From Paenibacillus sp. JNUCC-31 (lineage in GTDB: Bacteria > Bacillota > Bacilli > Paenibacillales > Paenibacillaceae): a stretch of DNA of 64,000 nucleotides. The notes beneath the pieces are model-generated. The model was not told the origin of the DNA. It saw only the letters and a program-made list of their open reading frames with translations, and searched no databases. The DNA lies in NCBI RefSeq assembly GCF_014844075.1, contig NZ_CP062165.1, positions 1,240,001 through 1,304,000 of the forward strand, given 5' to 3'. Positions within the stretch are counted from its first letter, which is position 1. Each line of letters opens with the position of its first letter. Of this stretch, positions 1 through 64,000 are shown piece after piece. A program made the position numbers and the translations under genes.

Positions 1-380
1 CATTGGAACTGTTTAGGATCAGTCTTCTTCCAATAATCTTTAGGCAACTGTAAAATAACAGGTTTGCCATCAATCTTTATGATTAAATCAGCTTTCTCAA
101 AATCGGGATATCTTGTACAAAGCTTCATAGGTACATCAGGTATTTTTTCCAGTTCTTTCGCGCGTTCTCTAATCAACTTAATCTGCTTCTGAGTCAAAGA
201 ATCCCCACCCGGTATATTTCTCCATTTCAAAGGGGCATTTGAATTAACTTTCTCCGCGTAAACTGTAGTATAGTCATCTAATACTTCATCAAACTTCTTA
301 TTACCTGACAAGAAATTGTCAATGTTTTGTAAATGGGGTGGTTTACTTCCACAATCTTTTTTCCAATTACCACCATTATA
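1..380 (-). CDS. Partial orphan toxin module, WHH-type HNH nuclease candidate, cut by window edge
   Basis: A minus-strand frame stays open from a stop at 381-383 to the left edge, encoding about 126 residues without an obvious start. It contains a stretch reading IPGGDSLTQKQIKLIRERAK followed by a RYPDF motif and ends at KQFQW. In HNH/Endo VII superfamily toxins of the WHH type a similar segment precedes the TWHH catalytic motif, which here would lie outside the window. It sits about 50 bases beyond the repeat element after the neighbouring immunity gene, the place expected for the next cassette. The family call is by memory of related toxins, not by the catalytic residues, which are not visible. 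No upstream linker is attached, so it is probably a truncated, silent module. Confidence 0.5.
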
Positions 381-432
381 TCAACTTGCCTGACGCTCTG
401 TTTTCAGAAAAAAAGGAGAAAACGAGGAAAAC

Positions 433-620
433 AAAAAACAGGTCAATCATGGTGGTATATGACCATAATCACCTGTTCAATGTAAAGGAACAGCATTATT
501 TAAGTTATAAAATTCATGCATTTGATGTGCGTACAAACATATTTAGTAAAACTTCATATGGGGCTGATAAGGGTTAAGTCTGATTGAGCATTGCTACCCA
601 TTCCACTCGGCACTGCAGCC
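433..620. repeat. Post-immunity repeat element, copy R1
   Basis: About 190 bases closely resembling copies at 2825-3015 and 17821-18013 (same orientation), with a short inverted piece at 16985-17045. Shared landmarks in order are the hairpin GGT-loop-ACC block, a TGTAA(C/A)GGAA block, TTATAAAATT, a GTGCGTACAA-like block and a GCACTG-like end. It begins only a few bases after the stop of the pentapeptide immunity gene. The strand bearing the immunity gene meets a terminator-like hairpin at the far end of the element. Confidence 0.75.
438..476 (-). terminator. Rho-independent terminator inside repeat R1
   Basis: Arms ACAGGT and ACCTGT enclose a second inner stem (ATCATGGT with ACCATAAT). On the minus strand the stem is followed by TTTTTTG. 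It would end transcripts coming from the pentapeptide immunity gene. Confidence 0.7.
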
Positions 621-627
621 AATCCTC

Positions 628-1230
628 TTAGCCACTTACTTCACATTTTTCTAACATCCATTTCTTTGCTTCATCTGATTTCAACAAAATTGGTTTCTCC
701 AACGTACCAATATTAATACTTTTAATATGAGCTTCTTCTACACCTTTAATATTTTTCAAAGTCACTCCGCTTAATAAAGTTTCTTCAAACGTCGCTACAC
801 TTATATCTATATTTTCTAGTGTTGCCCAACTAAAATCCGTTAAGTAAAACGATACATTAATCAAATTACAATCTACTAAATATGCATTTCTAAATATTGC
901 TTCCCAACAATCACCTTTACTAAATCTACTGTTTTTAACGACGCAACCGGAAAAATTTGTATATCTTAGATCTGATTTATAAAAATCACATTTATCTAAA
1001 TATGCATTTTTAAATGATGACGAGGCTAATAATGATGTGTGAAAATCGATATTTTCCAGTTTGAGATCATCAAAAGTACACTCTATTAAATATGCTTGTT
1101 CAAGCAATATATGGGATAAATCAAAACTTCTTAAGTCCACTTCATCTAACTTTAACATTTCCCCTTCTTTACCAATTGTCTCAACCCATTTTTTATGCAA
1201 ATCAAACTTCCTATTAAGATTTCCTTCCAT
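628..1230 (-). CDS. Pentapeptide-repeat protein, candidate immunity protein
   Basis: 200 residues. The region from about residue 30 to 165 shows five-residue periodicity of the A(D/N)Lxx type (for example FKNAYLDKCDFYKSDLRYTN), predicting a right-handed quadrilateral beta-helix. Pentapeptide proteins are known as DNA mimics that protect gyrase, and they also occur as immunity proteins. Here the gene starts 12 bases after the toxin gene at 1243-2367 and is followed directly by the R1 repeat, the same arrangement as the other toxin-immunity pairs. That points to immunity against the upstream restriction-fold toxin. RBS GGGGTGGG precedes the ATG. The specific mechanism is inference. Confidence 0.7.
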   Translation of the reverse strand: MEGNLNRKFDLHKKWVETIGKEGEMLKLDEVDLRSFDLSHILLEQAYLIECTFDDLKLENIDFHTSLLASSSFKNAYLDKCDFYKSDLRYTNFSGCVVKNSRFSKGDCWEAIFRNAYLVDCNLINVSFYLTDFSWATLENIDISVATFEETLLSGVTLKNIKGVEEAHIKSINIGTLEKPILLKSDEAKKWMLEKCEVSG

Positions 1231-1242
1231 TTTCCCACCCCT

Positions 1243-2367
1243 TCAAGGATACCATATTATTTTATCTGTTACTCCTTCTTCATCAATTGCTTTCTTGAGT
1301 TGTTCAACATGCTTAGGCTCCATTTTTCTCGTGTCAATAATTACATTGTTCCCATTATCAAATTCTTTTTGCAGCTTTTTCATACCTTGTTTGATAGTAA
1401 AGGCACCCTTTTTGGGATTTGTTATAGGAACTCCATTGTCACTACTTGGGTATGATTCAAAGCTTTTCACGTCCCACTTTAAACCTGAAGAAGTATCAAT
1501 AAACTCTGCTCCATTTTCTGCTTGTGGATCACGTATTAGCTTTCCTACTTGACCTCTTTCTTCTACTGCTAATCCAACTTCCCTTTCCCTTATATTTTTA
1601 GGTTCTATTTTCCCATTACTTGCTGGATCTCGAGCTAAGTCTTCCAACTCCTTCTGAGTTCTACCGCCCGTATAATTTCCATCCTTATCATAAAGGTTAG
1701 GTTTGTTACCTTTACCCGTCGCCTCAGTACCTTCCAGTTTATCCTTCGGTTTGTTTGTATTCTCCTCTGGTTTCTCCGGTTCGGATGATTTAGGCGGTTT
1801 CGTATCGGCTTGCGGTTTACCTTCGTCCTTTTTCTTAGATGGAGATGGCTTCCACGTATTCACTTCATTCGGCGTTTCATTTTTTTCTGGTTTCGTCTTC
1901 GATGTCATGCTATTTTTCGGTGTTGTCGTTGCATTAGGTTCATTCGTTTTCGAAGAAGGTGTACTATCCGAATTTTGTTTCGGTTTCGACGGGTTCCCTA
2001 CAGGTTTGGAGGTCGATCCTGTTTCACTGTTTGCTGACTTGCCATTCCCCGAAGCAGCCTCACCCGTTTTGTTCGTCTTATTATTGCTCCAATGACTTCC
2101 TCCGCCAGAAACAGCATGCATCATCTGGCTTTTTTCCCATTGTTTTTTGAAAAAACTCTTCACTTTGGGCATCATAGTCTTAAATGCATTGTTGCTAGTT
2201 TTGGGCGACATTGTTCCTTTTGCCTGCGGGATGGGCCGTCCGAGGCCTGCATAGCCACCTGCTGAACCTCCTCTGCGATTCATACCAAATTGCGTATCCA
2301 TCCCTTTTTGCATGGCGTCTTGTTGGTTATATCCATCAAGTAGTTCAGCTAATTCTTCATTGCTCAT
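1243..2367 (-). CDS. Orphan linker-toxin module with putative restriction-endonuclease-fold C-terminus
   Basis: 374 residues. Residues 1-100 are the end of a VgrG-type linker (SAGG...PIPQA, then SHWSNNKTNKTGE). Residues 100-218 are a Pro/Lys/Ser/Thr-rich stalk ending in EGTEATGKG, and about 220-374 are the variable toxin. The toxin has an EREVGLAVEE helix (261-270), then AEFIDTSSGLKWDVKSF with E288, D299 and K301 arranged like a PD-(D/E)XK catalytic core. Such folds occur in CdiA and Rhs DNases. The linker closely matches the module at 15903-16889, not the SNHDSKK family. There is no convincing RBS at the ATG, so expression as an independent gene is uncertain. It is paired with the pentapeptide gene downstream. 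Fold assignment is motif-based. Confidence 0.6.
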   Translation of the reverse strand: MSNEELAELLDGYNQQDAMQKGMDTQFGMNRRGGSAGGYAGLGRPIPQAKGTMSPKTSNNAFKTMMPKVKSFFKKQWEKSQMMHAVSGGGSHWSNNKTNKTGEAASGNGKSANSETGSTSKPVGNPSKPKQNSDSTPSSKTNEPNATTTPKNSMTSKTKPEKNETPNEVNTWKPSPSKKKDEGKPQADTKPPKSSEPEKPEENTNKPKDKLEGTEATGKGNKPNLYDKDGNYTGGRTQKELEDLARDPASNGKIEPKNIREREVGLAVEERGQVGKLIRDPQAENGAEFIDTSSGLKWDVKSFESYPSSDNGVPITNPKKGAFTIKQGMKKLQKEFDNGNNVIIDTRKMEPKHVEQLKKAIDEEGVTDKIIWYP

Positions 2368-2385
2368 CGTCGTACGTTTGATTCT

Positions 2386-2790
2386 TCAGGATAAAAACTT
2401 CTTTTCTTCGAGACTTAGCTCTTGAGTCTCCCAATAGTCATAACTGCCCAGTTCCTCTACCGTGATATGAGGCCTACCTATATTGAAGGTGATATTCGCA
2501 AAATGGGGACCTACGAAAAGAATATTGTATTCCTCCGGGTTTTCCATCACTTTGTTGAAATATTCCAGCGAACTTCTCAGGTCCTGATCCGCCTGTTGTT
2601 TCGTCCACTTTGCCTCGTTCTCCTGCTGTTGCAGTTCAATCAAAACATTCGTAAGTCGGTCCAGCAAATTCGGCACTGAAGGCTTGAAGGAGCCCAGCTT
2701 AGAAGCGCCTCGATGAGCCCTGTGGCGGCAACGGTGGTTCCGACCAATCCACCTGGTATCATAACTGTAACGGCACAGTTGTGAATGATT
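2386..2790 (-). pseudogene. Decayed VgrG linker relic (hydrophobic segment plus start of linker)
   Basis: Reading the minus strand from about 2790, one frame gives a Gly/Ala/Val-rich segment (MIPGGLVGTTVAATG). After a frame change a GSFKPSVPNLLDRL block follows, matching GSFKPSALSLLDRL of the full-length VgrG-toxin (its residues 581-594). The open frame 2386-2676 (96 codons) continues with divergent sequence and stops 18 bases before the ATG of the toxin module at 1243-2367. It is therefore the upstream remainder of the same trunk, now split by a stop and a frameshift. The divergence suggests it derives from a second VgrG lineage. Confidence 0.6.
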
Positions 2791-2824
2791 TCAAAAAAAC
2801 TGTAAGAAAACAAACATTATAATA

Positions 2825-3015
2825 AAACAGGTTAATCATGGTGGTATCTGTCCATAATCAACCTGCTTGATGTAACGGTATAGCTTTATTTAGGGTATAA
2901 AATTAAAACAGTTGATGTGCGTACAACCGAAATGGAGAAATCTTAAATCTTAATACGGGAATTACATGGGTCGTATGTGTTATTAGTTGAATGATGGGTT
3001 CATTCAGCACTGGTT
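2825..3015. repeat. Post-immunity repeat element, copy R2
   Basis: Second long copy of the roughly 190-base element. It starts about 13 bases after the stop of the immunity gene at 3028 and ends in a minus-strand terminator hairpin (CAGGTT...AACCTG, followed by TTTTATT on that strand). Beyond it lies the decayed VgrG linker of the next module. Confidence 0.75.
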
Positions 3016-3027
3016 AGCTCCCAAACC

Positions 3028-3765
3028 TCAATCCATATAATCTATGACATTCAATATTGTATCTCTCAACGCAATATAGTTCGTTCCTTCATAAGGCAAT
3101 ATTTCCTCGTATATTTTTGCAAATGATTTTTTCAACTCTGATTCTTCAATCTCAGGAATTTCACTTTCCATCATTTCTACTAATTCCAGAAACATACTTA
3201 ATTTCAGGGAAAAATCAGGTTCAGCAGCTCCTCTCGCCTCAACAAAATGAATGCCATCAGAAATAATATGCTTACTAGCATTTACAAGAATGAATCCAAC
3301 CATCTCATCAGTTTGCAGAACAAAAGAAAAATTCCCAGTCATACTCACTAAAACAACTCGCTCCGATTTATTCCATTTCTCTGAATAAGAAATTATCTTA
3401 TCCTCTTTAGTATAATATTCTGTTATATGGGACAATTTATTGCTGAAATTTTTCTTTACTCTTAATTTGATGCTTCCGCTTTTTACTTCAAACTGTTTTA
3501 TATCCGATTCTTCTTTGATAACATTTATGGGTTCTGTTAGCTTTATTACAGCTCCAGAAAAATTCAAATCATCTTTATTAAATAAAATAGTATCCGCATC
3601 AGACCATAACCAATCAAAACTTCCATATGAGGTTTTTTTTAGTTCTTCTATTTCTTTGTAATCTTTCGCCTTACCAATCCAGATAATTTGACTGGATAAG
3701 TACCATCTTATTTCTTCATTAATATCGCTTAAATTGTGATCAATTATCACTTTCATAGTTTTCAT
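3028..3765 (-). CDS. Unrecognised immunity-type protein
   Basis: 245 residues, soluble, acidic, with no signal peptide and no membrane segment. I do not recognise a family. Its ATG overlaps the last four bases of the toxin gene at 3762-4817, so translation is probably coupled, and it is followed immediately by repeat R2. Both facts mark it as the cognate immunity protein. Visible features are an N-terminal Trp-rich block (EIRWYLSSQIIWIG, WLW) and a C-terminal acidic helical region (about residues 195-225). The coding sequence is visibly AT-richer than the linker portions of the toxin genes. Confidence 0.6.
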   Translation of the reverse strand: MKTMKVIIDHNLSDINEEIRWYLSSQIIWIGKAKDYKEIEELKKTSYGSFDWLWSDADTILFNKDDLNFSGAVIKLTEPINVIKEESDIKQFEVKSGSIKLRVKKNFSNKLSHITEYYTKEDKIISYSEKWNKSERVVLVSMTGNFSFVLQTDEMVGFILVNASKHIISDGIHFVEARGAAEPDFSLKLSMFLELVEMMESEIPEIEESELKKSFAKIYEEILPYEGTNYIALRDTILNVIDYMD

Positions 3766-4817
3766 GGTATTATTTGAGTTGCAGGCGGCATAGTTCCTCC
3801 ACTAGGAGTGGGAATATTTCCATTTACTATTGAGTCATGTGTGACGGGCATACCAGGATCTGTCGGTTTTCCACCAAATATAGCAGCACCACTTTCACCT
3901 CTCGCCCCATCTGGTCCATAACTAGTAATTACATTCCCTTTGGAACTGCCTTTGCTCTCAACTATTACCACATTATCCCCTTTCCTATATATTAAGTTTT
4001 GAGAATTGTTTCCTGAAACATATACTGCGTCAGGTTTTGATAAAATCTCTAGCTCTTTCTCTTTTCCAAGTCTACCATGATAGTTACTTGCATATTTAAC
4101 TTTTCCGTCCTTGGCTTTAGCACTAATATCGAATGCAGATTTAGCCTGCTTTTCAAACCCTTTAGGTACGCCTTTACCTTTACCCGTCCCCTCAGCCTCT
4201 GATTCACTTTTTTGTCTTTCGTCCTCTTCCCTTTTACGTTTTTCCTCCTCTTTTTTCTTTTTATCATCTTTACCTTTTCCTTTTTTCTTCGATGAATCTT
4301 GTTTCCACTGATTATGATTGTTGGGAATCTGATTATCTTTCTTGTTAGTGCTAGATGAATTTGTTCCTTCACTCTCGCTCGACTTTTTCCCTGTACCTGT
4401 ATTTGATCCTGCAGTATCCGGTTCTCCGGATGTTTGGGTCTTCTTACTGGTATTCGGAGTCGGATCCTCTATCTTTCGACTACTTGATGGCCCTGTTTCT
4501 TCACCATTGTCAGGCTTCTTCCCTGTACCTGGACTCGATGCAGTAGCATCCGTTTCACCTGACGATTGCGACTTCTTACTGCTGCTCGGGGTCTGATTCG
4601 GTTTATAGCCATTGCTGGAGGAACTTGTTCCTGCCCCATCGCTTGACTTATTCCCAGCGTTCGAGCTTGTTTTCCCTCCGGAACCCACTTCCCCGGCATT
4701 ACCCGACTCTTTGGGCTTGTTTTTTCCCAAGTTGCCCCAAGGCTGAAACCGGATGACCTGGCTCTCTTTATAATAATCGCTGACGGCTTTAACAATCACA
4801 TCTTTTGACTTTTTCAC
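3762..4817 (-). CDS. Orphan linker-toxin module with unrecognised C-terminal toxin
   Basis: 351 residues. It has a short N-terminus (residues 1-25), then a long Ser/Gly/Lys-rich stalk (about 30-215) with repeated SSKK/TGKK units and a highly charged KKKGKGKDDKKKKEEEKRK tract. An EGTGKGKG junction and about 130 C-terminal residues follow. The C-terminus holds YHGRLGKEKELEIL, VYVSGNN, VIVESKGSSKGNVITSYGP and PVTHDSI motifs. The His, Lys, Ser and Tyr placement would suit a metal-independent RNase of the BECR (barnase/EndoU/colicin) type, but that is a guess. The stalk differs from both other linker families. The first codon is GTG without a clear RBS. Confidence 0.55.
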   Translation of the reverse strand: MKKSKDVIVKAVSDYYKESQVIRFQPWGNLGKNKPKESGNAGEVGSGGKTSSNAGNKSSDGAGTSSSSNGYKPNQTPSSSKKSQSSGETDATASSPGTGKKPDNGEETGPSSSRKIEDPTPNTSKKTQTSGEPDTAGSNTGTGKKSSESEGTNSSSTNKKDNQIPNNHNQWKQDSSKKKGKGKDDKKKKEEEKRKREEDERQKSESEAEGTGKGKGVPKGFEKQAKSAFDISAKAKDGKVKYASNYHGRLGKEKELEILSKPDAVYVSGNNSQNLIYRKGDNVVIVESKGSSKGNVITSYGPDGARGESGAAIFGGKPTDPGMPVTHDSIVNGNIPTPSGGTMPPATQIIP

Positions 4818-4987
4818 AAATGTCTTTGTTTAACGTTCGTACTGTATCCTTCAAAACTTTCCCCAGCTGCTCACAGCTACAATTCTATGCTCTGATAATG
4901 AACAGCTTGAATGACCTGTTTTGTGCACTCCCAGCGATAGTGCCCTGCTTTGTCTGAGGGTTAAGGTAAGGTACAGAAAAATCTAGG

Positions 4988-5200
4988 TTAAATTTTACTT
5001 ATTACTTCTTTAATTCGAATAGATAGATCTCTCTTCTCATCTTCTGTTAATTGTTCACCTAATCATTTAAATCAAATTCTTCCAAATCATTTTCAAATTC
5101 TAAAATCTGTTCGTTTTCCTTAATTTCATATTTAATTAGTATTTCAACAAGTATAGTTTTTACCACGATATTTTCACTAAGTTCGTGAGAATTTATATTG
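4988..5200 (-). pseudogene. Frameshifted relic of a small acidic (immunity-like) gene
   Basis: On the minus strand a frame reads KENEQILEFENDLEEFDLN and then meets a stop. Dropping one base lets it continue as LGEQLTEDEKRDLSIRIKEV to a stop at 4988-4990. The fragment is acidic and AT-rich like the immunity genes. It lies between the toxin at 3762-4817 and the Tdi1-like gene, so it is probably the remains of an orphan immunity gene whose toxin was lost. Nothing else is recognisable in 4818-4987 and 5201-5250. Confidence 0.45.
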
Positions 5201-5250
5201 TTTTATTTATTTCTGTTTGGTCCAATGAATTTCACACCAGATATAAAATA

Positions 5251-5290
5251 AGCCTATTCCTCCGTAGAAATGTCCAAGTTGGAATAGGCT
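5251..5290 (-). terminator. Terminator after the Tdi1-like immunity gene
   Basis: A 10-bp perfect stem, AGCCTATTCC with GGAATAGGCT, is followed on the minus strand by TTATTTTAT. It lies 38 bases after the stop of the gene ending at 5329. Confidence 0.75.
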
Positions 5291-5328
5291 GGCAGGCTAT
5301 GATTTTCGTTCATTGTTCATACTGCAAT

Positions 5329-5883
5329 TTATTCGATAGGCCCCATAAATTGAGTGATTAAATAAATATGCTCAATAAGTTTAACTTTGCTTAAACTCTC
5401 AATTCTTTCATATCCACCAAGTCCAAGAATTGGAACATATCCGAAACATTCATCAAATTTTATTTCACCATATTTTTCAATTGCTTCAGTAAAAGGTAAC
5501 CAATCTAGCTCTTCTTCTAAAAAACTCTCATCGTTTATATCTTCAAAGAAGAAATCAAATCCAGCAGCTATTACATTTACCGTACCTTTCCGATAATTAA
5601 GTAGGTTTAAGTATCTTCCTTTTTCCCAAACAATTAGATCTCCCATAGATGTAGTAAACAATGGAATTGAATCCTCATGTCTAACGTACAGGTCTACTAA
5701 TATTCCCTTGAAATCATCAGGATTTATTATTTTTAAATAACCATTCAGGATACTTCCAAAGCCATATTCACTCCAAATATCGGTAATTTCTGTAGGAATT
5801 AATCCTTTATAATTTTCGATAACTGCATCCGATGCTTTCTCTTCTAACACAAAAAACTGGAACGCAGTTGGCTTATCTGACAT
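5329..5883 (-). CDS. GAD-like/DUF1851 immunity protein, Tdi1 family
   Basis: About 184 residues from the ATG at 5883, which has GAGGTGA five bases upstream (a GTG lies nine bases earlier). The N-terminal half (SEYGFGSILNGYLKIINPDDF) resembles the GAD-like domain. The C-terminal half (VIAAGFDFFFEDIND through DECFGYVPILGLGG) resembles DUF1851, whose members typically end in FGYVPxLxLGG. This combination is known from Tdi1, the immunity protein of the Agrobacterium T6SS DNase Tde1. The gene starts about 10 bases after the Ntox15-type toxin at 5894-6799, which supports the same pairing here. It is cytosolic and expected to bind and block the nuclease domain. Confidence 0.8.
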   Translation of the reverse strand: MSDKPTAFQFFVLEEKASDAVIENYKGLIPTEITDIWSEYGFGSILNGYLKIINPDDFKGILVDLYVRHEDSIPLFTTSMGDLIVWEKGRYLNLLNYRKGTVNVIAAGFDFFFEDINDESFLEEELDWLPFTEAIEKYGEIKFDECFGYVPILGLGGYERIESLSKVKLIEHIYLITQFMGPIE

Positions 5884-5893
5884 ACAAGTCACC

Positions 5894-6799
5894 TCAGTAC
5901 TTTAATTTAATATTTAGAAAGGTTGATTCTCTTTCTTCTTTGGTCATGGTACTTGCAATTTCCCTAATTTGTTTATCTAACTCACGTATTCTTGATTTCC
6001 ATTGTGAGCCAATTGATGAGTTAACTCTTTTGTCGCCCACTCCTCCAATTTTTTCAGGCTTTCCACCTGCAATTTGATCTGGATTATGGAGAGCAGCTTG
6101 TTCCTTCAACCACTCTTCTGCTTTTTTATTCGCCTCTTCCCTGGATAAACCTTGCTTACGTAATTCAGTAACTTTTTCCTTCAATGCTTCCTGTCGAGCC
6201 AGTTTTTGAGCGGCATCCCCTTCTAATGCCCTACCGTCCCTCAGATATCTATCACGGTTCTGTATAAACTCTTCAACCGTTAGGGAATTAATCCCTTCTT
6301 CTTGGGCCTTCAATTGTCTTTCAAATTCTATTTTGTCATGTTTAGGATTTATCTTAAATTTAATTTCAACTTCGGATATCCTCGGAACATCAACTCCGCC
6401 CGATCCTTTACCAGCTTCTTGATTGTAGTTCGGTTTAGCATCATCCTGATTATCTTGTTGCTTGGGTGGCTTATTGTTGTCTTTTGGCTTCGCACTTGAA
6501 CCGTCTGTGTCCTTATTCGAAGAGCTTGGTTTTGAGCCTGCTGGTTTTTCAGGCACGGCGGTTGAACCGGGTTTTACCGTCAGCTTCGGAGTTTCGGGTG
6601 CTGTCTTGGGAGGTTTCCCGGCATTGGAAGCTACTTCCTCACCGCTAGATTTCCATAAAGTGCTTGAACTTGGTTTTTTCGAATCATGATTCGATAAGAA
6701 GCCTTTATCCTTCTCATAAGCTTGCATGGCCGCCTGGTCGCTATACGGGCCTCCAGATATGCTAGATAGTGCTGTCTGAAGATCACTAATTTTGATCAC
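5894..6799 (-). CDS. Chimeric linker-toxin module with Ntox15/Tde1-like DNase domain
   Basis: 301 residues. Residues about 20-33 (DQAAMQAYEKDKG) match the middle of the VgrG linker and jump directly to LSNHDSKKPSS, which lies more than 130 residues later in the full-length VgrG-toxin. The N-terminus is therefore a deletion chimera. The stalk runs to about residue 135 and ends in NQEAGKGSGG. The C-terminal domain (about 140-301) is helical with ALHNPDQIAGG, giving the HxxD signature (H238, D241) of polymorphic toxin type 15, the family of the T6SS DNase Tde1. The GTG start is preceded by GGAGAG at good spacing, so unlike most modules it may be independently translated. Immunity gene follows. 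Confidence 0.75.
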   Translation of the reverse strand: MIKISDLQTALSSISGGPYSDQAAMQAYEKDKGFLSNHDSKKPSSSTLWKSSGEEVASNAGKPPKTAPETPKLTVKPGSTAVPEKPAGSKPSSSNKDTDGSSAKPKDNNKPPKQQDNQDDAKPNYNQEAGKGSGGVDVPRISEVEIKFKINPKHDKIEFERQLKAQEEGINSLTVEEFIQNRDRYLRDGRALEGDAAQKLARQEALKEKVTELRKQGLSREEANKKAEEWLKEQAALHNPDQIAGGKPEKIGGVGDKRVNSSIGSQWKSRIRELDKQIREIASTMTKEERESTFLNIKLKY

Positions 6800-6894
6800 A
6801 CAAACGAGATCTCTCCAGTTTCCATAAATGTAATAACCACACCTTTAGGTAATCGATGTAACAACTACAGCCATTTCATGAAACTAATAACAAA

Positions 6895-6930
6895 AACTCA
6901 CTCCTGACTCATTTTTCGAGTAGGAGTAAG
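6895..6930 (-). terminator. Imperfect terminator hairpin in the 6800-7132 gap
   Basis: ACTCACTCCTGACTC pairs imperfectly with GAGTAGGAGTAAG. On the minus strand the stem is followed by TTTTTGTTATT. It lies about 200 bases after the YezG-type gene that ends at 7133. The rest of 6800-7132 is AT-rich and shows no gene or recognisable repeat. Confidence 0.5.
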
Positions 6931-7132
6931 CCTTTAAAATTCATCATATGGAAAATTATTTTAATAACTTTCTAGAACTAAAATAATCAATTAATATTTT
7001 ATGTTATTTTATCCTGAAACGGGCCATTCTTTTGTCTGACTCCTAATTATGCTAGATACGAACCACTGGGTAGACTTTACTTTCAGTTTAGTCTAGACAT
7101 ACCTTTTAGATATATATATATATATTCAATTT

Positions 7133-7570
7133 TCACATTCTACTTACTTCTTCAAACCACTCGTCGAAAACCTCACTTGCACTTTTTGATAGATTGGTGA
7201 ATTTTAAATCATAAGAATAAGTAGCCTCTAATTTATTCTTAATCACATCATAGGTTAGTTTCATTTCTGTCGGCATTTCACGATTATATTTTTCAAACAA
7301 ATTAATTATTTTTAGCAGGTCTTCGTTTCCTATTCTTAGCAATGCATACTGCCTTTCCTCAGAAACATCAATTTCACTATATATTTCATTGACTTTGTGC
7401 TTTTCAACAAAAACATCATTTATCTTATAAAATACATCCATTCCATATTCGCCTAATTCATGGTAGCAACAAATATAGATAACATCTGCGCGTTTATCAA
7501 CGTACTCTAAGCAGATTGAAACGATATCAGATTGTAACTCTGAAAAATAATCCTCAAATATTTTCCCCAA
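7133..7570 (-). CDS. YezG/DUF600-family immunity protein (copy 1)
   Basis: 145 residues from a TTG start preceded by a perfect AGGAGG. It matches the pattern of the DUF600 family, whose member YezG is the antitoxin of the Bacillus subtilis LXG toxin YeeF. Seen here are a helical N-terminus (FSELQSDIVSICLEYV), a VIYICCYHE strand, a MPTEMKL block and a C-terminal WFEEV. It lies 12 bases downstream of the non-specific endonuclease module at 7583-8632. It is a clear paralogue of the gene at 15430-15885, which follows a paralogous toxin, so both pairs descend from one duplication. It is expected to inhibit the nuclease in the cytosol. Confidence 0.8.
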   Translation of the reverse strand: MGKIFEDYFSELQSDIVSICLEYVDKRADVIYICCYHELGEYGMDVFYKINDVFVEKHKVNEIYSEIDVSEERQYALLRIGNEDLLKIINLFEKYNREMPTEMKLTYDVIKNKLEATYSYDLKFTNLSKSASEVFDEWFEEVSRM

Positions 7571-7582
7571 TTAATTAACCTC

Positions 7583-8632
7583 CTAGTTTTTAATATTAGT
7601 AGTTTTTATTTTTCCATCAATAGAATACTTCACTTCAAAAATTGATGGGCGTAAAGCATCTCCATCATATTTAATGTTTACTTCGACCTTCACTTTTTTC
7701 CCTGCTTTAATTGCTTTAGCCCATTCATTTTCTAGAACTTTATACTTACTTAAATTCACATTACTTAATTGTGAAACAAGGTTATCAATCTCTGGTGAAC
7801 CACAAAATCTATCCCCTGCCAAATGACCTGCATGGTCGCCTGGCTCTTTGCCTGGTGTATTTGCATCATGCGGTAATCTGCTATCCCTTTCAGTTAATTT
7901 TAAATCGTCAGCTGTAAATTTTTCAAGCCTTCCCTCACTGTCAGTTTTATATAAATATTCATATTCACCTGTTTTATATGTTGCATTTGGCTTTAGCTTT
8001 CCCTCTTCCATATGACTTCCATCACGTATAATATCATCAACTTGACTACCAACATTCCCCGTCCCCTCAGGACCTTCTTGATTGTCCTTCGGTTTAACAT
8101 CATCATCATTTGCCTTTGGCTGTGGCGGCTTAGTGTCTTCTTTTGGCTTAGACACATCTTTATCCTTCGTTGAAGACGGCTTCCAGGTATTCACTTCATT
8201 CGGTGTTTTATTGTTAACCGGATTCGATTTCGAACTTTCTGGCTTCGGTGTTGCATCTTTCGGCTTCGCACTTGAACCGTCTTTGTCCTTATTCGAAGAG
8301 TTTGGTTTTGAGCCTCCTGGTTTCTCAGGCCCGGCGGTTGAGCCGGGTTTTACCGTCGGCTCCGGAGTTTCGGGCGCAGTCTTGGGCGGTTTCCCGGCAT
8401 CGGAACCTACTCCATCTTCATCAATGGTTTTCCATAAGGTGCCTGAACTTGGTTTTTTCGAATCATGATTCGATAAGAAGCCCCCCGGGACAATACCAAC
8501 CCTCTGACTCTCTTCCCATTTTTTCAGGATAAATGACTTCGCTGTGGCTAACCCGTTACCCATGCTCGTTTTCTTACTTGCCGCTTCCGCACTCTGGATG
8601 TTTCTCATCATCTGGCTAGCTGCTGAATTCAT
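7583..8632 (-). CDS. Orphan linker-toxin module, DNA/RNA non-specific endonuclease (copy 1)
   Basis: 349 residues. Linker residues 1-55 (MNSAASQMMRNIQSAEAAS to PGGFLSNHD) match residues about 786-840 of the full VgrG-toxin. The stalk reaches EGPEGTG near residue 197. The C-terminus carries DHAGHLAGDR (266-275; catalytic His candidate H270), then NVN (291-293) and LENEW, the order expected in the Endonuclease_NS_2 family of secreted bacterial nucleases. Upstream, 8633-8690 still encodes linker (GMYSAKSMSK), but a four-base insertion relative to the module at 10877-12580 breaks the frame. This module is thus cut from its trunk and may be silent. Confidence 0.75.
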   Translation of the reverse strand: MNSAASQMMRNIQSAEAASKKTSMGNGLATAKSFILKKWEESQRVGIVPGGFLSNHDSKKPSSGTLWKTIDEDGVGSDAGKPPKTAPETPEPTVKPGSTAGPEKPGGSKPNSSNKDKDGSSAKPKDATPKPESSKSNPVNNKTPNEVNTWKPSSTKDKDVSKPKEDTKPPQPKANDDDVKPKDNQEGPEGTGNVGSQVDDIIRDGSHMEEGKLKPNATYKTGEYEYLYKTDSEGRLEKFTADDLKLTERDSRLPHDANTPGKEPGDHAGHLAGDRFCGSPEIDNLVSQLSNVNLSKYKVLENEWAKAIKAGKKVKVEVNIKYDGDALRPSIFEVKYSIDGKIKTTNIKN

Positions 8633-8806
8633 TCAACCCTGGGTTCTTAGACATACTCTTGGCGCTATACATGCCGTCCATTACCTTCTATACCCGCTAT
8701 CTTTTAAAAAATCATCTTCTAAATAAGGTTAATACTATTTTAACAATTTCCACCATTTAATGAGCTTACTATACGCTCTCTCAGAGTTTTTAGTGCTATA
8801 AAAAAA

Positions 8807-8841
8807 CACCATAATATGAGTAGATTGCTCATATTATAGTG
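8807..8841 (-). terminator. Terminator after the endonuclease V gene
   Basis: CACTATAATATGAGC pairs with a mirrored arm (one G-T mismatch) around a short loop. On the minus strand it is followed by TTTTTTTATAG. It ends the ywqK-like/endonuclease V transcript. Confidence 0.75.
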
Positions 8842-8903
8842 CTCGGTATGATTATTAAATAATATTCAAACACTACAGTGTTTCCACAAACTATTTTACA
8901 GAA

Positions 8904-9587
8904 TCATCTGAATCTTTTCCTCATTTTTTTTGTTTCTAAATCTGCTTGTCTGATTGGTACAGGGAGTCTACTTTCCTTATTAATTAACGCTAATGTAAGG
9001 TCTGTAGCAGTATCGATATTTATCCAATTACCACAGGAGACGAAAATGGGCTTTACACTTTTATGTGTTCGTAATGCTCTCCCATAGATTTTGTGATTTA
9101 TCACAATATCAGAGAAAGCCCCTTCTTCTTCATCGGGCATAATAAAATCAACCCCTTCAATTTTCAAGTAGCTTTTTGCAATACCTATTGTTGGTTTATT
9201 AAGATAGAAAGAAGCATGTGTCGCAATTCCCATATTTCGAGGATGCAAGTATCCATTCCCATCAAACATTATAATATCCGGATCTTTTTCTAAAAAAACA
9301 AATGTATTCATAATTAAAGGTAACTCTCTAAATGATAAATATCCGGGTATATACGGTACCTCGATTTCCGCTTTCAAAAACTTTGTCTCAACTACCTCTT
9401 TGCTAAAAAGATCAACGACACATATACAACATACTGCAAGTGTCTTTTCATTTTCCTCCCAGTATGCTAAATCGATTCCTGCAATTAATCGTATCTCATT
9501 CATACTAAAACTATTCTCCAACTTTATATTTCGAGACAAATCATTTTGCATTTTCTTGAATATTTCTATTGTGTTATTTTCCATCTT
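8904..9587 (-). CDS. Endonuclease V (YwqL/Nfi family)
   Basis: About 227 residues from the ATG at 9587. Motifs of endonuclease V are visible: AGIDLAYW (first metal Asp), VPYIPGYLSFRE with the conserved PYxPGxLxFRE, IIMFDGNGYLHPRNMGIATH with the DGNGxxHPRxxGxAxH signature, and a C-terminal KESRLPVPIRQAD. The enzyme nicks DNA or RNA one base 3' of (deoxy)inosine produced by adenine deamination. It overlaps the YwqK-like gene. Bacillus subtilis has the same order, ywqJ (deaminase toxin), ywqK, ywqL (endonuclease V). Placed in a deaminase toxin-immunity cassette, it may repair lesions left by the toxin; that role is inference. Confidence 0.88.
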   Translation of the reverse strand, partial: KMENNTIEIFKKMQNDLSRNIKLENSFSMNEIRLIAGIDLAYWEENEKTLAVCCICVVDLFSKEVVETKFLKAEIEVPYIPGYLSFRELPLIMNTFVFLEKDPDIIMFDGNGYLHPRNMGIATHASFYLNKPTIGIAKSYLKIEGVDFIMPDEEEGAFSDIVINHKIYGRALRTHKSVKPIFVSCGNWINIDTATDLTLALINKESRLPVPIRQADLETKKMRKRFR

Positions 9588-10044
9588 GCTCAGCCCATGC
9601 GTCATACTTATCTATCATTTCTTTTTCAAAAACACTCGGCTCAGTTTTTTCTGTTATTAATTGTCCTTCTACATCCCACTCTTTGTATGTTAGCTTAAAA
9701 CCGTACTTGCATTCTGCAACTGATTTTATATTACCATCCTCATACCAACAAACAGATTTACCATGTACAGCGCCCTTAATCATTTGTTGAAAACTCTCAA
9801 TTTTGCCGTCTTTATAAAATTCCACATAATCTCCCTCCGCCACACCATTCTTATAATAACTGTAATAAACCAAATTACCATTTTTATATCTTTCATATAA
9901 AAGACCTGATATTGGATTACCACCATCCTCTATAGGTTTATCAAATACTTCTTGCCCATGCTTACCAGAAAAACAAACCTCTCCTGCAAATTCTATCCCT
10001 TCTAACAACACTTCTTCTATGGAAAGAAGATTATAATCCAACAT
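9574..10044 (-). CDS. YwqK-family antitoxin with MORN-like repeats
   Basis: About 156 residues from the ATG at 10044 (a TTG lies two codons upstream; GAGG precedes both). From about residue 45 to 130 it shows repeated (Y/F)YxNGxxxG units such as YYKNGVAEGDYVEFYKDGKIES and WYEDGNIKS, typical of MORN repeats. The YwqK family is the known antitoxin type for YwqJ deaminases. It belongs with the deaminase module at 10877-12580, although an IS200 remnant now separates the two by 830 bases. It overlaps the start of endonuclease V, so the two are probably co-translated. Confidence 0.82.
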   Translation of the reverse strand: MLDYNLLSIEEVLLEGIEFAGEVCFSGKHGQEVFDKPIEDGGNPISGLLYERYKNGNLVYYSYYKNGVAEGDYVEFYKDGKIESFQQMIKGAVHGKSVCWYEDGNIKSVAECKYGFKLTYKEWDVEGQLITEKTEPSVFEKEMIDKYDAWAEQDGK

Positions 10045-10199
10045 TTTCAAATTGCCTCTTTTCTTGTTGACTAAATACTGTTCTATTCAACGTATATTCA
10101 ATAAAAATAAAAAAAACATCAACAGCATTGCATCAGATACATGATGATCTACTAGACCACCTTGTACTAAAGTACAAGGAATTATCTAGGCGATTGAAA

Positions 10200-10720
10200 G
10201 TCATACTTTACACTCAAATGAACTGAAATATTCGCTTGCTAAAGCAATCTCAAGTTCGTGACTGAAACTCACTCTTCAATCTTAAATACTTCGTCGATTT
10301 TATCGTTTCCTTGCTCTTTCATGTATTCTTGACCATTTCTTACGTTTCTGCTCCTACTGTTCTACAAAAATACTCGGGTGCCCATAAATGTTTTAGATAC
10401 GGAAAAATTTCACTTGAGACCGAGATAGGTGGACTCATTAACAACAGATGAATATGTTCCTTCCCTACACTTCCCTGCAAGATGCCTATCCCTCTTCTTC
10501 ACATTCTTGGAGAAACAACTCACGTGTTTTTATCGCCAGAGGACCTTTCAATACCTTATATCGATATTTAGTCAGCCAGATTACATGATACTTGATCTCA
10601 TACACTGCGCGGCTGTTCCTTTTAGTATCCTTCCATACTCTCACCTCTGTAGTGAAAGTATTTCTAGATTTTTTTAAGGCTAAAGCGGTTACCGTCTAAA
10701 TACAGTGGATTTAGACCTCA
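10200..10720 (-). mobile_element. IS200/IS605-type insertion remnant with decayed tnpA
   Basis: On the minus strand, near 10650-10500, one frame reads YHVIWLTKYRYKVLKGPLAIKTRE. After a frameshift a second frame reads GILQGSVGKEHIHLLLMSPP. HVVWxTKYR and the HUH motif HIHLL are diagnostic of Y1 transposases of IS200. The tyrosine-bearing C-terminus is not recovered. A perfect 8-bp palindrome at 10694-10716 (GTCTAAAT with ATTTAGAC) resembles the subterminal hairpin at an IS200 end. The element is inactive by itself. It lies exactly between the deaminase toxin and its antitoxin gene. The rest of the 10045-10876 gap shows nothing else. Confidence 0.75.
10694..10716. other. IS200 end palindrome
   Basis: GTCTAAAT-ACAGTGG-ATTTAGAC, a perfect stem of 8 bp at the edge of the tnpA remnant. 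IS200-type transposases recognise such subterminal hairpins. Confidence 0.55.
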
Positions 10721-10876
10721 CCCTTGGAAATTAAAAATCTTTCCCCCAAGTCTAAAACACAAAAAATGAATTATCACAATTATTCATCTTATTTTAATAT
10801 GGTTTATAAATCTTTATTTTACATCGATCCAACCATAGACCCTTTTTTTATTTCCAGTCGGTGTCGCGCTGCATAA

Positions 10877-12580
10877 TTACAATCCGTCTAAATCTGAGAT
10901 AACGTTAAATCCTTTTAAAATATAATTGCAATGTGGGCACGTTTTAAAAGGTATATCCATTACAGGTTTTGTTGCACCTCCAGGTCTTATAACATATATG
11001 ATTAGATCTTTAATACTAGAATTTGGATTAGCTAATAAAGCCTCATTAGCAGCATATACCTCAGCATGAGATCCTGAGCCATGTGTAAATTGGCTATATG
11101 AATCATATACATCTTTTGGCATATTTTTTATTCTTTCTTCAATAATTGGATGTAGATCTTTTGGTATATCTCCCTTTACGTCATTAATTGCTATATAAAA
11201 CTTACCTGTATTCTTATCATATGAACCTGCAACTGCTGGACCTAATTGCTTATTCGTAAGCCCACTGTCTTTTAGCCTTTGAGCTTCTTCTATAACGTAC
11301 TCCTTAAGATTTGCAACTTCTCTTGGTGTAAAATTCGATTTAATTCTATCTTGAGCATTTTCATCCTTCTCATCAGGACCTTCTTGATTGTCCTTCGGTT
11401 TAACATCATCATCATTTGCCTTTGGCTGTGGCGGCTTAGTGTCTTCTTTTGGCTTAGACACATCTTTATCCTTCGTTGAAGACGGCTTCCAGGTATTCAC
11501 TTCATTCGGTGTTTTATTGTTAACCGGATTCGATTTCGAACTTTCTGGCTTCGGTGTTGCATCTTTCGGCTTCGCACTTGAACCGTCTTTGTCCTTATTC
11601 GAAGAGCTTGGTTTTGAGCCTGCTGGTTTCTCAGGCCCGGCGGTTGAGCCAGGTTTTACCGTCGGCTCCGGAGTTTCGGGCGCAGTCTTGGGAGGTTTCC
11701 CGGCATTGGAACCGACTCCATCTTCACCACTGGTTTTCCATAAGGTGCCTGAACTTGGTTTTTTCGAATCATGATTCGATAAGAAGCCCCCCGGGACAAT
11801 ACCAACCCTCTGACTCTCTTCCCATTTTTTCTGAATAAATGACTTCGCTGTGGCTAACCCGTTACCTACACTCGTCTTCTTACTCGCCGCTTCCGCATGC
11901 TGGATATTTCTCATCACCTGGCTGGTTGCTGAGTTCATTCCTGGGCTCTTAGACATACTCTTGGCGCTGTACATGCCGTCCACGACCATTTGCACGCCCA
12001 TATTGACTTGATTCCATTTGAGCGTAGTCACCATCATCTTGGCATATGAATCTGGAACAGGCTCTCCTGTAAAGGGGTGAATCCCCAGCTCAAAAGCCTT
12101 GATCTGCAGTTGGTATATATCCTGCACGGGTTCCACGGGATGTGGATCCTGTCTGAGCGTGGCATAATCCAGGATTCCTTGATCCTTCTCATACGCTTGC
12201 ATGGCCGCCTGGTCGATAACCCCATTTTCGCCCACCGGCCTCCATATATGCCAGAACGAATCATACACCATACGATAGCCTTTTTCCTTGGGCTCCTGAT
12301 TTGCCTGTTGCAGTTGATACACCCATTTTTTCTTAACCGGTTCTGAAATCTGATGGACGAATGTACTAATCTCCTGATGTTGCTGATGCAGTTTCTTAAT
12401 AAAATCTGGAAATGACGTCGCCGTAGACAATTCGCGAGCTGCTGTCAGCACCTTGCCGAGCAAGTTGCGCTTGGCATCCTGCTCATCTTGGACGAATTGC
12501 TTGAACCCGGCTTTCAATCGATCTAGCAAGCTAAGCGCCGAAGGCTTGAATGAACCCACTTTCGGTACCCCCGAGATCAC
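10877..12580 (-). CDS. Orphan linker-toxin module with YwqJ-like deaminase
   Basis: 567 codons in the listed frame, opened by a nominal GTG that is an internal Val in the parent protein. The frame stays open to about 12648 without a true start. Residues 1-260 match VgrG-toxin residues about 575-835, followed by the SNHDSKK stalk and NQEGP. The toxin (about 400-567) has GSHAEVYAANEALL (H505, E507) and TCPHCNYIL (C548, C551), the zinc site of the deaminase superfamily as in YwqJ. Upstream the linker is joined by an in-frame deletion to the ...PPLIPI segment of VgrG. It probably acts on nucleotides or nucleic acid in target cells when attached to a functional VgrG. It is silent unless recombined, by inference. 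Confidence 0.78.
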   Translation of the reverse strand: MISGVPKVGSFKPSALSLLDRLKAGFKQFVQDEQDAKRNLLGKVLTAARELSTATSFPDFIKKLHQQHQEISTFVHQISEPVKKKWVYQLQQANQEPKEKGYRMVYDSFWHIWRPVGENGVIDQAAMQAYEKDQGILDYATLRQDPHPVEPVQDIYQLQIKAFELGIHPFTGEPVPDSYAKMMVTTLKWNQVNMGVQMVVDGMYSAKSMSKSPGMNSATSQVMRNIQHAEAASKKTSVGNGLATAKSFIQKKWEESQRVGIVPGGFLSNHDSKKPSSGTLWKTSGEDGVGSNAGKPPKTAPETPEPTVKPGSTAGPEKPAGSKPSSSNKDKDGSSAKPKDATPKPESSKSNPVNNKTPNEVNTWKPSSTKDKDVSKPKEDTKPPQPKANDDDVKPKDNQEGPDEKDENAQDRIKSNFTPREVANLKEYVIEEAQRLKDSGLTNKQLGPAVAGSYDKNTGKFYIAINDVKGDIPKDLHPIIEERIKNMPKDVYDSYSQFTHGSGSHAEVYAANEALLANPNSSIKDLIIYVIRPGGATKPVMDIPFKTCPHCNYILKGFNVISDLDGL

Positions 12581-12711
12581 ACCCGCTGCTACCGCAGCAA
12601 TACCTACACCTTGAGCATCTATTGGAATCAGTGGCGGCCCTGGATTAGGAAGTTAAAATTGCCACTTAATCGCCAATAAACTAATCCATTTAGTAATTAT
12701 TCTATTATTAA

Positions 12712-12753
12712 AAAGACTTATTCCAAATGGTATGTATATTGGAATAAGTCTTT
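12712..12753 (-). terminator. Terminator after the DUF4261 gene
   Basis: AAAGACTTATTCCAA pairs perfectly with TTGGAATAAGTCTTT (15 bp). The minus strand continues TTTAATAATAG; the plus strand has AAATTTTTTTATT, so it could act in both directions. Confidence 0.8.
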
Positions 12754-12779
12754 AAATTTTTTTATTAATAAATCGAACT

Positions 12780-13586
12780 TTACTCTTCAATAGAAATATT
12801 AAGGACAACTCTTCTTGGGCTTAATAATGACATTTCATGCTGACAGATCCATTTTTGAGACTCATTTATACCTTCAATACTATCACCGTCTACAAAAATA
12901 TCACCATTCTCAAAAATATAATTCCCATATCCATACAATAAACCGGCTATATTAGAAGGAGTAATATTTTTAAATCGACATTGTAAATCTGGTAAACCAA
13001 AACACGAAAGTCCCACTGTATCCATAACCATCTCTTCATTTGTTTGATCCAATTTAAAAAATCTTACATTTAATCCCCCATTTAGATGTTCTCCTTTTTC
13101 AAACCGTTTAATGTATGACTTAGGATCAGATATCTTTTGACTATAAATCCAATTTATAGCTACACAGTTTGAATATTTTAATATAGTTGCTAAAACATTA
13201 TTGAACAACTCAAATCTTCTTTGATAAGCCAATCCGGAAGCAAAAACATCAGAAAGAGTGCAACTGTACTTAACCTTACTTACAACATCATTCAATTCAA
13301 CAAAATCCCATGTTTGCTGTGAGGATAGGGTAATCTTTTTTTGATCTACATTTATATATTTTGTGTTTAATATACATTGAGCATTTAAAATTAAACCTTC
13401 CTGAATTTCTGTTTGGTATTCAGAAAAATTAAAAATCACAACATCGGCATTATCATTATCGTTATTTAATTTGTAATTTTGACTTAAGTCCATCATTATT
13501 TTTTCAATGTGAAATAATGGAACCTCTTCAAACAATAGTTCAACAGAGTATGTTGCACCTTTATGATTTTCTATTTTTTGTGTCAT
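12780..13586 (-). CDS. DUF4261 domain protein in an immunity position
   Basis: About 268 residues from the ATG at 13586 (AAGGAG six bases upstream). The C-terminal third shows the DUF4261 pattern: LNVRFFKLDQTNEEMVMDTVGLS, FGLPDLQC, GNYIFENGDIFVDGDSIEG and a final WICQHEMSLLSPRRVV. The family is widespread in Firmicutes and often lies near toxin-immunity loci; its biochemical role is not known to me. It is the third gene of the SHH-nuclease module (toxin, SUKH, DUF4261), separated from the SUKH gene by about 55 bases and followed by a strong terminator. It could be a second immunity gene or a survivor of an older pair. Confidence 0.7.
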   Translation of the reverse strand: MTQKIENHKGATYSVELLFEEVPLFHIEKIMMDLSQNYKLNNDNDNADVVIFNFSEYQTEIQEGLILNAQCILNTKYINVDQKKITLSSQQTWDFVELNDVVSKVKYSCTLSDVFASGLAYQRRFELFNNVLATILKYSNCVAINWIYSQKISDPKSYIKRFEKGEHLNGGLNVRFFKLDQTNEEMVMDTVGLSCFGLPDLQCRFKNITPSNIAGLLYGYGNYIFENGDIFVDGDSIEGINESQKWICQHEMSLLSPRRVVLNISIEE

Positions 13587-13642
13587 TACGACTCCTTCCT
13601 CCAAACAAATGATAAATTTTTAATATATTATTATGATGATAT

Positions 13643-14080
13643 TTACACATAACCGCTCATTATAACTTCTACTCCTTTATTATTTACCAGCAGTTCTCTG
13701 AGTGAAGGAGCTATTAAAACTGTATCTTCAATATCAAGATTCCCAAATCCAACCATATATAATCCAAATCCATATTTACCATTTAGATATATCAGAACAT
13801 TTCCCCCCTCATCGTCTCCAATGGCTAGCGAATCAGGAATATATTTTTGAATTTTGTGTGCTTCATTCATTTCTATACAGCCAGAAGGGCTCCAAATTCG
13901 AATATACATCAATTTATTAACGTTTATCTCCAATTCAGTTGCAATTTTAGACATTTCTTCATACTCTTTTGGAACTATCATATCAGAAAATTTTTGGAGC
14001 CTCCTAATATCTTCTTCACTTGCTGGTGGTTCTTTTACTTCTACATGAAAGTTACTACTCATCTCTTCAAAAATATTCAT
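13643..14080 (-). CDS. SUKH/SMI1-KNR4-like immunity protein
   Basis: 145 residues, start supported by AGGAGG. The PPASEEDIRRLQKF segment, then VPKEYEEMSKIA, then WSPSGCIEMNEAH, DSLAIGDDEGGNVLIY and a late DLEDT-like strand follow the SUKH layout: an N-terminal helix pair, then a beta-rich sheet with the conserved (I/F)GDDxGGN motif. SUKH proteins are the commonest immunity type for HNH and related nuclease toxins. Its start overlaps the last 14 bases of the SHH toxin gene at 14067-15185, so the two are translationally coupled. Confidence 0.8.
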   Translation of the reverse strand: MNIFEEMSSNFHVEVKEPPASEEDIRRLQKFSDMIVPKEYEEMSKIATELEINVNKLMYIRIWSPSGCIEMNEAHKIQKYIPDSLAIGDDEGGNVLIYLNGKYGFGLYMVGFGNLDIEDTVLIAPSLRELLVNNKGVEVIMSGYV

Positions 14081-15185
14081 CTAGATCTATCCTCCTATAT
14101 GGAACTTTAAGTTTATCCAACATTTTATACTGCTGTTCCAATATTTTTTCAATAGTTTTTCTCGTAAAACCAATTTCTTTGAAATCTTTAACTATATTAA
14201 TTAATTCCTCTTGTAACGTAGAACTCCATTTCCCCTTACCTTCAGCAACACGCTCATCCCTTCTATTATTTTGTAGATTGGTGAGGGTTGTGTGTGGATG
14301 TCCTTTACCTGTTTCAAGGGTTACCGTTGGTGCTTCTTTATAATCATATCCATACTGTGTTAGATTTTCCTTTGCCCATTCTCCTTGTAGTCCATGATGT
14401 GATTCAAGTCGTCCTCCATTAGGACCTTTTCCTCTTGGTTTAGGAGCAGCATTCTTGTGTGTTTTATTAAATAAAATAAAATTCTGTTCAATACTAGTTT
14501 GGCTATCTTGACCCGTCCCCTCAGGACCTTCTTGATTTTCCTTCGGTTTAGCATCATTCTGATTATCTTGTTGCTTGGGCGGCTTAGTGTCTTCTTTTGG
14601 CTTAGACACATCTTTATCCTTCGTTGAAGACGGCTTCCAGATATTCACTTCATTCGGTGTTTTATTGTTAACCGGATTCGATTTCGAACTTTCTGGCTTC
14701 GGTGTTGCATCTTTCGGCTTCGCACTTGAACCGTCTGTGTCCTTATTCGAAGAGCTTGGTTTTGAGCCTGCTGGTTTGTCAGCCCCGGCGGTTGAACCGG
14801 GTTTTATCGTCGGCTTCGGAGTTTCGGGTGCAGTCTTGGGAGGTTTCCCGGCAATGGAACTGACTCCAGCCTCACCGCTGGTTCTCCATAAGGTGCCTGA
14901 ACTTGGTTTTTTCGAATCATGATTCGATGAGAAGCCCCCCGGCACAATACCGACCCGCTGACTCTCTTCCCATTTTTTCTGGATAAATGACTTCGCCGTG
15001 GCTAACCCGTTACCTACACTTGTCTTCTTACTCGCCGCTTCCGCATGCTGGATATTTCTCATCACCTGGCTAGTTGCGGAGTTCATTCCTAGGCTCTTAG
15101 ACGTACTCTTGCCACTATACACGCTGCCCACGACCATTTGCACGCCCATAATGACTTGATTCCATTTGAGCGTAGTCACCATCAT
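14067..15185 (-). CDS. Orphan linker-toxin module with SHH-type HNH/Endo VII nuclease
   Basis: 372 residues. Residues 1-80 match VgrG-toxin linker residues about 750-835, followed by the SNHDSKK-type stalk to EGPEGTG near 226. The toxin has GGRLESHHGLQGEWA (S262, H263, H264) and GHPHTTL (H296, H298), typical of the HNH/Endo VII toxins with an SHH signature. Upstream, 15186-15260 still resembles linker but has a one-base loss in the CCTGTAAAGGGG stretch, shifting the frame, and homology ends at about 15260. This is a truncated, trunk-less module. The SUKH immunity gene overlaps its end. Confidence 0.75.
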   Translation of the reverse strand: MMVTTLKWNQVIMGVQMVVGSVYSGKSTSKSLGMNSATSQVMRNIQHAEAASKKTSVGNGLATAKSFIQKKWEESQRVGIVPGGFSSNHDSKKPSSGTLWRTSGEAGVSSIAGKPPKTAPETPKPTIKPGSTAGADKPAGSKPSSSNKDTDGSSAKPKDATPKPESSKSNPVNNKTPNEVNIWKPSSTKDKDVSKPKEDTKPPKQQDNQNDAKPKENQEGPEGTGQDSQTSIEQNFILFNKTHKNAAPKPRGKGPNGGRLESHHGLQGEWAKENLTQYGYDYKEAPTVTLETGKGHPHTTLTNLQNNRRDERVAEGKGKWSSTLQEELINIVKDFKEIGFTRKTIEKILEQQYKMLDKLKVPYRRIDLDEYF

Positions 15186-15284
15186 CTTGGCATAGGAATC
15201 TGGAACAGGCTCTCCTGTGAGGGGTGAATCCCCAGCTCACACGCCTTGAGCTGCGTTAAAACAGGATTATATATTATTTGATAT

Positions 15285-15343
15285 AACAACGAACAATACC
15301 GCAATACAGGCCGATAGCTTGTATTGCGGTATTGTTCGTTGTT
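15285..15343 (-). terminator. Long-stem terminator after YezG copy 2
   Basis: A nearly perfect stem of over 20 bp (AACAACGAACAATACCGCAA with its complement) surrounds a short loop. It lies between the stop of the gene ending at 15430 and the truncated linker. U-tracts are weak on both sides, but the stem is very stable. Confidence 0.65.
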
Positions 15344-15429
15344 TAGTTATCTACTATCTCAAAAAAAAGTGAAAGACCCTAATTCAATCAACTGTAGCAT
15401 CCAATCATCGTAACGCAATAATTCTCATT

Positions 15430-15885
15430 TTATAGATTTTTACGTTGTACCTCTTCAAACCATTCATCGGCAAAATCATCAGCCGATTTTATTTCATCAT
15501 TTGTGTGCACTAAATCATATTTGTATTCAGCCTGAAATTTCCCACTAGTAGCATCATAAATTAATTTCATCTCCGTTGGCATGTCTTTTTCATATTCATT
15601 GCACAATTCTTCAATTTTCCCGATATTATCATTGATAATTTTCAATACCATAAACTGTCGTTCCGTGGACACATCATAACTTTCGTCCGCATCTTCCAAT
15701 GCATCATTTACCTTATGAGACTCTAAATACTTATTATTAATTAAATAAAAGAAACTGCTCGATATCATATCGTCTTCACATGAAGCATAAATATATACTT
15801 TATCGGTTCGATCTTCAACATACTCCATACATATAGATACCATATCTGCTTGCAATTCACTAAATCTTCCTTCGAAATCTTTCAT
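15430..15885 (-). CDS. YezG/DUF600-family immunity protein (copy 2)
   Basis: 151 residues with GGGAGTG upstream of the ATG. It aligns along its length with the protein at 7133-7570 (FSELQADMVSICMEYV, VYIYASCEDD, STERQFMVLKI, MPTEMKLIYDA, WFEEV). It follows the second copy of the non-specific endonuclease module by 17 bases. The two immunity proteins differ at many positions, as do the two toxins, so each pair may be specific. Confidence 0.8.
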   Translation of the reverse strand: MKDFEGRFSELQADMVSICMEYVEDRTDKVYIYASCEDDMISSSFFYLINNKYLESHKVNDALEDADESYDVSTERQFMVLKIINDNIGKIEELCNEYEKDMPTEMKLIYDATSGKFQAEYKYDLVHTNDEIKSADDFADEWFEEVQRKNL

Positions 15886-15902
15886 AACTACATTTCACTC
15901 CC

Positions 15903-16889
15903 TTAAAAATTCTTAAATTCTGCACTTCCTGGCTTACCATCAATAGTGTATTTCACTATAAATTTGTCTGGGCGCATATTATTACCTGAATAAACTATTT
16001 CAATTTCAACAGTTACCTTTTTAGGAGGTTTCTCTTTCAGAGCAACAGCCCATTTATTTTCAAGTTTCTTAAATTTTTTCTGATTTACCTCTGATAATTG
16101 CGAAACTAAATTATCGACTTTAGGTGATCCTCCAAACCTATCACCTGCTAAGTGACCTGCCTCATCTTTTCCTTTTATTTTTCCTGGTGTATTTCTGCTG
16201 TGAGATAATCTGCCAGTTCTCTTAGTTAATTGTAAGCTGTCCGTTTCAAACTTAGTAATTCTACTATTCCCATCTGTTTCATAAAAATAATCATACTCGC
16301 CAGTTTTATAGCTAATATTAGGCTTTAACTTGTTTTTTCTTCCGTTTGTATACTGTTCGTTTTCACCTACTAATGTTTTATCGTTACTTATTGAATATTC
16401 TTTACCCGTCCCCTCAGTGCCTTCCAGTTTATCCTTCGGTTTGTTTGTATTCTCCTCTGGTTTCTCCGGTTTGGATGATTTAGGCGGTTTCGTATCGCCT
16501 TGCGGTTTGCCTTCGTCCTTTTTCTTCGTTGAAGATGGCTTCCAGGTATTCACTTCATTAGGCGTTTCATTTTTTTCTGGTTTCGTCTTTGGTGTCGTGC
16601 TTGGTTTCGACGTTGTCGTTGAATTTCCTTCATTCTTTTTCGAAGAAGTTGAACTACCCGAACTTGTTTTCGACTTCGGCGGGTTCTCTACAGGCTTAGA
16701 GGTTGATCCTCCCCCACTGTTTGCTGTCTTTCCATTCCCCGAAGCCGTCTCACCTGTTTTGTTCGTCTTATTATTGCTCCAATGACTTCCTCCACCAGAT
16801 ACGATTCGCATCTTCTGACTTTCTTCCCAATACTTTTTCACAAAGCTCTTCACTTTGGGCACTAAGGGCGAAGACGGGCTCGTGCTCAC
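15903..16889 (-). CDS. Orphan linker-toxin module, DNA/RNA non-specific endonuclease (copy 2)
   Basis: 328 codons from a nominal GTG. The frame is open to about 16960 and encodes SAGGLVGPVRSIPQASG, matching the start of the module at 1243-2367. The stalk (SHWSNNKTNKTGE to EGTEGTGKE near residue 150) belongs to that second linker family. The toxin (about 155-328) has DEAGHLAGDRFGGSP (242-256, H246), SEVNQ and LENKW, as in Endonuclease_NS_2. So the same toxin type exists on two different linker families in this array (compare 7583-8632), direct evidence of toxin-domain shuffling. YezG-type immunity follows. Confidence 0.75.
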   Translation of the reverse strand: MSTSPSSPLVPKVKSFVKKYWEESQKMRIVSGGGSHWSNNKTNKTGETASGNGKTANSGGGSTSKPVENPPKSKTSSGSSTSSKKNEGNSTTTSKPSTTPKTKPEKNETPNEVNTWKPSSTKKKDEGKPQGDTKPPKSSKPEKPEENTNKPKDKLEGTEGTGKEYSISNDKTLVGENEQYTNGRKNKLKPNISYKTGEYDYFYETDGNSRITKFETDSLQLTKRTGRLSHSRNTPGKIKGKDEAGHLAGDRFGGSPKVDNLVSQLSEVNQKKFKKLENKWAVALKEKPPKKVTVEIEIVYSGNNMRPDKFIVKYTIDGKPGSAEFKNF

Positions 16890-16984
16890 TTTGGGCGGCG
16901 TTGCTCCACTTGCCTGCGGGATAGACCGGACCGGGCCTACAAGACCACCTGCCGAACCTCTCTTGTTCTTAAAATTAACTTGAG

Positions 16985-17045
16985 TATTCCGTTACATCAA
17001 ACAGGTTAATTATGGTCAGATACTACCGTAATTGGCCTGTTTTTT
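16985..17045. repeat. Short inverted copy R3 of the post-immunity element
   Basis: About 60 bases corresponding to the hairpin and the GTAACGGAATA block of the 190-base element, in opposite orientation to the other three copies. The hairpin is followed by TTTTTTG on the plus strand. The remaining 130 bases of the element are missing. Confidence 0.65.
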
Positions 17046-17257
17046 GTTATCTTTGTTTTCTTGCGTTTTTTTAAATTTACTCCCAACTATAGAATAATCC
17101 GCACCGATAGAAAGGATGGAATGGAAATAAATATCATTATTTGAATAAATACCACTGTAATTAAGAGTATCGGCTAAAGCCAAGGGTTTACATGTCATCC
17201 CTAACTTAACTGAACCTTTCAGTGATTGTTATTATGAAGAAAAAACTCTGCCTTTGG

Positions 17258-17524
17258 TTAAACTATAGGGTGGATACGATCAACATGATGCGATGCTAAA
17301 TTACAAGCTATTGTTTCTGGAGAAGGAAAAGCTTCATCGTTTTCTCCTAAATGACTCATAATATCAAACAATACACCCCGATCATTCATGCTTAAGCCGT
17401 AGCATTTTCGAAGCATGTGAGGATAGGGAATGTAGTATTGATTTCGTTGGAATTGAACGTTAAAGTTATGCCATTCCATATCTACCGCCCATTCAATCAA
17501 TCTTTCTTGAATACTCTCTGGCAT
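17258..17524 (-). pseudogene. Truncated HTH/replication-protein-like fragment
   Basis: 88 codons encoding MEWHNFNVQFQRNQYYIPYPH, YGLSMNDRGVLFDIMSHLGEN and AFPSPETIACNL. The segment resembles the start of winged-helix proteins of plasmid/phage RepA or DnaD-like type (YGLSxxDRxVLxDIxSH, then AFPSxxTIA), where a second helix and a conserved Arg-rich strand should follow. Here it ends soon after at IHPIV. It is therefore probably a broken foreign gene stranded between two modules. The plus-strand stretch 17525-17820 shows nothing I can identify. Confidence 0.4.
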
Positions 17525-17820
17525 TGGAACTACGTTCTCTCTGAAAGAATTTTCTTAGGTGAGAGAAAACCCGATTTCCCGAAACGTCACTCCTTACTGT
17601 TCTATGTCAAACTGGTCGTCACCAGGTTTATTGACTTGCACAGTAACTATCACGGCAAACAGCCAGATTGTTGCATACAATTTACAGATAAGCCCTGACA
17701 ATATGAATAGTCGATCTATCCATCCAAGAGGGTGCGATGGTTTAGACAATTATCTATCGGTGCGGCGTATGCTAAAGTTGCATAACATTTTGAAAATCCT
17801 ATGAGAAAACGAACATAACA

Positions 17821-18013
17821 AAAAAACATATCAATTATGGTGGTATCTGACCATAATTGATCTGTTCAATGTAACGGAATAGCGTCATTTAGGTTATAAA
17901 ATTAAAGCATTTTATGAGCGTACAACAGATATGAAGAAATCTTTATACGGGTATTTCATGAGTTATATGTGTTATCGGTTTAATGATGCGTTCATTCGAC
18001 ACTGGGTAGCCCC
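17821..18013. repeat. Post-immunity repeat element, copy R4
   Basis: Third long copy, starting about 43 bases after the SUKH gene stop (18056). Its hairpin has perfect 10-bp arms, CAATTATGGT and ACCATAATTG, followed on the minus strand by TTTTTTTGTTATG, so it also terminates the VgrG-toxin operon transcript. Confidence 0.75.
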
Positions 18014-18055
18014 ACACAACAAAAATTAACTGTGTTACACCCCTTAATAATCCAA

Positions 18056-18493
18056 CTATTCTTCTATCTCATCGTGTAGCTTTTCTAAAAACCCCCCAAA
18101 ATCCTTAGCAAGGAAATACATATTGCCTAAATCTTCAGGGTCTTCATCATGAATCCAAAAATAAACATCTCCAAAATGCTTTTCAGTAAGACCTAAGCAA
18201 ATCTGATTACCACCAGAATCATCTGCAATCGGAATAAATCCTGCGTCTAATATATCATCAAATATATCAACTTTTTTGTCTAAATTATCGTACATTTCAC
18301 CAATACCATAGAAAATATTTACCATACCAATGCCTTGCTCTTTAGAGATAGTAAAGTAATAGGGTTTAGGATATCCCCCATTGTATTTCAATAAAAATTC
18401 TCGATATTGTTGGGGAAGTTGAACTCCGTTTATTCTTTCAAAGTCTTGAAGTCTAGATTCTGTTAAAACCTCATTACTTCCTTGAATCTCCAA
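18056..18493 (-). CDS. SUKH-1/SMI1-KNR4 immunity protein
   Basis: 145 residues from a TTG with a strong GGAGGAG upstream. Classical SUKH-1 signatures are visible: LTESRLQDFERINGVQLPQQYREFLLKYNGGYPKPYYF (N-terminal helix, LPxxYxxFLLxYNGG), then IPIADDSGGNQICLGL and VYFWIHDEDPED. It starts two bases after the WHH-nuclease VgrG gene and must protect the producer from that toxin. It is the only immunity gene in the array attached to a full-length VgrG. Confidence 0.9.
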   Translation of the reverse strand: MEIQGSNEVLTESRLQDFERINGVQLPQQYREFLLKYNGGYPKPYYFTISKEQGIGMVNIFYGIGEMYDNLDKKVDIFDDILDAGFIPIADDSGGNQICLGLTEKHFGDVYFWIHDEDPEDLGNMYFLAKDFGGFLEKLHDEIEE

Positions 18494-18495
18494 TT

Positions 18496-21400
18496 TTAAT
18501 CTCCTCCTGTTCCATTTACAATGGACTGCCCGCCCATATGCTTAAATTCGTCGTGTACATCTTTTTCAACTAGTACCATTGTCTTGCCATCTTCCATATG
18601 GTGCCATGTGTACCCTTCTGGCGGTTTATTTTTTTCAGGTACAGATGGATTAGATGTTTTACTAAGCCCTGCCTCTTTATTTGCCGCCTCATAATCTTTC
18701 GGATAATTTTTAGGCTGTGCATACTCTATTTTTACTGGCTTTACATCTGGATGATAATACTTAGAAAAATCAGGGTATCCATTTGGGTAACTTACCGATA
18801 CTCCTTTTTTATTGGTGTACGTCCAGACTCCTTTTTCATCAATAGAAATGTGTCCACCTTTAGCATACCACTTTTCAGGAATACGAGCATATTTGGGTTT
18901 TGTCGCCATTATTTCTTCTGTGAAATCTGACAGTTCTAATTTCCCTGTCTTTTTACCCGTCCCCTCAGGACCTTCTTGATTTTCCTTAGGTTTAGCATCA
19001 TTTTCCTTTGGCTGTAAAGGCTTAGTGTCTTCTTTTGGCTTAGAAAGATCTTTATCATTCGTTGAAGATGGTTTCCAGGTATTCACTTCATTCGGTGTTT
19101 TATTGTTAACCGGATTCGATTTCGAACTTTCTGGCTTCGGTGTTGCATCTTTCGGCTTCGCACTTGAACCGTCTTTGTCCTTATTCGAAGAGTTCGGTTT
19201 TGAGCCTCCTGGTTTCTCAGGCACGGCGGTTGAACCGGGTTTTACCGTCGGCTCCGGAGTTTCGGGCGCAGTCTTGGGAGGTTTCCCGGCATTGGAACCG
19301 ACTCCATCTTCACCGCTGGTTTTCCATAAGGTGCCTGAACTTGGTTTTTTCGAATCATGATTCGATAAGAAGCCCCCCGGGACAATACCAACCCTCTGAC
19401 TCTCTTCCCATTTTTTCTGAATAAATGACTTCGCTGTGGCTAACCCGTTACCTACACTCGTCTTCTTACTCGCCGCTTCCGCATTCTGGATGTTTCTCAT
19501 CATCTGGCTGGTTGCCGAGTTCATCGCTGGGCTCTTAGACATACTCTTGCCACTGTACATGCTGCCCACGACCATTTGCACGCCCATACCGACTTGATTC
19601 CATTTGAGCATAGTGATCATCATCTGGGCATAGGAATCTGAAACGGGTTCACCTGTAAAGGGGTGAATCCCCAACTCAAACGCCTTAATCTGCAGTTGGT
19701 ATATATCCTGCACAGGTTCCACGGGATGTGGGTCCTGTTTCAGCGTGGCATAATCCAGGCTACCTTTATCCTTCTCATACGCTTGCATGGCGGCATGGTC
19801 GCTATCCCCATTTTCGCCCACGGGCTTCCATATTTTCCATTCGTAATCATATGCCATACGGTAGCCCTTTTCCATGTTCGCCTGCTGTTGTTGATACACC
19901 CACTTTTTCTTAATCGGTTCAGAAATCTGATGGACGAACGTACTAATCTCCTGATGTTGCTGATGCAGTTTCTTAATAAAGTCTGGAAACGACGTCGCCG
20001 TAGACAATTCACGTGCTGCTGTCAGCACCTTGCCCAGTAAGTTGCGCTTGGCATCCTGCTCATCTTGCACGAATTGGGTGAACCCGGCTTTCAATCGATC
20101 TAGCAAGCTAAGCGCCGAAGGCTTGAATGACCCCACTTTCGGTACACCCGAGATCACACCCGCTGCTACGGCAGCAATACCTACGCCTTGAACTATCGCA
20201 CTTACAGCTCCGCCAAGGGCACCCACGATGGGAATCATAGCGGTAATGGCTAACGCTGTGCCAAATAAGGACGCTTCCTTCATGCTCGTTGTGGATGCCT
20301 GCACAGTGGCTTCCGTCTTGGCAGCCAGCGCCGCAGCCTGAGCCGCTTCGTATTGCTCCAGTGGAATCAGTGGAGGCTCTGGCTCCGGAGGTAAATCAGC
20401 GACGTGCACAGGTGCCTTGTTGCTGCCCTCCTGCTGAATCTGGGCTGCGCGTACATCGGCCTGTCCATCCAGTATGAAGCTGCTCCCTCCGCCCATCAGC
20501 CAGATCGCTTCTGGCGAAGAACCCTGAATCTGTCCAGCTTCCAGCGCAATGTTGCCTCCCTGAATCGAAAGGTTACCAGGACTGGACAATACCACGCCCT
20601 GATCGTTAAGGGTGATCGTCAGACCTGATCCTGCCTGCACCTTCACCTCCTCAGGCGACATGCCGACCGAAGGCCCGGCAGGATGACCCATAACCTTATG
20701 ATCCGTGCCACCTCCAACAGAACGTTTGCCTTCCGGAACGGAATGGCGAATATACGCCCCGGATTCCAGACTCTCGGGGAAATACAGTTCTACGGTATCC
20801 CCGATCTCTGGCATCATGTACAGCCCGCTATGTCCTTCCGCTGCATAGGTTGGTGCTACTGGATATGGGCATGAGGCACCTTGCATCATTAGGCCATCGT
20901 CCATAGGCAATTTGATTTGTACGTGATCCTGTATCACCCGGACAACTTCTCCGTACAGGGACAGACCGATCAGATCTGAAAGCTCACATCTCGGTGTACG
21001 CATCTGCTCTTCCAACATCATACGGTAGGAGGTCATCAGAAGACCTGATTCCAGACGCGATATAGCTTCAACGACCGTGAGCTCCCTGCCGTCAGGAAAT
21101 TCAACCTTGTCACCCAGCGCATAGGTTTCGGCACTGTCCATCGTATACTGTAGAATACCCTGATTACCCTTGGGACTTCGGATCACATATTTCTCCTCAA
21201 CCTCTGAACCATACCATCGCATTTCTCCCAGCTCTTTCCGGACACGATAGGATTGATCTTGTGGCCATTTCCATAACCTTCCTGTCGGTAGACCAAAAAA
21301 GATCTTGGGTGAGGCAGCCGTCACTTCGGGAACTAAGAACGTGCCAAACCGGGATGCGAGCCTTCGCAGAAACATCCAGTCGGTTTCTTTATATTGTAAA

Positions 21401-21873
21401 ACAAGTCCGCTTAATTGGGTATTCCCCGTTACCTGATCTATAACGTCAGAATATCGGTATGGTTTCATAATGAATCGGACAAGCTCTCCAAATGTCCAAC
21501 CCCTGTTTTGGAAGGCCCGTTCTGCAATATGAATATCCATCTGATATGTATTAGATAACGCTTCGATCTCAAATCGATATATTCCTCCAGACAGATGAAC
21601 CTTAAGAGACGTCATGACACCATGGAAGAGACGTCTTACAGACTTTCCTGCTTCATCAACTTGCCTGAGCACAATCGGTTCCCCTTCAGCCTGAATGCGA
21701 AGGATACCCGGACCATCTTCTTCAGGAATGACTCCACTGACGTACAACTTCGCGTGCTCGTTCACCTGACGTGTAATGCGTACTTCTTCCAACCATTGGG
21801 CCTTATATGGCCAATACAGGCGAAGTTGTTCGTATCCAATACGATCTTGTAGAACCTTTGTCAATTCGTCCAT
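18496..21873 (-). CDS. VgrG-like spike fused to WHH-type HNH nuclease toxin
   Basis: 1125 residues. Residues 1-300 resemble the gpD-like part of VgrG/Pvc8 (TDWMFLRRLASRFGTFLVPE at 165-183), and 300-370 an OB-fold-like region (MMPEIGDTVELYFP). Residues 400-475 form a beta-helix-like stretch. Then come a hydrophobic Gly/Ala segment (531-576), a conserved linker (577-835), a Pro/Lys/Ser stalk (836-965), EGPEGTG (967-973) and the toxin (975-1125). The toxin has GYTWHH (W1090, H1091, H1092) and H1107, the WHH signature of HNH/Endo VII DNases. It lies two bases after the PAAR-like gene. It would be the loaded spike that carries the nuclease into target cells. Linker and junction are shared with the downstream orphan modules. 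Confidence 0.88.
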   Translation of the reverse strand: MDELTKVLQDRIGYEQLRLYWPYKAQWLEEVRITRQVNEHAKLYVSGVIPEEDGPGILRIQAEGEPIVLRQVDEAGKSVRRLFHGVMTSLKVHLSGGIYRFEIEALSNTYQMDIHIAERAFQNRGWTFGELVRFIMKPYRYSDVIDQVTGNTQLSGLVLQYKETDWMFLRRLASRFGTFLVPEVTAASPKIFFGLPTGRLWKWPQDQSYRVRKELGEMRWYGSEVEEKYVIRSPKGNQGILQYTMDSAETYALGDKVEFPDGRELTVVEAISRLESGLLMTSYRMMLEEQMRTPRCELSDLIGLSLYGEVVRVIQDHVQIKLPMDDGLMMQGASCPYPVAPTYAAEGHSGLYMMPEIGDTVELYFPESLESGAYIRHSVPEGKRSVGGGTDHKVMGHPAGPSVGMSPEEVKVQAGSGLTITLNDQGVVLSSPGNLSIQGGNIALEAGQIQGSSPEAIWLMGGGSSFILDGQADVRAAQIQQEGSNKAPVHVADLPPEPEPPLIPLEQYEAAQAAALAAKTEATVQASTTSMKEASLFGTALAITAMIPIVGALGGAVSAIVQGVGIAAVAAGVISGVPKVGSFKPSALSLLDRLKAGFTQFVQDEQDAKRNLLGKVLTAARELSTATSFPDFIKKLHQQHQEISTFVHQISEPIKKKWVYQQQQANMEKGYRMAYDYEWKIWKPVGENGDSDHAAMQAYEKDKGSLDYATLKQDPHPVEPVQDIYQLQIKAFELGIHPFTGEPVSDSYAQMMITMLKWNQVGMGVQMVVGSMYSGKSMSKSPAMNSATSQMMRNIQNAEAASKKTSVGNGLATAKSFIQKKWEESQRVGIVPGGFLSNHDSKKPSSGTLWKTSGEDGVGSNAGKPPKTAPETPEPTVKPGSTAVPEKPGGSKPNSSNKDKDGSSAKPKDATPKPESSKSNPVNNKTPNEVNTWKPSSTNDKDLSKPKEDTKPLQPKENDAKPKENQEGPEGTGKKTGKLELSDFTEEIMATKPKYARIPEKWYAKGGHISIDEKGVWTYTNKKGVSVSYPNGYPDFSKYYHPDVKPVKIEYAQPKNYPKDYEAANKEAGLSKTSNPSVPEKNKPPEGYTWHHMEDGKTMVLVEKDVHDEFKHMGGQSIVNGTGGD

Positions 21874-21875
21874 GG

Positions 21876-22310
21876 CTAGAAGTCCAATTGCTGCCCGTCA
21901 TCTTCAATCACGATATCTCCACCATACAGACACTTATGCGTACATTGACTGAGCAGGGCTGCTTTCCCTTCTACCTCGGTATCTCCCTTGCCATGCAGCC
22001 AGGGCATGGTCAAAACGGGCGTACACGGGGCTTTCTTGACTCCATAAATATCAACCATTGTACTGGTCTCTACAGCAGGATTCAGTAGATTGGAGCAGTT
22101 GCCGAAAGAACCGATATGTATGCCGGGAATGTAATCCTCGACCGTCATTTGTGCCTTGCCTTTAATATAAACCCCATGACTGAATGGAATTTTCAAACGT
22201 GTTCGTTGTGTGCCGCAGTTGCATTTCAAAATTGCGCCAGCAACGACATAGCTTTTAGGTGCATCTCCAGCACTTTGAATCTGCGTGTCTAATTCTTGTT
22301 TTAGCGCCAT
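21876..22310 (-). CDS. PAAR-like DUF4280 spike-tip protein
   Basis: 144 residues. The DUF4280 layout is clear: AGAILKCNCGT near residue 25, FGNCSN, KAPCTPV and SQCTHKCLYGGDI, giving spaced cysteines that can bind a metal at the tip, and a C-terminal GG-I-x-I strand as in PAAR proteins. PAAR proteins sharpen the VgrG trimer and seat on its end. The position between the DUF1629-like gene and the VgrG-toxin, two bases from the latter, fits a tip dedicated to that spike. Confidence 0.88.
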   Translation of the reverse strand: MALKQELDTQIQSAGDAPKSYVVAGAILKCNCGTQRTRLKIPFSHGVYIKGKAQMTVEDYIPGIHIGSFGNCSNLLNPAVETSTMVDIYGVKKAPCTPVLTMPWLHGKGDTEVEGKAALLSQCTHKCLYGGDIVIEDDGQQLDF

Positions 22311-22325
22311 CTTACTCTCTCCCTT

Positions 22326-22841
22326 CTAAGCTGTTAGCTCCTGTTCCAGCTTCACCAGTCGAACACCTGTGATATCCCGACGCAGAATACTCTCTGCCAA
22401 TGCAAGATTCACGATCATGACCGTTTCGCGCAGGTCCACTAATTGGAACAAAGGGACCTCTACCATTTCTCGTCTAAGAACGATCTGTTCCAAACTGCCG
22501 TCTATGCGCCGCTTTGTATGAGGTGACAGCACATTTGCAAGTTCTGGCGGATGAATCGCCCAATATGTTTCCTGGGTCATACGCTCCCTGTCCGTAAGGA
22601 CAGCCGCCCTGCGCTTCAGGCGGGGCTGATATAGCGTTAACACTTCAAGTAAACGATCTGATACGAGCGGAATCGGATGTTCCATATAATCCGTATAATC
22701 CACATGAACTCCACCGCGGACATTCAAGCTGATCGCCCTAAGATCGATGTTGGAATCCTGAAAAGCCTGACTCCATACCCTTCGCTGAAGTTCACCTACG
22801 GGCTCAGTCTCAGCGCGATGAATCCATCTCAAATCTGCCAT
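22326..22841 (-). CDS. DUF1629/Imm11-like protein, possible spike adaptor
   Basis: 171 residues, no signal or membrane segment. The C-terminal part (VEVPLFQLVDLRETVMIVNLALAESILRRDITGVRLVKLE) has the layout of the DUF1629/Imm11 group, where a final strand-helix reads (L/F)xL....v.vs..lae.l....(I/L)tGv.f..L. It sits between the pentapeptide gene, whose stop it overlaps, and the PAAR-like gene. In such an operon it may be a chaperone or adaptor for the spike rather than an immunity protein. Family assignment is moderate and function unknown. Confidence 0.5.
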   Translation of the reverse strand: MADLRWIHRAETEPVGELQRRVWSQAFQDSNIDLRAISLNVRGGVHVDYTDYMEHPIPLVSDRLLEVLTLYQPRLKRRAAVLTDRERMTQETYWAIHPPELANVLSPHTKRRIDGSLEQIVLRREMVEVPLFQLVDLRETVMIVNLALAESILRRDITGVRLVKLEQELTA

Positions 22842-23947
22842 TAAGCGAAAGTATTGGATAACCCTGTCCTCCCTTCGACATTGTCAAAAATCGCCCCTTC
22901 AATATTGGCATTACTCCACAGTGTATCTACCAGATTAGCTCCGCTGAAGTTGGCACCTCGAAGGTCAGCCCCTCTAAAATCTGCTCCTTTCAGGTTTGAA
23001 TTCTTGAAGTTAACTGCATCATACCCAGGTCCCTGTACAAGTCCCTCTGGGCGTCCCATATCTCCAACTACACCTCTGAATACAGCCCCTTGTAGGGAGC
23101 AACCACTGAAATCCGCTCCATAAATAAGACTATTTGAGAAGTTCACCCCTTCCATTTCACAATTCCGCCAGCGTGTGCCCACAAGCATGCAACGTTGAAA
23201 ATCGGTCAATTTCAAATCTATATTCTCAAATCTGCTGAAACGAAAGTCCAAGTCGCTGCACTCCATTTCCGCCATACTCAGTCCTTGAAAATACGCATAC
23301 ATGACAGCAATACCATTGCTTTCCTCCAGTTCCTCGCCAATTTCTTCAATGCTTCGCTCTCTCTGATCCAATCGGAATACGCATTCGCTCGCATCAAGAT
23401 ACTCCCCTACACGTACTTCGAAGTTATGTTCAAGTTTCATTTGCAAATGCAATTCCATGTCTTCTAGCAAATAGCCGCATCGTCGGATGAAATAGACGAG
23501 ATACCGGTTCACCAAAGGTACCTGCTGCAACCGAATACCTTCCAGTTCCACAGCCGTCACGGCACCTTGATAAGAAGCTAAAGTCTGTTTCAATCTTTCG
23601 ATCATCCGTTCTACACATTCATAGGCCCATTGTGCAGAATAGAACGCTCGAACTGGCCTGCGGTCCAGCAACCACGACGAATCACAAGCCTCAACCAGCA
23701 CATTCATCGCCCCACCCAGTACTTCCGTTCGCAATATAGAGTACTGGATGTAGGCGATTTTCTCTTTTGTCCTAACCTCTTGAGCAAGCGCAACTTCTTT
23801 AATAAACTCTCTGAAATGTTCCATATATTCTGCCGTCAATTCGGTTGATCTGCTCTCTAATGTACGCCTTAAATCCTCCATCAGCCTGACTCGCTCTGGC
23901 TCCACCTGATCGGCATAAAAGTGCTTCAACGAATCCTTTCGGTTCAT
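22841..23947 (-). CDS. Pentapeptide-repeat protein with long helical N-terminus
   Basis: 368 residues. Residues 1-210 look alpha-helical and charged. From about 228 to 358 there are pentapeptide repeats (for example NLKGADFRGADLRGANFSGANLVD), forming a beta-helix. Its stop overlaps the start of the next gene, and it follows VgrG1 by 35 bases. Pentapeptide proteins accompany some T6SS spikes as adaptors. Its place between the spike and tip genes suggests a loading or adaptor role, which is inference. It is not closely similar to the immunity-type pentapeptide protein at 628-1230. Confidence 0.65.
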   Translation of the reverse strand: MNRKDSLKHFYADQVEPERVRLMEDLRRTLESRSTELTAEYMEHFREFIKEVALAQEVRTKEKIAYIQYSILRTEVLGGAMNVLVEACDSSWLLDRRPVRAFYSAQWAYECVERMIERLKQTLASYQGAVTAVELEGIRLQQVPLVNRYLVYFIRRCGYLLEDMELHLQMKLEHNFEVRVGEYLDASECVFRLDQRERSIEEIGEELEESNGIAVMYAYFQGLSMAEMECSDLDFRFSRFENIDLKLTDFQRCMLVGTRWRNCEMEGVNFSNSLIYGADFSGCSLQGAVFRGVVGDMGRPEGLVQGPGYDAVNFKNSNLKGADFRGADLRGANFSGANLVDTLWSNANIEGAIFDNVEGRTGLSNTFA

Positions 23948-23982
23948 TTGCTCCCCCCTCCCTCGACTACAAATACATATGT

Positions 23983-25398
23983 TTAGTTGGATTTCACCTC
24001 AGAACCACTCATCTGTGCCTGCCCATCCAATCGGAATGTCCCCCCTCCACCTTCAAGAAGTAACTGAGAACCGGCAGACAATATCATTTTCTTTCCTGCT
24101 TTCAGGGAAAGGCTGCCCCCTGCAGACATTGTGACTTGCTGGTTGCCCTTGATTTGAATGCCCTCATCTCCACTCAATCGGATAAACACTTCTCCTTCTT
24201 TTCCAGTGATAACAATGGAGTCTGGTGTCAGTCTAATCTCCTTGCCATGGGGTGTGCGAAAAATTTTGTGATCCGGATTGTTCAATTGGTTCGTTCCCGT
24301 CACCTGTGTATCTAGTCTGGGCGCTGGCGTAGCATACGCCTCTTCTTCATGCTGAGTTGGAAAATACACCGCCACCGGATCACCAATTTCTGGCATCACG
24401 TACCATCCGGTCCGCCCCTCAGAAATATAGGGAGACTGATACAGTAGCCATAGTCCATTCTCCGCTTCCTGTTCTTTATCACAATTCAGTTGTACTCTGA
24501 CATGTCCGCCATGTACCGCAAATATGCGTCCCATTAATGAGCTTCCAGCAATCAGTGGATTGTAGTACGTCTTCTGTCGCAATCCTTTGTGAAGACTTAG
24601 CACGTATTTATGCTTTAAAATACCTCCGGCAAGTTCCGTATAAGCTTCCGTAAGATACAGACTTCTGCCTCGGAATGAGATATGGTGTCCCAGTTCCATA
24701 ACTTGATCTGTCTCCACTTCGTATACAATGAAGTCACTTTCATTCACATTAACGGTCTCGTTCTCCGTGAAGTACATGAACGGAGTCATATTTTTGTGGA
24801 CGGTATAACGTGTATTATCCAGCTCAATCGAGTTACCATGCTCATATACGCCGAAATAAAATTTGGGGCTGTCGAATTGAGCCGCAGGCATCAGACTCGT
24901 GTGAAATCGGGAAGCCAGTCTTCTGAGAAATGCCCAGTCTGTTTCCTGATATTGCACGGCAACCTTGCCAATCTTGGCTCCCCCGGTCCCCTCATCAATC
25001 ACGTCCAGTCCCGGATAATCCTGATCCAGCTCCTTTAACAATTCAGGGAGCGTCATCTGGATGTTTTGAAACGTACGGGTTCGCTTTTTGACATCCATCA
25101 GGTACGTATGTGAGATTGCTTCAACCTGGAGCGTATATACGCCCCTCACAACCTGCACTTCTACAGATAAAGGAATGCCTTTGAATAGCGGACTTTTGTT
25201 CCCCTCCTCGTCCTTTTGCCACACTTCAATCGGGGTATTCTTATCCGTAACATCCACATAACGATCTTTCCATTCCTCGGATACCATACCTTTGAAAACA
25301 AGGCGGGTGTGCTCATTCATCTTTTTGCGGATTGTCAATTCTTGCAGATGTACTAGCTCATAAGGTTCAATAATCAGATTTTCATACGTCAGGCTCAT
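23983..25398 (-). CDS. VgrG-like spike protein without toxin
   Basis: 471 residues. The gpD-like core includes YQETDWAFLRRLASRFHTSLMP (about 152-173), matching the corresponding region of the fused VgrG at 18496-21873. Then come a YVMPEIGDPVAVYFP block (about 330-345), an HKIFRTPHGKEIRL segment, and beta-helix repeats of the GEVFIRLSGDEGIQIKG, SAGGSLSLKAGKKMIL type to about residue 460, ending in RLDGQAQM. It lacks the hydrophobic segment, linker and toxin. It is the shared structural spike or a short partner that could trimerise with the toxin-bearing VgrG. Confidence 0.88.
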   Translation of the reverse strand: MSLTYENLIIEPYELVHLQELTIRKKMNEHTRLVFKGMVSEEWKDRYVDVTDKNTPIEVWQKDEEGNKSPLFKGIPLSVEVQVVRGVYTLQVEAISHTYLMDVKKRTRTFQNIQMTLPELLKELDQDYPGLDVIDEGTGGAKIGKVAVQYQETDWAFLRRLASRFHTSLMPAAQFDSPKFYFGVYEHGNSIELDNTRYTVHKNMTPFMYFTENETVNVNESDFIVYEVETDQVMELGHHISFRGRSLYLTEAYTELAGGILKHKYVLSLHKGLRQKTYYNPLIAGSSLMGRIFAVHGGHVRVQLNCDKEQEAENGLWLLYQSPYISEGRTGWYVMPEIGDPVAVYFPTQHEEEAYATPAPRLDTQVTGTNQLNNPDHKIFRTPHGKEIRLTPDSIVITGKEGEVFIRLSGDEGIQIKGNQQVTMSAGGSLSLKAGKKMILSAGSQLLLEGGGGTFRLDGQAQMSGSEVKSN

Positions 25399-25413
25399 GG
25401 ACTCAGCTCCTCT

Positions 25414-26097
25414 CTAATTCATTTCGACAATGAGTGTATCCAGAAGTGTACCACCGGGTTCCATCCAATTTCTCTTCTCATCGTCCGTACAGTTAAAACC
25501 ATAAACAAGGACTTTCTGATCTAAAATGGTGAACACCATATGGTTATAAATTTGATCATTCAACCCCTGAACAGCGAATTGGCAGTAACCCGTGGAAAGA
25601 CCAGCATCCGTCACTCGAACACCGTGTTTTTTCCATTCTCGTACAGGTTGAGTTGCACGAATCACGTCAGCCATCGATTCCGTAAAGGAATTCAACTCTT
25701 CCGGAGCAAGACGATGATCCAATGTCTTGAACGTAAAGTTGACCGTTCCCGAATCATTGGTATAGATCCATTCAGGACGATGGGACGACGGATATTTTAA
25801 CTGAGCTTCTCTTTCTGTCACCAAACGAAATGTGCGGGGAAGAGATACTGTAACCTTTCCCTCGTATAGCTCCGTTCTTCTCAGATGTATCGTTTCCTGT
25901 TCAAGGTGTATCATGGTTATTGGCTCGAATGGTTTAACTTCACTTGATTCAGCAGAGGCTTCAACATCTCTAGTCTCTGTTCCCTGATGAGGTTCACCGT
26001 TCAATGTTTTGCCATATAACATCGGGATGATTTTGCGATCCATATGTTCCATAAACGAATTCCATCCTCCCATTCTCTTGAAAATTTCAATCCACAA
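25414..26097 (-). CDS. DcrB/DUF1795-like protein of the injection operon
   Basis: About 227 residues; the exact start is uncertain (first codon TTG, internal ATGs downstream). The region from about residue 75 (VSLPRTFRLVTEREAQLKYPSSHRPEWIYTNDSGTVNFTFK) to the end (LVYGFNCTDDEKRNWMEPGGTLLDTLIVE) has the layout of the Mog1/PsbP-like DcrB/DUF1795 fold. Some T6SS and Pvc clusters carry such proteins as effector-loading factors (EagR type). It overlaps the next upstream gene by 11 bases and precedes VgrG by 15. A loading chaperone for the spike is the most natural guess. Confidence 0.55.
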   Translation of the reverse strand: MWIEIFKRMGGWNSFMEHMDRKIIPMLYGKTLNGEPHQGTETRDVEASAESSEVKPFEPITMIHLEQETIHLRRTELYEGKVTVSLPRTFRLVTEREAQLKYPSSHRPEWIYTNDSGTVNFTFKTLDHRLAPEELNSFTESMADVIRATQPVREWKKHGVRVTDAGLSTGYCQFAVQGLNDQIYNHMVFTILDQKVLVYGFNCTDDEKRNWMEPGGTLLDTLIVEMN

Positions 26098-26860
26098 TCA
26101 TACGATGTGGTCCACCCACCGGCATACCCGAACGTCCCGTTCCCCGACCTGCATTCGCCAGTATACGATCCAGATATCGATGAATCTGCGCATTATCGTA
26201 TTCTCTGTACTCCAGTCCCAATCGACTGGCAATGTGATGCAAAATGACGCTACGTGCAACCGTTCCTTCATTGAGACACATCATGGCGAAGACCAGATCC
26301 TGGGGATCAGAGGTCCCCGTTCGAAGCAACCTCTCGGCATAATCCTTCATGACAACCGGAGATAAGGTGCTTGCTCCCTCGGCTGCATAAGGAACATGAA
26401 TGACATGCAGCGTATTGAACTCCGTTGCCAAGTCGGCAAAGGTCTGATAGTCCCGCCGCAGCCGCGCCCCTTCCTTCAGCTTGAATCGAGCCAGCTCCAA
26501 CTCTCTCGATGTGCACGTTGTCTCTTCATCCAAGAGCAGTTCCGAATGGCTTATCGTCATGTCACTCACGGTCTCCTCCGCGGTAAACCGAAGCTTCAGC
26601 ACATTGACCCTTCCCGTAGCTTGGTATGCCAGTTCCATAGGCTCTGTCAGCATATAAAGCCTTCCTTTATACAGCACCATCCCAGGAGCGACGACCAATT
26701 TGTCCGGGAACACGTCTACCTCTGCACCTGCAAGAATGCCATCTGCATAACCGCGATAGTACAGTTCGATGAAGTCTCTGGGGAAATCACGTAGTCCCTC
26801 CAACATGGATGTTTTCAGAATTCTTCCCTTGTTAAAATGCGGATACGAATATGTGAACAT
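26087..26860 (-). CDS. Conserved structural protein candidate of the injection apparatus
   Basis: 257 residues of no family I can name securely. The N-terminal part has ADGILAGAEVDVFPDKLVVAPGMVLYKGRLYML, a strand pattern with repeated V-x-V and G-x-V(L/I) turns like the attachment modules of phage baseplate and tail-spike proteins. The middle part is beta-rich and the C-terminus is helical, with a Gly/Arg/Pro tail. Its location between the Hsp70-like and DcrB-like genes, in one operon with sheath, tube and spike, suggests a baseplate component. Start supported by AAAGGGGG upstream of the ATG. Confidence 0.45.
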   Translation of the reverse strand: MFTYSYPHFNKGRILKTSMLEGLRDFPRDFIELYYRGYADGILAGAEVDVFPDKLVVAPGMVLYKGRLYMLTEPMELAYQATGRVNVLKLRFTAEETVSDMTISHSELLLDEETTCTSRELELARFKLKEGARLRRDYQTFADLATEFNTLHVIHVPYAAEGASTLSPVVMKDYAERLLRTGTSDPQDLVFAMMCLNEGTVARSVILHHIASRLGLEYREYDNAQIHRYLDRILANAGRGTGRSGMPVGGPHRMIVD

Positions 26861-26891
26861 GAGCGGTGTTCCCCCTTTCTGCTCGTGGTCC

Positions 26892-29543
26892 TCACTTCAT
26901 TCCGTCAAAGAAGTCCAGTTCCGACAAGTCTGTCTCAAACGGAAGCAGCTTCTGCGATCCCAGATACAGCCGTTCATTTCTGCGAGCTACAGGCAACACA
27001 TGGAAGCCCCAATGACGATCATCCGGAAAGACAAAAAACTTCGTCTCTCCATTCACGATGGAATCCGTATCATCTTGCGGAATTTTATCTCCATATCGAT
27101 CTCGAATGTCTTCGTAGAGTACCTCTTTATAGAAATCCGGGCGGTTCGCATATACGAATTTTTGTCTCAGCTGGCCATCGCTTCCGCTAAGGTACAACTC
27201 CACTTCTGCCGTCTCGAATGGCCGGGAAATGCTACCGGGAATACCATCACTCCGATCCAGACTGCTGATCAGCATTTTTTCCCGTCCATTATGCGTGTAG
27301 GCACTTACGGTATACGGAATTACAGCGGCATCATGCGTGATATCGGCTTGAACGCTTCCTGTTTTGCGGGCACTCAGATAACGAATCGCCCCTCGAAGGC
27401 AGGCAAGTTTAAGATCAGGCACACGCCCTTCCGCAGGTTTTTGCCGAAACTCAATGCTTCTGCCTGGAACGAACTCTTTCAATGCTTCCCGAAATACATC
27501 AATACGGCAGGACTGACCTGTCAACTTGATAATTGAGTACTGGTTCATCCGTCCCTGACGGTAGAAATCATCCAAAAACTTGCGGACTACCTCATAGATA
27601 TCAGCCTTAATCAGCTGGGTAATTTCCTTGATATTGAACACCACATCGGGGAACTCATATTCATCCTTCAACTCCCCATTCCGCTCTACCGAGAGGAACC
27701 AACGCTCCATGGTGGTGATCTGCAGATCACTGTCCCCATCGCCCTCCATCTCCGAGTGGAATCGGTTACGTAAGATGCCTGTTTTGCGGAAAAATTGTTG
27801 CTTCATCTCTTCTGCGATTTCCCACAGGAAGTAGAAGTTTCCTCTTACCCGCAAATACTCATCCCGTGAACGGTTCTCTCGACGCGCAAACGCAGTCGGG
27901 ATGATGTGTTCTGCCTCCTCATAGCGCTGCTCCAGCTTCTGATAAACGGACTTCACACCCTCTTCGTCCACCTGACGGAACACATCCGCACCAGGTGCCT
28001 CAATCAGACTATCAATATCCGTCACCTGACGGCGTCCGCTATAGTAGTCGGCGAATACAATTTTCATGAATTGCATAATACGATAGGTGATGTTGTGACC
28101 TCCGAAGTTCGTGTCCCCATTTTCGTAGGTCGTATGGATATCGAGCTTGTACGCCATATGTCCGTCCTCGATCGTAAAGGCACAGGAAGACAAATCGGTC
28201 GTTCCACCTCCACAATCAATCACGAGCGCATGGTACGTCTGCCCTTCCATGAAAGCACCACGTTCCATGCCGTCAGCAAGGGTGTTATAGAGCACAGCCA
28301 TTCCCTCATCCAGCGCATACGTCTGCTCAATCCGATAATCCGGAAGCATCTCTCCGAACATCTGCAAAAACTGTGTTTTCATCTTCACGGGACTGGTAAA
28401 ATGCACATGCCGAAACTTGCACTTGAACTGATGCTCTGCCGTTCGGATGATGTAGTTCATGTACGCACGCAGCAGATCCATACGAGAAACCATGGCTGCA
28501 TTGCCATGAACATCGACAATTTCTTCCATTTTGTTGTAATTGTTCACCCAGCGCTTCATGCTGCGGAAGACACTCGCCCGGCTGCTGTACCCTCCCCGAC
28601 GCATGCTTCGCAGCGCTTCATAGCCGAACTCGTAACGAATGTTTGCTGGATCCGAGCACTCCGCCACACCGATTGCCGTAGGAAGGACCTCGATCCAGTC
28701 CGTATCTTTGTATGTAGGATCGGGAAAAGAAACGTAGTTGATGGCATCCATACGGACTCGTCCATTCAGCAAATCCTGGCTGCTCGGCGCCTGAATATAA
28801 CCGTTATGCAAATAGGCGCCTGCCGTCGTATTGGAGGTGCCAAAATCAATTGCAAGCACTGCTTCTGTCGGTTCAAGCTCCCGGATGTCCAGATCTGCCA
28901 GTGGGATTTGAGTATATTGAATATGAACCGGTGGAAGCGGTCTGCTGGAATAATAGGTCTGATATAAATACTCCGAGTCGCGTTTACGGAAAAAGAGAAG
29001 ACTGTACTGTCTGTTTCCCGATCTCTTCCAGGTCGCCCCACTTCCTGCCGTCAAATAAAAGGTTCCCGATACGGAGTCGTCCTTAACCAGGTTGAAGATG
29101 CCACACAGCTCCATGCTCTCATTGACTAAAAGTACGTTGGATTCGGTTAATCCACCCGGTGCCGTGACCACATATCGATCCAGCTTGTCCACGTTCAATC
29201 CTTCGTACAGAATCAGCCGGGCTGGTACACTAATGCCTCCATCACTGCTCATGGGCGCCGTCATATGACGAGAAATAGCCTTTTGTATCCGCTCGAATCC
29301 ACCTTCAACAGACTGATCGATCCACAATACATCGTCCGCTCCCAGAAATTTTAAAATAATCCGAATCAGTTCTTCCCGCTCCGTCCGAGGGCCCAATCCC
29401 TCAATTAACCGTTCCTTGTAACAAATGTTCCGTAATTGGAATGTGGTCATGTCCATCAATTCTTCGCGCGTATAACGCATGGTTCCTCTGGAACGTTCCC
29501 TGCTCGTGGCGTCAGGATACAATCGGTATGAATAGCCGTTCAT
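26892..29543 (-). CDS. Hsp70-like ATPase with N-terminal SAP-like region
   Basis: 883 residues. The actin/Hsp70 ATPase core begins at 231 (AIDFGTSNTTAG, phosphate 1) and has a phosphate 2 motif at 441-453 (LVIDCGGGTTDLS). Residues 22-68 look like a SAP/HeH-type helix-hairpin (MTTFQLRNICYKERL, then ELIRIILKFLG). About 160 beta-rich residues follow before the ATPase core, and the C-terminal third ends in a beta-sandwich-like region. It differs from DnaK in length and N-terminal extension and is closer to SrfB/YegD-type relatives. A J-domain gene lies in the same operon. Strong RBS AAGGAGGAAG. It may assemble or recycle the sheath, since no ClpV is found. Confidence 0.75.
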   Translation of the reverse strand: MNGYSYRLYPDATSRERSRGTMRYTREELMDMTTFQLRNICYKERLIEGLGPRTEREELIRIILKFLGADDVLWIDQSVEGGFERIQKAISRHMTAPMSSDGGISVPARLILYEGLNVDKLDRYVVTAPGGLTESNVLLVNESMELCGIFNLVKDDSVSGTFYLTAGSGATWKRSGNRQYSLLFFRKRDSEYLYQTYYSSRPLPPVHIQYTQIPLADLDIRELEPTEAVLAIDFGTSNTTAGAYLHNGYIQAPSSQDLLNGRVRMDAINYVSFPDPTYKDTDWIEVLPTAIGVAECSDPANIRYEFGYEALRSMRRGGYSSRASVFRSMKRWVNNYNKMEEIVDVHGNAAMVSRMDLLRAYMNYIIRTAEHQFKCKFRHVHFTSPVKMKTQFLQMFGEMLPDYRIEQTYALDEGMAVLYNTLADGMERGAFMEGQTYHALVIDCGGGTTDLSSCAFTIEDGHMAYKLDIHTTYENGDTNFGGHNITYRIMQFMKIVFADYYSGRRQVTDIDSLIEAPGADVFRQVDEEGVKSVYQKLEQRYEEAEHIIPTAFARRENRSRDEYLRVRGNFYFLWEIAEEMKQQFFRKTGILRNRFHSEMEGDGDSDLQITTMERWFLSVERNGELKDEYEFPDVVFNIKEITQLIKADIYEVVRKFLDDFYRQGRMNQYSIIKLTGQSCRIDVFREALKEFVPGRSIEFRQKPAEGRVPDLKLACLRGAIRYLSARKTGSVQADITHDAAVIPYTVSAYTHNGREKMLISSLDRSDGIPGSISRPFETAEVELYLSGSDGQLRQKFVYANRPDFYKEVLYEDIRDRYGDKIPQDDTDSIVNGETKFFVFPDDRHWGFHVLPVARRNERLYLGSQKLLPFETDLSELDFFDGMK

Positions 29544-29575
29544 CTATACTTCCTCCTTACAACTGCTGGTGCTGC

Positions 29576-30265
29576 TTAATATAGGGCAATCCCGTCCTGT
29601 ATCATCGTATAGTCCACATCCAGAATGCCAAAATGATGCCCCCAGTATATTTCCGTGTCGAAACGAACCGGCAGAAAGAGTTCAAGAATCAGTTCCAGCT
29701 TCTCCTTCGCTTCCGTACGTTCCACCTGACCAATATACAAAAGCAATTCATCCTTTTCCTCACAATTGGCATAAAGGGTTGAACGCGGGAACATTCGAAC
29801 AAGGGTATCCCTCAGCAGATGAACTGCCTCTCCCGTATCATACAAACGGAGCATATTGCAGGCGATCACTTCCTGCTCCTCCTGCCCGAACAACTCCAGT
29901 CGCCGTCGAACCCGATCCCCGTACACACCCGAATGCATATCCTTCAGAATGAAGCGAATATAATACTCCCTCTTGTTCATACCCTGCATCAAATCCATAT
30001 CCGCCAGAAAATGAATAACCAGATCAAAGAGTGCTTCCCGCAACTCCACCTGCTCTTCATTATTGATATCGAACAGGTCCCGGAAAATATCAAAAAAGCG
30101 ATAATACGGATTGACTTCAACCGTACCTTCCACGCCTGAAGCATTCAGGTTTGTCTGGCTAAGTTCCATATAAGGCGAATATACACGTGCTGGCACAAAG
30201 GTTACGTCGCGCAGATCGGTTCCATCACGTTTAGCTCGAATAATCAGATCCCAGATGTAATTCAT
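29576..30265 (-). CDS. Conserved protein of unknown function, baseplate candidate
   Basis: 229 residues, mostly helical and acidic, with no signal or membrane segment. It lies 7 bases after the 431-residue gene and 32 bases before the Hsp70-like gene. Features are an N-terminal YIWDLIIRAKRDG, an ArgTyr-rich RVYSPYMELSQTNLN, and a C-terminal PVRFDTEIYWGHHFGILDVDYTMIQDGIALY, a conserved-looking short beta region. I cannot assign a family. Its position inside a block of structural genes makes a TssG/gpI-like or wedge function possible, untested. Confidence 0.45.
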   Translation of the reverse strand: MNYIWDLIIRAKRDGTDLRDVTFVPARVYSPYMELSQTNLNASGVEGTVEVNPYYRFFDIFRDLFDINNEEQVELREALFDLVIHFLADMDLMQGMNKREYYIRFILKDMHSGVYGDRVRRRLELFGQEEQEVIACNMLRLYDTGEAVHLLRDTLVRMFPRSTLYANCEEKDELLLYIGQVERTEAKEKLELILELFLPVRFDTEIYWGHHFGILDVDYTMIQDGIALY

Positions 30266-30272
30266 GCTGTAC

Positions 30273-31568
30273 TCACACCCATTCCCCTTCGCAGCGATAT
30301 TCAGGGAAAGCCAACTGGATCTCGGATACCAGAAAGCTCAGCAAATCATCCAGAAAAATAGCCTGCCCTGGCTGAATTCCGTGTTTGCTGAACCTTAAAA
30401 TCATTCGATGTTTATCTGCCTCAACACGGACATGATCGCTAACAAATCCATTAAGCGGGTACGTGATGCCCAAGGTGGGGCCAGGTGGCACCACTTTCAC
30501 ATCTTCCAGTTCCAATCCCTCCGCTGCCTGAAAAGCATGAGCCATGCGGGCAATCTCCCCTTTGGATCGCACAGAGCGTCCTTCCTGACGCGCATATTTA
30601 CCGGCAAACCCTTCCCGTTTGTTGTTGGAAAACAGCGGAAAGTCCATTCTACCGATTCGGGTTGCAACGGGGCCGGCTATTTTCAGTACCGTCCATGAAT
30701 CGGATTTCTCCAGCGGAGATACGATGGTGATATCTTCTTCCGATCTTTTGATATACCGAATATGCGATTCGTCTCCATCCACTAAATATCCGTGCTCAGT
30801 CCCTGTTTTGCGGAGCGGCAACACATGTTCATAATTGATGCGGTCCGAAGCCGGGACAGGGAATCCACCTGTTTTCATCTCAAGCTTCTGAATATTCCAA
30901 AGGGGGATCATATTCGTTCTTTTGTATGACTCAAACTCCTCCAAATGGATTGAAAGTTCTTTGACCACATGCTGTTTGTCCCATGCAGCTCCATCGTCCG
31001 AACCCACTAGAACACAATCAACGAATTTGAACACATAGGGTGCATTAATCGATTTCCATGGCAGACTGTTCTTACGAAATACCCGGTACAGTTCTTCAAT
31101 TTTGGAGATATACGCTGTACTTGATTTCAACCGAACCGTTATGGCATGTCTGCCTTCGCTCGTTACAATCTCCCCGCGAAATGTCCGATTACTTTTCAGC
31201 AGAGATTGGAGCTCCTGTTGCCCACATTCCATGTAGAACGTAAATAAATTCATCTCTTCCTTACGTGCCAGCGCTTCTGAAGCCTCGCTCAAATAAACAG
31301 TCTGGGGTGCAGCATCCTCCGGAAGAATCGGATACAGAAATTCATGAATGGGGTCCAAATCTTCCCGCGGACATAATGTGACATATACATCGTGGCGTTC
31401 CTCCAGCGGTACCACCTCGTCAAACACCCGTTGCTCGATCTGTTTGTTTAGTGTCTCCTGATACTCCACAAGATTAAGAAAAACGCCTGTCATGAGGTCT
31501 TTGAGCATGCGGCGTTGTTCCAGATCCTCCATCTTGTTTAGACGGTCACGAATAATATCTTTCATCAC
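30273..31568 (-). CDS. Conserved protein of unknown function, baseplate candidate
   Basis: 431 residues. The N-terminal helix region (LEQRRMLKDLMTGVFLNLVEYQETLNKQI) is followed by mixed alpha/beta sequence. The C-terminal third (PTLGITYPLNGFVSDHVRVEADKHRMILRFSKHGIQPGQAIFLDDLLSFLVSEIQ) looks like a beta-sandwich with a final helix. The start is GTG/ATG with AAGGAGGGG, and its first codon overlaps the stop of the PP2C-TPR gene. Size and neighbourhood would fit a TssK- or TssF-like wedge, but no diagnostic motif is visible. Confidence 0.45.
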   Translation of the reverse strand: MMKDIIRDRLNKMEDLEQRRMLKDLMTGVFLNLVEYQETLNKQIEQRVFDEVVPLEERHDVYVTLCPREDLDPIHEFLYPILPEDAAPQTVYLSEASEALARKEEMNLFTFYMECGQQELQSLLKSNRTFRGEIVTSEGRHAITVRLKSSTAYISKIEELYRVFRKNSLPWKSINAPYVFKFVDCVLVGSDDGAAWDKQHVVKELSIHLEEFESYKRTNMIPLWNIQKLEMKTGGFPVPASDRINYEHVLPLRKTGTEHGYLVDGDESHIRYIKRSEEDITIVSPLEKSDSWTVLKIAGPVATRIGRMDFPLFSNNKREGFAGKYARQEGRSVRSKGEIARMAHAFQAAEGLELEDVKVVPPGPTLGITYPLNGFVSDHVRVEADKHRMILRFSKHGIQPGQAIFLDDLLSFLVSEIQLAFPEYRCEGEWV

Positions 31569-33421
31569 GAATCCCCTCCTTCCGTGGCTTCCTGTTCATT
31601 CACTTCAGCCTCGGTGGTGTCGGTGCTTTCTTTAGCCTTTGAGGCTGAATTAATGCTAGCATTGCTTGTCGTTTTCCCTGAAGAAGAACCGGAGCCGGAA
31701 GCATCCACAGTCCTACTTCCGTCCGAAGTGGCATTACCCGCGGAAGAAGTGCTCCCCGCTGAATTGCCTGTGCTCATTCCTCCCGCATTCTCGGTCCAAT
31801 CCGAGTTCAAACCAGACGTATCCATTGTTCCTAATCCTGCCGCATCCTGCGTAAGTTCTGCCGCCGGTACAGGTGGATTCAGTTTCTCATCCAGCTTATT
31901 TATTTTCCGCTCCATAGCCAGCACGCGTTCCAACATATCGATCTCCTGATAAATTTCCTGTGCCGAAGCATAGGCCTCCATGGCACCACTATAGTCTCCG
32001 GCTTCATTGAAGCGGTCACCCTTCTGTTCCAGCGTATCAGCTTGAAGTTGCCGGGATTGCCGCTTGATATCTGCACGTTTGGTCTCGGCCGTCTCCAGTT
32101 GCGTAGCAATTTCCTTCAGCGCATCCTTGTAAGCTGTCTCCGTAGCGGCTGTTCTGGCCCTTTTATACAAAATGATCGCTCCACTGTAATCTCCGTTCTG
32201 GAGTTTCAGATCGCCCTCGGTGATCCAGTCTTGCACTTGCTGGAAGGTGGTCATCTGCTCCAGGCGCTCCTGAATAACTTCCCGGTTGAACATGCTATAG
32301 GATTCAGACAATTCCAATGCTTTGGTGTAACTCGCGGTTGCTTTGGTAATGTCGCCTTCTTTCAGGTGAGCTTCCCCATCAACCAGCGTCTGGGCAGCAG
32401 CCATCTTCGCGGTCAACAGCTTTTTATGTATAGGGTCCTTGATTTTGATGGAATTATTGCGTGCAAGGCTGTAGTCCGAGACCGCCTTGGCATACTCTTG
32501 TTCCTTGACGTACTGGTCTGCGGTCTGTTCATATTGCAGCATATCTACGACCAATTCAGCTTTTTTGGCTGCGCTTTTCACCGCGTAGAATATGCCGGCT
32601 CCACCAAAAATCAGGAGCATAACCAGCATGATGGCAATCCGCTTAATCCATTTCTTACGGTTCTTGGGCTCTTCATGAAAAATCTTGTTCACATATATGG
32701 CTGCCGCACTATAATTCTCGATACGGGTACGCTGCTTGCTAAGCATTACTTCTTCAAGCGTATCCGCCAGTGTCTGCGGGTCATTGGCACCTTCAACCGC
32801 ATCAATCATCTCGGCATCCTGAACACCTTCCCATAATCCAGGGGTGCAGAGCACAAGCACATCGCCATCGGCCAGCTTAATCTTATCCGATACATACGGT
32901 CTGATCATGCCAGGTTTGCCCGCGTATTCGTTCAGATTGCCGCGTTCATCATGCTGATCCACACGATCTTCTGCAATCTGGCCTTCGGCTGCCAACTGGG
33001 CAGCAACGCTATGATCCTTGCTTTTTAGTGCAAGCCGATTTCCACGAAAATGATACAAACGGCTGTGTCCGGCAGATGCCCACACCATACGTGTATAATC
33101 TGTCACAACAATGACGAATCCCGCTTTGAGCCTGACTCGGCGGCTTTCATACTGAAGCCACTCATGTGCAATCTTGATATACTCTGTTAGTCTCCGTTTG
33201 GACATGGTTGGCTTTTCCAAAAAGGATTCCAGAATGGTCTGCACTGTGATCTGTGCGCTATTCACTTCCGTATCCGTATCCAAACCATCTGCAATGACAT
33301 AACAGGCCCAATCTTCCAGCTCAACGCAGCCGTAGAAATCCCGATTTTTCAGGAAAGATCCCGCTTCCGAGACAAAAGCCGTCTTGAATTCACTGTTCTC
33401 CTTCCTCATCCGTCTCCCCAT
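31565..33421 (-). CDS. PP2C-like membrane protein with TPR region, probably a pseudophosphatase
   Basis: About 618 residues from the ATG at 33421; an upstream in-frame start (33514) would overlap the previous gene by 65 bases. The PP2C fold occupies the first 245 residues (VIADGLD, AGHSRLYHF, KDHSV). However the usual LCSDG metal motif reads LCTPGLWEGV (Asp to Pro) and the final DN is EN, so metal binding is probably lost. A membrane segment (RIAIMLVMLLIFGGAGIFYAV) follows, then a TPR-like helical array of about 230 residues and a Ser/Gly/Thr-rich tail. It may sense or scaffold rather than dephosphorylate. It overlaps the 431-residue gene by four bases. Confidence 0.7.
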   Translation of the reverse strand: MGRRMRKENSEFKTAFVSEAGSFLKNRDFYGCVELEDWACYVIADGLDTDTEVNSAQITVQTILESFLEKPTMSKRRLTEYIKIAHEWLQYESRRVRLKAGFVIVVTDYTRMVWASAGHSRLYHFRGNRLALKSKDHSVAAQLAAEGQIAEDRVDQHDERGNLNEYAGKPGMIRPYVSDKIKLADGDVLVLCTPGLWEGVQDAEMIDAVEGANDPQTLADTLEEVMLSKQRTRIENYSAAAIYVNKIFHEEPKNRKKWIKRIAIMLVMLLIFGGAGIFYAVKSAAKKAELVVDMLQYEQTADQYVKEQEYAKAVSDYSLARNNSIKIKDPIHKKLLTAKMAAAQTLVDGEAHLKEGDITKATASYTKALELSESYSMFNREVIQERLEQMTTFQQVQDWITEGDLKLQNGDYSGAIILYKRARTAATETAYKDALKEIATQLETAETKRADIKRQSRQLQADTLEQKGDRFNEAGDYSGAMEAYASAQEIYQEIDMLERVLAMERKINKLDEKLNPPVPAAELTQDAAGLGTMDTSGLNSDWTENAGGMSTGNSAGSTSSAGNATSDGSRTVDASGSGSSSGKTTSNASINSASKAKESTDTTEAEVNEQEATEGGDS

Positions 33422-33449
33422 TTCCCTTCCCTGTGCGTTGCCTGATCCG

Positions 33450-34331
33450 TTACCATCCTTGCTCCAAAATGATAATCGTGGCATTATCCTGATGCACGAG
33501 CTGTTTTTCTTCAATCAAATCAATGATGGTCTGGGCTGCATCAAATGGCGACATGTCTTTCGCCAGTATAGTCTCCAGTTCCATCTCAGTAAGGGAGTTG
33601 TATACCCCGTCACTGCATAACACAATCTTGTCCGCCGGTTGCAGTGCAAACGGCTCGTCCGCGATTTCCATTTGTTTAAAATGGTCGTACCCCAAATAGT
33701 TGACCAGCCTTTTGCGCTGCGGATTATCCAACGCCTCCTGCTCCGATATTTCTCCAGACATATACTGTTCTTCGAGTTGAGTTTCCAGCGTATGTTTATG
33801 ATTGATAGCAAGTAGCTCACCTTTGCGAAATACGGCCAAAATACTGTCTCCTACCGCGCCCCAATATAGCTCTCTGCCCTTGATCATGGCTGATACCAAC
33901 GTTGTTCCGCCCGGAACGCCAAGCAAGTTACGAAGAATCGCCTGGTTTGCCGCATGGGAAGAAGCATCCCAAAACTCCTCTGGATCAGGAAACCGCTCCA
34001 ACTCTTCAAACTCACGGATAAATGTTTCTACGGCAGTGGTACTGGCTACTTTCCCTCCAGATAATCCGCTAATTCCATCGGCAAGTACTGCAAGTACACC
34101 ATAAGGCTCCACGGCGCAGGCAAAATAATCATCCTGCTCACTGCGAGCACCAATGGTCTGTCCATTCCCGATCTGAACACCTACTGGCCTATCGTCACGT
34201 TGCCTTACCGGAATCCGGCTTCGGACGAATAACAACAACCAGATCGACAAACAGCCTGCTGCCAGAACCCAATAAGGCGTTAGCTCCTTGTCGTTCCACA
34301 AGATCATGAAGGTATTCACTGTTGCTCCCAT
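33450..34331 (-). CDS. PP2C-type Ser/Thr phosphatase with N-terminal membrane anchor
   Basis: 293 residues. One membrane segment at about 19-38 (YWVLAAGCLSIWLLLFV) is followed by a complete PP2C domain: ARSEQDDYFACAV, VLADGISGLSGG (metal Asp and GG), WGAVGDSILAV, KIVLCSDGVYNSL and a final HQDNATIIIL. Unlike its neighbour it keeps all metal-binding aspartates. It corresponds to PppA/Stp1-type phosphatases that reset Fha and kinase in T6SS phospho-regulation. It overlaps the FHA gene by 16 bases; the precise start is uncertain because no strong RBS precedes the ATG. Confidence 0.83.
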   Translation of the reverse strand: MGATVNTFMILWNDKELTPYWVLAAGCLSIWLLLFVRSRIPVRQRDDRPVGVQIGNGQTIGARSEQDDYFACAVEPYGVLAVLADGISGLSGGKVASTTAVETFIREFEELERFPDPEEFWDASSHAANQAILRNLLGVPGGTTLVSAMIKGRELYWGAVGDSILAVFRKGELLAINHKHTLETQLEEQYMSGEISEQEALDNPQRKRLVNYLGYDHFKQMEIADEPFALQPADKIVLCSDGVYNSLTEMELETILAKDMSPFDAAQTIIDLIEEKQLVHQDNATIIILEQGW

Positions 34332-34849
34332 TCAAAATGCACACCACATAATGGGATGAAAATGAATTTGCTGCGTCCTAATTGAATGACGTCGTAGGCA
34401 GCCAGTTCCACCGGAGAATAGACCGCTTCATTGTTGTGATAGGCAAGGCCGGAAGCATCGCCGGGCAGCAGATAGAAATTCCGTTTTTTTGGATCATATA
34501 CAATCACCGCATGATTACGCCTTGAAATCGTGTTATCCCCTAGGATGCGAACATGCATCTCTTCCGAACGTCCAATAAAGTTCTTTTCAGCCATTATTCG
34601 ATAATCCTGGCCCATCTGCGGACCTTCGATACACACCATCCATCCCGTTACCGGTTCAATTCCTGTCGTTTCCCCCAGGTATGGCATCGTTCTGTCATCC
34701 TCTGCCGTGCGAGGCGCGCGTGGGATTGCTCCCGCTGCTTCACTATTGCCGGAAGCCGGTGACTCGACGGCCAGATTGCAATATGGACACGTGTTTCCGT
34801 GCCGTCTCGTGCTGAACATATGTCCGTTTCCACATCTTGTCAGACTCAT
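34316..34849 (-). CDS. Zinc-ribbon FHA domain protein
   Basis: 177 residues with GGGGGAATG upstream of the ATG. The N-terminus has a zinc-ribbon-like CGNGHMF ... CPYC pair (residues 6-23), and a low-complexity stretch follows. The FHA domain (about 80-170) shows NFIGRS, ISRRNHAVIVYD and LLPGDASGLAYHNN. The Arg, Ser and His of GRS/SxxH are the phosphothreonine-binding residues. FHA proteins such as Fha1 integrate kinase and phosphatase signals in T6SS. A Ser/Thr kinase lies at 50860-51849. Confidence 0.8.
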   Translation of the reverse strand: MSLTRCGNGHMFSTRRHGNTCPYCNLAVESPASGNSEAAGAIPRAPRTAEDDRTMPYLGETTGIEPVTGWMVCIEGPQMGQDYRIMAEKNFIGRSEEMHVRILGDNTISRRNHAVIVYDPKKRNFYLLPGDASGLAYHNNEAVYSPVELAAYDVIQLGRSKFIFIPLCGVHFEWEQQ

Positions 34850-34891
34850 TTCTTTTCATTCCCCCGTAGCTTGTATAATGGTACGCCAACG

Positions 34892-35437
34892 TTATTTCAC
34901 CAAAATTCGGGTATTGGCAATATAAATTAAGTCCCCTGCCTCAATCAGGCTGGGTTCTTCGATTTCCAATTTGGATGATCTGCTTTGATTTCCCTTACGT
35001 ACACCTACGCCGCTGGCCGAGTCAATATCCTCGATAAACCATTGGCCCGAGGCTTTGTTCAGCACAGCATGTTGCGGACTGATGAGGGAAGCATATGGAG
35101 TATCGGACAGATCAATGTCCGCCTCACTGTTCTTCGAACTTTTTCCGATCAATACACTCGTCTCACCCTGAATGTACCATTCCTTCACACTTGTACCGTC
35201 GTCGTCCAACAGCACGAGTTTCACAACACGTGAAGACAGCTTCTTCTTTTCCCCCTTGGTGGCAGGTATGTATTTAAAAAATAGGTATGCTCCCCCGGAG
35301 AGGACTACAATAATTCCAGTTATCCACTGGGCACCCATGTCCCGGTTAATGATGAATATGTAATACAGCACGGCTAACGAAATCATGGCGACGCATACGT
35401 CAAGCCCTATCGTCATTACCGACCTTCCTCGTCTCAC
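34892..35437 (-). CDS. Membrane-anchored FHA domain protein
   Basis: About 181 residues from a GTG at 35437 that has GGAGG at ideal spacing; an earlier GTG at 35464 lacks a good RBS. Two membrane segments (VCVAMISLAVLYYIFII and WITGIIVVLSGGAYLFF, near residues 15-55) are followed by an FHA domain (about 80-180): SVLIGKSS, SLISPQHAVLNK, FIEDIDSASGVGVR. The cytoplasmic FHA is tethered to the membrane and could anchor the phospho-signalling complex at the injection site. It is preceded by the J-domain gene (48 bases). Confidence 0.8.
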   Translation of the reverse strand: MRRGRSVMTIGLDVCVAMISLAVLYYIFIINRDMGAQWITGIIVVLSGGAYLFFKYIPATKGEKKKLSSRVVKLVLLDDDGTSVKEWYIQGETSVLIGKSSKNSEADIDLSDTPYASLISPQHAVLNKASGQWFIEDIDSASGVGVRKGNQSRSSKLEIEEPSLIEAGDLIYIANTRILVK

Positions 35438-35485
35438 TTCCATAACCTCCGCCTGAACCGGCACGATCCATTACAGGCCACCGGT

Positions 35486-35947
35486 TTACTTTTTTCGAAC
35501 TCCGAAATATCGGTCAAACATGGCGGACATATCCATTCCTTTATTGGGATCGGCTTTGCCACTGTTTGAGCTTTCCTTGCCTTTGGGGCTATAGCCAAAA
35601 AATTGTTCAAACTGTTCCTGCATTCGTGATGGATCAGACCATACCTTCTCGGTATTCATAGGTCCATTTTTTGTATGTCCACTCTTTTCTCGTGCAGTAC
35701 TGGATGATGCTCCTTTTGCCGCTCCTGGATTCCCTGTAGATCGAGGTTGTTGATTGTATGCTGCCCGTAACTCGGGATTTCCGAGTGTGCTGTAGGCCTC
35801 ATGTACTTGCTTGAAACGCGCCTCTGCCTGTGGATCTCCCCCATTAACATCCGGGTGAAATTTTTTCGCCAATTGACGATAAGCCTTCTTGATCTGCTCC
35901 GGAGAAGCTTCACGTTCCACACCAAGCACGGCATAATAATCTTTCAT
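35486..35947 (-). CDS. J-domain (DnaJ-like) protein
   Basis: 153 residues. The J-domain spans residues 1-66 ([35 protein letters not shown]) with the HPD tripeptide that activates Hsp70 ATPases. There is no zinc finger or classical C-terminal domain. The remainder is low complexity with two short FxxYFG/FDRYFG motifs near the C-terminus ([20 protein letters not shown]). The natural partner is the Hsp70-like ATPase in the same operon. It is a specialised co-chaperone for this apparatus rather than the housekeeping DnaJ. Confidence 0.85.
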
Positions 35948-35992
35948 GGTATTCGTTCCTGCCTCCCTGCCGTATTCGGGCGTAAATAAAGA

Positions 35993-36016
35993 TTAAGGGG
36001 CACCAGGGCCCCTTAA
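35993..36016 (-). terminator. Hairpin between the tube and J-domain genes
   Basis: A perfect 9-bp stem, TTAAGGGGC with GCCCCTTAA, loop of six. On the minus strand it is followed by TCTTTATTTA, a weak U-tract. It is a likely partial terminator that makes the tube gene more abundant than the downstream genes. Confidence 0.55.
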
Positions 36017-36073
36017 CATGACAGCGTTATTCTGAGCCAGTCATAACTGACCCGGAATATTAGTTGCCCCCTT

Positions 36074-36499
36074 TTATACCGGGAAGCCGCCTTCGATTTT
36101 AGTGAATTCAGTTTTGTCTTTTTTCTGTTTGATGAACAGGCTGAATTCACCCACGCCTTCGGTATCTCCGAAACGCTCTGTGTAATCCACAACGAACGCA
36201 TTAGGCATGTAAATTTTGCGTACCACTTGATCCGCTGCAACCACTTCCAGGGTTACTTTACGGTAGCAATCCGCTTTTTCAGCTGGAACGAGGGACCACA
36301 GAGCAAGTTTCATCGTGTCATCTGCATTGTCACCGTCTGTTGCTGTAATAATTTTGCCACTGATGCGAAGTGTTGCGCCTACATCTGTGGATCTAGCGTT
36401 GGAATCATCTGGTGTATCCGTGTCATACACAACTGTACGGATATTATCCATTCCCAATTCGATTGTTTCTGCGCCTTCTACTTTCAATACAAAACCCAT
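36074..36499 (-). CDS. Hcp-like tail-tube protein
   Basis: 141 residues with no signal peptide and a strong AAGGAGG. The sequence is a chain of beta-strands: GFVLKVEGAETIELGM, ATLRISGKIITATDG, MKLALWSLVPAEKADCYRKVTLEVV, FVVDYTERFGDTEGVGEFSLFIKQKK. This is the size and strand order of the Hcp/gp19 tube fold (RKVTLEVV before the final YTERFGD...FSLFI hairpin). It follows the sheath gene by 183 bases, as tube genes often do, with an attenuator-like hairpin in between. Similar proteins in Paenibacillus and Lachnospiraceae carry arbitrary database names such as membrane-associated protease. Assignment as tube is inference from layout and context. Confidence 0.7.
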   Translation of the reverse strand: MGFVLKVEGAETIELGMDNIRTVVYDTDTPDDSNARSTDVGATLRISGKIITATDGDNADDTMKLALWSLVPAEKADCYRKVTLEVVAADQVVRKIYMPNAFVVDYTERFGDTEGVGEFSLFIKQKKDKTEFTKIEGGFPV

Positions 36500-36535
36500 T
36501 AATAAAAACCTCCTTAAAATTAGGAAAAAATGTGC

Positions 36536-36568
36536 CCGGTATGCTCTCCATCTGGGGAGAGGTACCGG
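36536..36568 (-). terminator. Attenuator-like hairpin just before the tube gene
   Basis: CCGGTA-CTCTCC pairs with GGGAGAG-TACCGG around ATCT. On the minus strand the stem is followed by GCACATTTTTTCC and then the AAGGAGG of the tube gene. It may partly terminate sheath transcripts or protect a processed tube mRNA. A smaller stem (GCAGCC/GGCTGAC) lies at about 36583-36602. Confidence 0.6.
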
Positions 36569-36682
36569 AATATATGTATAAGGTCAGCCATAAAGGCTGC
36601 CTTTAACACCAAAATAAATGTCTATAATTCGTTGTTTAAAGAATTATATTCAAAATTCAAAACTTGGAATTACTCCAGCCTC

Positions 36683-38851
36683 TTACACTTTCATCGCGCT
36701 GGTGCCTTTGGTGATCATGACCTCCAGGTTCTTCACGTTGCCGTTGAATACCAGGTCAATGTGGCACATATTGCTCTTCTCATCGATGATAAAGCTCATG
36801 TCGTCGCCTTCCTGAATGATCGAATTGATCGACCCTCGGGTTCCCAGCCACCGGCTCTTCTGACTGCTCGGATTGTTGCTGAAGAATTTGACGATATTTT
36901 CATGCTTGAAATCACCCGTCTGGAAACGGAGCAAGCGCTCAATGTAAGTACTTACGAGTGTTTTATACAAGGAATCAAAGCCATCTTCGGACATCGCCAT
37001 GCTTCTCGCTTTGTATACCGTGATCCGCTTGATATCACTATCCTGAATTTGGGCATTTTCCGATGAGAAAATAAATCCAAAGTTTTTCCGGTTAATCGAA
37101 TCCTTGATAGTGTTCGTAAATCCGGAGATTTCTTTGGTCATCGTAGTTACTACACGCAGACTGTTATCGCCTGCTTCAATATCAAAACGCACACCTGGAT
37201 AATCCCGGTTCACGGTTTTGAATGCGCCTCGTAGGTACTCAGGGCACTGATATGCAGCCACAATTCCGGCAGATACATAAGACGCACCGACATACACACC
37301 TTCAATCCACAGCTTCAGAATGTCTTCTTTCTCCTTGGAAAGCTCCACACCATTCTCCGTCTGGAGCATACGACTGTCGATAACAACACCCGATTTCTCT
37401 TTCGGAATGATGGTGAAATTCGGAGCACTTGGAATGGCGAATTCGCTGTAGTCCTTGCGAGTTAATACCGCGCATTTATCAATATATTTATCGATGCCTG
37501 CGGTAGCCATGCTGCTGAATGTAGTCTCTTCTCCAGATTCAAAGCTGAAGAATACTTGTACTTTGTAGTCTTTAACGACTTGCAGGAGCATGGACAAGGA
37601 TTCCATACTGTTTCCGTCTTGTTTAACGACTTTCTCGTTACCACGGAAACGGGCACGACTGACTTGAACTTGTCCCGTATTCTCCAGTTCAACGGAAGGA
37701 ACAATACCGAACCAAATGGTGTCGGTAAAATCATTCTTCGCATTGACTGTGTTGAGATAGGTCTCCAGCCGCGGAATGTTACTGCTCTTAACAAGCATAT
37801 CCAGCTTGGCATTGGCAATCAGCATGGAAGGCAGCATGCCTTTGTTTTTGGTCGCATATTGATCAAAGAACATTTTGACACCCAAAATTTTCTCTACCAG
37901 CGGTTTTACGGTTTTCACAAAGTCATCCTTGGCGTTCTTGTAAAATTCCAGGTATGTATTGTAATTCTGTACTTCAACTGCCGTATCGACATCCGTCTGA
38001 ACCGCAGGAAGTGGGCAGAATGTACGAACGACCAGATCCTGTACATACGGTGAAGGTGCCTCGGAGAGTGAATCATAATCTTCGGCAAACACCTGAGTCA
38101 AATCTGTGCTTGTCGACTCATCCAGGAGCATCAACTCGTTGTTATCACTCTTTGGAGCTTCGATAATTTTCAATTCTCCGCTCTCACCAATCGTGAGTTG
38201 TCCTACCTGAATCGCTTCGGAAGAAGTTTCTTCTTGAGCACGGCCCAGCAACAAGCGGGTTTTGATATCTTCGATGGCCAGTGGCAGCATTGCCATAACA
38301 TTGTTATAGTTCCGGCTGGCATCTTCAAACATGACATTAAGTTTATCCCCGATATCCAACTTCTTCGGGTCCCCGTCATCCAGCTTCTCATGCTGGCCAT
38401 ACATGTAATGAATTTCTTTCCGTACCTGCCGAATGTCATCCATAACCTTTTTCGGTGAAATCATATCCAGCAAATTTTCAAACTTGAAATCTACATTCGT
38501 AATCCCCTGACTACGTTTGGTATCGATCAGGGTAAAGAGCATTCTCAGGAAGTCATTGCTATGATCAATTTTGATCTCAGAGATTGCTTCATCCGGAATC
38601 CCTTCCGGTTTTTTAAGCGTATACATGACTTTCTGGTTTACCGCATTGAAAAAGGAATACACACTGGGAGAAAACTTGTCCAAAAACTCATCGAAGTTTC
38701 GTACAAGCAAGTGTTCGTTGATCTCCTTGATCTTGTCATCATTCAAACTGTCGATCCCTTTTACGTCACCGACAATCGTAATCAAATCCATTTTCTCAGG
38801 ATTGATCTCTTCAAAAAGCATCGTTCGGTTCGTTTGATTAATAATATCCAT
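36683..38851 (-). CDS. Fused TssB-TssC-type contractile sheath protein
   Basis: 722 residues, about the sum of TssB (160-180) and TssC (490-500) with a linker. The N-terminal part resembles TssB: LLVRNFDEFLDKFSPSVY, then NVDFKFENLLDMISPKKVMD and IRQVRKEIH, paralleling the F-x-x-xDFxPexV...qVxxLRxLl pattern. The C-terminal part resembles TssC: a long alpha/beta core, a SRFAHYLK-like region near residue 630 and a final beta-hairpin ending in VKNLEVMITKG. RBS AGGGGGA precedes the ATG. It is the first gene of the long minus-strand operon. The fusion is the main departure from canonical T6SS. Confidence 0.72.
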   Translation of the reverse strand: MDIINQTNRTMLFEEINPEKMDLITIVGDVKGIDSLNDDKIKEINEHLLVRNFDEFLDKFSPSVYSFFNAVNQKVMYTLKKPEGIPDEAISEIKIDHSNDFLRMLFTLIDTKRSQGITNVDFKFENLLDMISPKKVMDDIRQVRKEIHYMYGQHEKLDDGDPKKLDIGDKLNVMFEDASRNYNNVMAMLPLAIEDIKTRLLLGRAQEETSSEAIQVGQLTIGESGELKIIEAPKSDNNELMLLDESTSTDLTQVFAEDYDSLSEAPSPYVQDLVVRTFCPLPAVQTDVDTAVEVQNYNTYLEFYKNAKDDFVKTVKPLVEKILGVKMFFDQYATKNKGMLPSMLIANAKLDMLVKSSNIPRLETYLNTVNAKNDFTDTIWFGIVPSVELENTGQVQVSRARFRGNEKVVKQDGNSMESLSMLLQVVKDYKVQVFFSFESGEETTFSSMATAGIDKYIDKCAVLTRKDYSEFAIPSAPNFTIIPKEKSGVVIDSRMLQTENGVELSKEKEDILKLWIEGVYVGASYVSAGIVAAYQCPEYLRGAFKTVNRDYPGVRFDIEAGDNSLRVVTTMTKEISGFTNTIKDSINRKNFGFIFSSENAQIQDSDIKRITVYKARSMAMSEDGFDSLYKTLVSTYIERLLRFQTGDFKHENIVKFFSNNPSSQKSRWLGTRGSINSIIQEGDDMSFIIDEKSNMCHIDLVFNGNVKNLEVMITKGTSAMKV

Positions 38852-39064
38852 TCAGGCAACATCCCCCTAATGATGGTTCATTTGGGCGAATGCTTCCCCC
38901 CCTCCATCAATTTTTGACACTCCGCACATCTCTATCAGCCTTCAGTCATGATCCAGGAGAATCAACATCCCCAGCACACACAAGACCAATAGAACGAGCT
39001 GTCAACATACGACTGGAACTTATGTACCAGATTATGCCGTTTGCTTTGGAGATTTATGGAATTC

Positions 39065-39094
39065 ATCTTAATCATCAGCGATATGTTTTGTCAA
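39065..39094 (-). promoter_or_regulatory. Candidate sigma-A promoter of the injection operon
   Basis: On the minus strand TTGACA (39089-39094) and TAAGAT (39065-39070) are separated by 18 bases, giving a leader of about 200 nt before the sheath ATG. The 576-base intergenic region 38852-39427 separates the sheath operon from the divergent vWA gene. No gene is supported in it, and no operator was recognised. Confidence 0.5.
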
Positions 39095-39427
39095 CAATCT
39101 CCAATATAGGTCTAAAAGCTCATTTTATAACCTTCTATATACCTATAGAACTAATTTCTAGAATTCACTTCAATTCCTTACGAATCATGCCGATGATATA
39201 GAATATCCTATAATTTGGATGATGTTCAATGATTTAAGACTAGTGGAGTTTTCCCCCTAATTAAGAGTAAAAAGACTTAAAGTATGCGGTGTTGCATTAT
39301 TATTAACAAACAAAAACTACGCATAACGGCCTTATATCGTGAATAAGCAAAAGTTTTAAAAAAAGTTTTAGTATTTCCAAAAAATGAACTCAAGTTTTCA
39401 AACCAGAAAGGAGATTCGAAGCCTCAC

Positions 39428-41494
39428 ATGATATTAATTAAATGCAAAAAAATACTGCTCTCCCTATTGGTGATTAGCGTTTTAATTCCAGCATGGGACA
39501 TTGGGAGCTTGTACGCGGAATCCTCTGTCAAGACCCACGCGTATGAAGGGCTTGATGCCATGTTTGTCCTGGATGTTAGCTACTCCATGAATGAGACCGA
39601 CAAAGATCGCATCGCTGAAGAAGTTATACATATGTTTATGGATATGAGTAGTGGACCTAAGACTCGATTGGGATTCGTAGCTTATAATGATCAAATCACT
39701 TCATCCGTACCCCTAATGGATATATCATCCTCTGGGGCACGAAATAACCTTCGTAGTCGTGTTGACGGCTTAACACGCTCAGGGTATACCGATCTTGGAC
39801 TCGGCTTGCGCCGAGGTGCGAGCTTGCTTGAACAGTCCCAGACGGACAAACGAAAGCCATTTATGATTTTGCTCTCTGACGGCGAGACGGATTTGCGTGG
39901 TTCGTCGGGCAGAACACCAGCTGATTCTTCCAAAGATGTAGACAAGGTGATTGAGATGGCTCAAAAAGCTAATTATCCCATCTATACCGTCGGACTAAAC
40001 CGCGATGGTACAGTTAACCCCGCTGAACTGGAGCGGATAGCTCAGGAGACGGGTGGATCTTCCTTTATCACGGGAAGTGCGGACGACTTGCCTGAAATTT
40101 TCAACCGGATTTTTGCAGATCAGATTCAATCTGTTCTTGTATCTGTGGCGGCAGTAACAGCAACAGGGGCAATGCAGGAAGTAACTGTGGACATTCCCAA
40201 TTCAAGCATGGCGGATGCTAACATTATCATGCTCTCGGATCATGCTGTCTCTGAAGCTCAGCTGTATTATCAGTCGAGCAATGTCAGCTTCATCCGATCT
40301 GATAAATATGCTTTAATGAAGATCATTCGTCCGGTCAAAGGACAGTTCAAGCTGAAATTCAAGGGGCGCAGCGGAGATTTGGTGAAGATCAATCTACTTG
40401 GTAACTACAACGTGTCTGCGGTTGCAAATATGGCAACGGAGCAGCCTGTTAAGGGGAAAAGCATCACATTTGAAGCCTCTCTCTACGATCAGGCCGTGAA
40501 CCCTAAACCCATTCAGGATTTGAATGTTTACAAGGGACTTGAAGCAGAACTCATTGTGACCCCGTCTGATGGCAAAACAGAGCGTATCCCTTTGGCCAAT
40601 ACGGGCAGCGGGTTTAAGGGGAACTACACTTTTCCAAAATCGGGTATATACACATGGGGTCTTCGGATTGATGGTCCTGACTTTTATCGGGAGATCACCC
40701 CCGTTGAAGTAGATATTACGAATCAGGCCCCCATAGCAACCGGGGAGTCCATGGTGTTATCCAAAGACGATAGCAATACAGAGGCTGATCTAAGCAAATA
40801 TTTTAAGGATGCCAATAATGATCCATTAACGTATGCCCTCGCAAAAGGTGGGAGTGAGCGCAAACTCGGAGATGCTGTTATTGAAGGCAATATACTTCGC
40901 TGGTCTTCGCTTCACACCGGTAGTTCATCCATCAAGGTGACCGCAACGGATTCCGAAGGCGCTAGTGTAACCGCAGACATCCAGTTGCAAATTCATTCTT
41001 TACGCGAAAAGATATTGCTATATACGGGACTCGGTCTCCTCGCAGCCGGGGGAATCTTCGCCCTGTATTGGTTTGTGCTGAAGCCAAAACCTGTATTTCG
41101 CGGAAGACTGGAAGGATACTTCTTGGCCACTGCAAACGGAGAAGATATTCCCGTGACGAATTGGCCACTGACTTCATTAGAGCGACGAAAAGTAAGTCTC
41201 AGTGAACTGTTTGATCGTATGGACATTGGGGTTAAGGTACCGGAGTCAGGACGAATCTGGCTGGAAGCTGGTAAAAAAGAAACGTTATTGGTTCGGCATG
41301 ACACGAACTGCACAGTCGTTCGGGGACGAACACCCGTGAAGCCCAGACATACAGAAGCTCTGGAGTATAATGAAAAGTTGTATATTACGTTTGAGGATGG
41401 AGTCACGGAGATTGAAATTCGATACAAAGCCATCAAACCAAGTACCAATATCTATGTAGGACAAAAGAAAGATCCACAGCAGGCCATGGGGTAA
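39428..41494 (+). CDS. vWA-domain membrane protein with signal peptide
   Basis: 688 residues. A signal peptide (about 1-30, KKILLSLLVISVLIPAW) precedes an extracellular von Willebrand A domain (about 43-235) with an intact MIDAS: DVSYSMN (DxSxS), SGYTD and LSDGETD. An Ig-like beta region, a cadherin-like segment (about 430-515, SKYFKDANNDPLTYAL), one membrane segment (ILLYTGLGLLAAGGIFALYWFVL, about 530-553) and a beta-rich cytoplasmic domain follow. It is divergent from the sheath operon. vWA proteins accompany the kinase (PpkA) in T6SS signalling; here it could sense contact outside and signal or anchor inside. RBS GAAAGGAGA lies about 12 bases upstream. Confidence 0.8.
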   Translation: MILIKCKKILLSLLVISVLIPAWDIGSLYAESSVKTHAYEGLDAMFVLDVSYSMNETDKDRIAEEVIHMFMDMSSGPKTRLGFVAYNDQITSSVPLMDISSSGARNNLRSRVDGLTRSGYTDLGLGLRRGASLLEQSQTDKRKPFMILLSDGETDLRGSSGRTPADSSKDVDKVIEMAQKANYPIYTVGLNRDGTVNPAELERIAQETGGSSFITGSADDLPEIFNRIFADQIQSVLVSVAAVTATGAMQEVTVDIPNSSMADANIIMLSDHAVSEAQLYYQSSNVSFIRSDKYALMKIIRPVKGQFKLKFKGRSGDLVKINLLGNYNVSAVANMATEQPVKGKSITFEASLYDQAVNPKPIQDLNVYKGLEAELIVTPSDGKTERIPLANTGSGFKGNYTFPKSGIYTWGLRIDGPDFYREITPVEVDITNQAPIATGESMVLSKDDSNTEADLSKYFKDANNDPLTYALAKGGSERKLGDAVIEGNILRWSSLHTGSSSIKVTATDSEGASVTADIQLQIHSLREKILLYTGLGLLAAGGIFALYWFVLKPKPVFRGRLEGYFLATANGEDIPVTNWPLTSLERRKVSLSELFDRMDIGVKVPESGRIWLEAGKKETLLVRHDTNCTVVRGRTPVKPRHTEALEYNEKLYITFEDGVTEIEIRYKAIKPSTNIYVGQKKDPQQAMG

Positions 41495-41526
41495 TCGGAG
41501 TGTTGAAGAGAGCTAATCCACTAACA

Positions 41527-41563
41527 GAAAATGATTCCTGTACTCAACAGGAATCATTTTTTT
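41527..41563 (+). terminator. Terminator after the vWA gene
   Basis: AAAATGATTCCTGT and ACAGGAATCATTTT form a long stem followed by TTTTTTT on the plus strand. Confidence 0.88.
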
Positions 41564-41628
41564 ATCCCCTTATTATCTCTAATATGCAAGTGTATAGCTA
41601 TTATAGAGATTTTCTACCAGACGTCTGT

Positions 41629-43221
41629 CTAACACTCCCCTTCCAGCTCCGCATCTGTCCAATGAAGCTGAACACCCTGCCGAATCAGCTGTGCCTGATA
41701 GGACTGAAGATGCTCATCTGTCTCTCTTACTGCTGTCGGTTCTACCTGATTGGCAATCGCATATGCCGCAAGGGTACCGGATGCCTCACCAATATTCCAT
41801 TCGGTGGGATGCAGACGGTAACAGCCGTTCGCGATCTGGGTCATGGAAATATTTTTGCAGGCTGGAAGCAGGTTCTTCATCCGCACCGGGATCAGCGAGC
41901 CCAAGGGAATCTCATAGGGATGATTAGGAATATAAAAGGTCCGCTGACTCACGGTTGTGGGATGGAGATCCAGATGATAGCTGCCTACCCCTACGCTGTC
42001 CTTGTAACGTTTTGCTCCCTTTGCCCCACGCAATTCCTTGCTCACGTCCTGTTCGGTTACGGTATACAGGCCGCGGATTCGACGTGATTCCCGAATATAC
42101 GGAGCTTTTGCGAGACCATCATCCGTGCCCAGCACATCTCCGCGCAACCGTACGCCGGGGTAGCCCCGTCCTCCATCGAGGCGGGGAGCCTCCGTTTGAA
42201 GCCAATACACCAAAGAGAGCGTAAGCTGCCTTGCGCTATCCAGATGTTGTTGCCTTTCCTCTGGGGATACCCCGATCAGGGGACCAGCATAATAATCGTT
42301 CAGCGCCCAGTTAAGCAGTGTAACTTCACCGTCGTTCAACGGTTCTGACCATAGTTCGGGATCAACGATCCGACGATAATCCCATAAGGAGACAACACCC
42401 TGTTCATTCGGGAACATCGTGAACTCTTTCAGCTTGGAGGTATCATTGGCATCTGAAGCATACCAGCTCAGGATCGGATACGATGAGAACGAGGGAACAT
42501 ACTGACGCCAGTAGTCATATTCCCGAGGACGGGAAATCGTGAAGTTTCCATCGTGTACATAATCCACCGCCGCCACATGGGTAATCGACTGCATATCTAG
42601 CGGGTCCGCTTCTTCCAGGGCATGAGGCTCACCCGTCTCACGCCTAGATTCTGCTCCGCTTACATGCTCCACTCCGGCAAGGGGCAGCAGATCGCTGCAT
42701 TCTGTGGCATCCAGATAATAGGCCCCCCGGAGCTTAATCAATCCTCCCGTTCGCCCTTCCTGCACAGTCACGCCAGTCACCCGATCACCTGCTGTATCCA
42801 CATGAACGGGTACGGTATGATAGAGCACTTCAATCCGTCCAGTATTCACATAGGGAGCAAGCATCTCGTGCAGAACCGCAAGTGCTACCTTGGGCTCATG
42901 CGTCAAACGGCTGACCCAGCCATTGCCAGGGTTCAGAATGGGATTACACCTAGCGGATTCTGTAAGCGGGTAATTCCGTCTGTAATAATCCCTGACTCTG
43001 CTGCGAAACTCACGGTACGAAGCAGTGCAGCCGGATTGTTCAATCCAGCGGTGCTCATCCGGTGGCACTGCTTGTGAGGTCAATTGACCACCAAGCCAGT
43101 CCGTCTCTTCCGTCAAAAGAACCCGCTGACCCGCTTTGGCTGCGGCCAGTGCAGCTGCCGTCCCGCCAAGTCCGCCACCGATAATAACAACATCAGTGCA
43201 TTTTTCCTGCTCCATAGCCAT
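41629..43221 (-). CDS. FAD-dependent oxidoreductase of the amino-sugar operon
   Basis: About 530 residues from the ATG at 43221, chosen because AAGGAGGAG lies just upstream; an in-frame start at 43326 would run into the ROK kinase gene. DVVIIGGGLGGTAAALAAAKAGQRVLLTEETDWLGGQLTSQ is the FAD-binding Rossmann motif of the FAD_oxidored (PF12831) family. A YYLDATECSDLL segment and a final HPTEWNIGEASGTLAAYA are typical of it. It is cytosolic. Members often sit in carbohydrate loci, and the substrate is unknown. Last gene of the operon, ending against the vWA gene's terminator. Confidence 0.8.
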   Translation of the reverse strand: MAMEQEKCTDVVIIGGGLGGTAAALAAAKAGQRVLLTEETDWLGGQLTSQAVPPDEHRWIEQSGCTASYREFRSRVRDYYRRNYPLTESARCNPILNPGNGWVSRLTHEPKVALAVLHEMLAPYVNTGRIEVLYHTVPVHVDTAGDRVTGVTVQEGRTGGLIKLRGAYYLDATECSDLLPLAGVEHVSGAESRRETGEPHALEEADPLDMQSITHVAAVDYVHDGNFTISRPREYDYWRQYVPSFSSYPILSWYASDANDTSKLKEFTMFPNEQGVVSLWDYRRIVDPELWSEPLNDGEVTLLNWALNDYYAGPLIGVSPEERQQHLDSARQLTLSLVYWLQTEAPRLDGGRGYPGVRLRGDVLGTDDGLAKAPYIRESRRIRGLYTVTEQDVSKELRGAKGAKRYKDSVGVGSYHLDLHPTTVSQRTFYIPNHPYEIPLGSLIPVRMKNLLPACKNISMTQIANGCYRLHPTEWNIGEASGTLAAYAIANQVEPTAVRETDEHLQSYQAQLIRQGVQLHWTDAELEGEC

Positions 43222-43270
43222 GCGCTTTCTCCTCCTTGTCACTGCCTCCGAGTCAGGCTGATCCGTCTTG

Positions 43271-44179
43271 CTACAGCCGCTCCATAGCCAGTCTTGCCGC
43301 CCCGAAGCAACCAGCCCGGTTGCCAAGTTCAGCAGCTACAATCCGGTCTGCCAGCCCTTCACGGTGCAGCTTGTTGGTAAGCCGATGCCACCATATGGCA
43401 TGGTCATGAATCACTCCACCACCGAGGATAATCAACTCGGGATCCATCGATGCACTGATATTGGCCATAACCAGCGCCAAGTCGGCAGTGTATTGCTCCA
43501 GAACGATGAGCGCAGCTGCTTCTCCCCTTCCTGCGGCTGCCATGATTTCACGGCCATGAGTATACGTGCTCTCCGTCTGTTCCAGTGCAATCCGCTGCAG
43601 CGCACTGCCAGAGACATATTGCTCCACACAACCCTGTTTGCCACAATTGCAAGGATGCCCTCCAGGTACGAGTACGCTGTGTCCCCAGTCCCCACCGCGC
43701 CAGCCAGCCCCGCGCAGCAGTCGACCTTGACACATGTTGGCACCTCCAACACCGGTGCCAAGAGTCAGCATCACCAGGCTTTGCTTGTCACGTCCTGCCC
43801 CAAGCCACGCCTCGCCAAGCAACGCGGCATTGGCATCGTTATCCGCAACTGCAGGCAATCCGAACGTTTCCTTCGCCCATTGCGTAAGCGGCATGCCCTG
43901 CCAGCCGGGTAAATTGTCAGTGGCGAAGATCACTTCCCCCGTAGTTACATTCACCCTGCCCGCTGAAGCGATGCCCACGGCCTCCACCTCGGCACATCTT
44001 GCCAGCAGCTCACTCAACAGCTCATTCAACTGACCAAGTATGCCTTTCCGGCCCTGACATGCCTCTGTTTCCCGTTCCATTTCCGCGAGAACCATTCCAG
44101 CTTCATTAACTACAAGCCCTTTGATTTCCGTGCCTCCGATATCCACACCAATGACCTGCCGCAGCTGCTTCTCCCCCAT
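43271..44179 (-). CDS. ROK-family sugar kinase, N-acylmannosamine kinase type
   Basis: 302 residues. ATP and sugar motifs are clear: IGVDIGGTEIKGLVV (phosphate 1), ADNDANAALLGEAWLGAG, TLGTGVGGA, and the ROK zinc/sugar signature HPCNCGKQGCVEQYVSG. With NanE next door, ManNAc is the likely substrate, so the pair would make ManNAc-6-P and epimerise it to GlcNAc-6-P; glucokinase activity is an alternative. It is separated from the RpiR gene by 13 bases. Confidence 0.82.
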   Translation of the reverse strand: MGEKQLRQVIGVDIGGTEIKGLVVNEAGMVLAEMERETEACQGRKGILGQLNELLSELLARCAEVEAVGIASAGRVNVTTGEVIFATDNLPGWQGMPLTQWAKETFGLPAVADNDANAALLGEAWLGAGRDKQSLVMLTLGTGVGGANMCQGRLLRGAGWRGGDWGHSVLVPGGHPCNCGKQGCVEQYVSGSALQRIALEQTESTYTHGREIMAAAGRGEAAALIVLEQYTADLALVMANISASMDPELIILGGGVIHDHAIWWHRLTNKLHREGLADRIVAAELGNRAGCFGAARLAMERL

Positions 44180-44192
44180 TCAGATACATGGT

Positions 44193-45020
44193 TCAATAAA
44201 TACGGTCAATTACCGCCCTTGCTGTCCATTCCTTCATCCTTTTGCTCTCTTCCACATGCAGTCCCTCCAACCCCTGGCAGAGAAGATCGATAATGAACAA
44301 CTGGGATATTTTGGCCCCGACGGACCCACCTTCGAGCGGAGATTCCTTCCCGGCAGTCAAAAGTACGATATCTGCAATGGAAGCAACAGGGGATTTTGCA
44401 TAATTCGTCATGGCAATAACCTTTGCTCCGTTCTGCTTGGCCTTCATCAGCATATCATTCGTATCCAGCGTGCTCCCCGACACACTGATTCCAAAAGCAA
44501 CATCACCTTCCCCCATCGTCACCGCCATCATGGACTGAATATGGCTGTCGGAATTGGCTTCCACACGCCGACCGATGCGCAAGAAGCGGTTTTTGGCATC
44601 GAGGGCCGTGATCCCTGAAGAGCCCACGCCAAAGAACTGTACATGTCGTGCCTGATCAAGGCACTGTACAGCCTGCTTCAGTTGTTCTCGATCCAGCATC
44701 CCCTGAGTCGACTGAAGCACACCTACCATGGAAGCATATAATTGGTCCGCAACATCACTCTCTTCACCCCCGCTTTCCGGAAGGTTCTGCCGTTTTGGCA
44801 GCCCCTGGGCCAACATCAGCTTGAAATCCTGGTAACCTTTAAACCCGATTTTACGACAGAAGCGCATCACCGTAGTCTCTCCCGTCCCAGCAAAATCAGC
44901 CAGCTCCGTCACGGATAGATAGATCAGGTTATCCGGATGCTCCACGACGCAACGAGCTACCTTCTGCTCCGACTTGGTCATTGAAGGGTAATACGTATTA
45001 ATTCGATCGTTCATTTCCAT
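44193..45020 (-). CDS. MurR/RpiR-family transcriptional regulator
   Basis: 275 residues. The N-terminal HTH_6 domain (TKSEQKVARCVVEHPDNLIYLSVTELADFAGTGETTVMRFCRKIGFKGYQDFKLML) is followed by a SIS domain from about 120 (VQFFGVGSSGITALDAKNRFLRIG, VSGSTLDTNDMLMKAKQNGAKVIAMTN) that binds phosphosugars. It overlaps the nanE gene by 23 bases. It probably controls this operon in response to an amino-sugar phosphate; a palindrome upstream of the importer gene (50613-50633) is a candidate operator. Confidence 0.88.
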   Translation of the reverse strand: MEMNDRINTYYPSMTKSEQKVARCVVEHPDNLIYLSVTELADFAGTGETTVMRFCRKIGFKGYQDFKLMLAQGLPKRQNLPESGGEESDVADQLYASMVGVLQSTQGMLDREQLKQAVQCLDQARHVQFFGVGSSGITALDAKNRFLRIGRRVEANSDSHIQSMMAVTMGEGDVAFGISVSGSTLDTNDMLMKAKQNGAKVIAMTNYAKSPVASIADIVLLTAGKESPLEGGSVGAKISQLFIIDLLCQGLEGLHVEESKRMKEWTARAVIDRIY

Positions 45021-45738
45021 CGTTTCTCATCCTCGCTTTTGTCGTCACTGCCGCAAACCGCCGGGTAATCAGCTGGGGCCGTGTTATCGCGGAGCCTACC
45101 ACAACAGCGTAGGCCCCCAGTTCCAGCGCCTTTTCCACCTGGGAAGGCTGACTGATTCGGCCTTCAGCAATGACCGGAATCTTCAGACGCTGGGCAGCTA
45201 GCTTCAGCAGCTCCAGATTCGGTCCATCCTGCTGCCGGGAGTAAGGGGTGTAACCGGAAAGTGTAGTTGAGACACAACTAACTCCTAGCGATTCAGCATA
45301 TACCGCCTCCTCCAGAATGGAGATGTCTGCCATGGAAACCGTTCCGCTGTCGTTCAGAAAGCCTGTAATTTGCTCAAGCGTATCATTCTCCGGCCGCTTC
45401 TGCCGGGTCGCATCCAATGCAATGATGTCTGCACCAGCCTCCAGCAGCTCGTCGATTTCTCTCATCGTGGGGGTGATATATACAGCAGAATCCGGGTAAT
45501 TGCGCTTCACAATACCGATGACTGGCAGCGATACGGCTTGTTTGATGGCCCGCACATCCGCAGCACCGTTCGCCCGAATCCCGGCTGCCCCGCCTTCTTC
45601 AGCCGCTGCAGCCATCCGCGCCATGTACACCGCGCCGTGCAGCGGCTCATCCGGCAGCGCCTGACAGGAAACAATCAGCCCCTGATGCAGTTTCTCCAGG
45701 ACCATTTTTTTCAGGCTTCCCACCTTCTCTCTCATCAT
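44998..45738 (-). CDS. nanE: N-acylglucosamine-6-phosphate 2-epimerase NanE
   Basis: 246 residues, TIM-barrel. Family motifs are LIVSCQALPDEPLHG, AAAAEEGGAAGIRANG, LPVIGIVKRNYPDSAVYITPT, ADIIALDAT, VSTTLSGYTPYS and IPVIAEGRISQP. It interconverts ManNAc-6-phosphate and GlcNAc-6-phosphate. It lies between the DUF4127 gene and the RpiR regulator with no intergenic space. No NanA lyase is present in the window, so the sialic acid route is only suggested. Confidence 0.92.
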   Translation of the reverse strand: MMREKVGSLKKMVLEKLHQGLIVSCQALPDEPLHGAVYMARMAAAAEEGGAAGIRANGAADVRAIKQAVSLPVIGIVKRNYPDSAVYITPTMREIDELLEAGADIIALDATRQKRPENDTLEQITGFLNDSGTVSMADISILEEAVYAESLGVSCVSTTLSGYTPYSRQQDGPNLELLKLAAQRLKIPVIAEGRISQPSQVEKALELGAYAVVVGSAITRPQLITRRFAAVTTKARMRNDGNERSN

Positions 45739-47286
45739 CTAATTCTTCAGCCCAGGGGCGGCAGGAACAAACCGTACAGAGAGCCCAACTTCGAACATCC
45801 GGTTCCACGGCATGTAACAATTGGTAATCTCTACACTCCCAGAAGAACTGTCTATTCGTACAGCAAGCTCCTGACGCAGCCGTTCCTCTACTCGGGTAGC
45901 GATACGGCCGTGTGGCCCATCCAGCAGATATTTGCCATACCCCATCTCCTGCACCGGGCCATTACTCAGTTCTCCCCGCACAACTGAACAATAGCAGACA
46001 TCTTCGGCATACCGCAGCGCCAGAAAATCAAGATGTTCTTGTGTACGCCCATAGATCAGATAGATCATGGCCTGCGAGATGACGGTCCCGAGCGAATTGG
46101 AACTGGTATTCCAGGCCGCATATCCGGCAAGATCGAATAACATGTCTTTTTGCCGCAGCATCTTGACCAGCTTCTGATCACCGCCATTGGCGTACCCGAC
46201 ATCCGCAACTGCAGTCGGTTTCCCCTTGCATCGGAGCAGATAATCCCCGTATTCAATTAATTCCATCAGGTTCCGGTACACATCATAACTGTAAAAAGAA
46301 TGCTGCTGCGATACCGCCTCTGCCATCGTCTCACCCGGTGTACTGATCAGCAGAATCAGATCCGCTTCATCTGCACTTGATGCAATGAGCCCGCCTGCGG
46401 CCAGAATCTGATACTTCAGGGTCTCATAGAAAAATCGATCCTCGAACAGCGGCGTAACAAACGCTCCCTGCACAGACGACAAGCGGGGATACACAAGCGG
46501 CATTCGGCCGCGGGTCTTGTTCATCATCCGGGTAAGCAGTACGCAGCCCACTTCGTCTGCTCCTGGATACATATAGACCTTAAGCTCCAGATCCAGAGCA
46601 GTAATGCTTGCCCGGACCTTCTCTTGATCCTTCGCCGTATGACCATAAGGCGCTGAATCATCCTGCGGAACAATCATGAAATCGATAATTCCTTCCTTTA
46701 CCAGAGCCATCACCTGTTGGTTCGCTGCAATATTGATCGCCCTTCGCCGAAGGTAATCCTCCAGCACCTTGGCTGGCAGCCGGGTATCAATATCATTCAG
46801 TTCGGCGATCTCCTCGTCAGTCGCAATCCCCAGTTCCAGCCGATGGCTGATGAAACCCTTGCGGAAGATTTCCCGCCCCCAATCCGCATAATAGTCCGGT
46901 TCTTCATCCGACAGGGAATATTGCGGACAGCGCATAATCAGTTGGAACGCGTATAAGGTCAGCTGAGGATGACGTTCCTTGATTCCCCTAAGTCGCTCCA
47001 GACGTTCGGTCAGTTCTTCCGGCTTCAGCTCATGCAGTCTCGATGGAATAATACCGCCATATAGAAGTGTATCCAGCGCGACAACAGCACCGTCTGCCCC
47101 TGTACAGCTTTCCTCGAACCAGGACCAGAGCTGGTCCACATCACCAGGGCGTTTCTTGAGTCCCATCTTTTCCAAGGGTGGACGTTCCACTGTGAATTCT
47201 GTCCCATGGGCCAATAAATAAGGGAAATTATAATTGCAAGGCCGTTCATCCAACGGGACAAGTGCTAGCTTATACTGCTTTGGCAT
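45739..47286 (-). CDS. DUF4127 family protein
   Basis: About 515 residues from the ATG at 47286 (AAGGGTGAT upstream; a GTG lies four codons earlier). LALVPLDERPCNYNFPYLLA at the N-terminus and DGAVVALDTLLYGGIIPSRLH are hallmarks of DUF4127, a family conserved in Firmicute sugar loci. It is cytosolic and probably an enzyme, but I know of no established activity. Tight coupling to nanE suggests it handles a glycan or sialate-like intermediate. Confidence 0.85.
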   Translation of the reverse strand: MPKQYKLALVPLDERPCNYNFPYLLAHGTEFTVERPPLEKMGLKKRPGDVDQLWSWFEESCTGADGAVVALDTLLYGGIIPSRLHELKPEELTERLERLRGIKERHPQLTLYAFQLIMRCPQYSLSDEEPDYYADWGREIFRKGFISHRLELGIATDEEIAELNDIDTRLPAKVLEDYLRRRAINIAANQQVMALVKEGIIDFMIVPQDDSAPYGHTAKDQEKVRASITALDLELKVYMYPGADEVGCVLLTRMMNKTRGRMPLVYPRLSSVQGAFVTPLFEDRFFYETLKYQILAAGGLIASSADEADLILLISTPGETMAEAVSQQHSFYSYDVYRNLMELIEYGDYLLRCKGKPTAVADVGYANGGDQKLVKMLRQKDMLFDLAGYAAWNTSSNSLGTVISQAMIYLIYGRTQEHLDFLALRYAEDVCYCSVVRGELSNGPVQEMGYGKYLLDGPHGRIATRVEERLRQELAVRIDSSSGSVEITNCYMPWNRMFEVGLSVRFVPAAPGLKN

Positions 47287-47342
47287 GAATGTGATCACCC
47301 TTTCTGTGCTTGGGGTCCGGTCATCTTCGTATCTCGTTGGCT

Positions 47343-48191
47343 CTATCCTTTAATCGCACCTGCAATGCCTTCCATGTAGTATTTCTGTGTGAAGAGAAAC
47401 ACAATGATAATGGGCAGCACCGAAATCATCGTTCCGGCGGCAATCCAGCCAAAGTTATATGAGAACTGACCGTTCAGATACGTAAGTGCTGCTGCCAGCG
47501 GATATTTCTGCGGATCATCCAGCACTACAATCGGCCACAGGAAATTGTTCCAGAATGCCATAACCTCCAGCAAGCCGATGACGGCAATGCCCGGTTTGAC
47601 CAGTGGCATGACGAGCTGTACGAAGATACGAAACTCGGAGGCTCCATCCATTTTGCCAGAATCCCTGATATCCACCGGTATGCCCAAGAAAGTCTGCCGC
47701 ATCAGAAAGATGTTGAACACCGACACCGCAGCTGGAAGCACCACCCCAAGAAACGTATTGCCCAGATTGAAGGCCTGTATGGTCAAATAATGCACAATCA
47801 TGGCCGTTGCCGACGGAATAACCATGGTCGAGATCAGCAGCGTAAATACCAGATTCCTTCCCTTGAACCGGAAAACCGCCAGCGGATATGCCGTCAGACA
47901 GGACAAAACAATGTTGAAAACCACACCAAGCAGGGTGATGACTACGGTATTCATAATGTAGCGCGGAAACTCCATGAACTCCCACACCTGCACATAGTTG
48001 TCGAATGCGATGAACGTAGGCAGGATCGCTGGCGGATTGGCGAACACATTGCGACCCGGCATAAGCGATACACTAAGCAGCCACAGGAAAGGACCCATCA
48101 TGAACAAGGCAAGCAGGATTAACAGCACATAGGTGATCACATAGCGAAGACATGTTTTCATTTTTTTAGACGAAAGTGTACTCAGAATCAA
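47343..48191 (-). CDS. ABC sugar permease (MalG/AraQ type)
   Basis: 282 residues from a TTG with GGGGTGA upstream, overlapping the previous permease stop. It is a six-segment integral membrane protein: CLRYVITYVLLILLALFMMG at the start, then TVVITLLGVVFNIVLSCLTAYPLAVF, and an EAA-type loop DGASEFRIFVQLVMPLVKPG that contacts the ATPase. No ATPase gene is present, so a shared MsmX-type ATPase is likely. It imports the substrate bound by the lipoprotein at 49143-50474. Confidence 0.9.
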   Translation of the reverse strand: MILSTLSSKKMKTCLRYVITYVLLILLALFMMGPFLWLLSVSLMPGRNVFANPPAILPTFIAFDNYVQVWEFMEFPRYIMNTVVITLLGVVFNIVLSCLTAYPLAVFRFKGRNLVFTLLISTMVIPSATAMIVHYLTIQAFNLGNTFLGVVLPAAVSVFNIFLMRQTFLGIPVDIRDSGKMDGASEFRIFVQLVMPLVKPGIAVIGLLEVMAFWNNFLWPIVVLDDPQKYPLAAALTYLNGQFSYNFGWIAAGTMISVLPIIIVFLFTQKYYMEGIAGAIKG

Positions 48192-49069
48192 TAGGAATTC
48201 ACCCCGCCTTTCCGGTTCAGACGGAACACCAGCACGCTAAGCGCCCCTACTAACACACTGACAATCAATCCAAGTGCCGAGGCATAACCAAAGTTAAACT
48301 GCTCCAGCCCTTTTTGAAAAATATAAACACTTGAGGTCAACGTGGATGTTCCCGGTCCGCCTTTGGTCAAAATATAGACCTCGTCGAACACGCGGATCGC
48401 CCCCATTACCGAGATTAAGGTACAAAACAGAATATGCGGCCGCAACAAGGGAATGGTTACGTGAACAATCATTCTCAGCGGCCCGGCCCCATCCACCCGG
48501 GCTGCTTCATACAGATCAGCAGGAATGCCCTGAAGTCCTGCCAGATACAGCATCATGTAGTAGCCCAGGCCTTTCCACATGGTGATGAACATCAAAACAT
48601 ACAACGCCGTACTGCTCGTAGAGAGCCATGAGACCTGCTCGCTGAGAACGCCTGCCTTCAGCAGAAGATAATTGACCACGCCATTATTGCCCAAGAGCCA
48701 GCTCCAGATCAGCGCCACGGCAACCATTGAGGTTACAACCGGTATATAGTAGGCAGCCCGAAACATTTTGACACCCGGAATCCGGCTGTTGACCAGAATC
48801 GCCATTAAGATGGAGAGGAGTTGAATCACGGGTACAATCAGCACATACACCAGCGAATTCCACAGCGAAACCAGAAAGTTGTGATCTTTGAATGCACGAG
48901 TGAAGTTATCCAGTCCTACGTAATGCGTCTCCGTAATAACAGAATAATCGGTGAATGAGAGCGGTATCCCGTAAATAATCGGCCAAAAGGTAAACACCGC
49001 CAAAAACAATAAGCCTGGTGCCATAAACGCCCATGCGGTAAAAGATTCGGATCGAATCGCCTTATACAC
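48188..49069 (-). CDS. ABC sugar permease (MalF/UgpA type)
   Basis: About 293 residues from the GTG at 49069, which has GGGAGG at good spacing; a TTG 57 bases earlier lacks one. Segments include WAFMAPGLLFLAVFTFWPIIYGIPLSF and a C-terminal ALGLIVSVLVGALSVLVF. The EAA loop reads DGAGPLRMIVHVTIPLLRPH. It forms the heterodimeric channel with the overlapping downstream permease. Confidence 0.9.
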   Translation of the reverse strand: MYKAIRSESFTAWAFMAPGLLFLAVFTFWPIIYGIPLSFTDYSVITETHYVGLDNFTRAFKDHNFLVSLWNSLVYVLIVPVIQLLSILMAILVNSRIPGVKMFRAAYYIPVVTSMVAVALIWSWLLGNNGVVNYLLLKAGVLSEQVSWLSTSSTALYVLMFITMWKGLGYYMMLYLAGLQGIPADLYEAARVDGAGPLRMIVHVTIPLLRPHILFCTLISVMGAIRVFDEVYILTKGGPGTSTLTSSVYIFQKGLEQFNFGYASALGLIVSVLVGALSVLVFRLNRKGGVNSY

Positions 49070-49142
49070 CCCGTTATGCCTCCCTCTCCTCAAGGATCGA
49101 GGGGAGAACGAACTCCCCCACCACAAGCTTTTCCGCGATTGT

Positions 49143-50474
49143 TTAAGAGCCCTGGCTCAGGATATTGTTCACTTCATTCTCCACAGCATTCAGTGTCTCT
49201 TTAATGTCTGCTCCATTCATCAGAATTTCCTGCAGCCCCCGCGTCAGTGCGGAGTTGATATCTGCAGCACTCGGGACACCGACCATATAATCCGTCGCTT
49301 TGTCGAGACTCTGGGAAGAAGCGACCTTTGCTTCCGCTTCCAGCGAACCGTTGGATTCCGTAAAGAACGGATCTTGAATGGAGGCTTTGCTCGACGGCAA
49401 TGTGTTGGCTACCTTGGAGAAGGCAGTCTGATTCTCGGAATTGGTAATAAAAGCGGCAAATTCTACAGCCTGCTCGGGATTCTTGGACTTCTGCGGCACA
49501 ACGAGGTTCATGGAGTTGGAGAGTCGCAAGTTGGCTTTGCCCGTTGGAAGCGGTACAGCAATCGTATTCTTGTAAACATCCGGCGCAGACTTCTTAATGA
49601 AATTGATAAAGGTTGGCCCCGACAATTGGAAAGCGACCTGCTCGCCGGAAAAGTATTGGATCTGCTTGCTAAATTCCGCATCCTCCTTCAGTACCACACC
49701 TTCGGCCATCAAATCTCGCATTTGGGCGATCATCGCCTCAGCTTCCGGCGTGTTGAAAGCAGCGGCAGTTTTATCCTCATTCAGAATCGGGATGCCATCG
49801 ATCGGGAACAACTTGGAGACCAGCTGCTGCGCATATCCCGCAACTCCAGTCTTCTCATGAACCTGACGGCCCCACTCAACCAGCTCCTCCCGAGTCTGGG
49901 GTGGATTCGCCGGGTCAAGGCCCGCTTGCTGCACCAGCTTGGTATTCATGAACAGCACTTCCGTACCTGTGTACCAGGGAAGCGCGTAAGCCTTGCCATT
50001 CAAGATCGTGGAATTATAAATGCCTTCAAAATAACTCTTCGCTTCCTCATCTGTGAGGTATTCGCTCAGATTCAGCAGGGCTCCCTTGCTTCCCAACTGA
50101 CTGGCAAATTCGGTGTTCAGATTCACCACATCAGGGCTGTTGCCGCTGGCCGTACTGGTCAACAAACGCTGCGAAATCGCATCATAAGGGTAGTCCTTCC
50201 ACTCCACCGTCACACCAGGATGACTGCTCTCATACTTAGCAATCAGATCATTAAAGTAATCATTGAAGGTGGGTTGCAGTGCAATGGTCCAAAACTCCAG
50301 AGTGACAGGCTCTCCAGTCGTAGCACCTTTGTCGACTTCTGTGCCTGTTCCCCCAGCGCTTGTCGGACTTGGCGTACCCGCCGTATTGCCATTCCCTCCG
50401 CAGGCGGCAAGCAGCATCGACATCATAACGACGAACAGCAAAGATACTGTGAAACCCTTTTTGTTGGTGGTCAC
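49143..50474 (-). CDS. Extracellular solute-binding lipoprotein of the sugar ABC importer
   Basis: About 443 residues from the GTG at 50474, preceded by GAGGGGGA; the longer frame to 50600 would add a non-hydrophobic stretch before the signal. The lipoprotein signal VSLLFVVMMSMLLAACGG has its lipobox Cys at about residue 25, and a Gly/Thr/Ser spacer follows. The family 1 binding fold includes VTLEFWTIALQPTFNDYFNDLI and YALPWYTGTEVLFMNTKLV. It is anchored outside the membrane and delivers sugar to the two permeases. First gene of the operon. Confidence 0.9.
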   Translation of the reverse strand: MTTNKKGFTVSLLFVVMMSMLLAACGGNGNTAGTPSPTSAGGTGTEVDKGATTGEPVTLEFWTIALQPTFNDYFNDLIAKYESSHPGVTVEWKDYPYDAISQRLLTSTASGNSPDVVNLNTEFASQLGSKGALLNLSEYLTDEEAKSYFEGIYNSTILNGKAYALPWYTGTEVLFMNTKLVQQAGLDPANPPQTREELVEWGRQVHEKTGVAGYAQQLVSKLFPIDGIPILNEDKTAAAFNTPEAEAMIAQMRDLMAEGVVLKEDAEFSKQIQYFSGEQVAFQLSGPTFINFIKKSAPDVYKNTIAVPLPTGKANLRLSNSMNLVVPQKSKNPEQAVEFAAFITNSENQTAFSKVANTLPSSKASIQDPFFTESNGSLEAEAKVASSQSLDKATDYMVGVPSAADINSALTRGLQEILMNGADIKETLNAVENEVNNILSQGS

Positions 50475-50612
50475 GCAACATTCCCCCTCAGTTTGGTGTA
50501 AGACGGGAGCCAGCGCTTGCGTCCGATGTCCTGACTTATCACTCCATCTTTCCAATGGAGTATATGCAGCATCAGGAATGAGAATGAAGTATTTTTCCAT
50601 AAAATAATTAAA

Positions 50613-50633
50613 AAAAGAAATAATTTTTCTTTT
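50613..50633. promoter_or_regulatory. Candidate RpiR operator upstream of the amino-sugar operon
   Basis: AAAAGAAA-TAATT-TTTCTTTT, a perfect inverted repeat about 140 bases upstream of the lipoprotein gene, in an AT-rich promoter region. RpiR-type regulators often bind GAAA/TTTC palindromes. AT-richness makes chance occurrence possible. Nothing else was found in 50475-50749. Confidence 0.35.
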
Positions 50634-50749
50634 GCGGGCGCCAAACTGAATATCTTTATAAATTGAACTAAAGAATATTTACATGTGCCACCCCGATGCC
50701 AGAACAACCTTCCGATCGCTGTCGTCATGCTAAATAAGAGCACAGAAAA

Positions 50750-50787
50750 AAGCCAGTCCGCCCCTCGCAAGGAAGATGAACTGGCTT
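50750..50787 (-). terminator. Terminator after the Ser/Thr kinase gene
   Basis: AAGCCAGT and ACTGGCTT arms; on the minus strand the stem is followed by TTTTTCTG. It lies about 70 bases after the kinase stop. Confidence 0.75.
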
Positions 50788-50859
50788 GTTTCTTGTATTA
50801 TATACGCGACATACGCTCATTAAGTGTAACTGTTCGTTTCGGCATAAAAGGCTTAACCC

Positions 50860-51849
50860 TTAAGCCGTCTCATCCTTATTCTGAGGCTCCAGGGCATAGA
50901 CCTGGGTATGTTCATTTTCGGACAAAGTCCAATCCACCGTGCCCGGTTTACGCAATGTCCACATCCAGGCTTGAACCTGCAACGACCTTCTGACCCAAGC
51001 CAGAGAAGCACAGCGCTTCTCGGAGCGGACCGTCAAACCCCAGTGAATCACACGCGCGAGCCACGGGCTCACATACTCATTATGCTTACGTACAGATGGC
51101 AGTTCGTCCCGGAACAACCGCTGCTTTACATCCATCGGCGGTTGTCCGCATGTCCAATAATGAAGCAGTGCCGCCAGGCTGTAGATGTCTGACATCGGTC
51201 CCTGATTGGATTTCTCCGAGTAAAATTCAAGCGGCGAATATCCTGCGGAAGTAAAGATCGCCTGTTTGTCTCCCGTTTGCATGGGCCAGCGAGCTGCCGA
51301 ACCAAAGTCCAGAAGCTTGGGTGTCCCATCCTCCATCACCATAATGTTGGAGGGCTTCACGTCCCGATGGAGAATTCCCTGTTTGTGAATATAGTCCAGT
51401 GTGTCCACGAGCGGAAGCAACGTCTTCGTAATAAAGGCTGCATCCAGCGCGTGATTGCGCTCGTTCAGATATTCCGTCAGGGTCACTCCTGTGCAATATT
51501 CCATCACAAGATAACCCGTGTCATTTGCTTCAAAGTGATCCACATACGGAACAATATGAGGATGATTCAGCGTAGATAACAGATCTCCTTCTACCATGAA
51601 AGCAGCAAGAAGCTCCTGATACTGTCCACCAAATCCTCTCGAAGAACAGAATACCCGCCGTTTGTCTGAGTGACGGGCGGCCAGTCTTTGCGGGAAAAAT
51701 TCCTTGATCGCAACTTTTACACCTGTATTCTTGTCTCTACCTGCATATACGATGGCAAGCTCGCTGCACGCCAGTACTTGTCTTACCTGATATGTATCAT
51801 TCAAAATAACATTGCGTTGCAACGCTATTTTGGAGTTATCTTTTCTCAT
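50860..51849 (-). CDS. Soluble Ser/Thr protein kinase, PpkA-like candidate
   Basis: About 329 residues from the ATG at 51849, which has AGAGGT upstream; an earlier in-frame ATG lacks an RBS. The Hanks-type kinase is complete: VAIKEFFP (catalytic Lys), LVMEYCTGVTL, ILHRDVKPSNIMV (catalytic loop), LLDFGSA, SAGYSPLEFY and DIYSLAALLHYWTCGQPP. No membrane segment or PASTA domain, unlike PrkC. It lies 9 kb from the vWA gene across the sugar operon but on the same strand as the injection operon. The two FHA and two PP2C proteins need a kinase, and this is the only one in the window. Confidence 0.85.
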   Translation of the reverse strand: MRKDNSKIALQRNVILNDTYQVRQVLACSELAIVYAGRDKNTGVKVAIKEFFPQRLAARHSDKRRVFCSSRGFGGQYQELLAAFMVEGDLLSTLNHPHIVPYVDHFEANDTGYLVMEYCTGVTLTEYLNERNHALDAAFITKTLLPLVDTLDYIHKQGILHRDVKPSNIMVMEDGTPKLLDFGSAARWPMQTGDKQAIFTSAGYSPLEFYSEKSNQGPMSDIYSLAALLHYWTCGQPPMDVKQRLFRDELPSVRKHNEYVSPWLARVIHWGLTVRSEKRCASLAWVRRSLQVQAWMWTLRKPGTVDWTLSENEHTQVYALEPQNKDETA

Positions 51850-52148
51850 AACAGACCTCTTTTCAACCTTGTCGATCGGAAGACTTGTCGCATGTTGCAT
51901 CATTCAGTTCCAACCGGACAGGCGTTTCATCGCCAACCATCTATATAAACCAAATGATGCAGATTGAATCACATCCATGCGCACAACATAAAAATGGCTA
52001 TACAATGCAGTATACTAGAGTTATCCCTTATTGAAATCCCCAATCTTAAACGGAACCGGATACACTCATCTACTATTATGACAGACAGGGCGGTTAATTT
52101 GGGTTTATTCTGACTGGTAAAAAATTCCGCCCCATCCTTTACTACTTT

Positions 52149-53018
52149 TTAATAATTCTTCTGTAAAAACTGTTGGATTTCCTCATTCATGTGGATCAAC
52201 ACATCCTGGGACGGGAAATGACCAGTATCATATTTGACTGCTTTTACATTCGAGATAATTTTCTGAGCACGTTCGATTACCTTGTCTGCCGGGAAAAAGA
52301 CATCCTTCTCCCCCACGAGTAATAGAGTTGGTGACGTATAGTTAACCAGCTCTTCCCGCTCTGTTAGCTTGGGCATATCCTGTTCCAGACTGACGTGTTT
52401 GAAGATTTTCCCGATAATTGTTCTATCTATTTCTTTCATACAGCTGCATGACATGGTATCCGCGATCTTTTGCAGAGAAGTTGGAGAAGAAGTCATTCTG
52501 TACGTAACGAGCGGCAGCACGATATCCTGAGCCATTTTGATTTTGGAGCCCATGGCCAATCCAGCGGGTGCTACCAAAACGGAACATGCAATTCGGTCCG
52601 GAATGTAGGTCGCCAGTCTTAGGATGATTCCTCCTCCGAAGGAAGGACCGATAAACGCACTTTTTTCGATCTTGTAGTGGTCCAGCAAGTCAGAAACCCA
52701 CATAGCCAGACTATCAAACCTTGCCGAAATCCGCGTTTCCTCACTGTACCCTGGATGACCGATCGTATCGGGTGCAATAATCCGGTATTCTTTGAATAGC
52801 GAAGTAAACCAGGATAACGTCATCGGATTCACACAATTCCCGCCTTGGAGAATAAATAACGGCTTGCCATGTTCAGGACCGGTTAATAAAACATGCGTCT
52901 GTCCAAAACGTGTCTCTACGTATTCTCGTGTGAAACCTTCGCCCAATTGATCAACATACGCTTCATATTCCTCAAGTATGCTGTTCTTGCCTTCTTCACT
53001 TCTATAAATGGAACTCAT
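52149..53018 (-). CDS. Alpha/beta hydrolase
   Basis: About 289 residues from the ATG at 53018, with AGGAGG five bases upstream. The hydrolase core shows PLFILQGGNC (oxyanion region), IIAPDTIGHPGYS, the nucleophile elbow FIGPSFGGG (GxSxG), VGEKDVFFP (acid) and DTGHFP (His). It resembles YvaM/carboxylesterase-type small hydrolases; substrate unknown. It is monocistronic between the kinase and rnhA. The gap 51904-52148 has no gene. Confidence 0.85.
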   Translation of the reverse strand: MSSIYRSEEGKNSILEEYEAYVDQLGEGFTREYVETRFGQTHVLLTGPEHGKPLFILQGGNCVNPMTLSWFTSLFKEYRIIAPDTIGHPGYSEETRISARFDSLAMWVSDLLDHYKIEKSAFIGPSFGGGIILRLATYIPDRIACSVLVAPAGLAMGSKIKMAQDIVLPLVTYRMTSSPTSLQKIADTMSCSCMKEIDRTIIGKIFKHVSLEQDMPKLTEREELVNYTSPTLLLVGEKDVFFPADKVIERAQKIISNVKAVKYDTGHFPSQDVLIHMNEEIQQFLQKNY

Positions 53019-53084
53019 GTCTGCCTCCTGCAAAGTGTACTCAATTCAACATTTCTATGGACACGATGGTCCATAAAGATAAAA

Positions 53085-53105
53085 GAGCCTGCTGATGACA
53101 GGCTC
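53085..53105 (-). terminator. Terminator after rnhA
   Basis: GAGCCTG and CAGGCTC arms; on the minus strand followed by TTTTATC. It separates rnhA from the hydrolase. Confidence 0.65.
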
Positions 53106-53217
53106 CTCCCGATATGTGTAACGTATCATATTGAACTGATTATAGAATGGAAACTGGAAATTGTAAACATCGTTTCTCATAGAAAATTAATAATGAAGCA
53201 AACGTAGCGAAAAAGGG

Positions 53218-53880
53218 TTATTTCCGGCCGTAATCCGCCTTGATTTCGCCCCATTGTTTAGTCTGCCATTTCAGTACTTTATTGTTGTACGTATGGGTCC
53301 GCAACCACTGCTCGGCTCGGTCAATCATTAACCAGATTTCTTCGGTTGAGGCATCCCGTGCCAGCGTAGTGGATACCGCTTTTTGCTTCAACCATTTCAT
53401 CGCATTGACGGAGTCCGTATAAACCGTTTTGTTACTGCCCTCTTTTTTGAGATGAGCCAGGGCATGTACAATGGCGAGAAATTCACCCAGATTATTCGTG
53501 CCCTTGGCAATCGGTCCAACGGAGAAAATTATCTCCCCCGTGCGCGTGTCCACCCCTTTATACTCCACAGGGCCCGGATTTCCGCGCGTACCTACGTCAA
53601 CAGATATGCTGTCATAGTCAATTTCCGCGGATGTTTCCATGCCTGAGCTTCTTCCGCTGCTGCCAGACTTGGTCTTCGAAGAAGTGCCCGATCCACCGGC
53701 ACCTGTCCCCCAGTTTCCTTTCCATCCGGCACGATATGCCTCTTCGGCAGCAGCTTTCGATTCATACGATTTATATTTTGCTCCGGTAAAATGATCGGTC
53801 TGTGCTTTGCATTCTGCCCATGTGCTGTATACGCCAGGCTGCTTTCCTGCCCAGACGACATAGTATTTCTGTTTGGCCAT
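53218..53880 (-). CDS. rnhA: Ribonuclease H with viroplasmin-type N-terminal domain
   Basis: 220 residues from the ATG at 53880, with AAGGAG upstream. The N-terminus (KQKYYVVWAGKQPGVYSTWAECKAQTDHFTGAKYKSY) is the caulimovirus/viroplasmin RNA-DNA hybrid binding domain. A Ser/Gly linker follows, then RNase HI (about 80-220) with DVGTRGNPGP (first Asp), NNLGEFLAIVHAL (Glu) and YTDSVNAMKWL (Asp). It degrades RNA in RNA-DNA hybrids. Such two-domain RNases H are common in Bacilli. Confidence 0.92.
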   Translation of the reverse strand: MAKQKYYVVWAGKQPGVYSTWAECKAQTDHFTGAKYKSYESKAAAEEAYRAGWKGNWGTGAGGSGTSSKTKSGSSGRSSGMETSAEIDYDSISVDVGTRGNPGPVEYKGVDTRTGEIIFSVGPIAKGTNNLGEFLAIVHALAHLKKEGSNKTVYTDSVNAMKWLKQKAVSTTLARDASTEEIWLMIDRAEQWLRTHTYNNKVLKWQTKQWGEIKADYGRK

Positions 53881-53973
53881 CCTTAACCGCTCCTTCGTTT
53901 GTTGCATTCAATTTCTTATTGTAAACGATCAGGAGGGGGGATTGAAAGAAGCGTGTTTATCTTCTTCCTACAG

Positions 53974-54480
53974 CTAATACCTCAATTTCTTCAACATATC
54001 TAATGCTACTTCCAAAAGCTTGCTTTGGTTATGTGAGATTTGCATTTCAATAAGTTGTTGACACCTAAGGTTCTGTAAATCCGATAACTTATCCATTATT
54101 TGCTCCAGCAACATGAATGACTGCGCGCTCACTTCCAGACTGGAATCACCGATAAATGGAATGATGCTCTCTATATGTACGATGTAATTCAGATTCTCAA
54201 GAGCGTATAGCAATGTGCCTCTGCTTCCTGATGTCTTGGGGTCTGTGATGACTTCAATTAACGGTTCAACTGCTCGATCATCTCCAATGTCCATTAAAGC
54301 GATAGCAATTGTGTTGCGTAGTATGGTGTTGTCCGTAGATTTCAGGAGTTCAATCAAGAAAGCGAATTGCGTTGTATCCTTCTTTTCACCAATATATGCT
54401 ATCTGTTTAATGACCCCTTCCATATCTCCTTGGGAAAGATGCTTTTGTATCATGTTTGTATACATTGTACGTTGTATCAC
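53974..54480 (-). CDS. HEAT-repeat protein
   Basis: About 168 residues. Helical pairs such as ILRNTIAIALMDIGDDRAVEPLIEVITDPKTSGSRGTLLYALENL match HEAT or PBS-lyase repeats, scaffolds for protein contacts. The first codon is GTG, and an ATG five codons on (54465) is an alternative. No partner is suggested by the neighbours. Confidence 0.7.
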   Translation of the reverse strand: MIQRTMYTNMIQKHLSQGDMEGVIKQIAYIGEKKDTTQFAFLIELLKSTDNTILRNTIAIALMDIGDDRAVEPLIEVITDPKTSGSRGTLLYALENLNYIVHIESIIPFIGDSSLEVSAQSFMLLEQIMDKLSDLQNLRCQQLIEMQISHNQSKLLEVALDMLKKLRY

Positions 54481-54680
54481 TCCTCATTTTGTTAGATGAA
54501 AGCTCTCCATAATAATATCGGCCATTTCCTTATTTTAGGATGTAGTATAATGGTCTTATAATGTCGGGACTATTTACCTCATCCACCTCTCTTGTCCTAA
54601 GCCATTTGTATATTCACTTCCAGATCAAGAACAGCCTAAGAAAAACATCATATGACTTGCTACAGAAAGGAATACAGCCA

Positions 54681-55247
54681 ATGGACTGGATATGGAAATC
54701 CATCTTGCTTGTACTGATCGGCATGATTCTGCTGCGGGTTGCTGGACGTAAATCGATCTCGCAGATGAGTGTCGCCGCGACGGTCATCATGATCTCGATC
54801 GGAACGACGATTGTACAGCCTGTCGCGAACCATGAGTTTGGCAAAGCGATCGGATCGGCATCGGTTTTTATCCTCACATTACTTATCGTTGAACAATTAC
54901 AATTAAAATTCAATGGATTTGAAAAGCTGATGAGTGGAAAAGCGAAGGTCGTCGTGGAAGATGGGAAGTTGAATCTACCGAATCTGAAACGTATGCGCTT
55001 TACGGTGGATCAACTGGAGATGCAACTGAGGGAAGAAGGGATTACAAGTTTTGCCGATCTGGAAACAGCCACGATGGAACCAAACGAACAGCTCGGCTAC
55101 GTACTCAAGCGACATGCGCGTCCGGTGACCATAGGTGATCTTGAAGCTCTCCTGAAGAAAGGCACGTGGCCCATGGAGTCCAAGGAACTGTTCCAAGAGG
55201 TTATTCAGGATGAACATTCGCATCCAATCGATTCGAAGATACAGTAA
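54681..55247 (+). CDS. DUF421 membrane protein (YetF/YdfR type)
   Basis: About 188 residues from the ATG at 54681 (AGAAAGGAA upstream); the frame runs to 54561 but the extra part lacks an RBS. Membrane segments WKSILLVLIGMILLRVAGRK, AATVIMISIGTTIV and SASVFILTLLIVEQL are followed by the soluble DUF421 domain (LMSGKAKVVVEDGKLNLPNLKRMRFTVDQLEMQLRE and TMEPNEQLGYVLK). The family is abundant in spore formers, and some members sit in the spore membrane as germination factors. Function here unknown. Confidence 0.88.
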   Translation: MDWIWKSILLVLIGMILLRVAGRKSISQMSVAATVIMISIGTTIVQPVANHEFGKAIGSASVFILTLLIVEQLQLKFNGFEKLMSGKAKVVVEDGKLNLPNLKRMRFTVDQLEMQLREEGITSFADLETATMEPNEQLGYVLKRHARPVTIGDLEALLKKGTWPMESKELFQEVIQDEHSHPIDSKIQ

Positions 55248-55319
55248 ATGTAAATGAAATAGAAAAATATAAAGAAGAGGGCTTAGCGGATTGACCCTTA
55301 TCTACCTCAAATACATCCT

Positions 55320-55357
55320 AAAAAGACACCTGAAGGAATTGGTCAGGTGTCTTTTTA
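55320..55357 (+). terminator. Terminator after the DUF421 gene
   Basis: AAAAAGACACCTGA and TCAGGTGTCTTTTT form a 14-bp stem with a U-tract on either strand. Confidence 0.85.
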
Positions 55358-55359
55358 GG

Positions 55360-55527
55360 TGGAGTAACCTACGATCAGTTCTTCGTCCCTGCTACGGAAG
55401 TTACAATTACTGTAAGCAGTATGCAGAATGATACGTATCAGCTCGATGCACTCAGCCTGTTAAAACGGAAAAATACGTTTGATGGATGCAAGGTAAAGTT
55501 AGTGTGGAACAGCTGATTAAAGCTTTA
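55360..55527 (+). pseudogene. Short protein-coding relic
   Basis: A plus-strand frame without start reads TYDQFFVPATEVTITVSSMQ and continues to LLKRKNTFDGCKVKLVWNS, then a stop. The composition looks like the C-terminus of a secreted or carbohydrate-related protein cut off from its start. No upstream homologue is present. Low confidence. Confidence 0.25.
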
Positions 55528-55550
55528 TAAACCAATATTGAAATCCGGGC

Positions 55551-55579
55551 TTGACATTAGTTTGATAACAAACTATATT
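55551..55579 (+). promoter_or_regulatory. marR promoter with operator in the spacer
   Basis: TTGACA (55551-55556), a 17-base spacer and TATATT (55574-55579) form a consensus sigma-A promoter. The palindrome TAGTTTGATAACAAACTA (55558-55575) fills the spacer. The start codon at 55586 lies where the transcript would begin, implying a leaderless message. The same operator recurs upstream of the hydrolase gene. Confidence 0.75.
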
Positions 55580-55585
55580 ACACAT

Positions 55586-56008
55586 ATGAAAACAAGAGAC
55601 GCTATATCACTCATATCCAAAATTAAAGAGAAGGTCAACCGCTTCATTATATCCGAGATGGCTCAGCAGGGAATTCAGGATCTGGCCACTTCCCATGGGG
55701 ATATTATCTATGCCCTGTACAACAATTCCCGAATGACCATGGCCGAAATCGCCAAAAAAATTGGCAAGGATAAATCCACGGTAACAGCGCTTGTCGACAA
55801 GTTGGTTCGAAACGGTTATGTCGTCAAAGAGCGCGATGCAACAGATTCACGGGTTGTTCATGTGGCCTTGACTGCAAAAGGCGAAGAATTAAAGCCAGTC
55901 TTTGAAGATATTTCGCAGCGCATGCTGAATTCGTTTTATGCGGATGTTACGGAAGGGGAGAAAAAGGAACTGCTCCGGATTTTGATGAAAATTCATGGCA
56001 ACTTCTAA
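55586..56008 (+). CDS. MarR-family transcriptional regulator
   Basis: About 140 residues from the ATG at 55586. The winged HTH is clear: MTMAEIAKKIGKDKSTVTALVDKLVRNGYVVKERDATDSRVVHVALTAKGEEL. Two dimerisation helices lie at the ends. No RBS precedes the ATG. It is most likely an autorepressor acting at the TAGTTTG palindromes in its own promoter and before the next gene, with an organic ligand as inducer. It lies 53 bases upstream of the hydrolase it should control. Confidence 0.9.
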   Translation: MKTRDAISLISKIKEKVNRFIISEMAQQGIQDLATSHGDIIYALYNNSRMTMAEIAKKIGKDKSTVTALVDKLVRNGYVVKERDATDSRVVHVALTAKGEELKPVFEDISQRMLNSFYADVTEGEKKELLRILMKIHGNF

Positions 56009-56023
56009 TTTTTTTTGGACTAA

Positions 56024-56041
56024 TAGTTTGATATAAAACTA
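56024..56041 (+). promoter_or_regulatory. Second MarR operator, upstream of the hydrolase gene
   Basis: TAGTTTGATATAAAACTA, nearly identical to the palindrome in the marR promoter and 20 bases upstream of the hydrolase start (AGGAGG lies in between). Confidence 0.7.
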
Positions 56042-56061
56042 ATATTCAGGAGGTATTTTCT

Positions 56062-56895
56062 ATGATCGACTTCACTCAATTGCTGCCCAAACATAAGGTT
56101 AAAACGTTAGGAGAACATGATCTGTATCTTGAAATATTTGAAGGTGATCTGGTTACCCTCTCGGAAAACCCAATAAAAAGGCCCCACCTCCTGTTTGTTC
56201 ATGGCGCATATACAGGCAGCTGGATGTGGAGCAAGTATATCCCCCACTTCGTTGAACAAGGCTGGACCTGCTACGTCATGAATCTGAGAAGTCATTACAA
56301 AAGCCGGGTAATGGACATGACGAAGATTACGTTTGATAATTACCTGGAGGATATACAGGAAGTTCTGGCGGAGTTCGACGAGCCCCCTGTTCTTATCGGC
56401 TTCAGCATGGGCGGAATACTCAGTCAGAAGATTGCAGAGACGAATGCTTTAACTGGATTGGTCGTCATTGATTCCAGTGTCAGCCAGGAAATTCATCATT
56501 TGATGCCCTATCCCAAGAGTGATCAAATTACACCTGACATCATCATTCCTCCCCCAGCTCGCGAGGAGCAAAGCAGTATCGACGAAACTGCGGAAGACAT
56601 TGCTTTCCAGCGTAAATATCTCCAGATGGAGTCATCGCAGGCATTTCTCACGTTCTCCACGGCATCCGGCTTAAGCGGCGGTGTATCCATCAATGGCGAT
56701 TTAATTACATGTCCAAGTCTGGTCATCAAAGCCGTAGAATCCGATGACGAAGAGCGGAGAGGTCAACTGACGGCAGAACAGCTAGGCGCTGAATATGCAG
56801 GGCTGTGGAATACTACACATACCGGATTGCTGGTTGGCCAGCGATATATGGAGGTTGTGGAGATCATCCTCCAATGGTTGAATCGGGGGAAATAA
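56062..56895 (+). CDS. MarR-controlled alpha/beta hydrolase
   Basis: 277 residues, AGGAGG upstream. Motifs are LLFVHGAYTGSWMW (oxyanion HG), VLIGFSMGGILSQK (GxSxG nucleophile), and a C-terminal NTTHTGLLVGQRY with the likely catalytic His. It resembles lysophospholipase/esterase-type hydrolases. Pairing with an autoregulated MarR suggests a role in degrading a toxic ester or lactone that is also the inducer; that is inference. Confidence 0.85.
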   Translation: MIDFTQLLPKHKVKTLGEHDLYLEIFEGDLVTLSENPIKRPHLLFVHGAYTGSWMWSKYIPHFVEQGWTCYVMNLRSHYKSRVMDMTKITFDNYLEDIQEVLAEFDEPPVLIGFSMGGILSQKIAETNALTGLVVIDSSVSQEIHHLMPYPKSDQITPDIIIPPPAREEQSSIDETAEDIAFQRKYLQMESSQAFLTFSTASGLSGGVSINGDLITCPSLVIKAVESDDEERRGQLTAEQLGAEYAGLWNTTHTGLLVGQRYMEVVEIILQWLNRGK

Positions 56896-57006
56896 AATCA
56901 ACCCTGAGCACAAAAAGCCGCCCATCGTCTAGTAGCAACTCCAATCATACGTTGTGTCTACGATTTGGATTGCAGTTCGAGTCATGGGCGACTTGAATGT
57001 TCTTAT

Positions 57007-58362
57007 TTAGGCGCTTTTCTTTTTGCAAATATACATGACTGCCATAAGAACGAACCACACAGGGGTAACCAATAGCGCTACACGCGTATCCTCAGCCAAT
57101 GCCAGTATCACCAGCACAAATACCAAAAACGCCAGAATCAAGTAGTTGGAAAACGGATACAGCGGCAACCTGAAGCGACTGCGACCCGCCAGTTCCGGTC
57201 GGGTACGGCGGTATCGGAGATGACAGATGACCATGATGCCCCAGACGAAGATGAAGCACACTGTCGACACACTGGTGATTAGCGTAAATACACCCTCTGG
57301 CATGATATAGTTCAGCACAATTGCGATTAGAATAACGATTGTGGAGAAAAACAACGCATTGGAAGGAACCTTCCTGTTATTCAATCGTGTAAACGACTTG
57401 GGTGCGTTGCGATCCTTCGCCATGGAGAACACCATACGACTTGTACTGAAAATGGCGCTGTTACAAGCCGAAGCAGCAGACGTAAGCACCACAAAATTAA
57501 CAATGCCGGCAGCTGCCGCAATACCTACGGCTGCGAACACCTGAACAAATGGACTTTCACTAGGCACAATGGCGTTCCATGGGTAGATGCTCATAATAAT
57601 CAGCAGTGCGCCAACATAAAAGAGCAGTACACGGATGGGAATCTGGTTAATCGCTCTCGGAATAACCTTCTCCGGATTCTCGGTTTCCCCTGCAGTCAGT
57701 CCCACCAGTTCCATGCCTACAAAGGCGAATACAACCATCTGGAATGAAATCAGGAATCCATGCATTCCGTTCGGAAACCATCCCCCATAACTCCACAGAT
57801 TGGTGAAACTCGCAGGACCCTGATCCGTCGTAAACCCTTTGAAGATCATATATAGACCAACAACGATGAGTGCGAGAATGGCTACTACTTTAATCAGAGC
57901 AAACCAGAATTCCATTTCACCAAACAGCTTGACCGTCGCCAGATTCATGATCAGCAAAATGACCAGCGCAATCAATCCGGGCATCCACTGCGGAACGTTC
58001 GGAAACCAGAATTGCGTATACAAACCAACAGCCGTAATGTCAGCCATGGCAATGGAGATCCAGCAGAACCAGTAGGTCCAGCCTGTAATAAATGCCGCCA
58101 TATTTCCCAGGTAATCACGCACAAAATCGACAAAAGAATGATACTGCAGGTTGCTTAGCAACAATTCCCCCAACGCACGCATAATGAGGAATAGCACAAC
58201 CCCTGTAATGATATAGGCCAGCAAAATGGATGGACCTGTCAGTTGTATCGTTTTGCCTGCTCCGAGAAACAGACCTGTACCGATCGCACCTCCAATCGCC
58301 ATCAATTGCACATGCCTGTTCTTCAATCCCCGTGTTAAAGTTTCTTCTTGCATGGTAACCAC
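57007..58362 (-). CDS. Amino-acid permease (CycA/AapA type)
   Basis: About 451 residues, 12 membrane segments. The APC-family N-terminus is typical (RGLKNRHVQLMAIGGAIGTGLFLGAGKTIQLTGPS), followed by FGEMEFWFALIKVVAI and FAFVGMELVGLTAGETENPEKVIPRAINQIPIRVLLFYVGAL. It is the D-serine/D-alanine/glycine transporter group, importing small neutral amino acids by proton symport. A possible long stem (GCCGCCCAT/ATGGGCGAC, about 56920-56995) after the stop may terminate it. Confidence 0.9.
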   Translation of the reverse strand: MVTMQEETLTRGLKNRHVQLMAIGGAIGTGLFLGAGKTIQLTGPSILLAYIITGVVLFLIMRALGELLLSNLQYHSFVDFVRDYLGNMAAFITGWTYWFCWISIAMADITAVGLYTQFWFPNVPQWMPGLIALVILLIMNLATVKLFGEMEFWFALIKVVAILALIVVGLYMIFKGFTTDQGPASFTNLWSYGGWFPNGMHGFLISFQMVVFAFVGMELVGLTAGETENPEKVIPRAINQIPIRVLLFYVGALLIIMSIYPWNAIVPSESPFVQVFAAVGIAAAAGIVNFVVLTSAASACNSAIFSTSRMVFSMAKDRNAPKSFTRLNNRKVPSNALFFSTIVILIAIVLNYIMPEGVFTLITSVSTVCFIFVWGIMVICHLRYRRTRPELAGRSRFRLPLYPFSNYLILAFLVFVLVILALAEDTRVALLVTPVWFVLMAVMYICKKKSA

Positions 58363-58439
58363 TCACTCTCTTTCTGTACATGCTCTCTACGATGCCCAAC
58401 TTGTATACAACTCATCATATAATAATCTGAAGAGAATAC

Positions 58440-58575
58440 CTATCCCTCTTTTAGGATTATGAATGGGAATCTCTTTGCGTGTTTTCTTCAGGGGGCGCAA
58501 ATGCATATGTATTTCGTTTTCGATACAAGGTTGACTTTCTGCATCCCGTTTTTTATGCTGAAAAAAGCAACTCAT
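58440..58575 (-). pseudogene. Fragment duplicated from sigK
   Basis: A minus-strand frame contains CIENEIHMHLRPLKKTRKEI, against [20 protein letters not shown] in SigK. At DNA level, about 55 bases near 58473-58527 match 58960-59014 almost completely (for example GTGTTTTCTTCAG and ATTTCGTTTTCGATACA). Outside this block similarity fades quickly. It is not a gene. The block corresponds to the part of sigK where skin-type elements interrupt the gene in some bacilli, so it might be a recombination scar. Confidence 0.7.
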
Positions 58576-58636
58576 CCGCAGACAAGTCGCTTCCTATACA
58601 CTCTATTTTATCCATACCACCTTGTAACTTGTGATC

Positions 58637-59338
58637 TCATTGCTTCGCCTTATAAAACTCGTGATACAGTTTCATCAGCGCCCTTTTCTCTATCCGTGAT
58701 ACGTAGGAGCGTGAGATGCCAAGTTCCTTGGCAATCTCGCGTTGGGTACGCTCTTCCCCTCCTGCCTCCAGGCCAAATCGGCCAATCACAACTTCCTTCT
58801 CCCGATCATCCAAGATATCGAGATTGCGGTAAATCTTACTTTTTTCAATCTTGAGTTGCACCTTATCTACAACGTCGTCGGCTTCTGTTCCGAGGATATC
58901 AATAAGAGTGATTTCATTGCCCTCTTTGTCCGTTCCTATCGGATCGTGAAGGGATACGTCTTTACGTGTTTTCTTCAGTGAGCGCAAATGCATAAGTATT
59001 TCGTTTTCGATACACCGGGCAGCAAACGTAGCGAGTTTGGTCCCTTTGCCTTGTTGAAAACTTTCGATCGCCTTAATCAAACCAATCGTTCCGATGGAAA
59101 TCAGGTCTTCCTGGTCTTCGCCAGTATTGTCAAATTTCTTGACGATATGCGCAACGAGGCGCAGATTGTGTTCGATAAGCAAATTACGGGAATGTGCATT
59201 GCCTTCAGCCATGAGGCGTAAATGCTTGGCTTCATCATCCTCAGCCAATGGCTGGGGAAATGCATTATTTTTGACATACGAGACGAGTAACGTTAACTCT
59301 TTGATGAACAGGGCAATTGCGGTAAACAATCCGGGCAC
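58637..59338 (-). CDS. sigK: RNA polymerase sporulation sigma factor SigK
   Basis: About 233 residues from a GTG at 59338 with AGGAGGTG six bases upstream. This start gives the standard [31 protein letters not shown] pro-sequence. Sigma-70 region 2 ([39 protein letters not shown]) and region 4 ([42 protein letters not shown]) are complete and uninterrupted. It directs late mother-cell transcription (coat, cortex) after pro-sequence cleavage by SpoIVFB. The gene marks the organism as a spore former. Confidence 0.94.
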
Positions 59339-59468
59339 AGATGACACCTCCTGCAGTTTTACAACGATCTGGCCTGAGCACATGTGGGAACAGGGTCGAT
59401 TTATTGTATGTAGGCAGGGGCCCATAAGTGCACGTACACTTGAAAAAGGAAATGGACTCGTGATGATT

Positions 59469-59648
59469 TCATACACTCACTGAAACGATGGAGCCCACCT
59501 TTTGAAGCAGTAGGAATTCTTTCTCGACACTTTCGATAAAATATTTTTTCTCGCCGAATATAACGACATCACTTTCAGATAATTGAACTTCGCTTTTGAA
59601 ATAGATAAAATTATCCGTTTCTCTGAATGCACCTTTGTAGTAAAACAT
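59469..59648 (-). CDS. Small hypothetical protein upstream of sigK
   Basis: 59 codons, ATG at 59648 with GAGGGGG at good spacing, stop at 59469-59471. The sequence begins [20 protein letters not shown] and alternates hydrophobic and charged residues like a small beta-rich soluble protein. I know no family. It is on the same strand as sigK and ends 130 bases before it. Confidence 0.55.
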
Positions 59649-59779
59649 GTCATCGACCCCCTCATAGCCCCAGCCCTCAAGCGAGGCAATAGTGTTAGTG
59701 TTAGCCGTGCTCTTTTTTCTAAAGAACCCAGGACGCCTTATTGGGACACCAAGCCCTTTTTTTCAAACGTAAGGAACAC

Positions 59780-59906
59780 CAGACACGTTATTCCCAAAAA
59801 TTATCATAAAAACGCTACAAACGGACCCCAATTCCGAAATAACGTGTCTCAGATTCCTTAGCCCACTGTAGGCGCTTCAAACCCTTAAATAACGTGTCTC
59901 AGATTC
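59780..59906. repeat. Short repeats in the 59649-60289 gap
   Basis: AAATAACGTGTCTCAGATTC occurs at 59837-59856 and 59887-59906. GACACGTTATT at 59782-59792 is the same core inverted, and a degenerate form (GGACGCCTTATT) lies near 59731. The rest of this 640-base gap holds no gene I can support. Confidence 0.6.
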
Positions 59907-60219
59907 GGCAGCACTCACCCCTGTGTGAAACTATCAGACTATTAAAAATGTCAAAATGTTGGTTTCCATTTAAACAGAAAATAAAGAAAATTTCCACCTC
60001 TTATCTTCTACGCATGTCTGAAAGATACGTTCAATTGTCTCTGAGCGCATATACGAACAAGGACGAACTCTTGGGTCACAGGCAGAGGTTTAGGAATCGC
60101 ACGTAGTAGATTCAAAAAAGGAAGACTCTCTTCAACATGCTCTCAGCAACACTAGAGCCTGTCATTCATGGATGGGAGAAACAAGAACCAAGCCGATGGC
60201 TTAACTCACGTACCAAAAA

Positions 60220-60248
60220 CCTCAGCTCTGTATACTACAGAACTGAGG
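60220..60248 (-). terminator. Terminator after the esterase gene
   Basis: CCTCAGCTCTG pairs with CAGAACTGAGG; on the minus strand the stem is followed by TTTTTGG. Confidence 0.8.
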
Positions 60249-60289
60249 CTGACAGTCATTAACGACATTAACGACATGAAGGCCTGTGA

Positions 60290-61234
60290 CTACTTAAAGA
60301 TGCGTTGAGAGAATTGATACAACCCGCTGTTCCAGACAGACGGCTCGTGCCCACCCACATCCTGATACCAGGTATGCGGAATGTTCATGCTGCCCAAGCC
60401 GTTTTTGAAATTCTGGCTGACCCACAACAGACCGTCACTCGCTCCACAGGATATCCATAACAATTTGAGTTTACTTACTACTTGTCCCGGATTGGTGACC
60501 AGCTCCGACACTTGCTTGGTATTCGGTGCTGCGGAGAAAGCTCCTACCCAGGCGAAGGTATCCAGGTTCTTCAACCCAAAATTGAGGGATTGCCCGCCAC
60601 CCATAGACAGACCTGCCAATGCACGACTATTCTGATTTTTGTAAACTGGATAATTTGCTTCGATATGAGGAATCAGATCCTTGAGCAAGTCCTGTTCAAA
60701 TCTCTCAAATGCAGCCACTTTATCCGGGGCAAAAATGTCACCGACCGGGCGATCATCCTTCATGGCGCGACCATTGGGGAATACCACGATCATCTGTGAC
60801 AGCTTGCCTTCGGAATACAGGTTGTCCAGAATATTTTTTGGTTTCATAGCGTTAACCCACTCATACTCATCCCCGCCAATACCATGCAAAAGATACAGAA
60901 CATTATACTTTTTATTCGGAGAATACCCAGGCGGTGTGTACACCATAGCCTTGCGTGAGTTGCCAACGGTAGTGGAATAATATGAGATGAGATTCATATT
61001 TCCGTGTGGGATGTTGTTACGGTATGCATCATAACCGGGCGGTGCAGGTACAACCGCACTTGCAGTCAAGCTATTTTCATTTGTGTCGTTCGAGACACTC
61101 GCAGTTCCACTTCCAATTTCCTGAAGTGCGGCGGTGGTCACCCCTTCCTTCGATTCAGTGGCAAAAGCCATCGTTGGCACGAGTAATGCAGCAGCTATGG
61201 AAAGATTTAAAATGACAGACAAGCGTTTTTTCAT
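60290..61234 (-). CDS. Secreted esterase (feruloyl/acetyl-xylan esterase type)
   Basis: 314 residues from the ATG at 61234 with AGGAG upstream; an upstream GTG lacks support. A signal peptide (KKRLSVILNLSIAAALLVPTMAFA) is followed by a Ser/Thr spacer and an esterase D-type domain: GNSRKAMVYTPPGYSPNKKYNVLYLLHGIGGDEYEW, LAGLSMGGGQSLNFGLKN (nucleophile) and GGHEPSVW (His). Such enzymes remove acyl groups from xylan side chains. Exported. No binding module is present. Confidence 0.85.
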   Translation of the reverse strand: MKKRLSVILNLSIAAALLVPTMAFATESKEGVTTAALQEIGSGTASVSNDTNENSLTASAVVPAPPGYDAYRNNIPHGNMNLISYYSTTVGNSRKAMVYTPPGYSPNKKYNVLYLLHGIGGDEYEWVNAMKPKNILDNLYSEGKLSQMIVVFPNGRAMKDDRPVGDIFAPDKVAAFERFEQDLLKDLIPHIEANYPVYKNQNSRALAGLSMGGGQSLNFGLKNLDTFAWVGAFSAAPNTKQVSELVTNPGQVVSKLKLLWISCGASDGLLWVSQNFKNGLGSMNIPHTWYQDVGGHEPSVWNSGLYQFSQRIFK

Positions 61235-61572
61235 CTCATCACTTCTCCTGTTCAACTTTATTTTGGTGCATGCAAACAAATTATCAAGCTGGCCTTTCAC
61301 AAAATAGTATATTGAAAGCCCTTACATAATTAACGTGAACTTCACCCCCTTTCCGTATATATGGGTCTGTTCCCTTAACTGCCTCTTGAACGAAATGAGA
61401 TGCTACATTTTCATTTGTACAATCCATTCTATTATAACGCATTAAATAACTTATAAAGTATTTAAATACTTAATTTTCCATTGCATTTCCTTTAAAAAGT
61501 ATAGCTCTTTGGGAAGTTATTCTAAACATCTGAAGGTGAGCATGCAAACGTTGAGATGTGCGAATCCAAATA

Positions 61573-61614
61573 AAAGCCTCAATTCTCCGTGTTCAGCGGG
61601 AGAATTGAGGCTTT
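61573..61614 (-). terminator. Terminator after the MFS gene
   Basis: AAAGCCTCAATTCTCC and GGAGAATTGAGGCTTT form a 16-bp stem; minus-strand continuation TTTATTTGG. The rest of 61301-61572 is AT-rich with no gene. Confidence 0.8.
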
Positions 61615-61644
61615 CTGACTGTCTTTTCATTTGGTTGGGGTCGT

Positions 61645-62877
61645 TTATGCAACCTCTGCGATCTTTGGCAAGCGTGTTTTGCGTTCCATTGTCACACTAA
61701 GGATTAATCCAAGCAATCCAAATGCTGCAATGACGGCTGCGTACAACGGTACCGAGATGAGCCCCGTATGCGTAATTGCAAACCCGCCTAGATACGCACC
61801 GCCTGCGTTGCCCAGATTGAAGGCCGAATGACTCGACGTAGTCGCCAGCAGCGGTGCTTCGCGGGTCATATTCATGATTCGAATTTGTAAGCCTGGCATA
61901 ATACCAAATGCCGCAACGCCCCAACAGAATATGGTCATTACCGCGAGATACGGATTGTCCAGCGTCAGCGTTAATGCGGCCAACAGAATTGCCAGTATAC
62001 CGAAGTTAACCATCAGGGAAGGCATCAGCCTCCAGTCCGCCAGACGGCCACCAAGCATATTACCCAATGTAACACCGACACCGAACAGTACCAGAATCCA
62101 GGTCACGCTCTGCTCGGCAAAACCACTAATATCGACAAGCATCGGCGTAATGTAGGTGAACACAGCGAACAAACTTCCACAGCCGAGCGCACCAATCAAC
62201 AATATCAATAACACTTGGGGGCGAACCAGATTCCGGAATTGCTGACCCAAGTTTGCTGGTGGTCCCTGTTGGATCACCGGAATGAAACGAATGATACCCA
62301 TCAATGAGATGATGCCCAGAATGGTAATGGCTCCAAACGATGACCTCCACCCAAGCTGTTGCCCGATGAATGTACCAAACGGCACACCAATAATGTTGGC
62401 AATCGTTAATCCAGCCAGTACGACGGATACCGCCCCTGCCCTTCTCTCCGGTGCAACCAATCGTGTTGCCATCAGCGATCCTACACCCAGAAACGTACCG
62501 TGAGCAAATGCCGTCAGAATACGTGCCGAGATAAGCAGCCCATAAGTTGGAGCAATAACAGACAACGCGTTACCGATGATAAAAATACACATCAGCAGCA
62601 CCAGCAGTTTTTTCTGCGGAATCTTGTGAGTGAACACGGTAAGTACAGGTGCACCTACCGCCACACCAAGCGCGTAACCCGTGATTAGCTGCCCTGCTTG
62701 GGGGATGCTTACATTCAAATCCGCGGCCACATTCGGCAGAAGGCCCATAATAATAAACTCCGTCATGCCGATGGCAAAAGCCCCTACCGTCAGGCATAAA
62801 AGGGATAAGGGAAACGCCCCTCGTTTGGCAGATTTCGTAACTTCCGATTCCATTTGAGTTGATTCTGTCTTACGCAT
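61645..62877 (-). CDS. MFS transporter (AraJ/drug-efflux type)
   Basis: 410 residues, 12 membrane segments. LLCLTVGAFAIGMTEFIIMGLLPNVA and GYALGVAVGAPVLTVFTHKIPQKKLLVLLM are typical of the DHA1 arabinose-efflux/chloramphenicol-resistance group. The loop motif PVLTVFTHKIPQKK replaces the usual GxLaDrxGrr. It probably expels a small hydrophobic compound. Start ATG; about 25 bases separate it from the ADP-ribosylglycohydrolase gene upstream, so the two may be co-transcribed. Confidence 0.85.
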   Translation of the reverse strand: MRKTESTQMESEVTKSAKRGAFPLSLLCLTVGAFAIGMTEFIIMGLLPNVAADLNVSIPQAGQLITGYALGVAVGAPVLTVFTHKIPQKKLLVLLMCIFIIGNALSVIAPTYGLLISARILTAFAHGTFLGVGSLMATRLVAPERRAGAVSVVLAGLTIANIIGVPFGTFIGQQLGWRSSFGAITILGIISLMGIIRFIPVIQQGPPANLGQQFRNLVRPQVLLILLIGALGCGSLFAVFTYITPMLVDISGFAEQSVTWILVLFGVGVTLGNMLGGRLADWRLMPSLMVNFGILAILLAALTLTLDNPYLAVMTIFCWGVAAFGIMPGLQIRIMNMTREAPLLATTSSHSAFNLGNAGGAYLGGFAITHTGLISVPLYAAVIAAFGLLGLILSVTMERKTRLPKIAEVA

Positions 62878-62902
62878 ATGATGTTCTCTTCTCCTGTCTC
62901 TT

Positions 62903-63826
62903 CTATCTTGTTTCTGCCTTTAACCACAGTGCCTCTGTCAATTCGTCCAGCGTATCTCGCATGGCCAACTTCTCTCGCCAGTGTGACGGAATGCCGCTTA
63001 ATCCATAATACGCTCCGGCGATTTGCCCATATACCGCTCCCGTGGTGTCCGCATCATCACCCAGATTCACCGCCAATAACGCACCCTCTTCAAAGGTCGA
63101 AGATTGATGGAAAGCCCATAACGCCGCTTCAAGTGAACGAACGACATATCCGCTCCCCTGAATTTCAGGTGGTACTTTATAGCGGTATGATCCTTGGACA
63201 ACTTCTGCAATCGCTGGTGAAAAAGCTTTCTCTTGCCTCCACTGACAGCAGGCATCAGGCCGCAACATGGTATCCTTGTCCGCTCCGCGCAGTCCCGCAA
63301 CCATGATTGCCGCCAGCACTTCGCATGCTTCCACACTTTCAACTGCGGCATGTGTCGTTCTGGAGCTCAACCCTGCATACAACAACGCCTGATCCGGCTG
63401 ATTGGCATATGCCATGGCTACAGGTGCGAGCCGCATGATGGAACCATTCCCCGCAGTCATCGGGTTGGTTGAACCACTATACGCTTCACCTGTTGCTGCA
63501 AACCGATCAAGGGCATTGCGAGTAGCCCCGCCAATATCAAAGCAGGTTCCCGTACTGCTCATATAGCCGACCTGATACCAATTCGTATACCGTCTCATCT
63601 GGTCCTCGGGATCAAAGCACTCTTTTCTGACCAAGCTTTCAGCCAGACAAAGGGCCATCGACGTATCATCCGTCCATTGTCCGGGAGCCAGATCGAATAC
63701 ACCTCCGCCCACAATATCGGTAACAGGCTCAAACGTGCCGGGACTGCTGAATTCCACTGTTGTTCCCAGTGCATCCCCTGCCGCAAGCCCAATTAAACAA
63801 CCTTGAAAACGATCCTTTAGCAGCAT
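62903..63826 (-). CDS. ADP-ribosylglycohydrolase family protein
   Basis: 307 residues from the ATG at 63826 (GAGGGGGA upstream). The DraG-type magnesium sites are visible: RFQGCLIGLAAGDALG, GQWTDDTSMALCLAESL (TDDT), AGNGSIMRLAPVA and LGDDADTTGAVYGQIAGA. It removes ADP-ribose from proteins or related substrates in the cytosol. Upstream (63854-64000) lies its promoter region with no other gene. Confidence 0.9.
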   Translation of the reverse strand: MLLKDRFQGCLIGLAAGDALGTTVEFSSPGTFEPVTDIVGGGVFDLAPGQWTDDTSMALCLAESLVRKECFDPEDQMRRYTNWYQVGYMSSTGTCFDIGGATRNALDRFAATGEAYSGSTNPMTAGNGSIMRLAPVAMAYANQPDQALLYAGLSSRTTHAAVESVEACEVLAAIMVAGLRGADKDTMLRPDACCQWRQEKAFSPAIAEVVQGSYRYKVPPEIQGSGYVVRSLEAALWAFHQSSTFEEGALLAVNLGDDADTTGAVYGQIAGAYYGLSGIPSHWREKLAMRDTLDELTEALWLKAETR

Positions 63827-64000
63827 CGTCCATCCCCCTCCTCTACAATTCAACTCTCAAATAACTTCTTCTTCCATTCTCCCACATGGTCCGATATGGC
63901 GTAAAGAAGTGTTTAATACGCAAGCTGATTGCAAATGAACTTTAACCGTATGTTGAGTTGCCTTTCTTTCAACCTGATAGACATACGGCCAAGAAGCCGG

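What the first reader, a model, noticed from the sequence alone, without database searches (positions are those of the whole stretch)
18056..41494. A T6SS-like contractile injection locus in a Gram-positive spore former
Sheath-like, tube-like, two VgrG spikes, a PAAR-like tip, chaperones and FHA/PP2C genes form one minus-strand operon with a divergent vWA gene. The combination matches no T6SS subtype (i-iv), Pvc or tailocin layout that I know: sheath halves are fused, ClpV and the TssJLM trans-envelope proteins are missing, and there are no lysis genes. The spike and tip assignments come from motifs; sheath and tube come from layout and context.
Basis: partly seen in the sequence, partly recalled or inferred. 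Interest (0 to 1): 0.92.

Follow-up and report, generated by a model that had tools for sequence, protein, structure and literature searches.

The report
T6SS-like toxin injector in Gram-positive bacteria
A Paenibacillus genome carries one compact gene cluster that looks like a spring-loaded needle for injecting DNA-cutting toxins into neighbouring cells, a kind of weapon so far described almost only in Gram-negative bacteria, and the same cluster recurs in many other Gram-positive species.

Summary
The locus is real and conserved. Its 722-aa sheath candidate occurs in 34 of 198 order genomes and 13 of 398 phylum genomes, with no relative in the phage, plasmid and viral collections searched. 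The 141-aa protein is an Hcp relative: 20 of 23 homologues match Pfam TssD at E up to 1, best 3.2e-5; top PDB match Hcp1, E 0.011. Two VgrGs, a DUF4280 tip, a DcrB/DUF1795 relative and a colicin-DNase toxin with a SUKH immunity gene are identified. DotU and IcmF gave no match genome-wide. All 34 sheath-bearing order genomes also have DUF4280. The sheath assignment is probable, not proven: its N-terminus aligns weakly with TssB (P 0.005-0.018) and a poor model with VipB. An Hsp70-like gene is in 105 of 105 loci examined; no ClpV was seen in the locus. I read it as a new T6SS-like injector of monoderm Bacillota, fitting the unknown system that PMC5349215 and PMC8651086 inferred from DUF4280. Nine related strains show three exchangeable modules.

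The parts
36683..38851 (-). sheath candidate, 722 aa, read as fused TssB-like (about 1-205) and TssC-like (about 230-722) halves
   Evidence: hhalign to TssB P 0.018 whole, 0.0049 for residues 1-235; model region 250-616 aligns with VipB 17-352 at rmsd 8; 73-100% identical in 34 of 198 order genomes
36074..36499 (-). tube protein, 141 aa, Hcp/TssD relative
   Evidence: 20 of 23 homologues match PF17642 TssD at E up to 1, best 3.2e-5; top PDB match Hcp1 6bdc E 0.011
35992..36017 (-). terminator-like hairpin plus T-rich tail between tube and DnaJ gene (possible partial terminator)
   Evidence: 10-bp stem; 5 such sites in the 3.7 kb scanned against 2.8 expected; 104-nt fold z -2.3
35486..35947 (-). 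DnaJ (J-domain) protein
   Evidence: PF00226 1.4e-25
34892..35464 (-). FHA1: two TM-like segments then FHA domain
   Evidence: PF00498 9.8e-8, hydropathy
34316..34849 (-). FHA2: FHA protein without TM-like segment
   Evidence: PF00498 1.7e-6
33450..34331 (-). PP2C phosphatase a
   Evidence: PF13672 2.4e-14
31565..33514 (-). PP2C/SpoIIE-like domain + TM-like segment + TPR protein b
   Evidence: PF07228 2.4e-4 and PF00481 0.017 (both below cut-off), PF07719 TPR above cut-off; TM-like 289-316
30273..31568 (-). p431, conserved core protein, baseplate candidate (unassigned)
   Evidence: in 101 of 105 loci; no Pfam family; TssF profile ranks it first only at E 1.7
29576..30265 (-). p229, conserved core protein, baseplate candidate (unassigned)
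   Evidence: 101 of 105 loci; alignment A3
26892..29543 (-). Hsp70-like ATPase with about 230-residue N-terminal extension
   Evidence: PF00012 E 0.009, below cut-off; two glycine-rich phosphate-type motifs (232-242, 443-451) largely invariant in 13 aligned sequences; an Hsp70-like gene in 105 of 105 loci
26087..26860 (-). p257, conserved core protein, baseplate candidate (unassigned)
   Evidence: alignment A5 of 11; kept in distant loci L133/L134
25414..26097 (-). DcrB/DUF1795 relative, Eag-type effector chaperone candidate
   Evidence: profile of 13 homologues hits DcrB 13cz E 6.6e-5 and DUF1795 6e8a E 1.1e-4; PF08786 in 2 of 13 members, best 0.004, window member none
23983..25398 (-). VgrG1 spike
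   Evidence: PF05954 (below cut-off), PF04717 (above); family hhalign P 1.1e-18 to VgrG
22841..23947 (-). pentapeptide-repeat protein of the spike module
   Evidence: PF00805 1.1e-21
22326..22841 (-). p171, spike-module protein
   Evidence: beside DUF4280 in L123, L124, L132, L134, L137 and L139
21876..22310 (-). PAAR-like tip (DUF4280)
   Evidence: PF14107 7.3e-31
18496..21873 (-). VgrG2: spike fused to colicin-DNase/WHH nuclease toxin
   Evidence: PF12639 1.6e-14, PF14414 2.9e-13, PF05954 4.6e-5 (below cut-off); TM-like 534-578
18056..18493 (-). SUKH-family protein, presumed immunity
   Evidence: PF09346 4.4e-24
1243..16889 (-). array with six orphan toxin cassettes sharing a spacer with VgrG2
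   Evidence: blastp to VgrG2 residues within 573-995; Ntox15, two Endonuclea_NS_2, YwqJ-deaminase, Tox-SHH, one without Pfam family; YezG-like immunity
39428..41494 (+). divergent vWA protein with N-terminal signal-like and C-terminal TM-like segments
   Evidence: PF00092 7.4e-20, hydropathy; of 92 loci with at least 3 kb upstream, 58 divergent, 7 same strand, 27 none within 5 kb

Best explanation
The operon encodes a cell-borne, T6SS-like contractile injection machine of monoderm Bacillota. Hcp/TssD-type rings (36074-36499) form the tube. The fused TssB-TssC-like protein (36683-38851) forms the sheath around it. The spike, VgrG1 or the effector VgrG2 capped by the DUF4280 tip, sits on a baseplate built from p431, p229 and p257. 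The Hsp70-like ATPase, helped by the J-domain protein, assembles or recycles the baseplate/spike (inferred). The DUF1795-like protein shields the hydrophobic segment of VgrG2 (inferred). Membrane FHA, PP2C and vWA proteins take the place of TssJLM as anchor and trigger (inferred). Firing delivers the C-terminal nuclease into a neighbour; the SUKH protein protects kin (inferred from domain families). Shown: gene content, conservation, homology of tube, spike, tip and toxin, no DotU/IcmF match. Inferred: contraction, baseplate roles, membrane anchoring, targets.
For: Tube: TssD in 20 of 23 homologues at E up to 1, best 3.2e-5; Hcp1 top PDB match, E 0.011. Spike and tip. Toxin fused to spike beside an immunity-type gene; in other loci a VgrG with an LHH nuclease, a protein matching my VgrG profile with a deaminase toxin, and DUF4280 proteins with an AHH nuclease match just below cut-off. 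Sheath: TssB alignment P 0.0049-0.018, 0 of 28 unrelated profiles as good; a TssB HMM puts sheath homologues in 58 of its top 60 rows; VipB entries at ranks 3, 4, 6 and 31 with up to 247 aligned residues. The core of DUF4280, p171, sheath, tube, VgrG, p431, p229, Hsp70-like and p257 is kept in L134 and in L132/L133 at 28% sheath identity. DUF4280 in 34 of 34 sheath-bearing order genomes against 43 of 164 others; in the genus 12 of 12 against 0 of 19. One sheath match in the genome but three spike islands. No DotU or IcmF match. No sheath relative in the phage, plasmid or viral collections.
Confidence: 0.76

Rival explanations
1. A particle released by lysis (eCIS or tailocin-like), rather than a cell-anchored T6SS-like machine.
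For: No DotU/IcmF membrane complex; Gram-positive eCISs exist, including one with a tested toxin in Paenibacillus jilunlii (PMC8213781, passages).
Against: Pfam recognises no PF04984 sheath, AAA ATPase, tape measure, tail fibre or lysis gene among the 19 locus proteins, though divergent forms could hide among the unassigned ones; PF04984 sheaths lie elsewhere in this genome at 4.977 and 4.988 Mb; FHA and PP2C genes lie in 99 of 105 loci and in the window FHA1, PP2Cb and the divergent vWA protein have TM-like segments.
Confidence: 0.12
2. A cytoplasmic contractile system acting on its own cell for death or development, as reported for Streptomyces CIS (PMC12237407, abstract start in the listing).
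For: Host is a spore former (inferred from genus); no obvious envelope-spanning channel.
Against: A spike-borne nuclease with an adjacent SUKH gene and an array of orphan cassettes, a pattern of polymorphic toxins in competition (recalled), not of self-killing.
Confidence: 0.07
3. The 722-aa protein is not a sheath; the locus is a non-contractile Hcp-VgrG export or toxin-loading system driven by the Hsp70-like ATPase.
For: No significant sequence match to any sheath family; an Hsp70-like gene in 105 of 105 loci.
Against: Tube, spike and tip homologues normally work inside a sheath (recalled); TssB-like N-terminus and size fit; VipB in the structural list.
Confidence: 0.14

Closest known systems
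T6SS of Proteobacteria (type i) and Bacteroidota (type iii)
   Same: Hcp/TssD tube, VgrG spike, PAAR-like tip, effector-immunity pairs, FHA and PP2C regulators, DUF1795-type chaperone (Eag role recalled), probably TssB/TssC-type sheath
   Different: sheath halves on one polypeptide; no DotU or IcmF match in the genome; no ClpV seen in the locus, an Hsp70-like ATPase plus J-protein there; baseplate genes not recognisable; host is monoderm Bacillota
Unknown phage-like translocation system inferred for Gram-positives from DUF4280 (PMC5349215 read whole; PMC8651086 passages)
   Same: DUF4280 next to Phage_GPD-type VgrG in Bacillota
   Different: PMC5349215 had the tip only; PMC8651086 had tip and spike and states that conserved eCIS or T6SS genes are not present around them. 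Here a tube, a probable sheath, further core genes and regulators are identified
Archaeal T6SS of Halogeometricum (PMC11566945, passages)
   Same: contractile injector shown to sit on the membrane of a cell without outer membrane, with toxin-immunity pairs
   Different: built from CIS-type genes (Cis2, Cis11); its putative anchor is a six-TM protein; no sequence relation to the present sheath was tested
eCIS / R-type tailocins
   Same: tube, spike and tip logic
   Different: PF04984-type sheath not found in this locus

Membership tests
T6SS (types i-iii) | Hcp/TssD tube | tested here: met
   20 of 23 homologues match PF17642 at E up to 1, best 3.2e-5; window protein itself no direct hit; Hcp1 E 0.011
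T6SS (types i-iii) | VgrG spike with PAAR or PAAR-like tip | tested here: met
T6SS (types i-iii) | TssB and TssC sheath homology | tested here: inconclusive
T6SS (types i-iii) | TssB and TssC as two separate proteins | tested here: not met
   if it is a sheath, it is one ORF, open without stops in all 34 matching order genomes
T6SS (types i-iii) | TssL (DotU) and TssM (IcmF) membrane complex | tested here: not met
   0 matches at E <= 0.001 in the whole genome, E. coli control positive
T6SS (types i-iii) | TssE/F/G/K baseplate | tested here: inconclusive
   no profile signal above background
T6SS (types i-iii) | ClpV/TssH sheath-recycling ATPase | tested here: inconclusive
   none among the 19 locus proteins scanned; not searched genome-wide
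eCIS / R-type tailocin | PF04984-type sheath in the cluster | tested here: not met
   no PF04984 hit in the locus proteins or in 30 sheath homologues at E up to 1; genome copies lie elsewhere
eCIS / R-type tailocin | AAA ATPase, tape measure, tail fibre or lysis genes | tested here: inconclusive
   none recognised by Pfam among the locus proteins; divergent versions could be missed
Gram-positive DUF4280 translocation system (predicted) | DUF4280 beside Phage_GPD-type VgrG in Bacillota | tested here: met
   co-occurrence

The most novel reading that the evidence does not exclude
A fifth, monoderm class of T6SS: a cell-anchored contractile injector with a fused TssBC sheath, in which an Hsp70-like ATPase with its own J-protein, rather than ClpV, drives assembly or recycling of the baseplate and spike, and FHA/PP2C/vWA membrane proteins take the place of TssJLM. 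It would be a widespread contact weapon of Bacillota with plug-in spike and baseplate modules.
Probability: 0.5. Interest if true: 0.94.

Novelty: new variant of a known kind. Interest (0 to 1): 0.87.

Why it matters
A 2024 paper states that T6SSs had until then been described only in Gram-negative bacteria, and itself adds an archaeal one (PMC11566945, passages). Two others noted DUF4280 tips in Gram-positives and asked what machine they belong to (PMC5349215, PMC8651086). This locus supplies a near-complete candidate machine, with a core conserved between two distant clades of Bacillota loci, so the question becomes directly testable by gene deletion and cryo-ET. It also raises a mechanistic question: how a phage-tail device would cross a thick wall without the TssL/TssM complex and perhaps without ClpV.

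Tried and rejected
Structure: one AlphaFold job with 19 sequences gave mean pLDDT 50 (45).

Sequence routes to the sheath: Pfam, NCBIfam, PHROGs and PDB profile searches gave no sheath. The PDB profile hits to NS1 proteins are matches of 35-36 residues that vanish with A7. Four A1 members hit TssG, best E 0.24; it is not in the A7 list and I treat it as noise.

Profile comparison with Proteobacterial Tss proteins: only VgrG was clear. The Proteobacterial Hcp profile failed to see even the TssD-positive tube (P 0.18), so the failures of TssC, TssF, TssG and TssK there are weak evidence. Split by clade, clade 1 alone matched mainly the second TssB motif (P 0.0055) and clade 2 alone the first (P 0.013). 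Bacteroidota type iii profiles could not be obtained.

Mobile origin: no sheath relative in phages, plasmids or viral contigs. A tube homologue on a Megamonas plasmid has no other core gene annotated around it apart from a vWA gene (104, 106).

Papers: nine searches on this topic and one on regulators. No title or abstract start that was listed describes this machine; several lists were capped (20 of 98, 317, 287 and 57 papers). bioRxiv and most subscription journals are not held. Passages of PMC3482391, PMC5014421 and PMC12381145 were also seen and do not describe it.

Full report
Observation. The window lies at 1,240,001-1,304,000 of a 7.55-Mb single-contig genome. Eighteen minus-strand ORFs from 38851 to 18056 are packed with gaps of at most 183 nt. 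A vWA protein is divergent at 39428-41494.

Gene identities. Pfam names DnaJ, two FHA proteins, PP2C, two Phage_GPD-type VgrG proteins, a pentapeptide protein, DUF4280, a colicin-DNase/WHH toxin at the end of VgrG2, SUKH, and vWA; Phage_GPD, HSP70 and the PP2C-type matches of 31565-33514 are below Pfam's own cut-offs. No Ser/Thr kinase was named among the 19 locus proteins, although FHA, PP2C and a kinase act together in T6SS regulation (abstract starts). The protein at 25414-26097 belongs with DcrB/DUF1795 by family profile (6.6e-5 and 1.1e-4; 2 of 13 members in Pfam, not the window member). DUF1795 proteins are Eag chaperones of T6SS effectors with membrane segments (recalled), and VgrG2 has a hydrophobic segment at 534-578. 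The 883-aa protein is Hsp70-like (E 0.009), with two phosphate-type motifs largely invariant in 13 aligned sequences (the motif names are recalled).

Tube. Of 23 family members scanned, 20 match TssD at E up to 1, best 3.2e-5; the window member gives no hit by itself, and the members are relatives, not independent. That TssD is the Bacteroidota type of Hcp is recalled. The family profile's best PDB match of 177,635 sequences is Hcp1 (6bdc, E 0.011). Two proteins of 241 and 252 aa in two genomes of family f45 (L130, L185) match TssD in their first half (E 0.0056 and 0.023) and carry an extension, reminiscent of cargo-bearing Hcp.

Conservation and distribution. Sheath: 34 of 198 order genomes, 13 of 398 phylum genomes by BLAST (16) and the same 13 by profile, 40 of 350 in the class of G571 with a clade-2 query, 249 stretches in genome contigs, of which the best 80 were returned, nearly all named Paenibacillus, Brevibacillus, Cohnella, Aneurinibacillus, Sporosarcina, Lysinibacillus or Solibacillus. 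None in phages, plasmids or viral contigs. Of 105 loci with at least 9.5 kb downstream, all 105 have the tube and an Hsp70-like gene, 101 p431, 101 p229, 99 each of DnaJ, FHA1, FHA2 and PP2Ca, 98 PP2Cb; many are close relatives, some the same genome under two names. A second clade (28% sheath identity) keeps DUF4280, p171, sheath, tube, VgrG, p431, p229, Hsp70-like and p257 in L134 and L132/L133, and no DnaJ, FHA or PP2C was found in the DNA fetched for five of its loci; four of these five carry four Hsp70-like ORFs. So the shared core excludes the phospho-regulators and includes the Hsp70-like ATPase.

Link to DUF4280. All 34 sheath-bearing order genomes have DUF4280; 43 of 164 others do too, all single copies, 37 of them in family f6, so DUF4280 has a second context. 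Within the genus it is 12 of 12 against 0 of 19. In the phylum 12 of 13 against 7 of 385; the thirteenth, G571, has a DUF4280 match at E 9.3e-4, below cut-off. Genomes are related, so the Fisher values overstate independence.

Cargo. Six ORFs downstream of the operon share the VgrG2 spacer (within residues 573-995) but end differently: Ntox15, Endonuclea_NS_2 twice, YwqJ-deaminase, Tox-SHH, one without Pfam family. This is the orphan-cassette pattern of polymorphic toxins (recalled). The genome has one sheath match (10) but two more islands VgrG-pentapeptide-p171-DUF4280-VgrG at 0.88 and 4.06 Mb. DUF4280 proteins of L132 and L134 have an AHH nuclease match just below cut-off; in G143 (L140) one VgrG ends in an LHH nuclease and a neighbouring protein, matched by my VgrG profile (36) but not by Phage_GPD, ends in a deaminase.

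Modules. In nine of the eleven other sheath-bearing congeners (128; best tblastn piece per gene) sheath, tube, FHA and PP2C are 80-100% identical to the window in all nine (DnaJ 60-90%). In three (L229, L231, L234) p431, p229, Hsp70-like and p257 drop together to 44-56%, and the spike set to 26-38% with p227 not found. In three others (L235-L237) p431 to p257 stay at 70-95% while the spike set falls to 31-61%. In the remaining three the spike set is 58-100%. So there are three exchange units: sheath-tube-regulators, p431-p229-Hsp70-p257, and spike-cargo. The Hsp70-like gene travels with the presumed baseplate genes in nine of nine. That favours a role in baseplate/spike assembly over sheath recycling, although plain adjacency could also explain it.

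Mechanism. See Best explanation. Shown: gene content, homology of tube, spike, tip, toxin and immunity-type genes; conserved core; no DotU or IcmF match (110, 111). Inferred: contraction, anchoring by FHA1/PP2Cb/vWA, delivery across the wall, role of the ATPase. A hairpin with a T-rich tail between tube and DnaJ (123, 125) could let sheath and tube outnumber downstream products (inferred; such sites are only mildly in excess of shuffles there).

Known or new. PMC11566945 (passages) says T6SSs had been described only in Gram-negatives before its archaeal one; PMC5349215 (read whole) and PMC8651086 (passages) speculate on an unknown Gram-positive system from DUF4280. Nine paper searches on the topic listed nothing that describes it (calls in Tried and rejected); lists were capped and preprints are not held. 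It fails two T6SS features (separate TssB/TssC, TssL/TssM), so I do not file it as a T6SS of types i-iii; it probably works like one.

Noticed in passing
window 1243-16889: Six orphan C-terminal toxin cassettes sharing the VgrG2 spacer, with other ORFs between them (e.g. YezG-like immunity 15430-15885, DUF4261 12780-13604).
   Followed up: partly
L229, L231, L234 versus L235-L237: Two sharp breakpoints inside the operon: before p431 and before p227, separating three exchangeable modules.
   Followed up: partly
window 35992-36017, minus strand: Hairpin with T-rich tail between tube and DnaJ gene, possibly a partial terminator setting sheath/tube excess.
   Followed up: partly
L132/L133, L183, L184, L189: Second-clade loci carry four Hsp70-like ORFs each in the DNA fetched, and no FHA/PP2C/DnaJ there.
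   Followed up: partly
L225 (G000 0.868-0.888 Mb), L226 (4.056-4.076 Mb): Two satellite spike islands VgrG-pentapeptide-p171-DUF4280-VgrG without their own sheath.
   Followed up: partly
L223 3147-3758: Tube homologue (33%, E 2e-16) beside a vWA gene on a Megamonas funiformis plasmid (Negativicutes).
   Followed up: no
order genomes: 43 of 164 genomes without a sheath match have one DUF4280 copy each (37 in family f6): a different context for DUF4280.
   Followed up: no
G000 4.977 and 4.988 Mb: Two classical phage-type sheaths (PF04984) elsewhere in the genome, perhaps prophage, tailocin or eCIS.
   Followed up: no
window 8904-9605: Endonuclease V gene inside the orphan toxin array.
   Followed up: no
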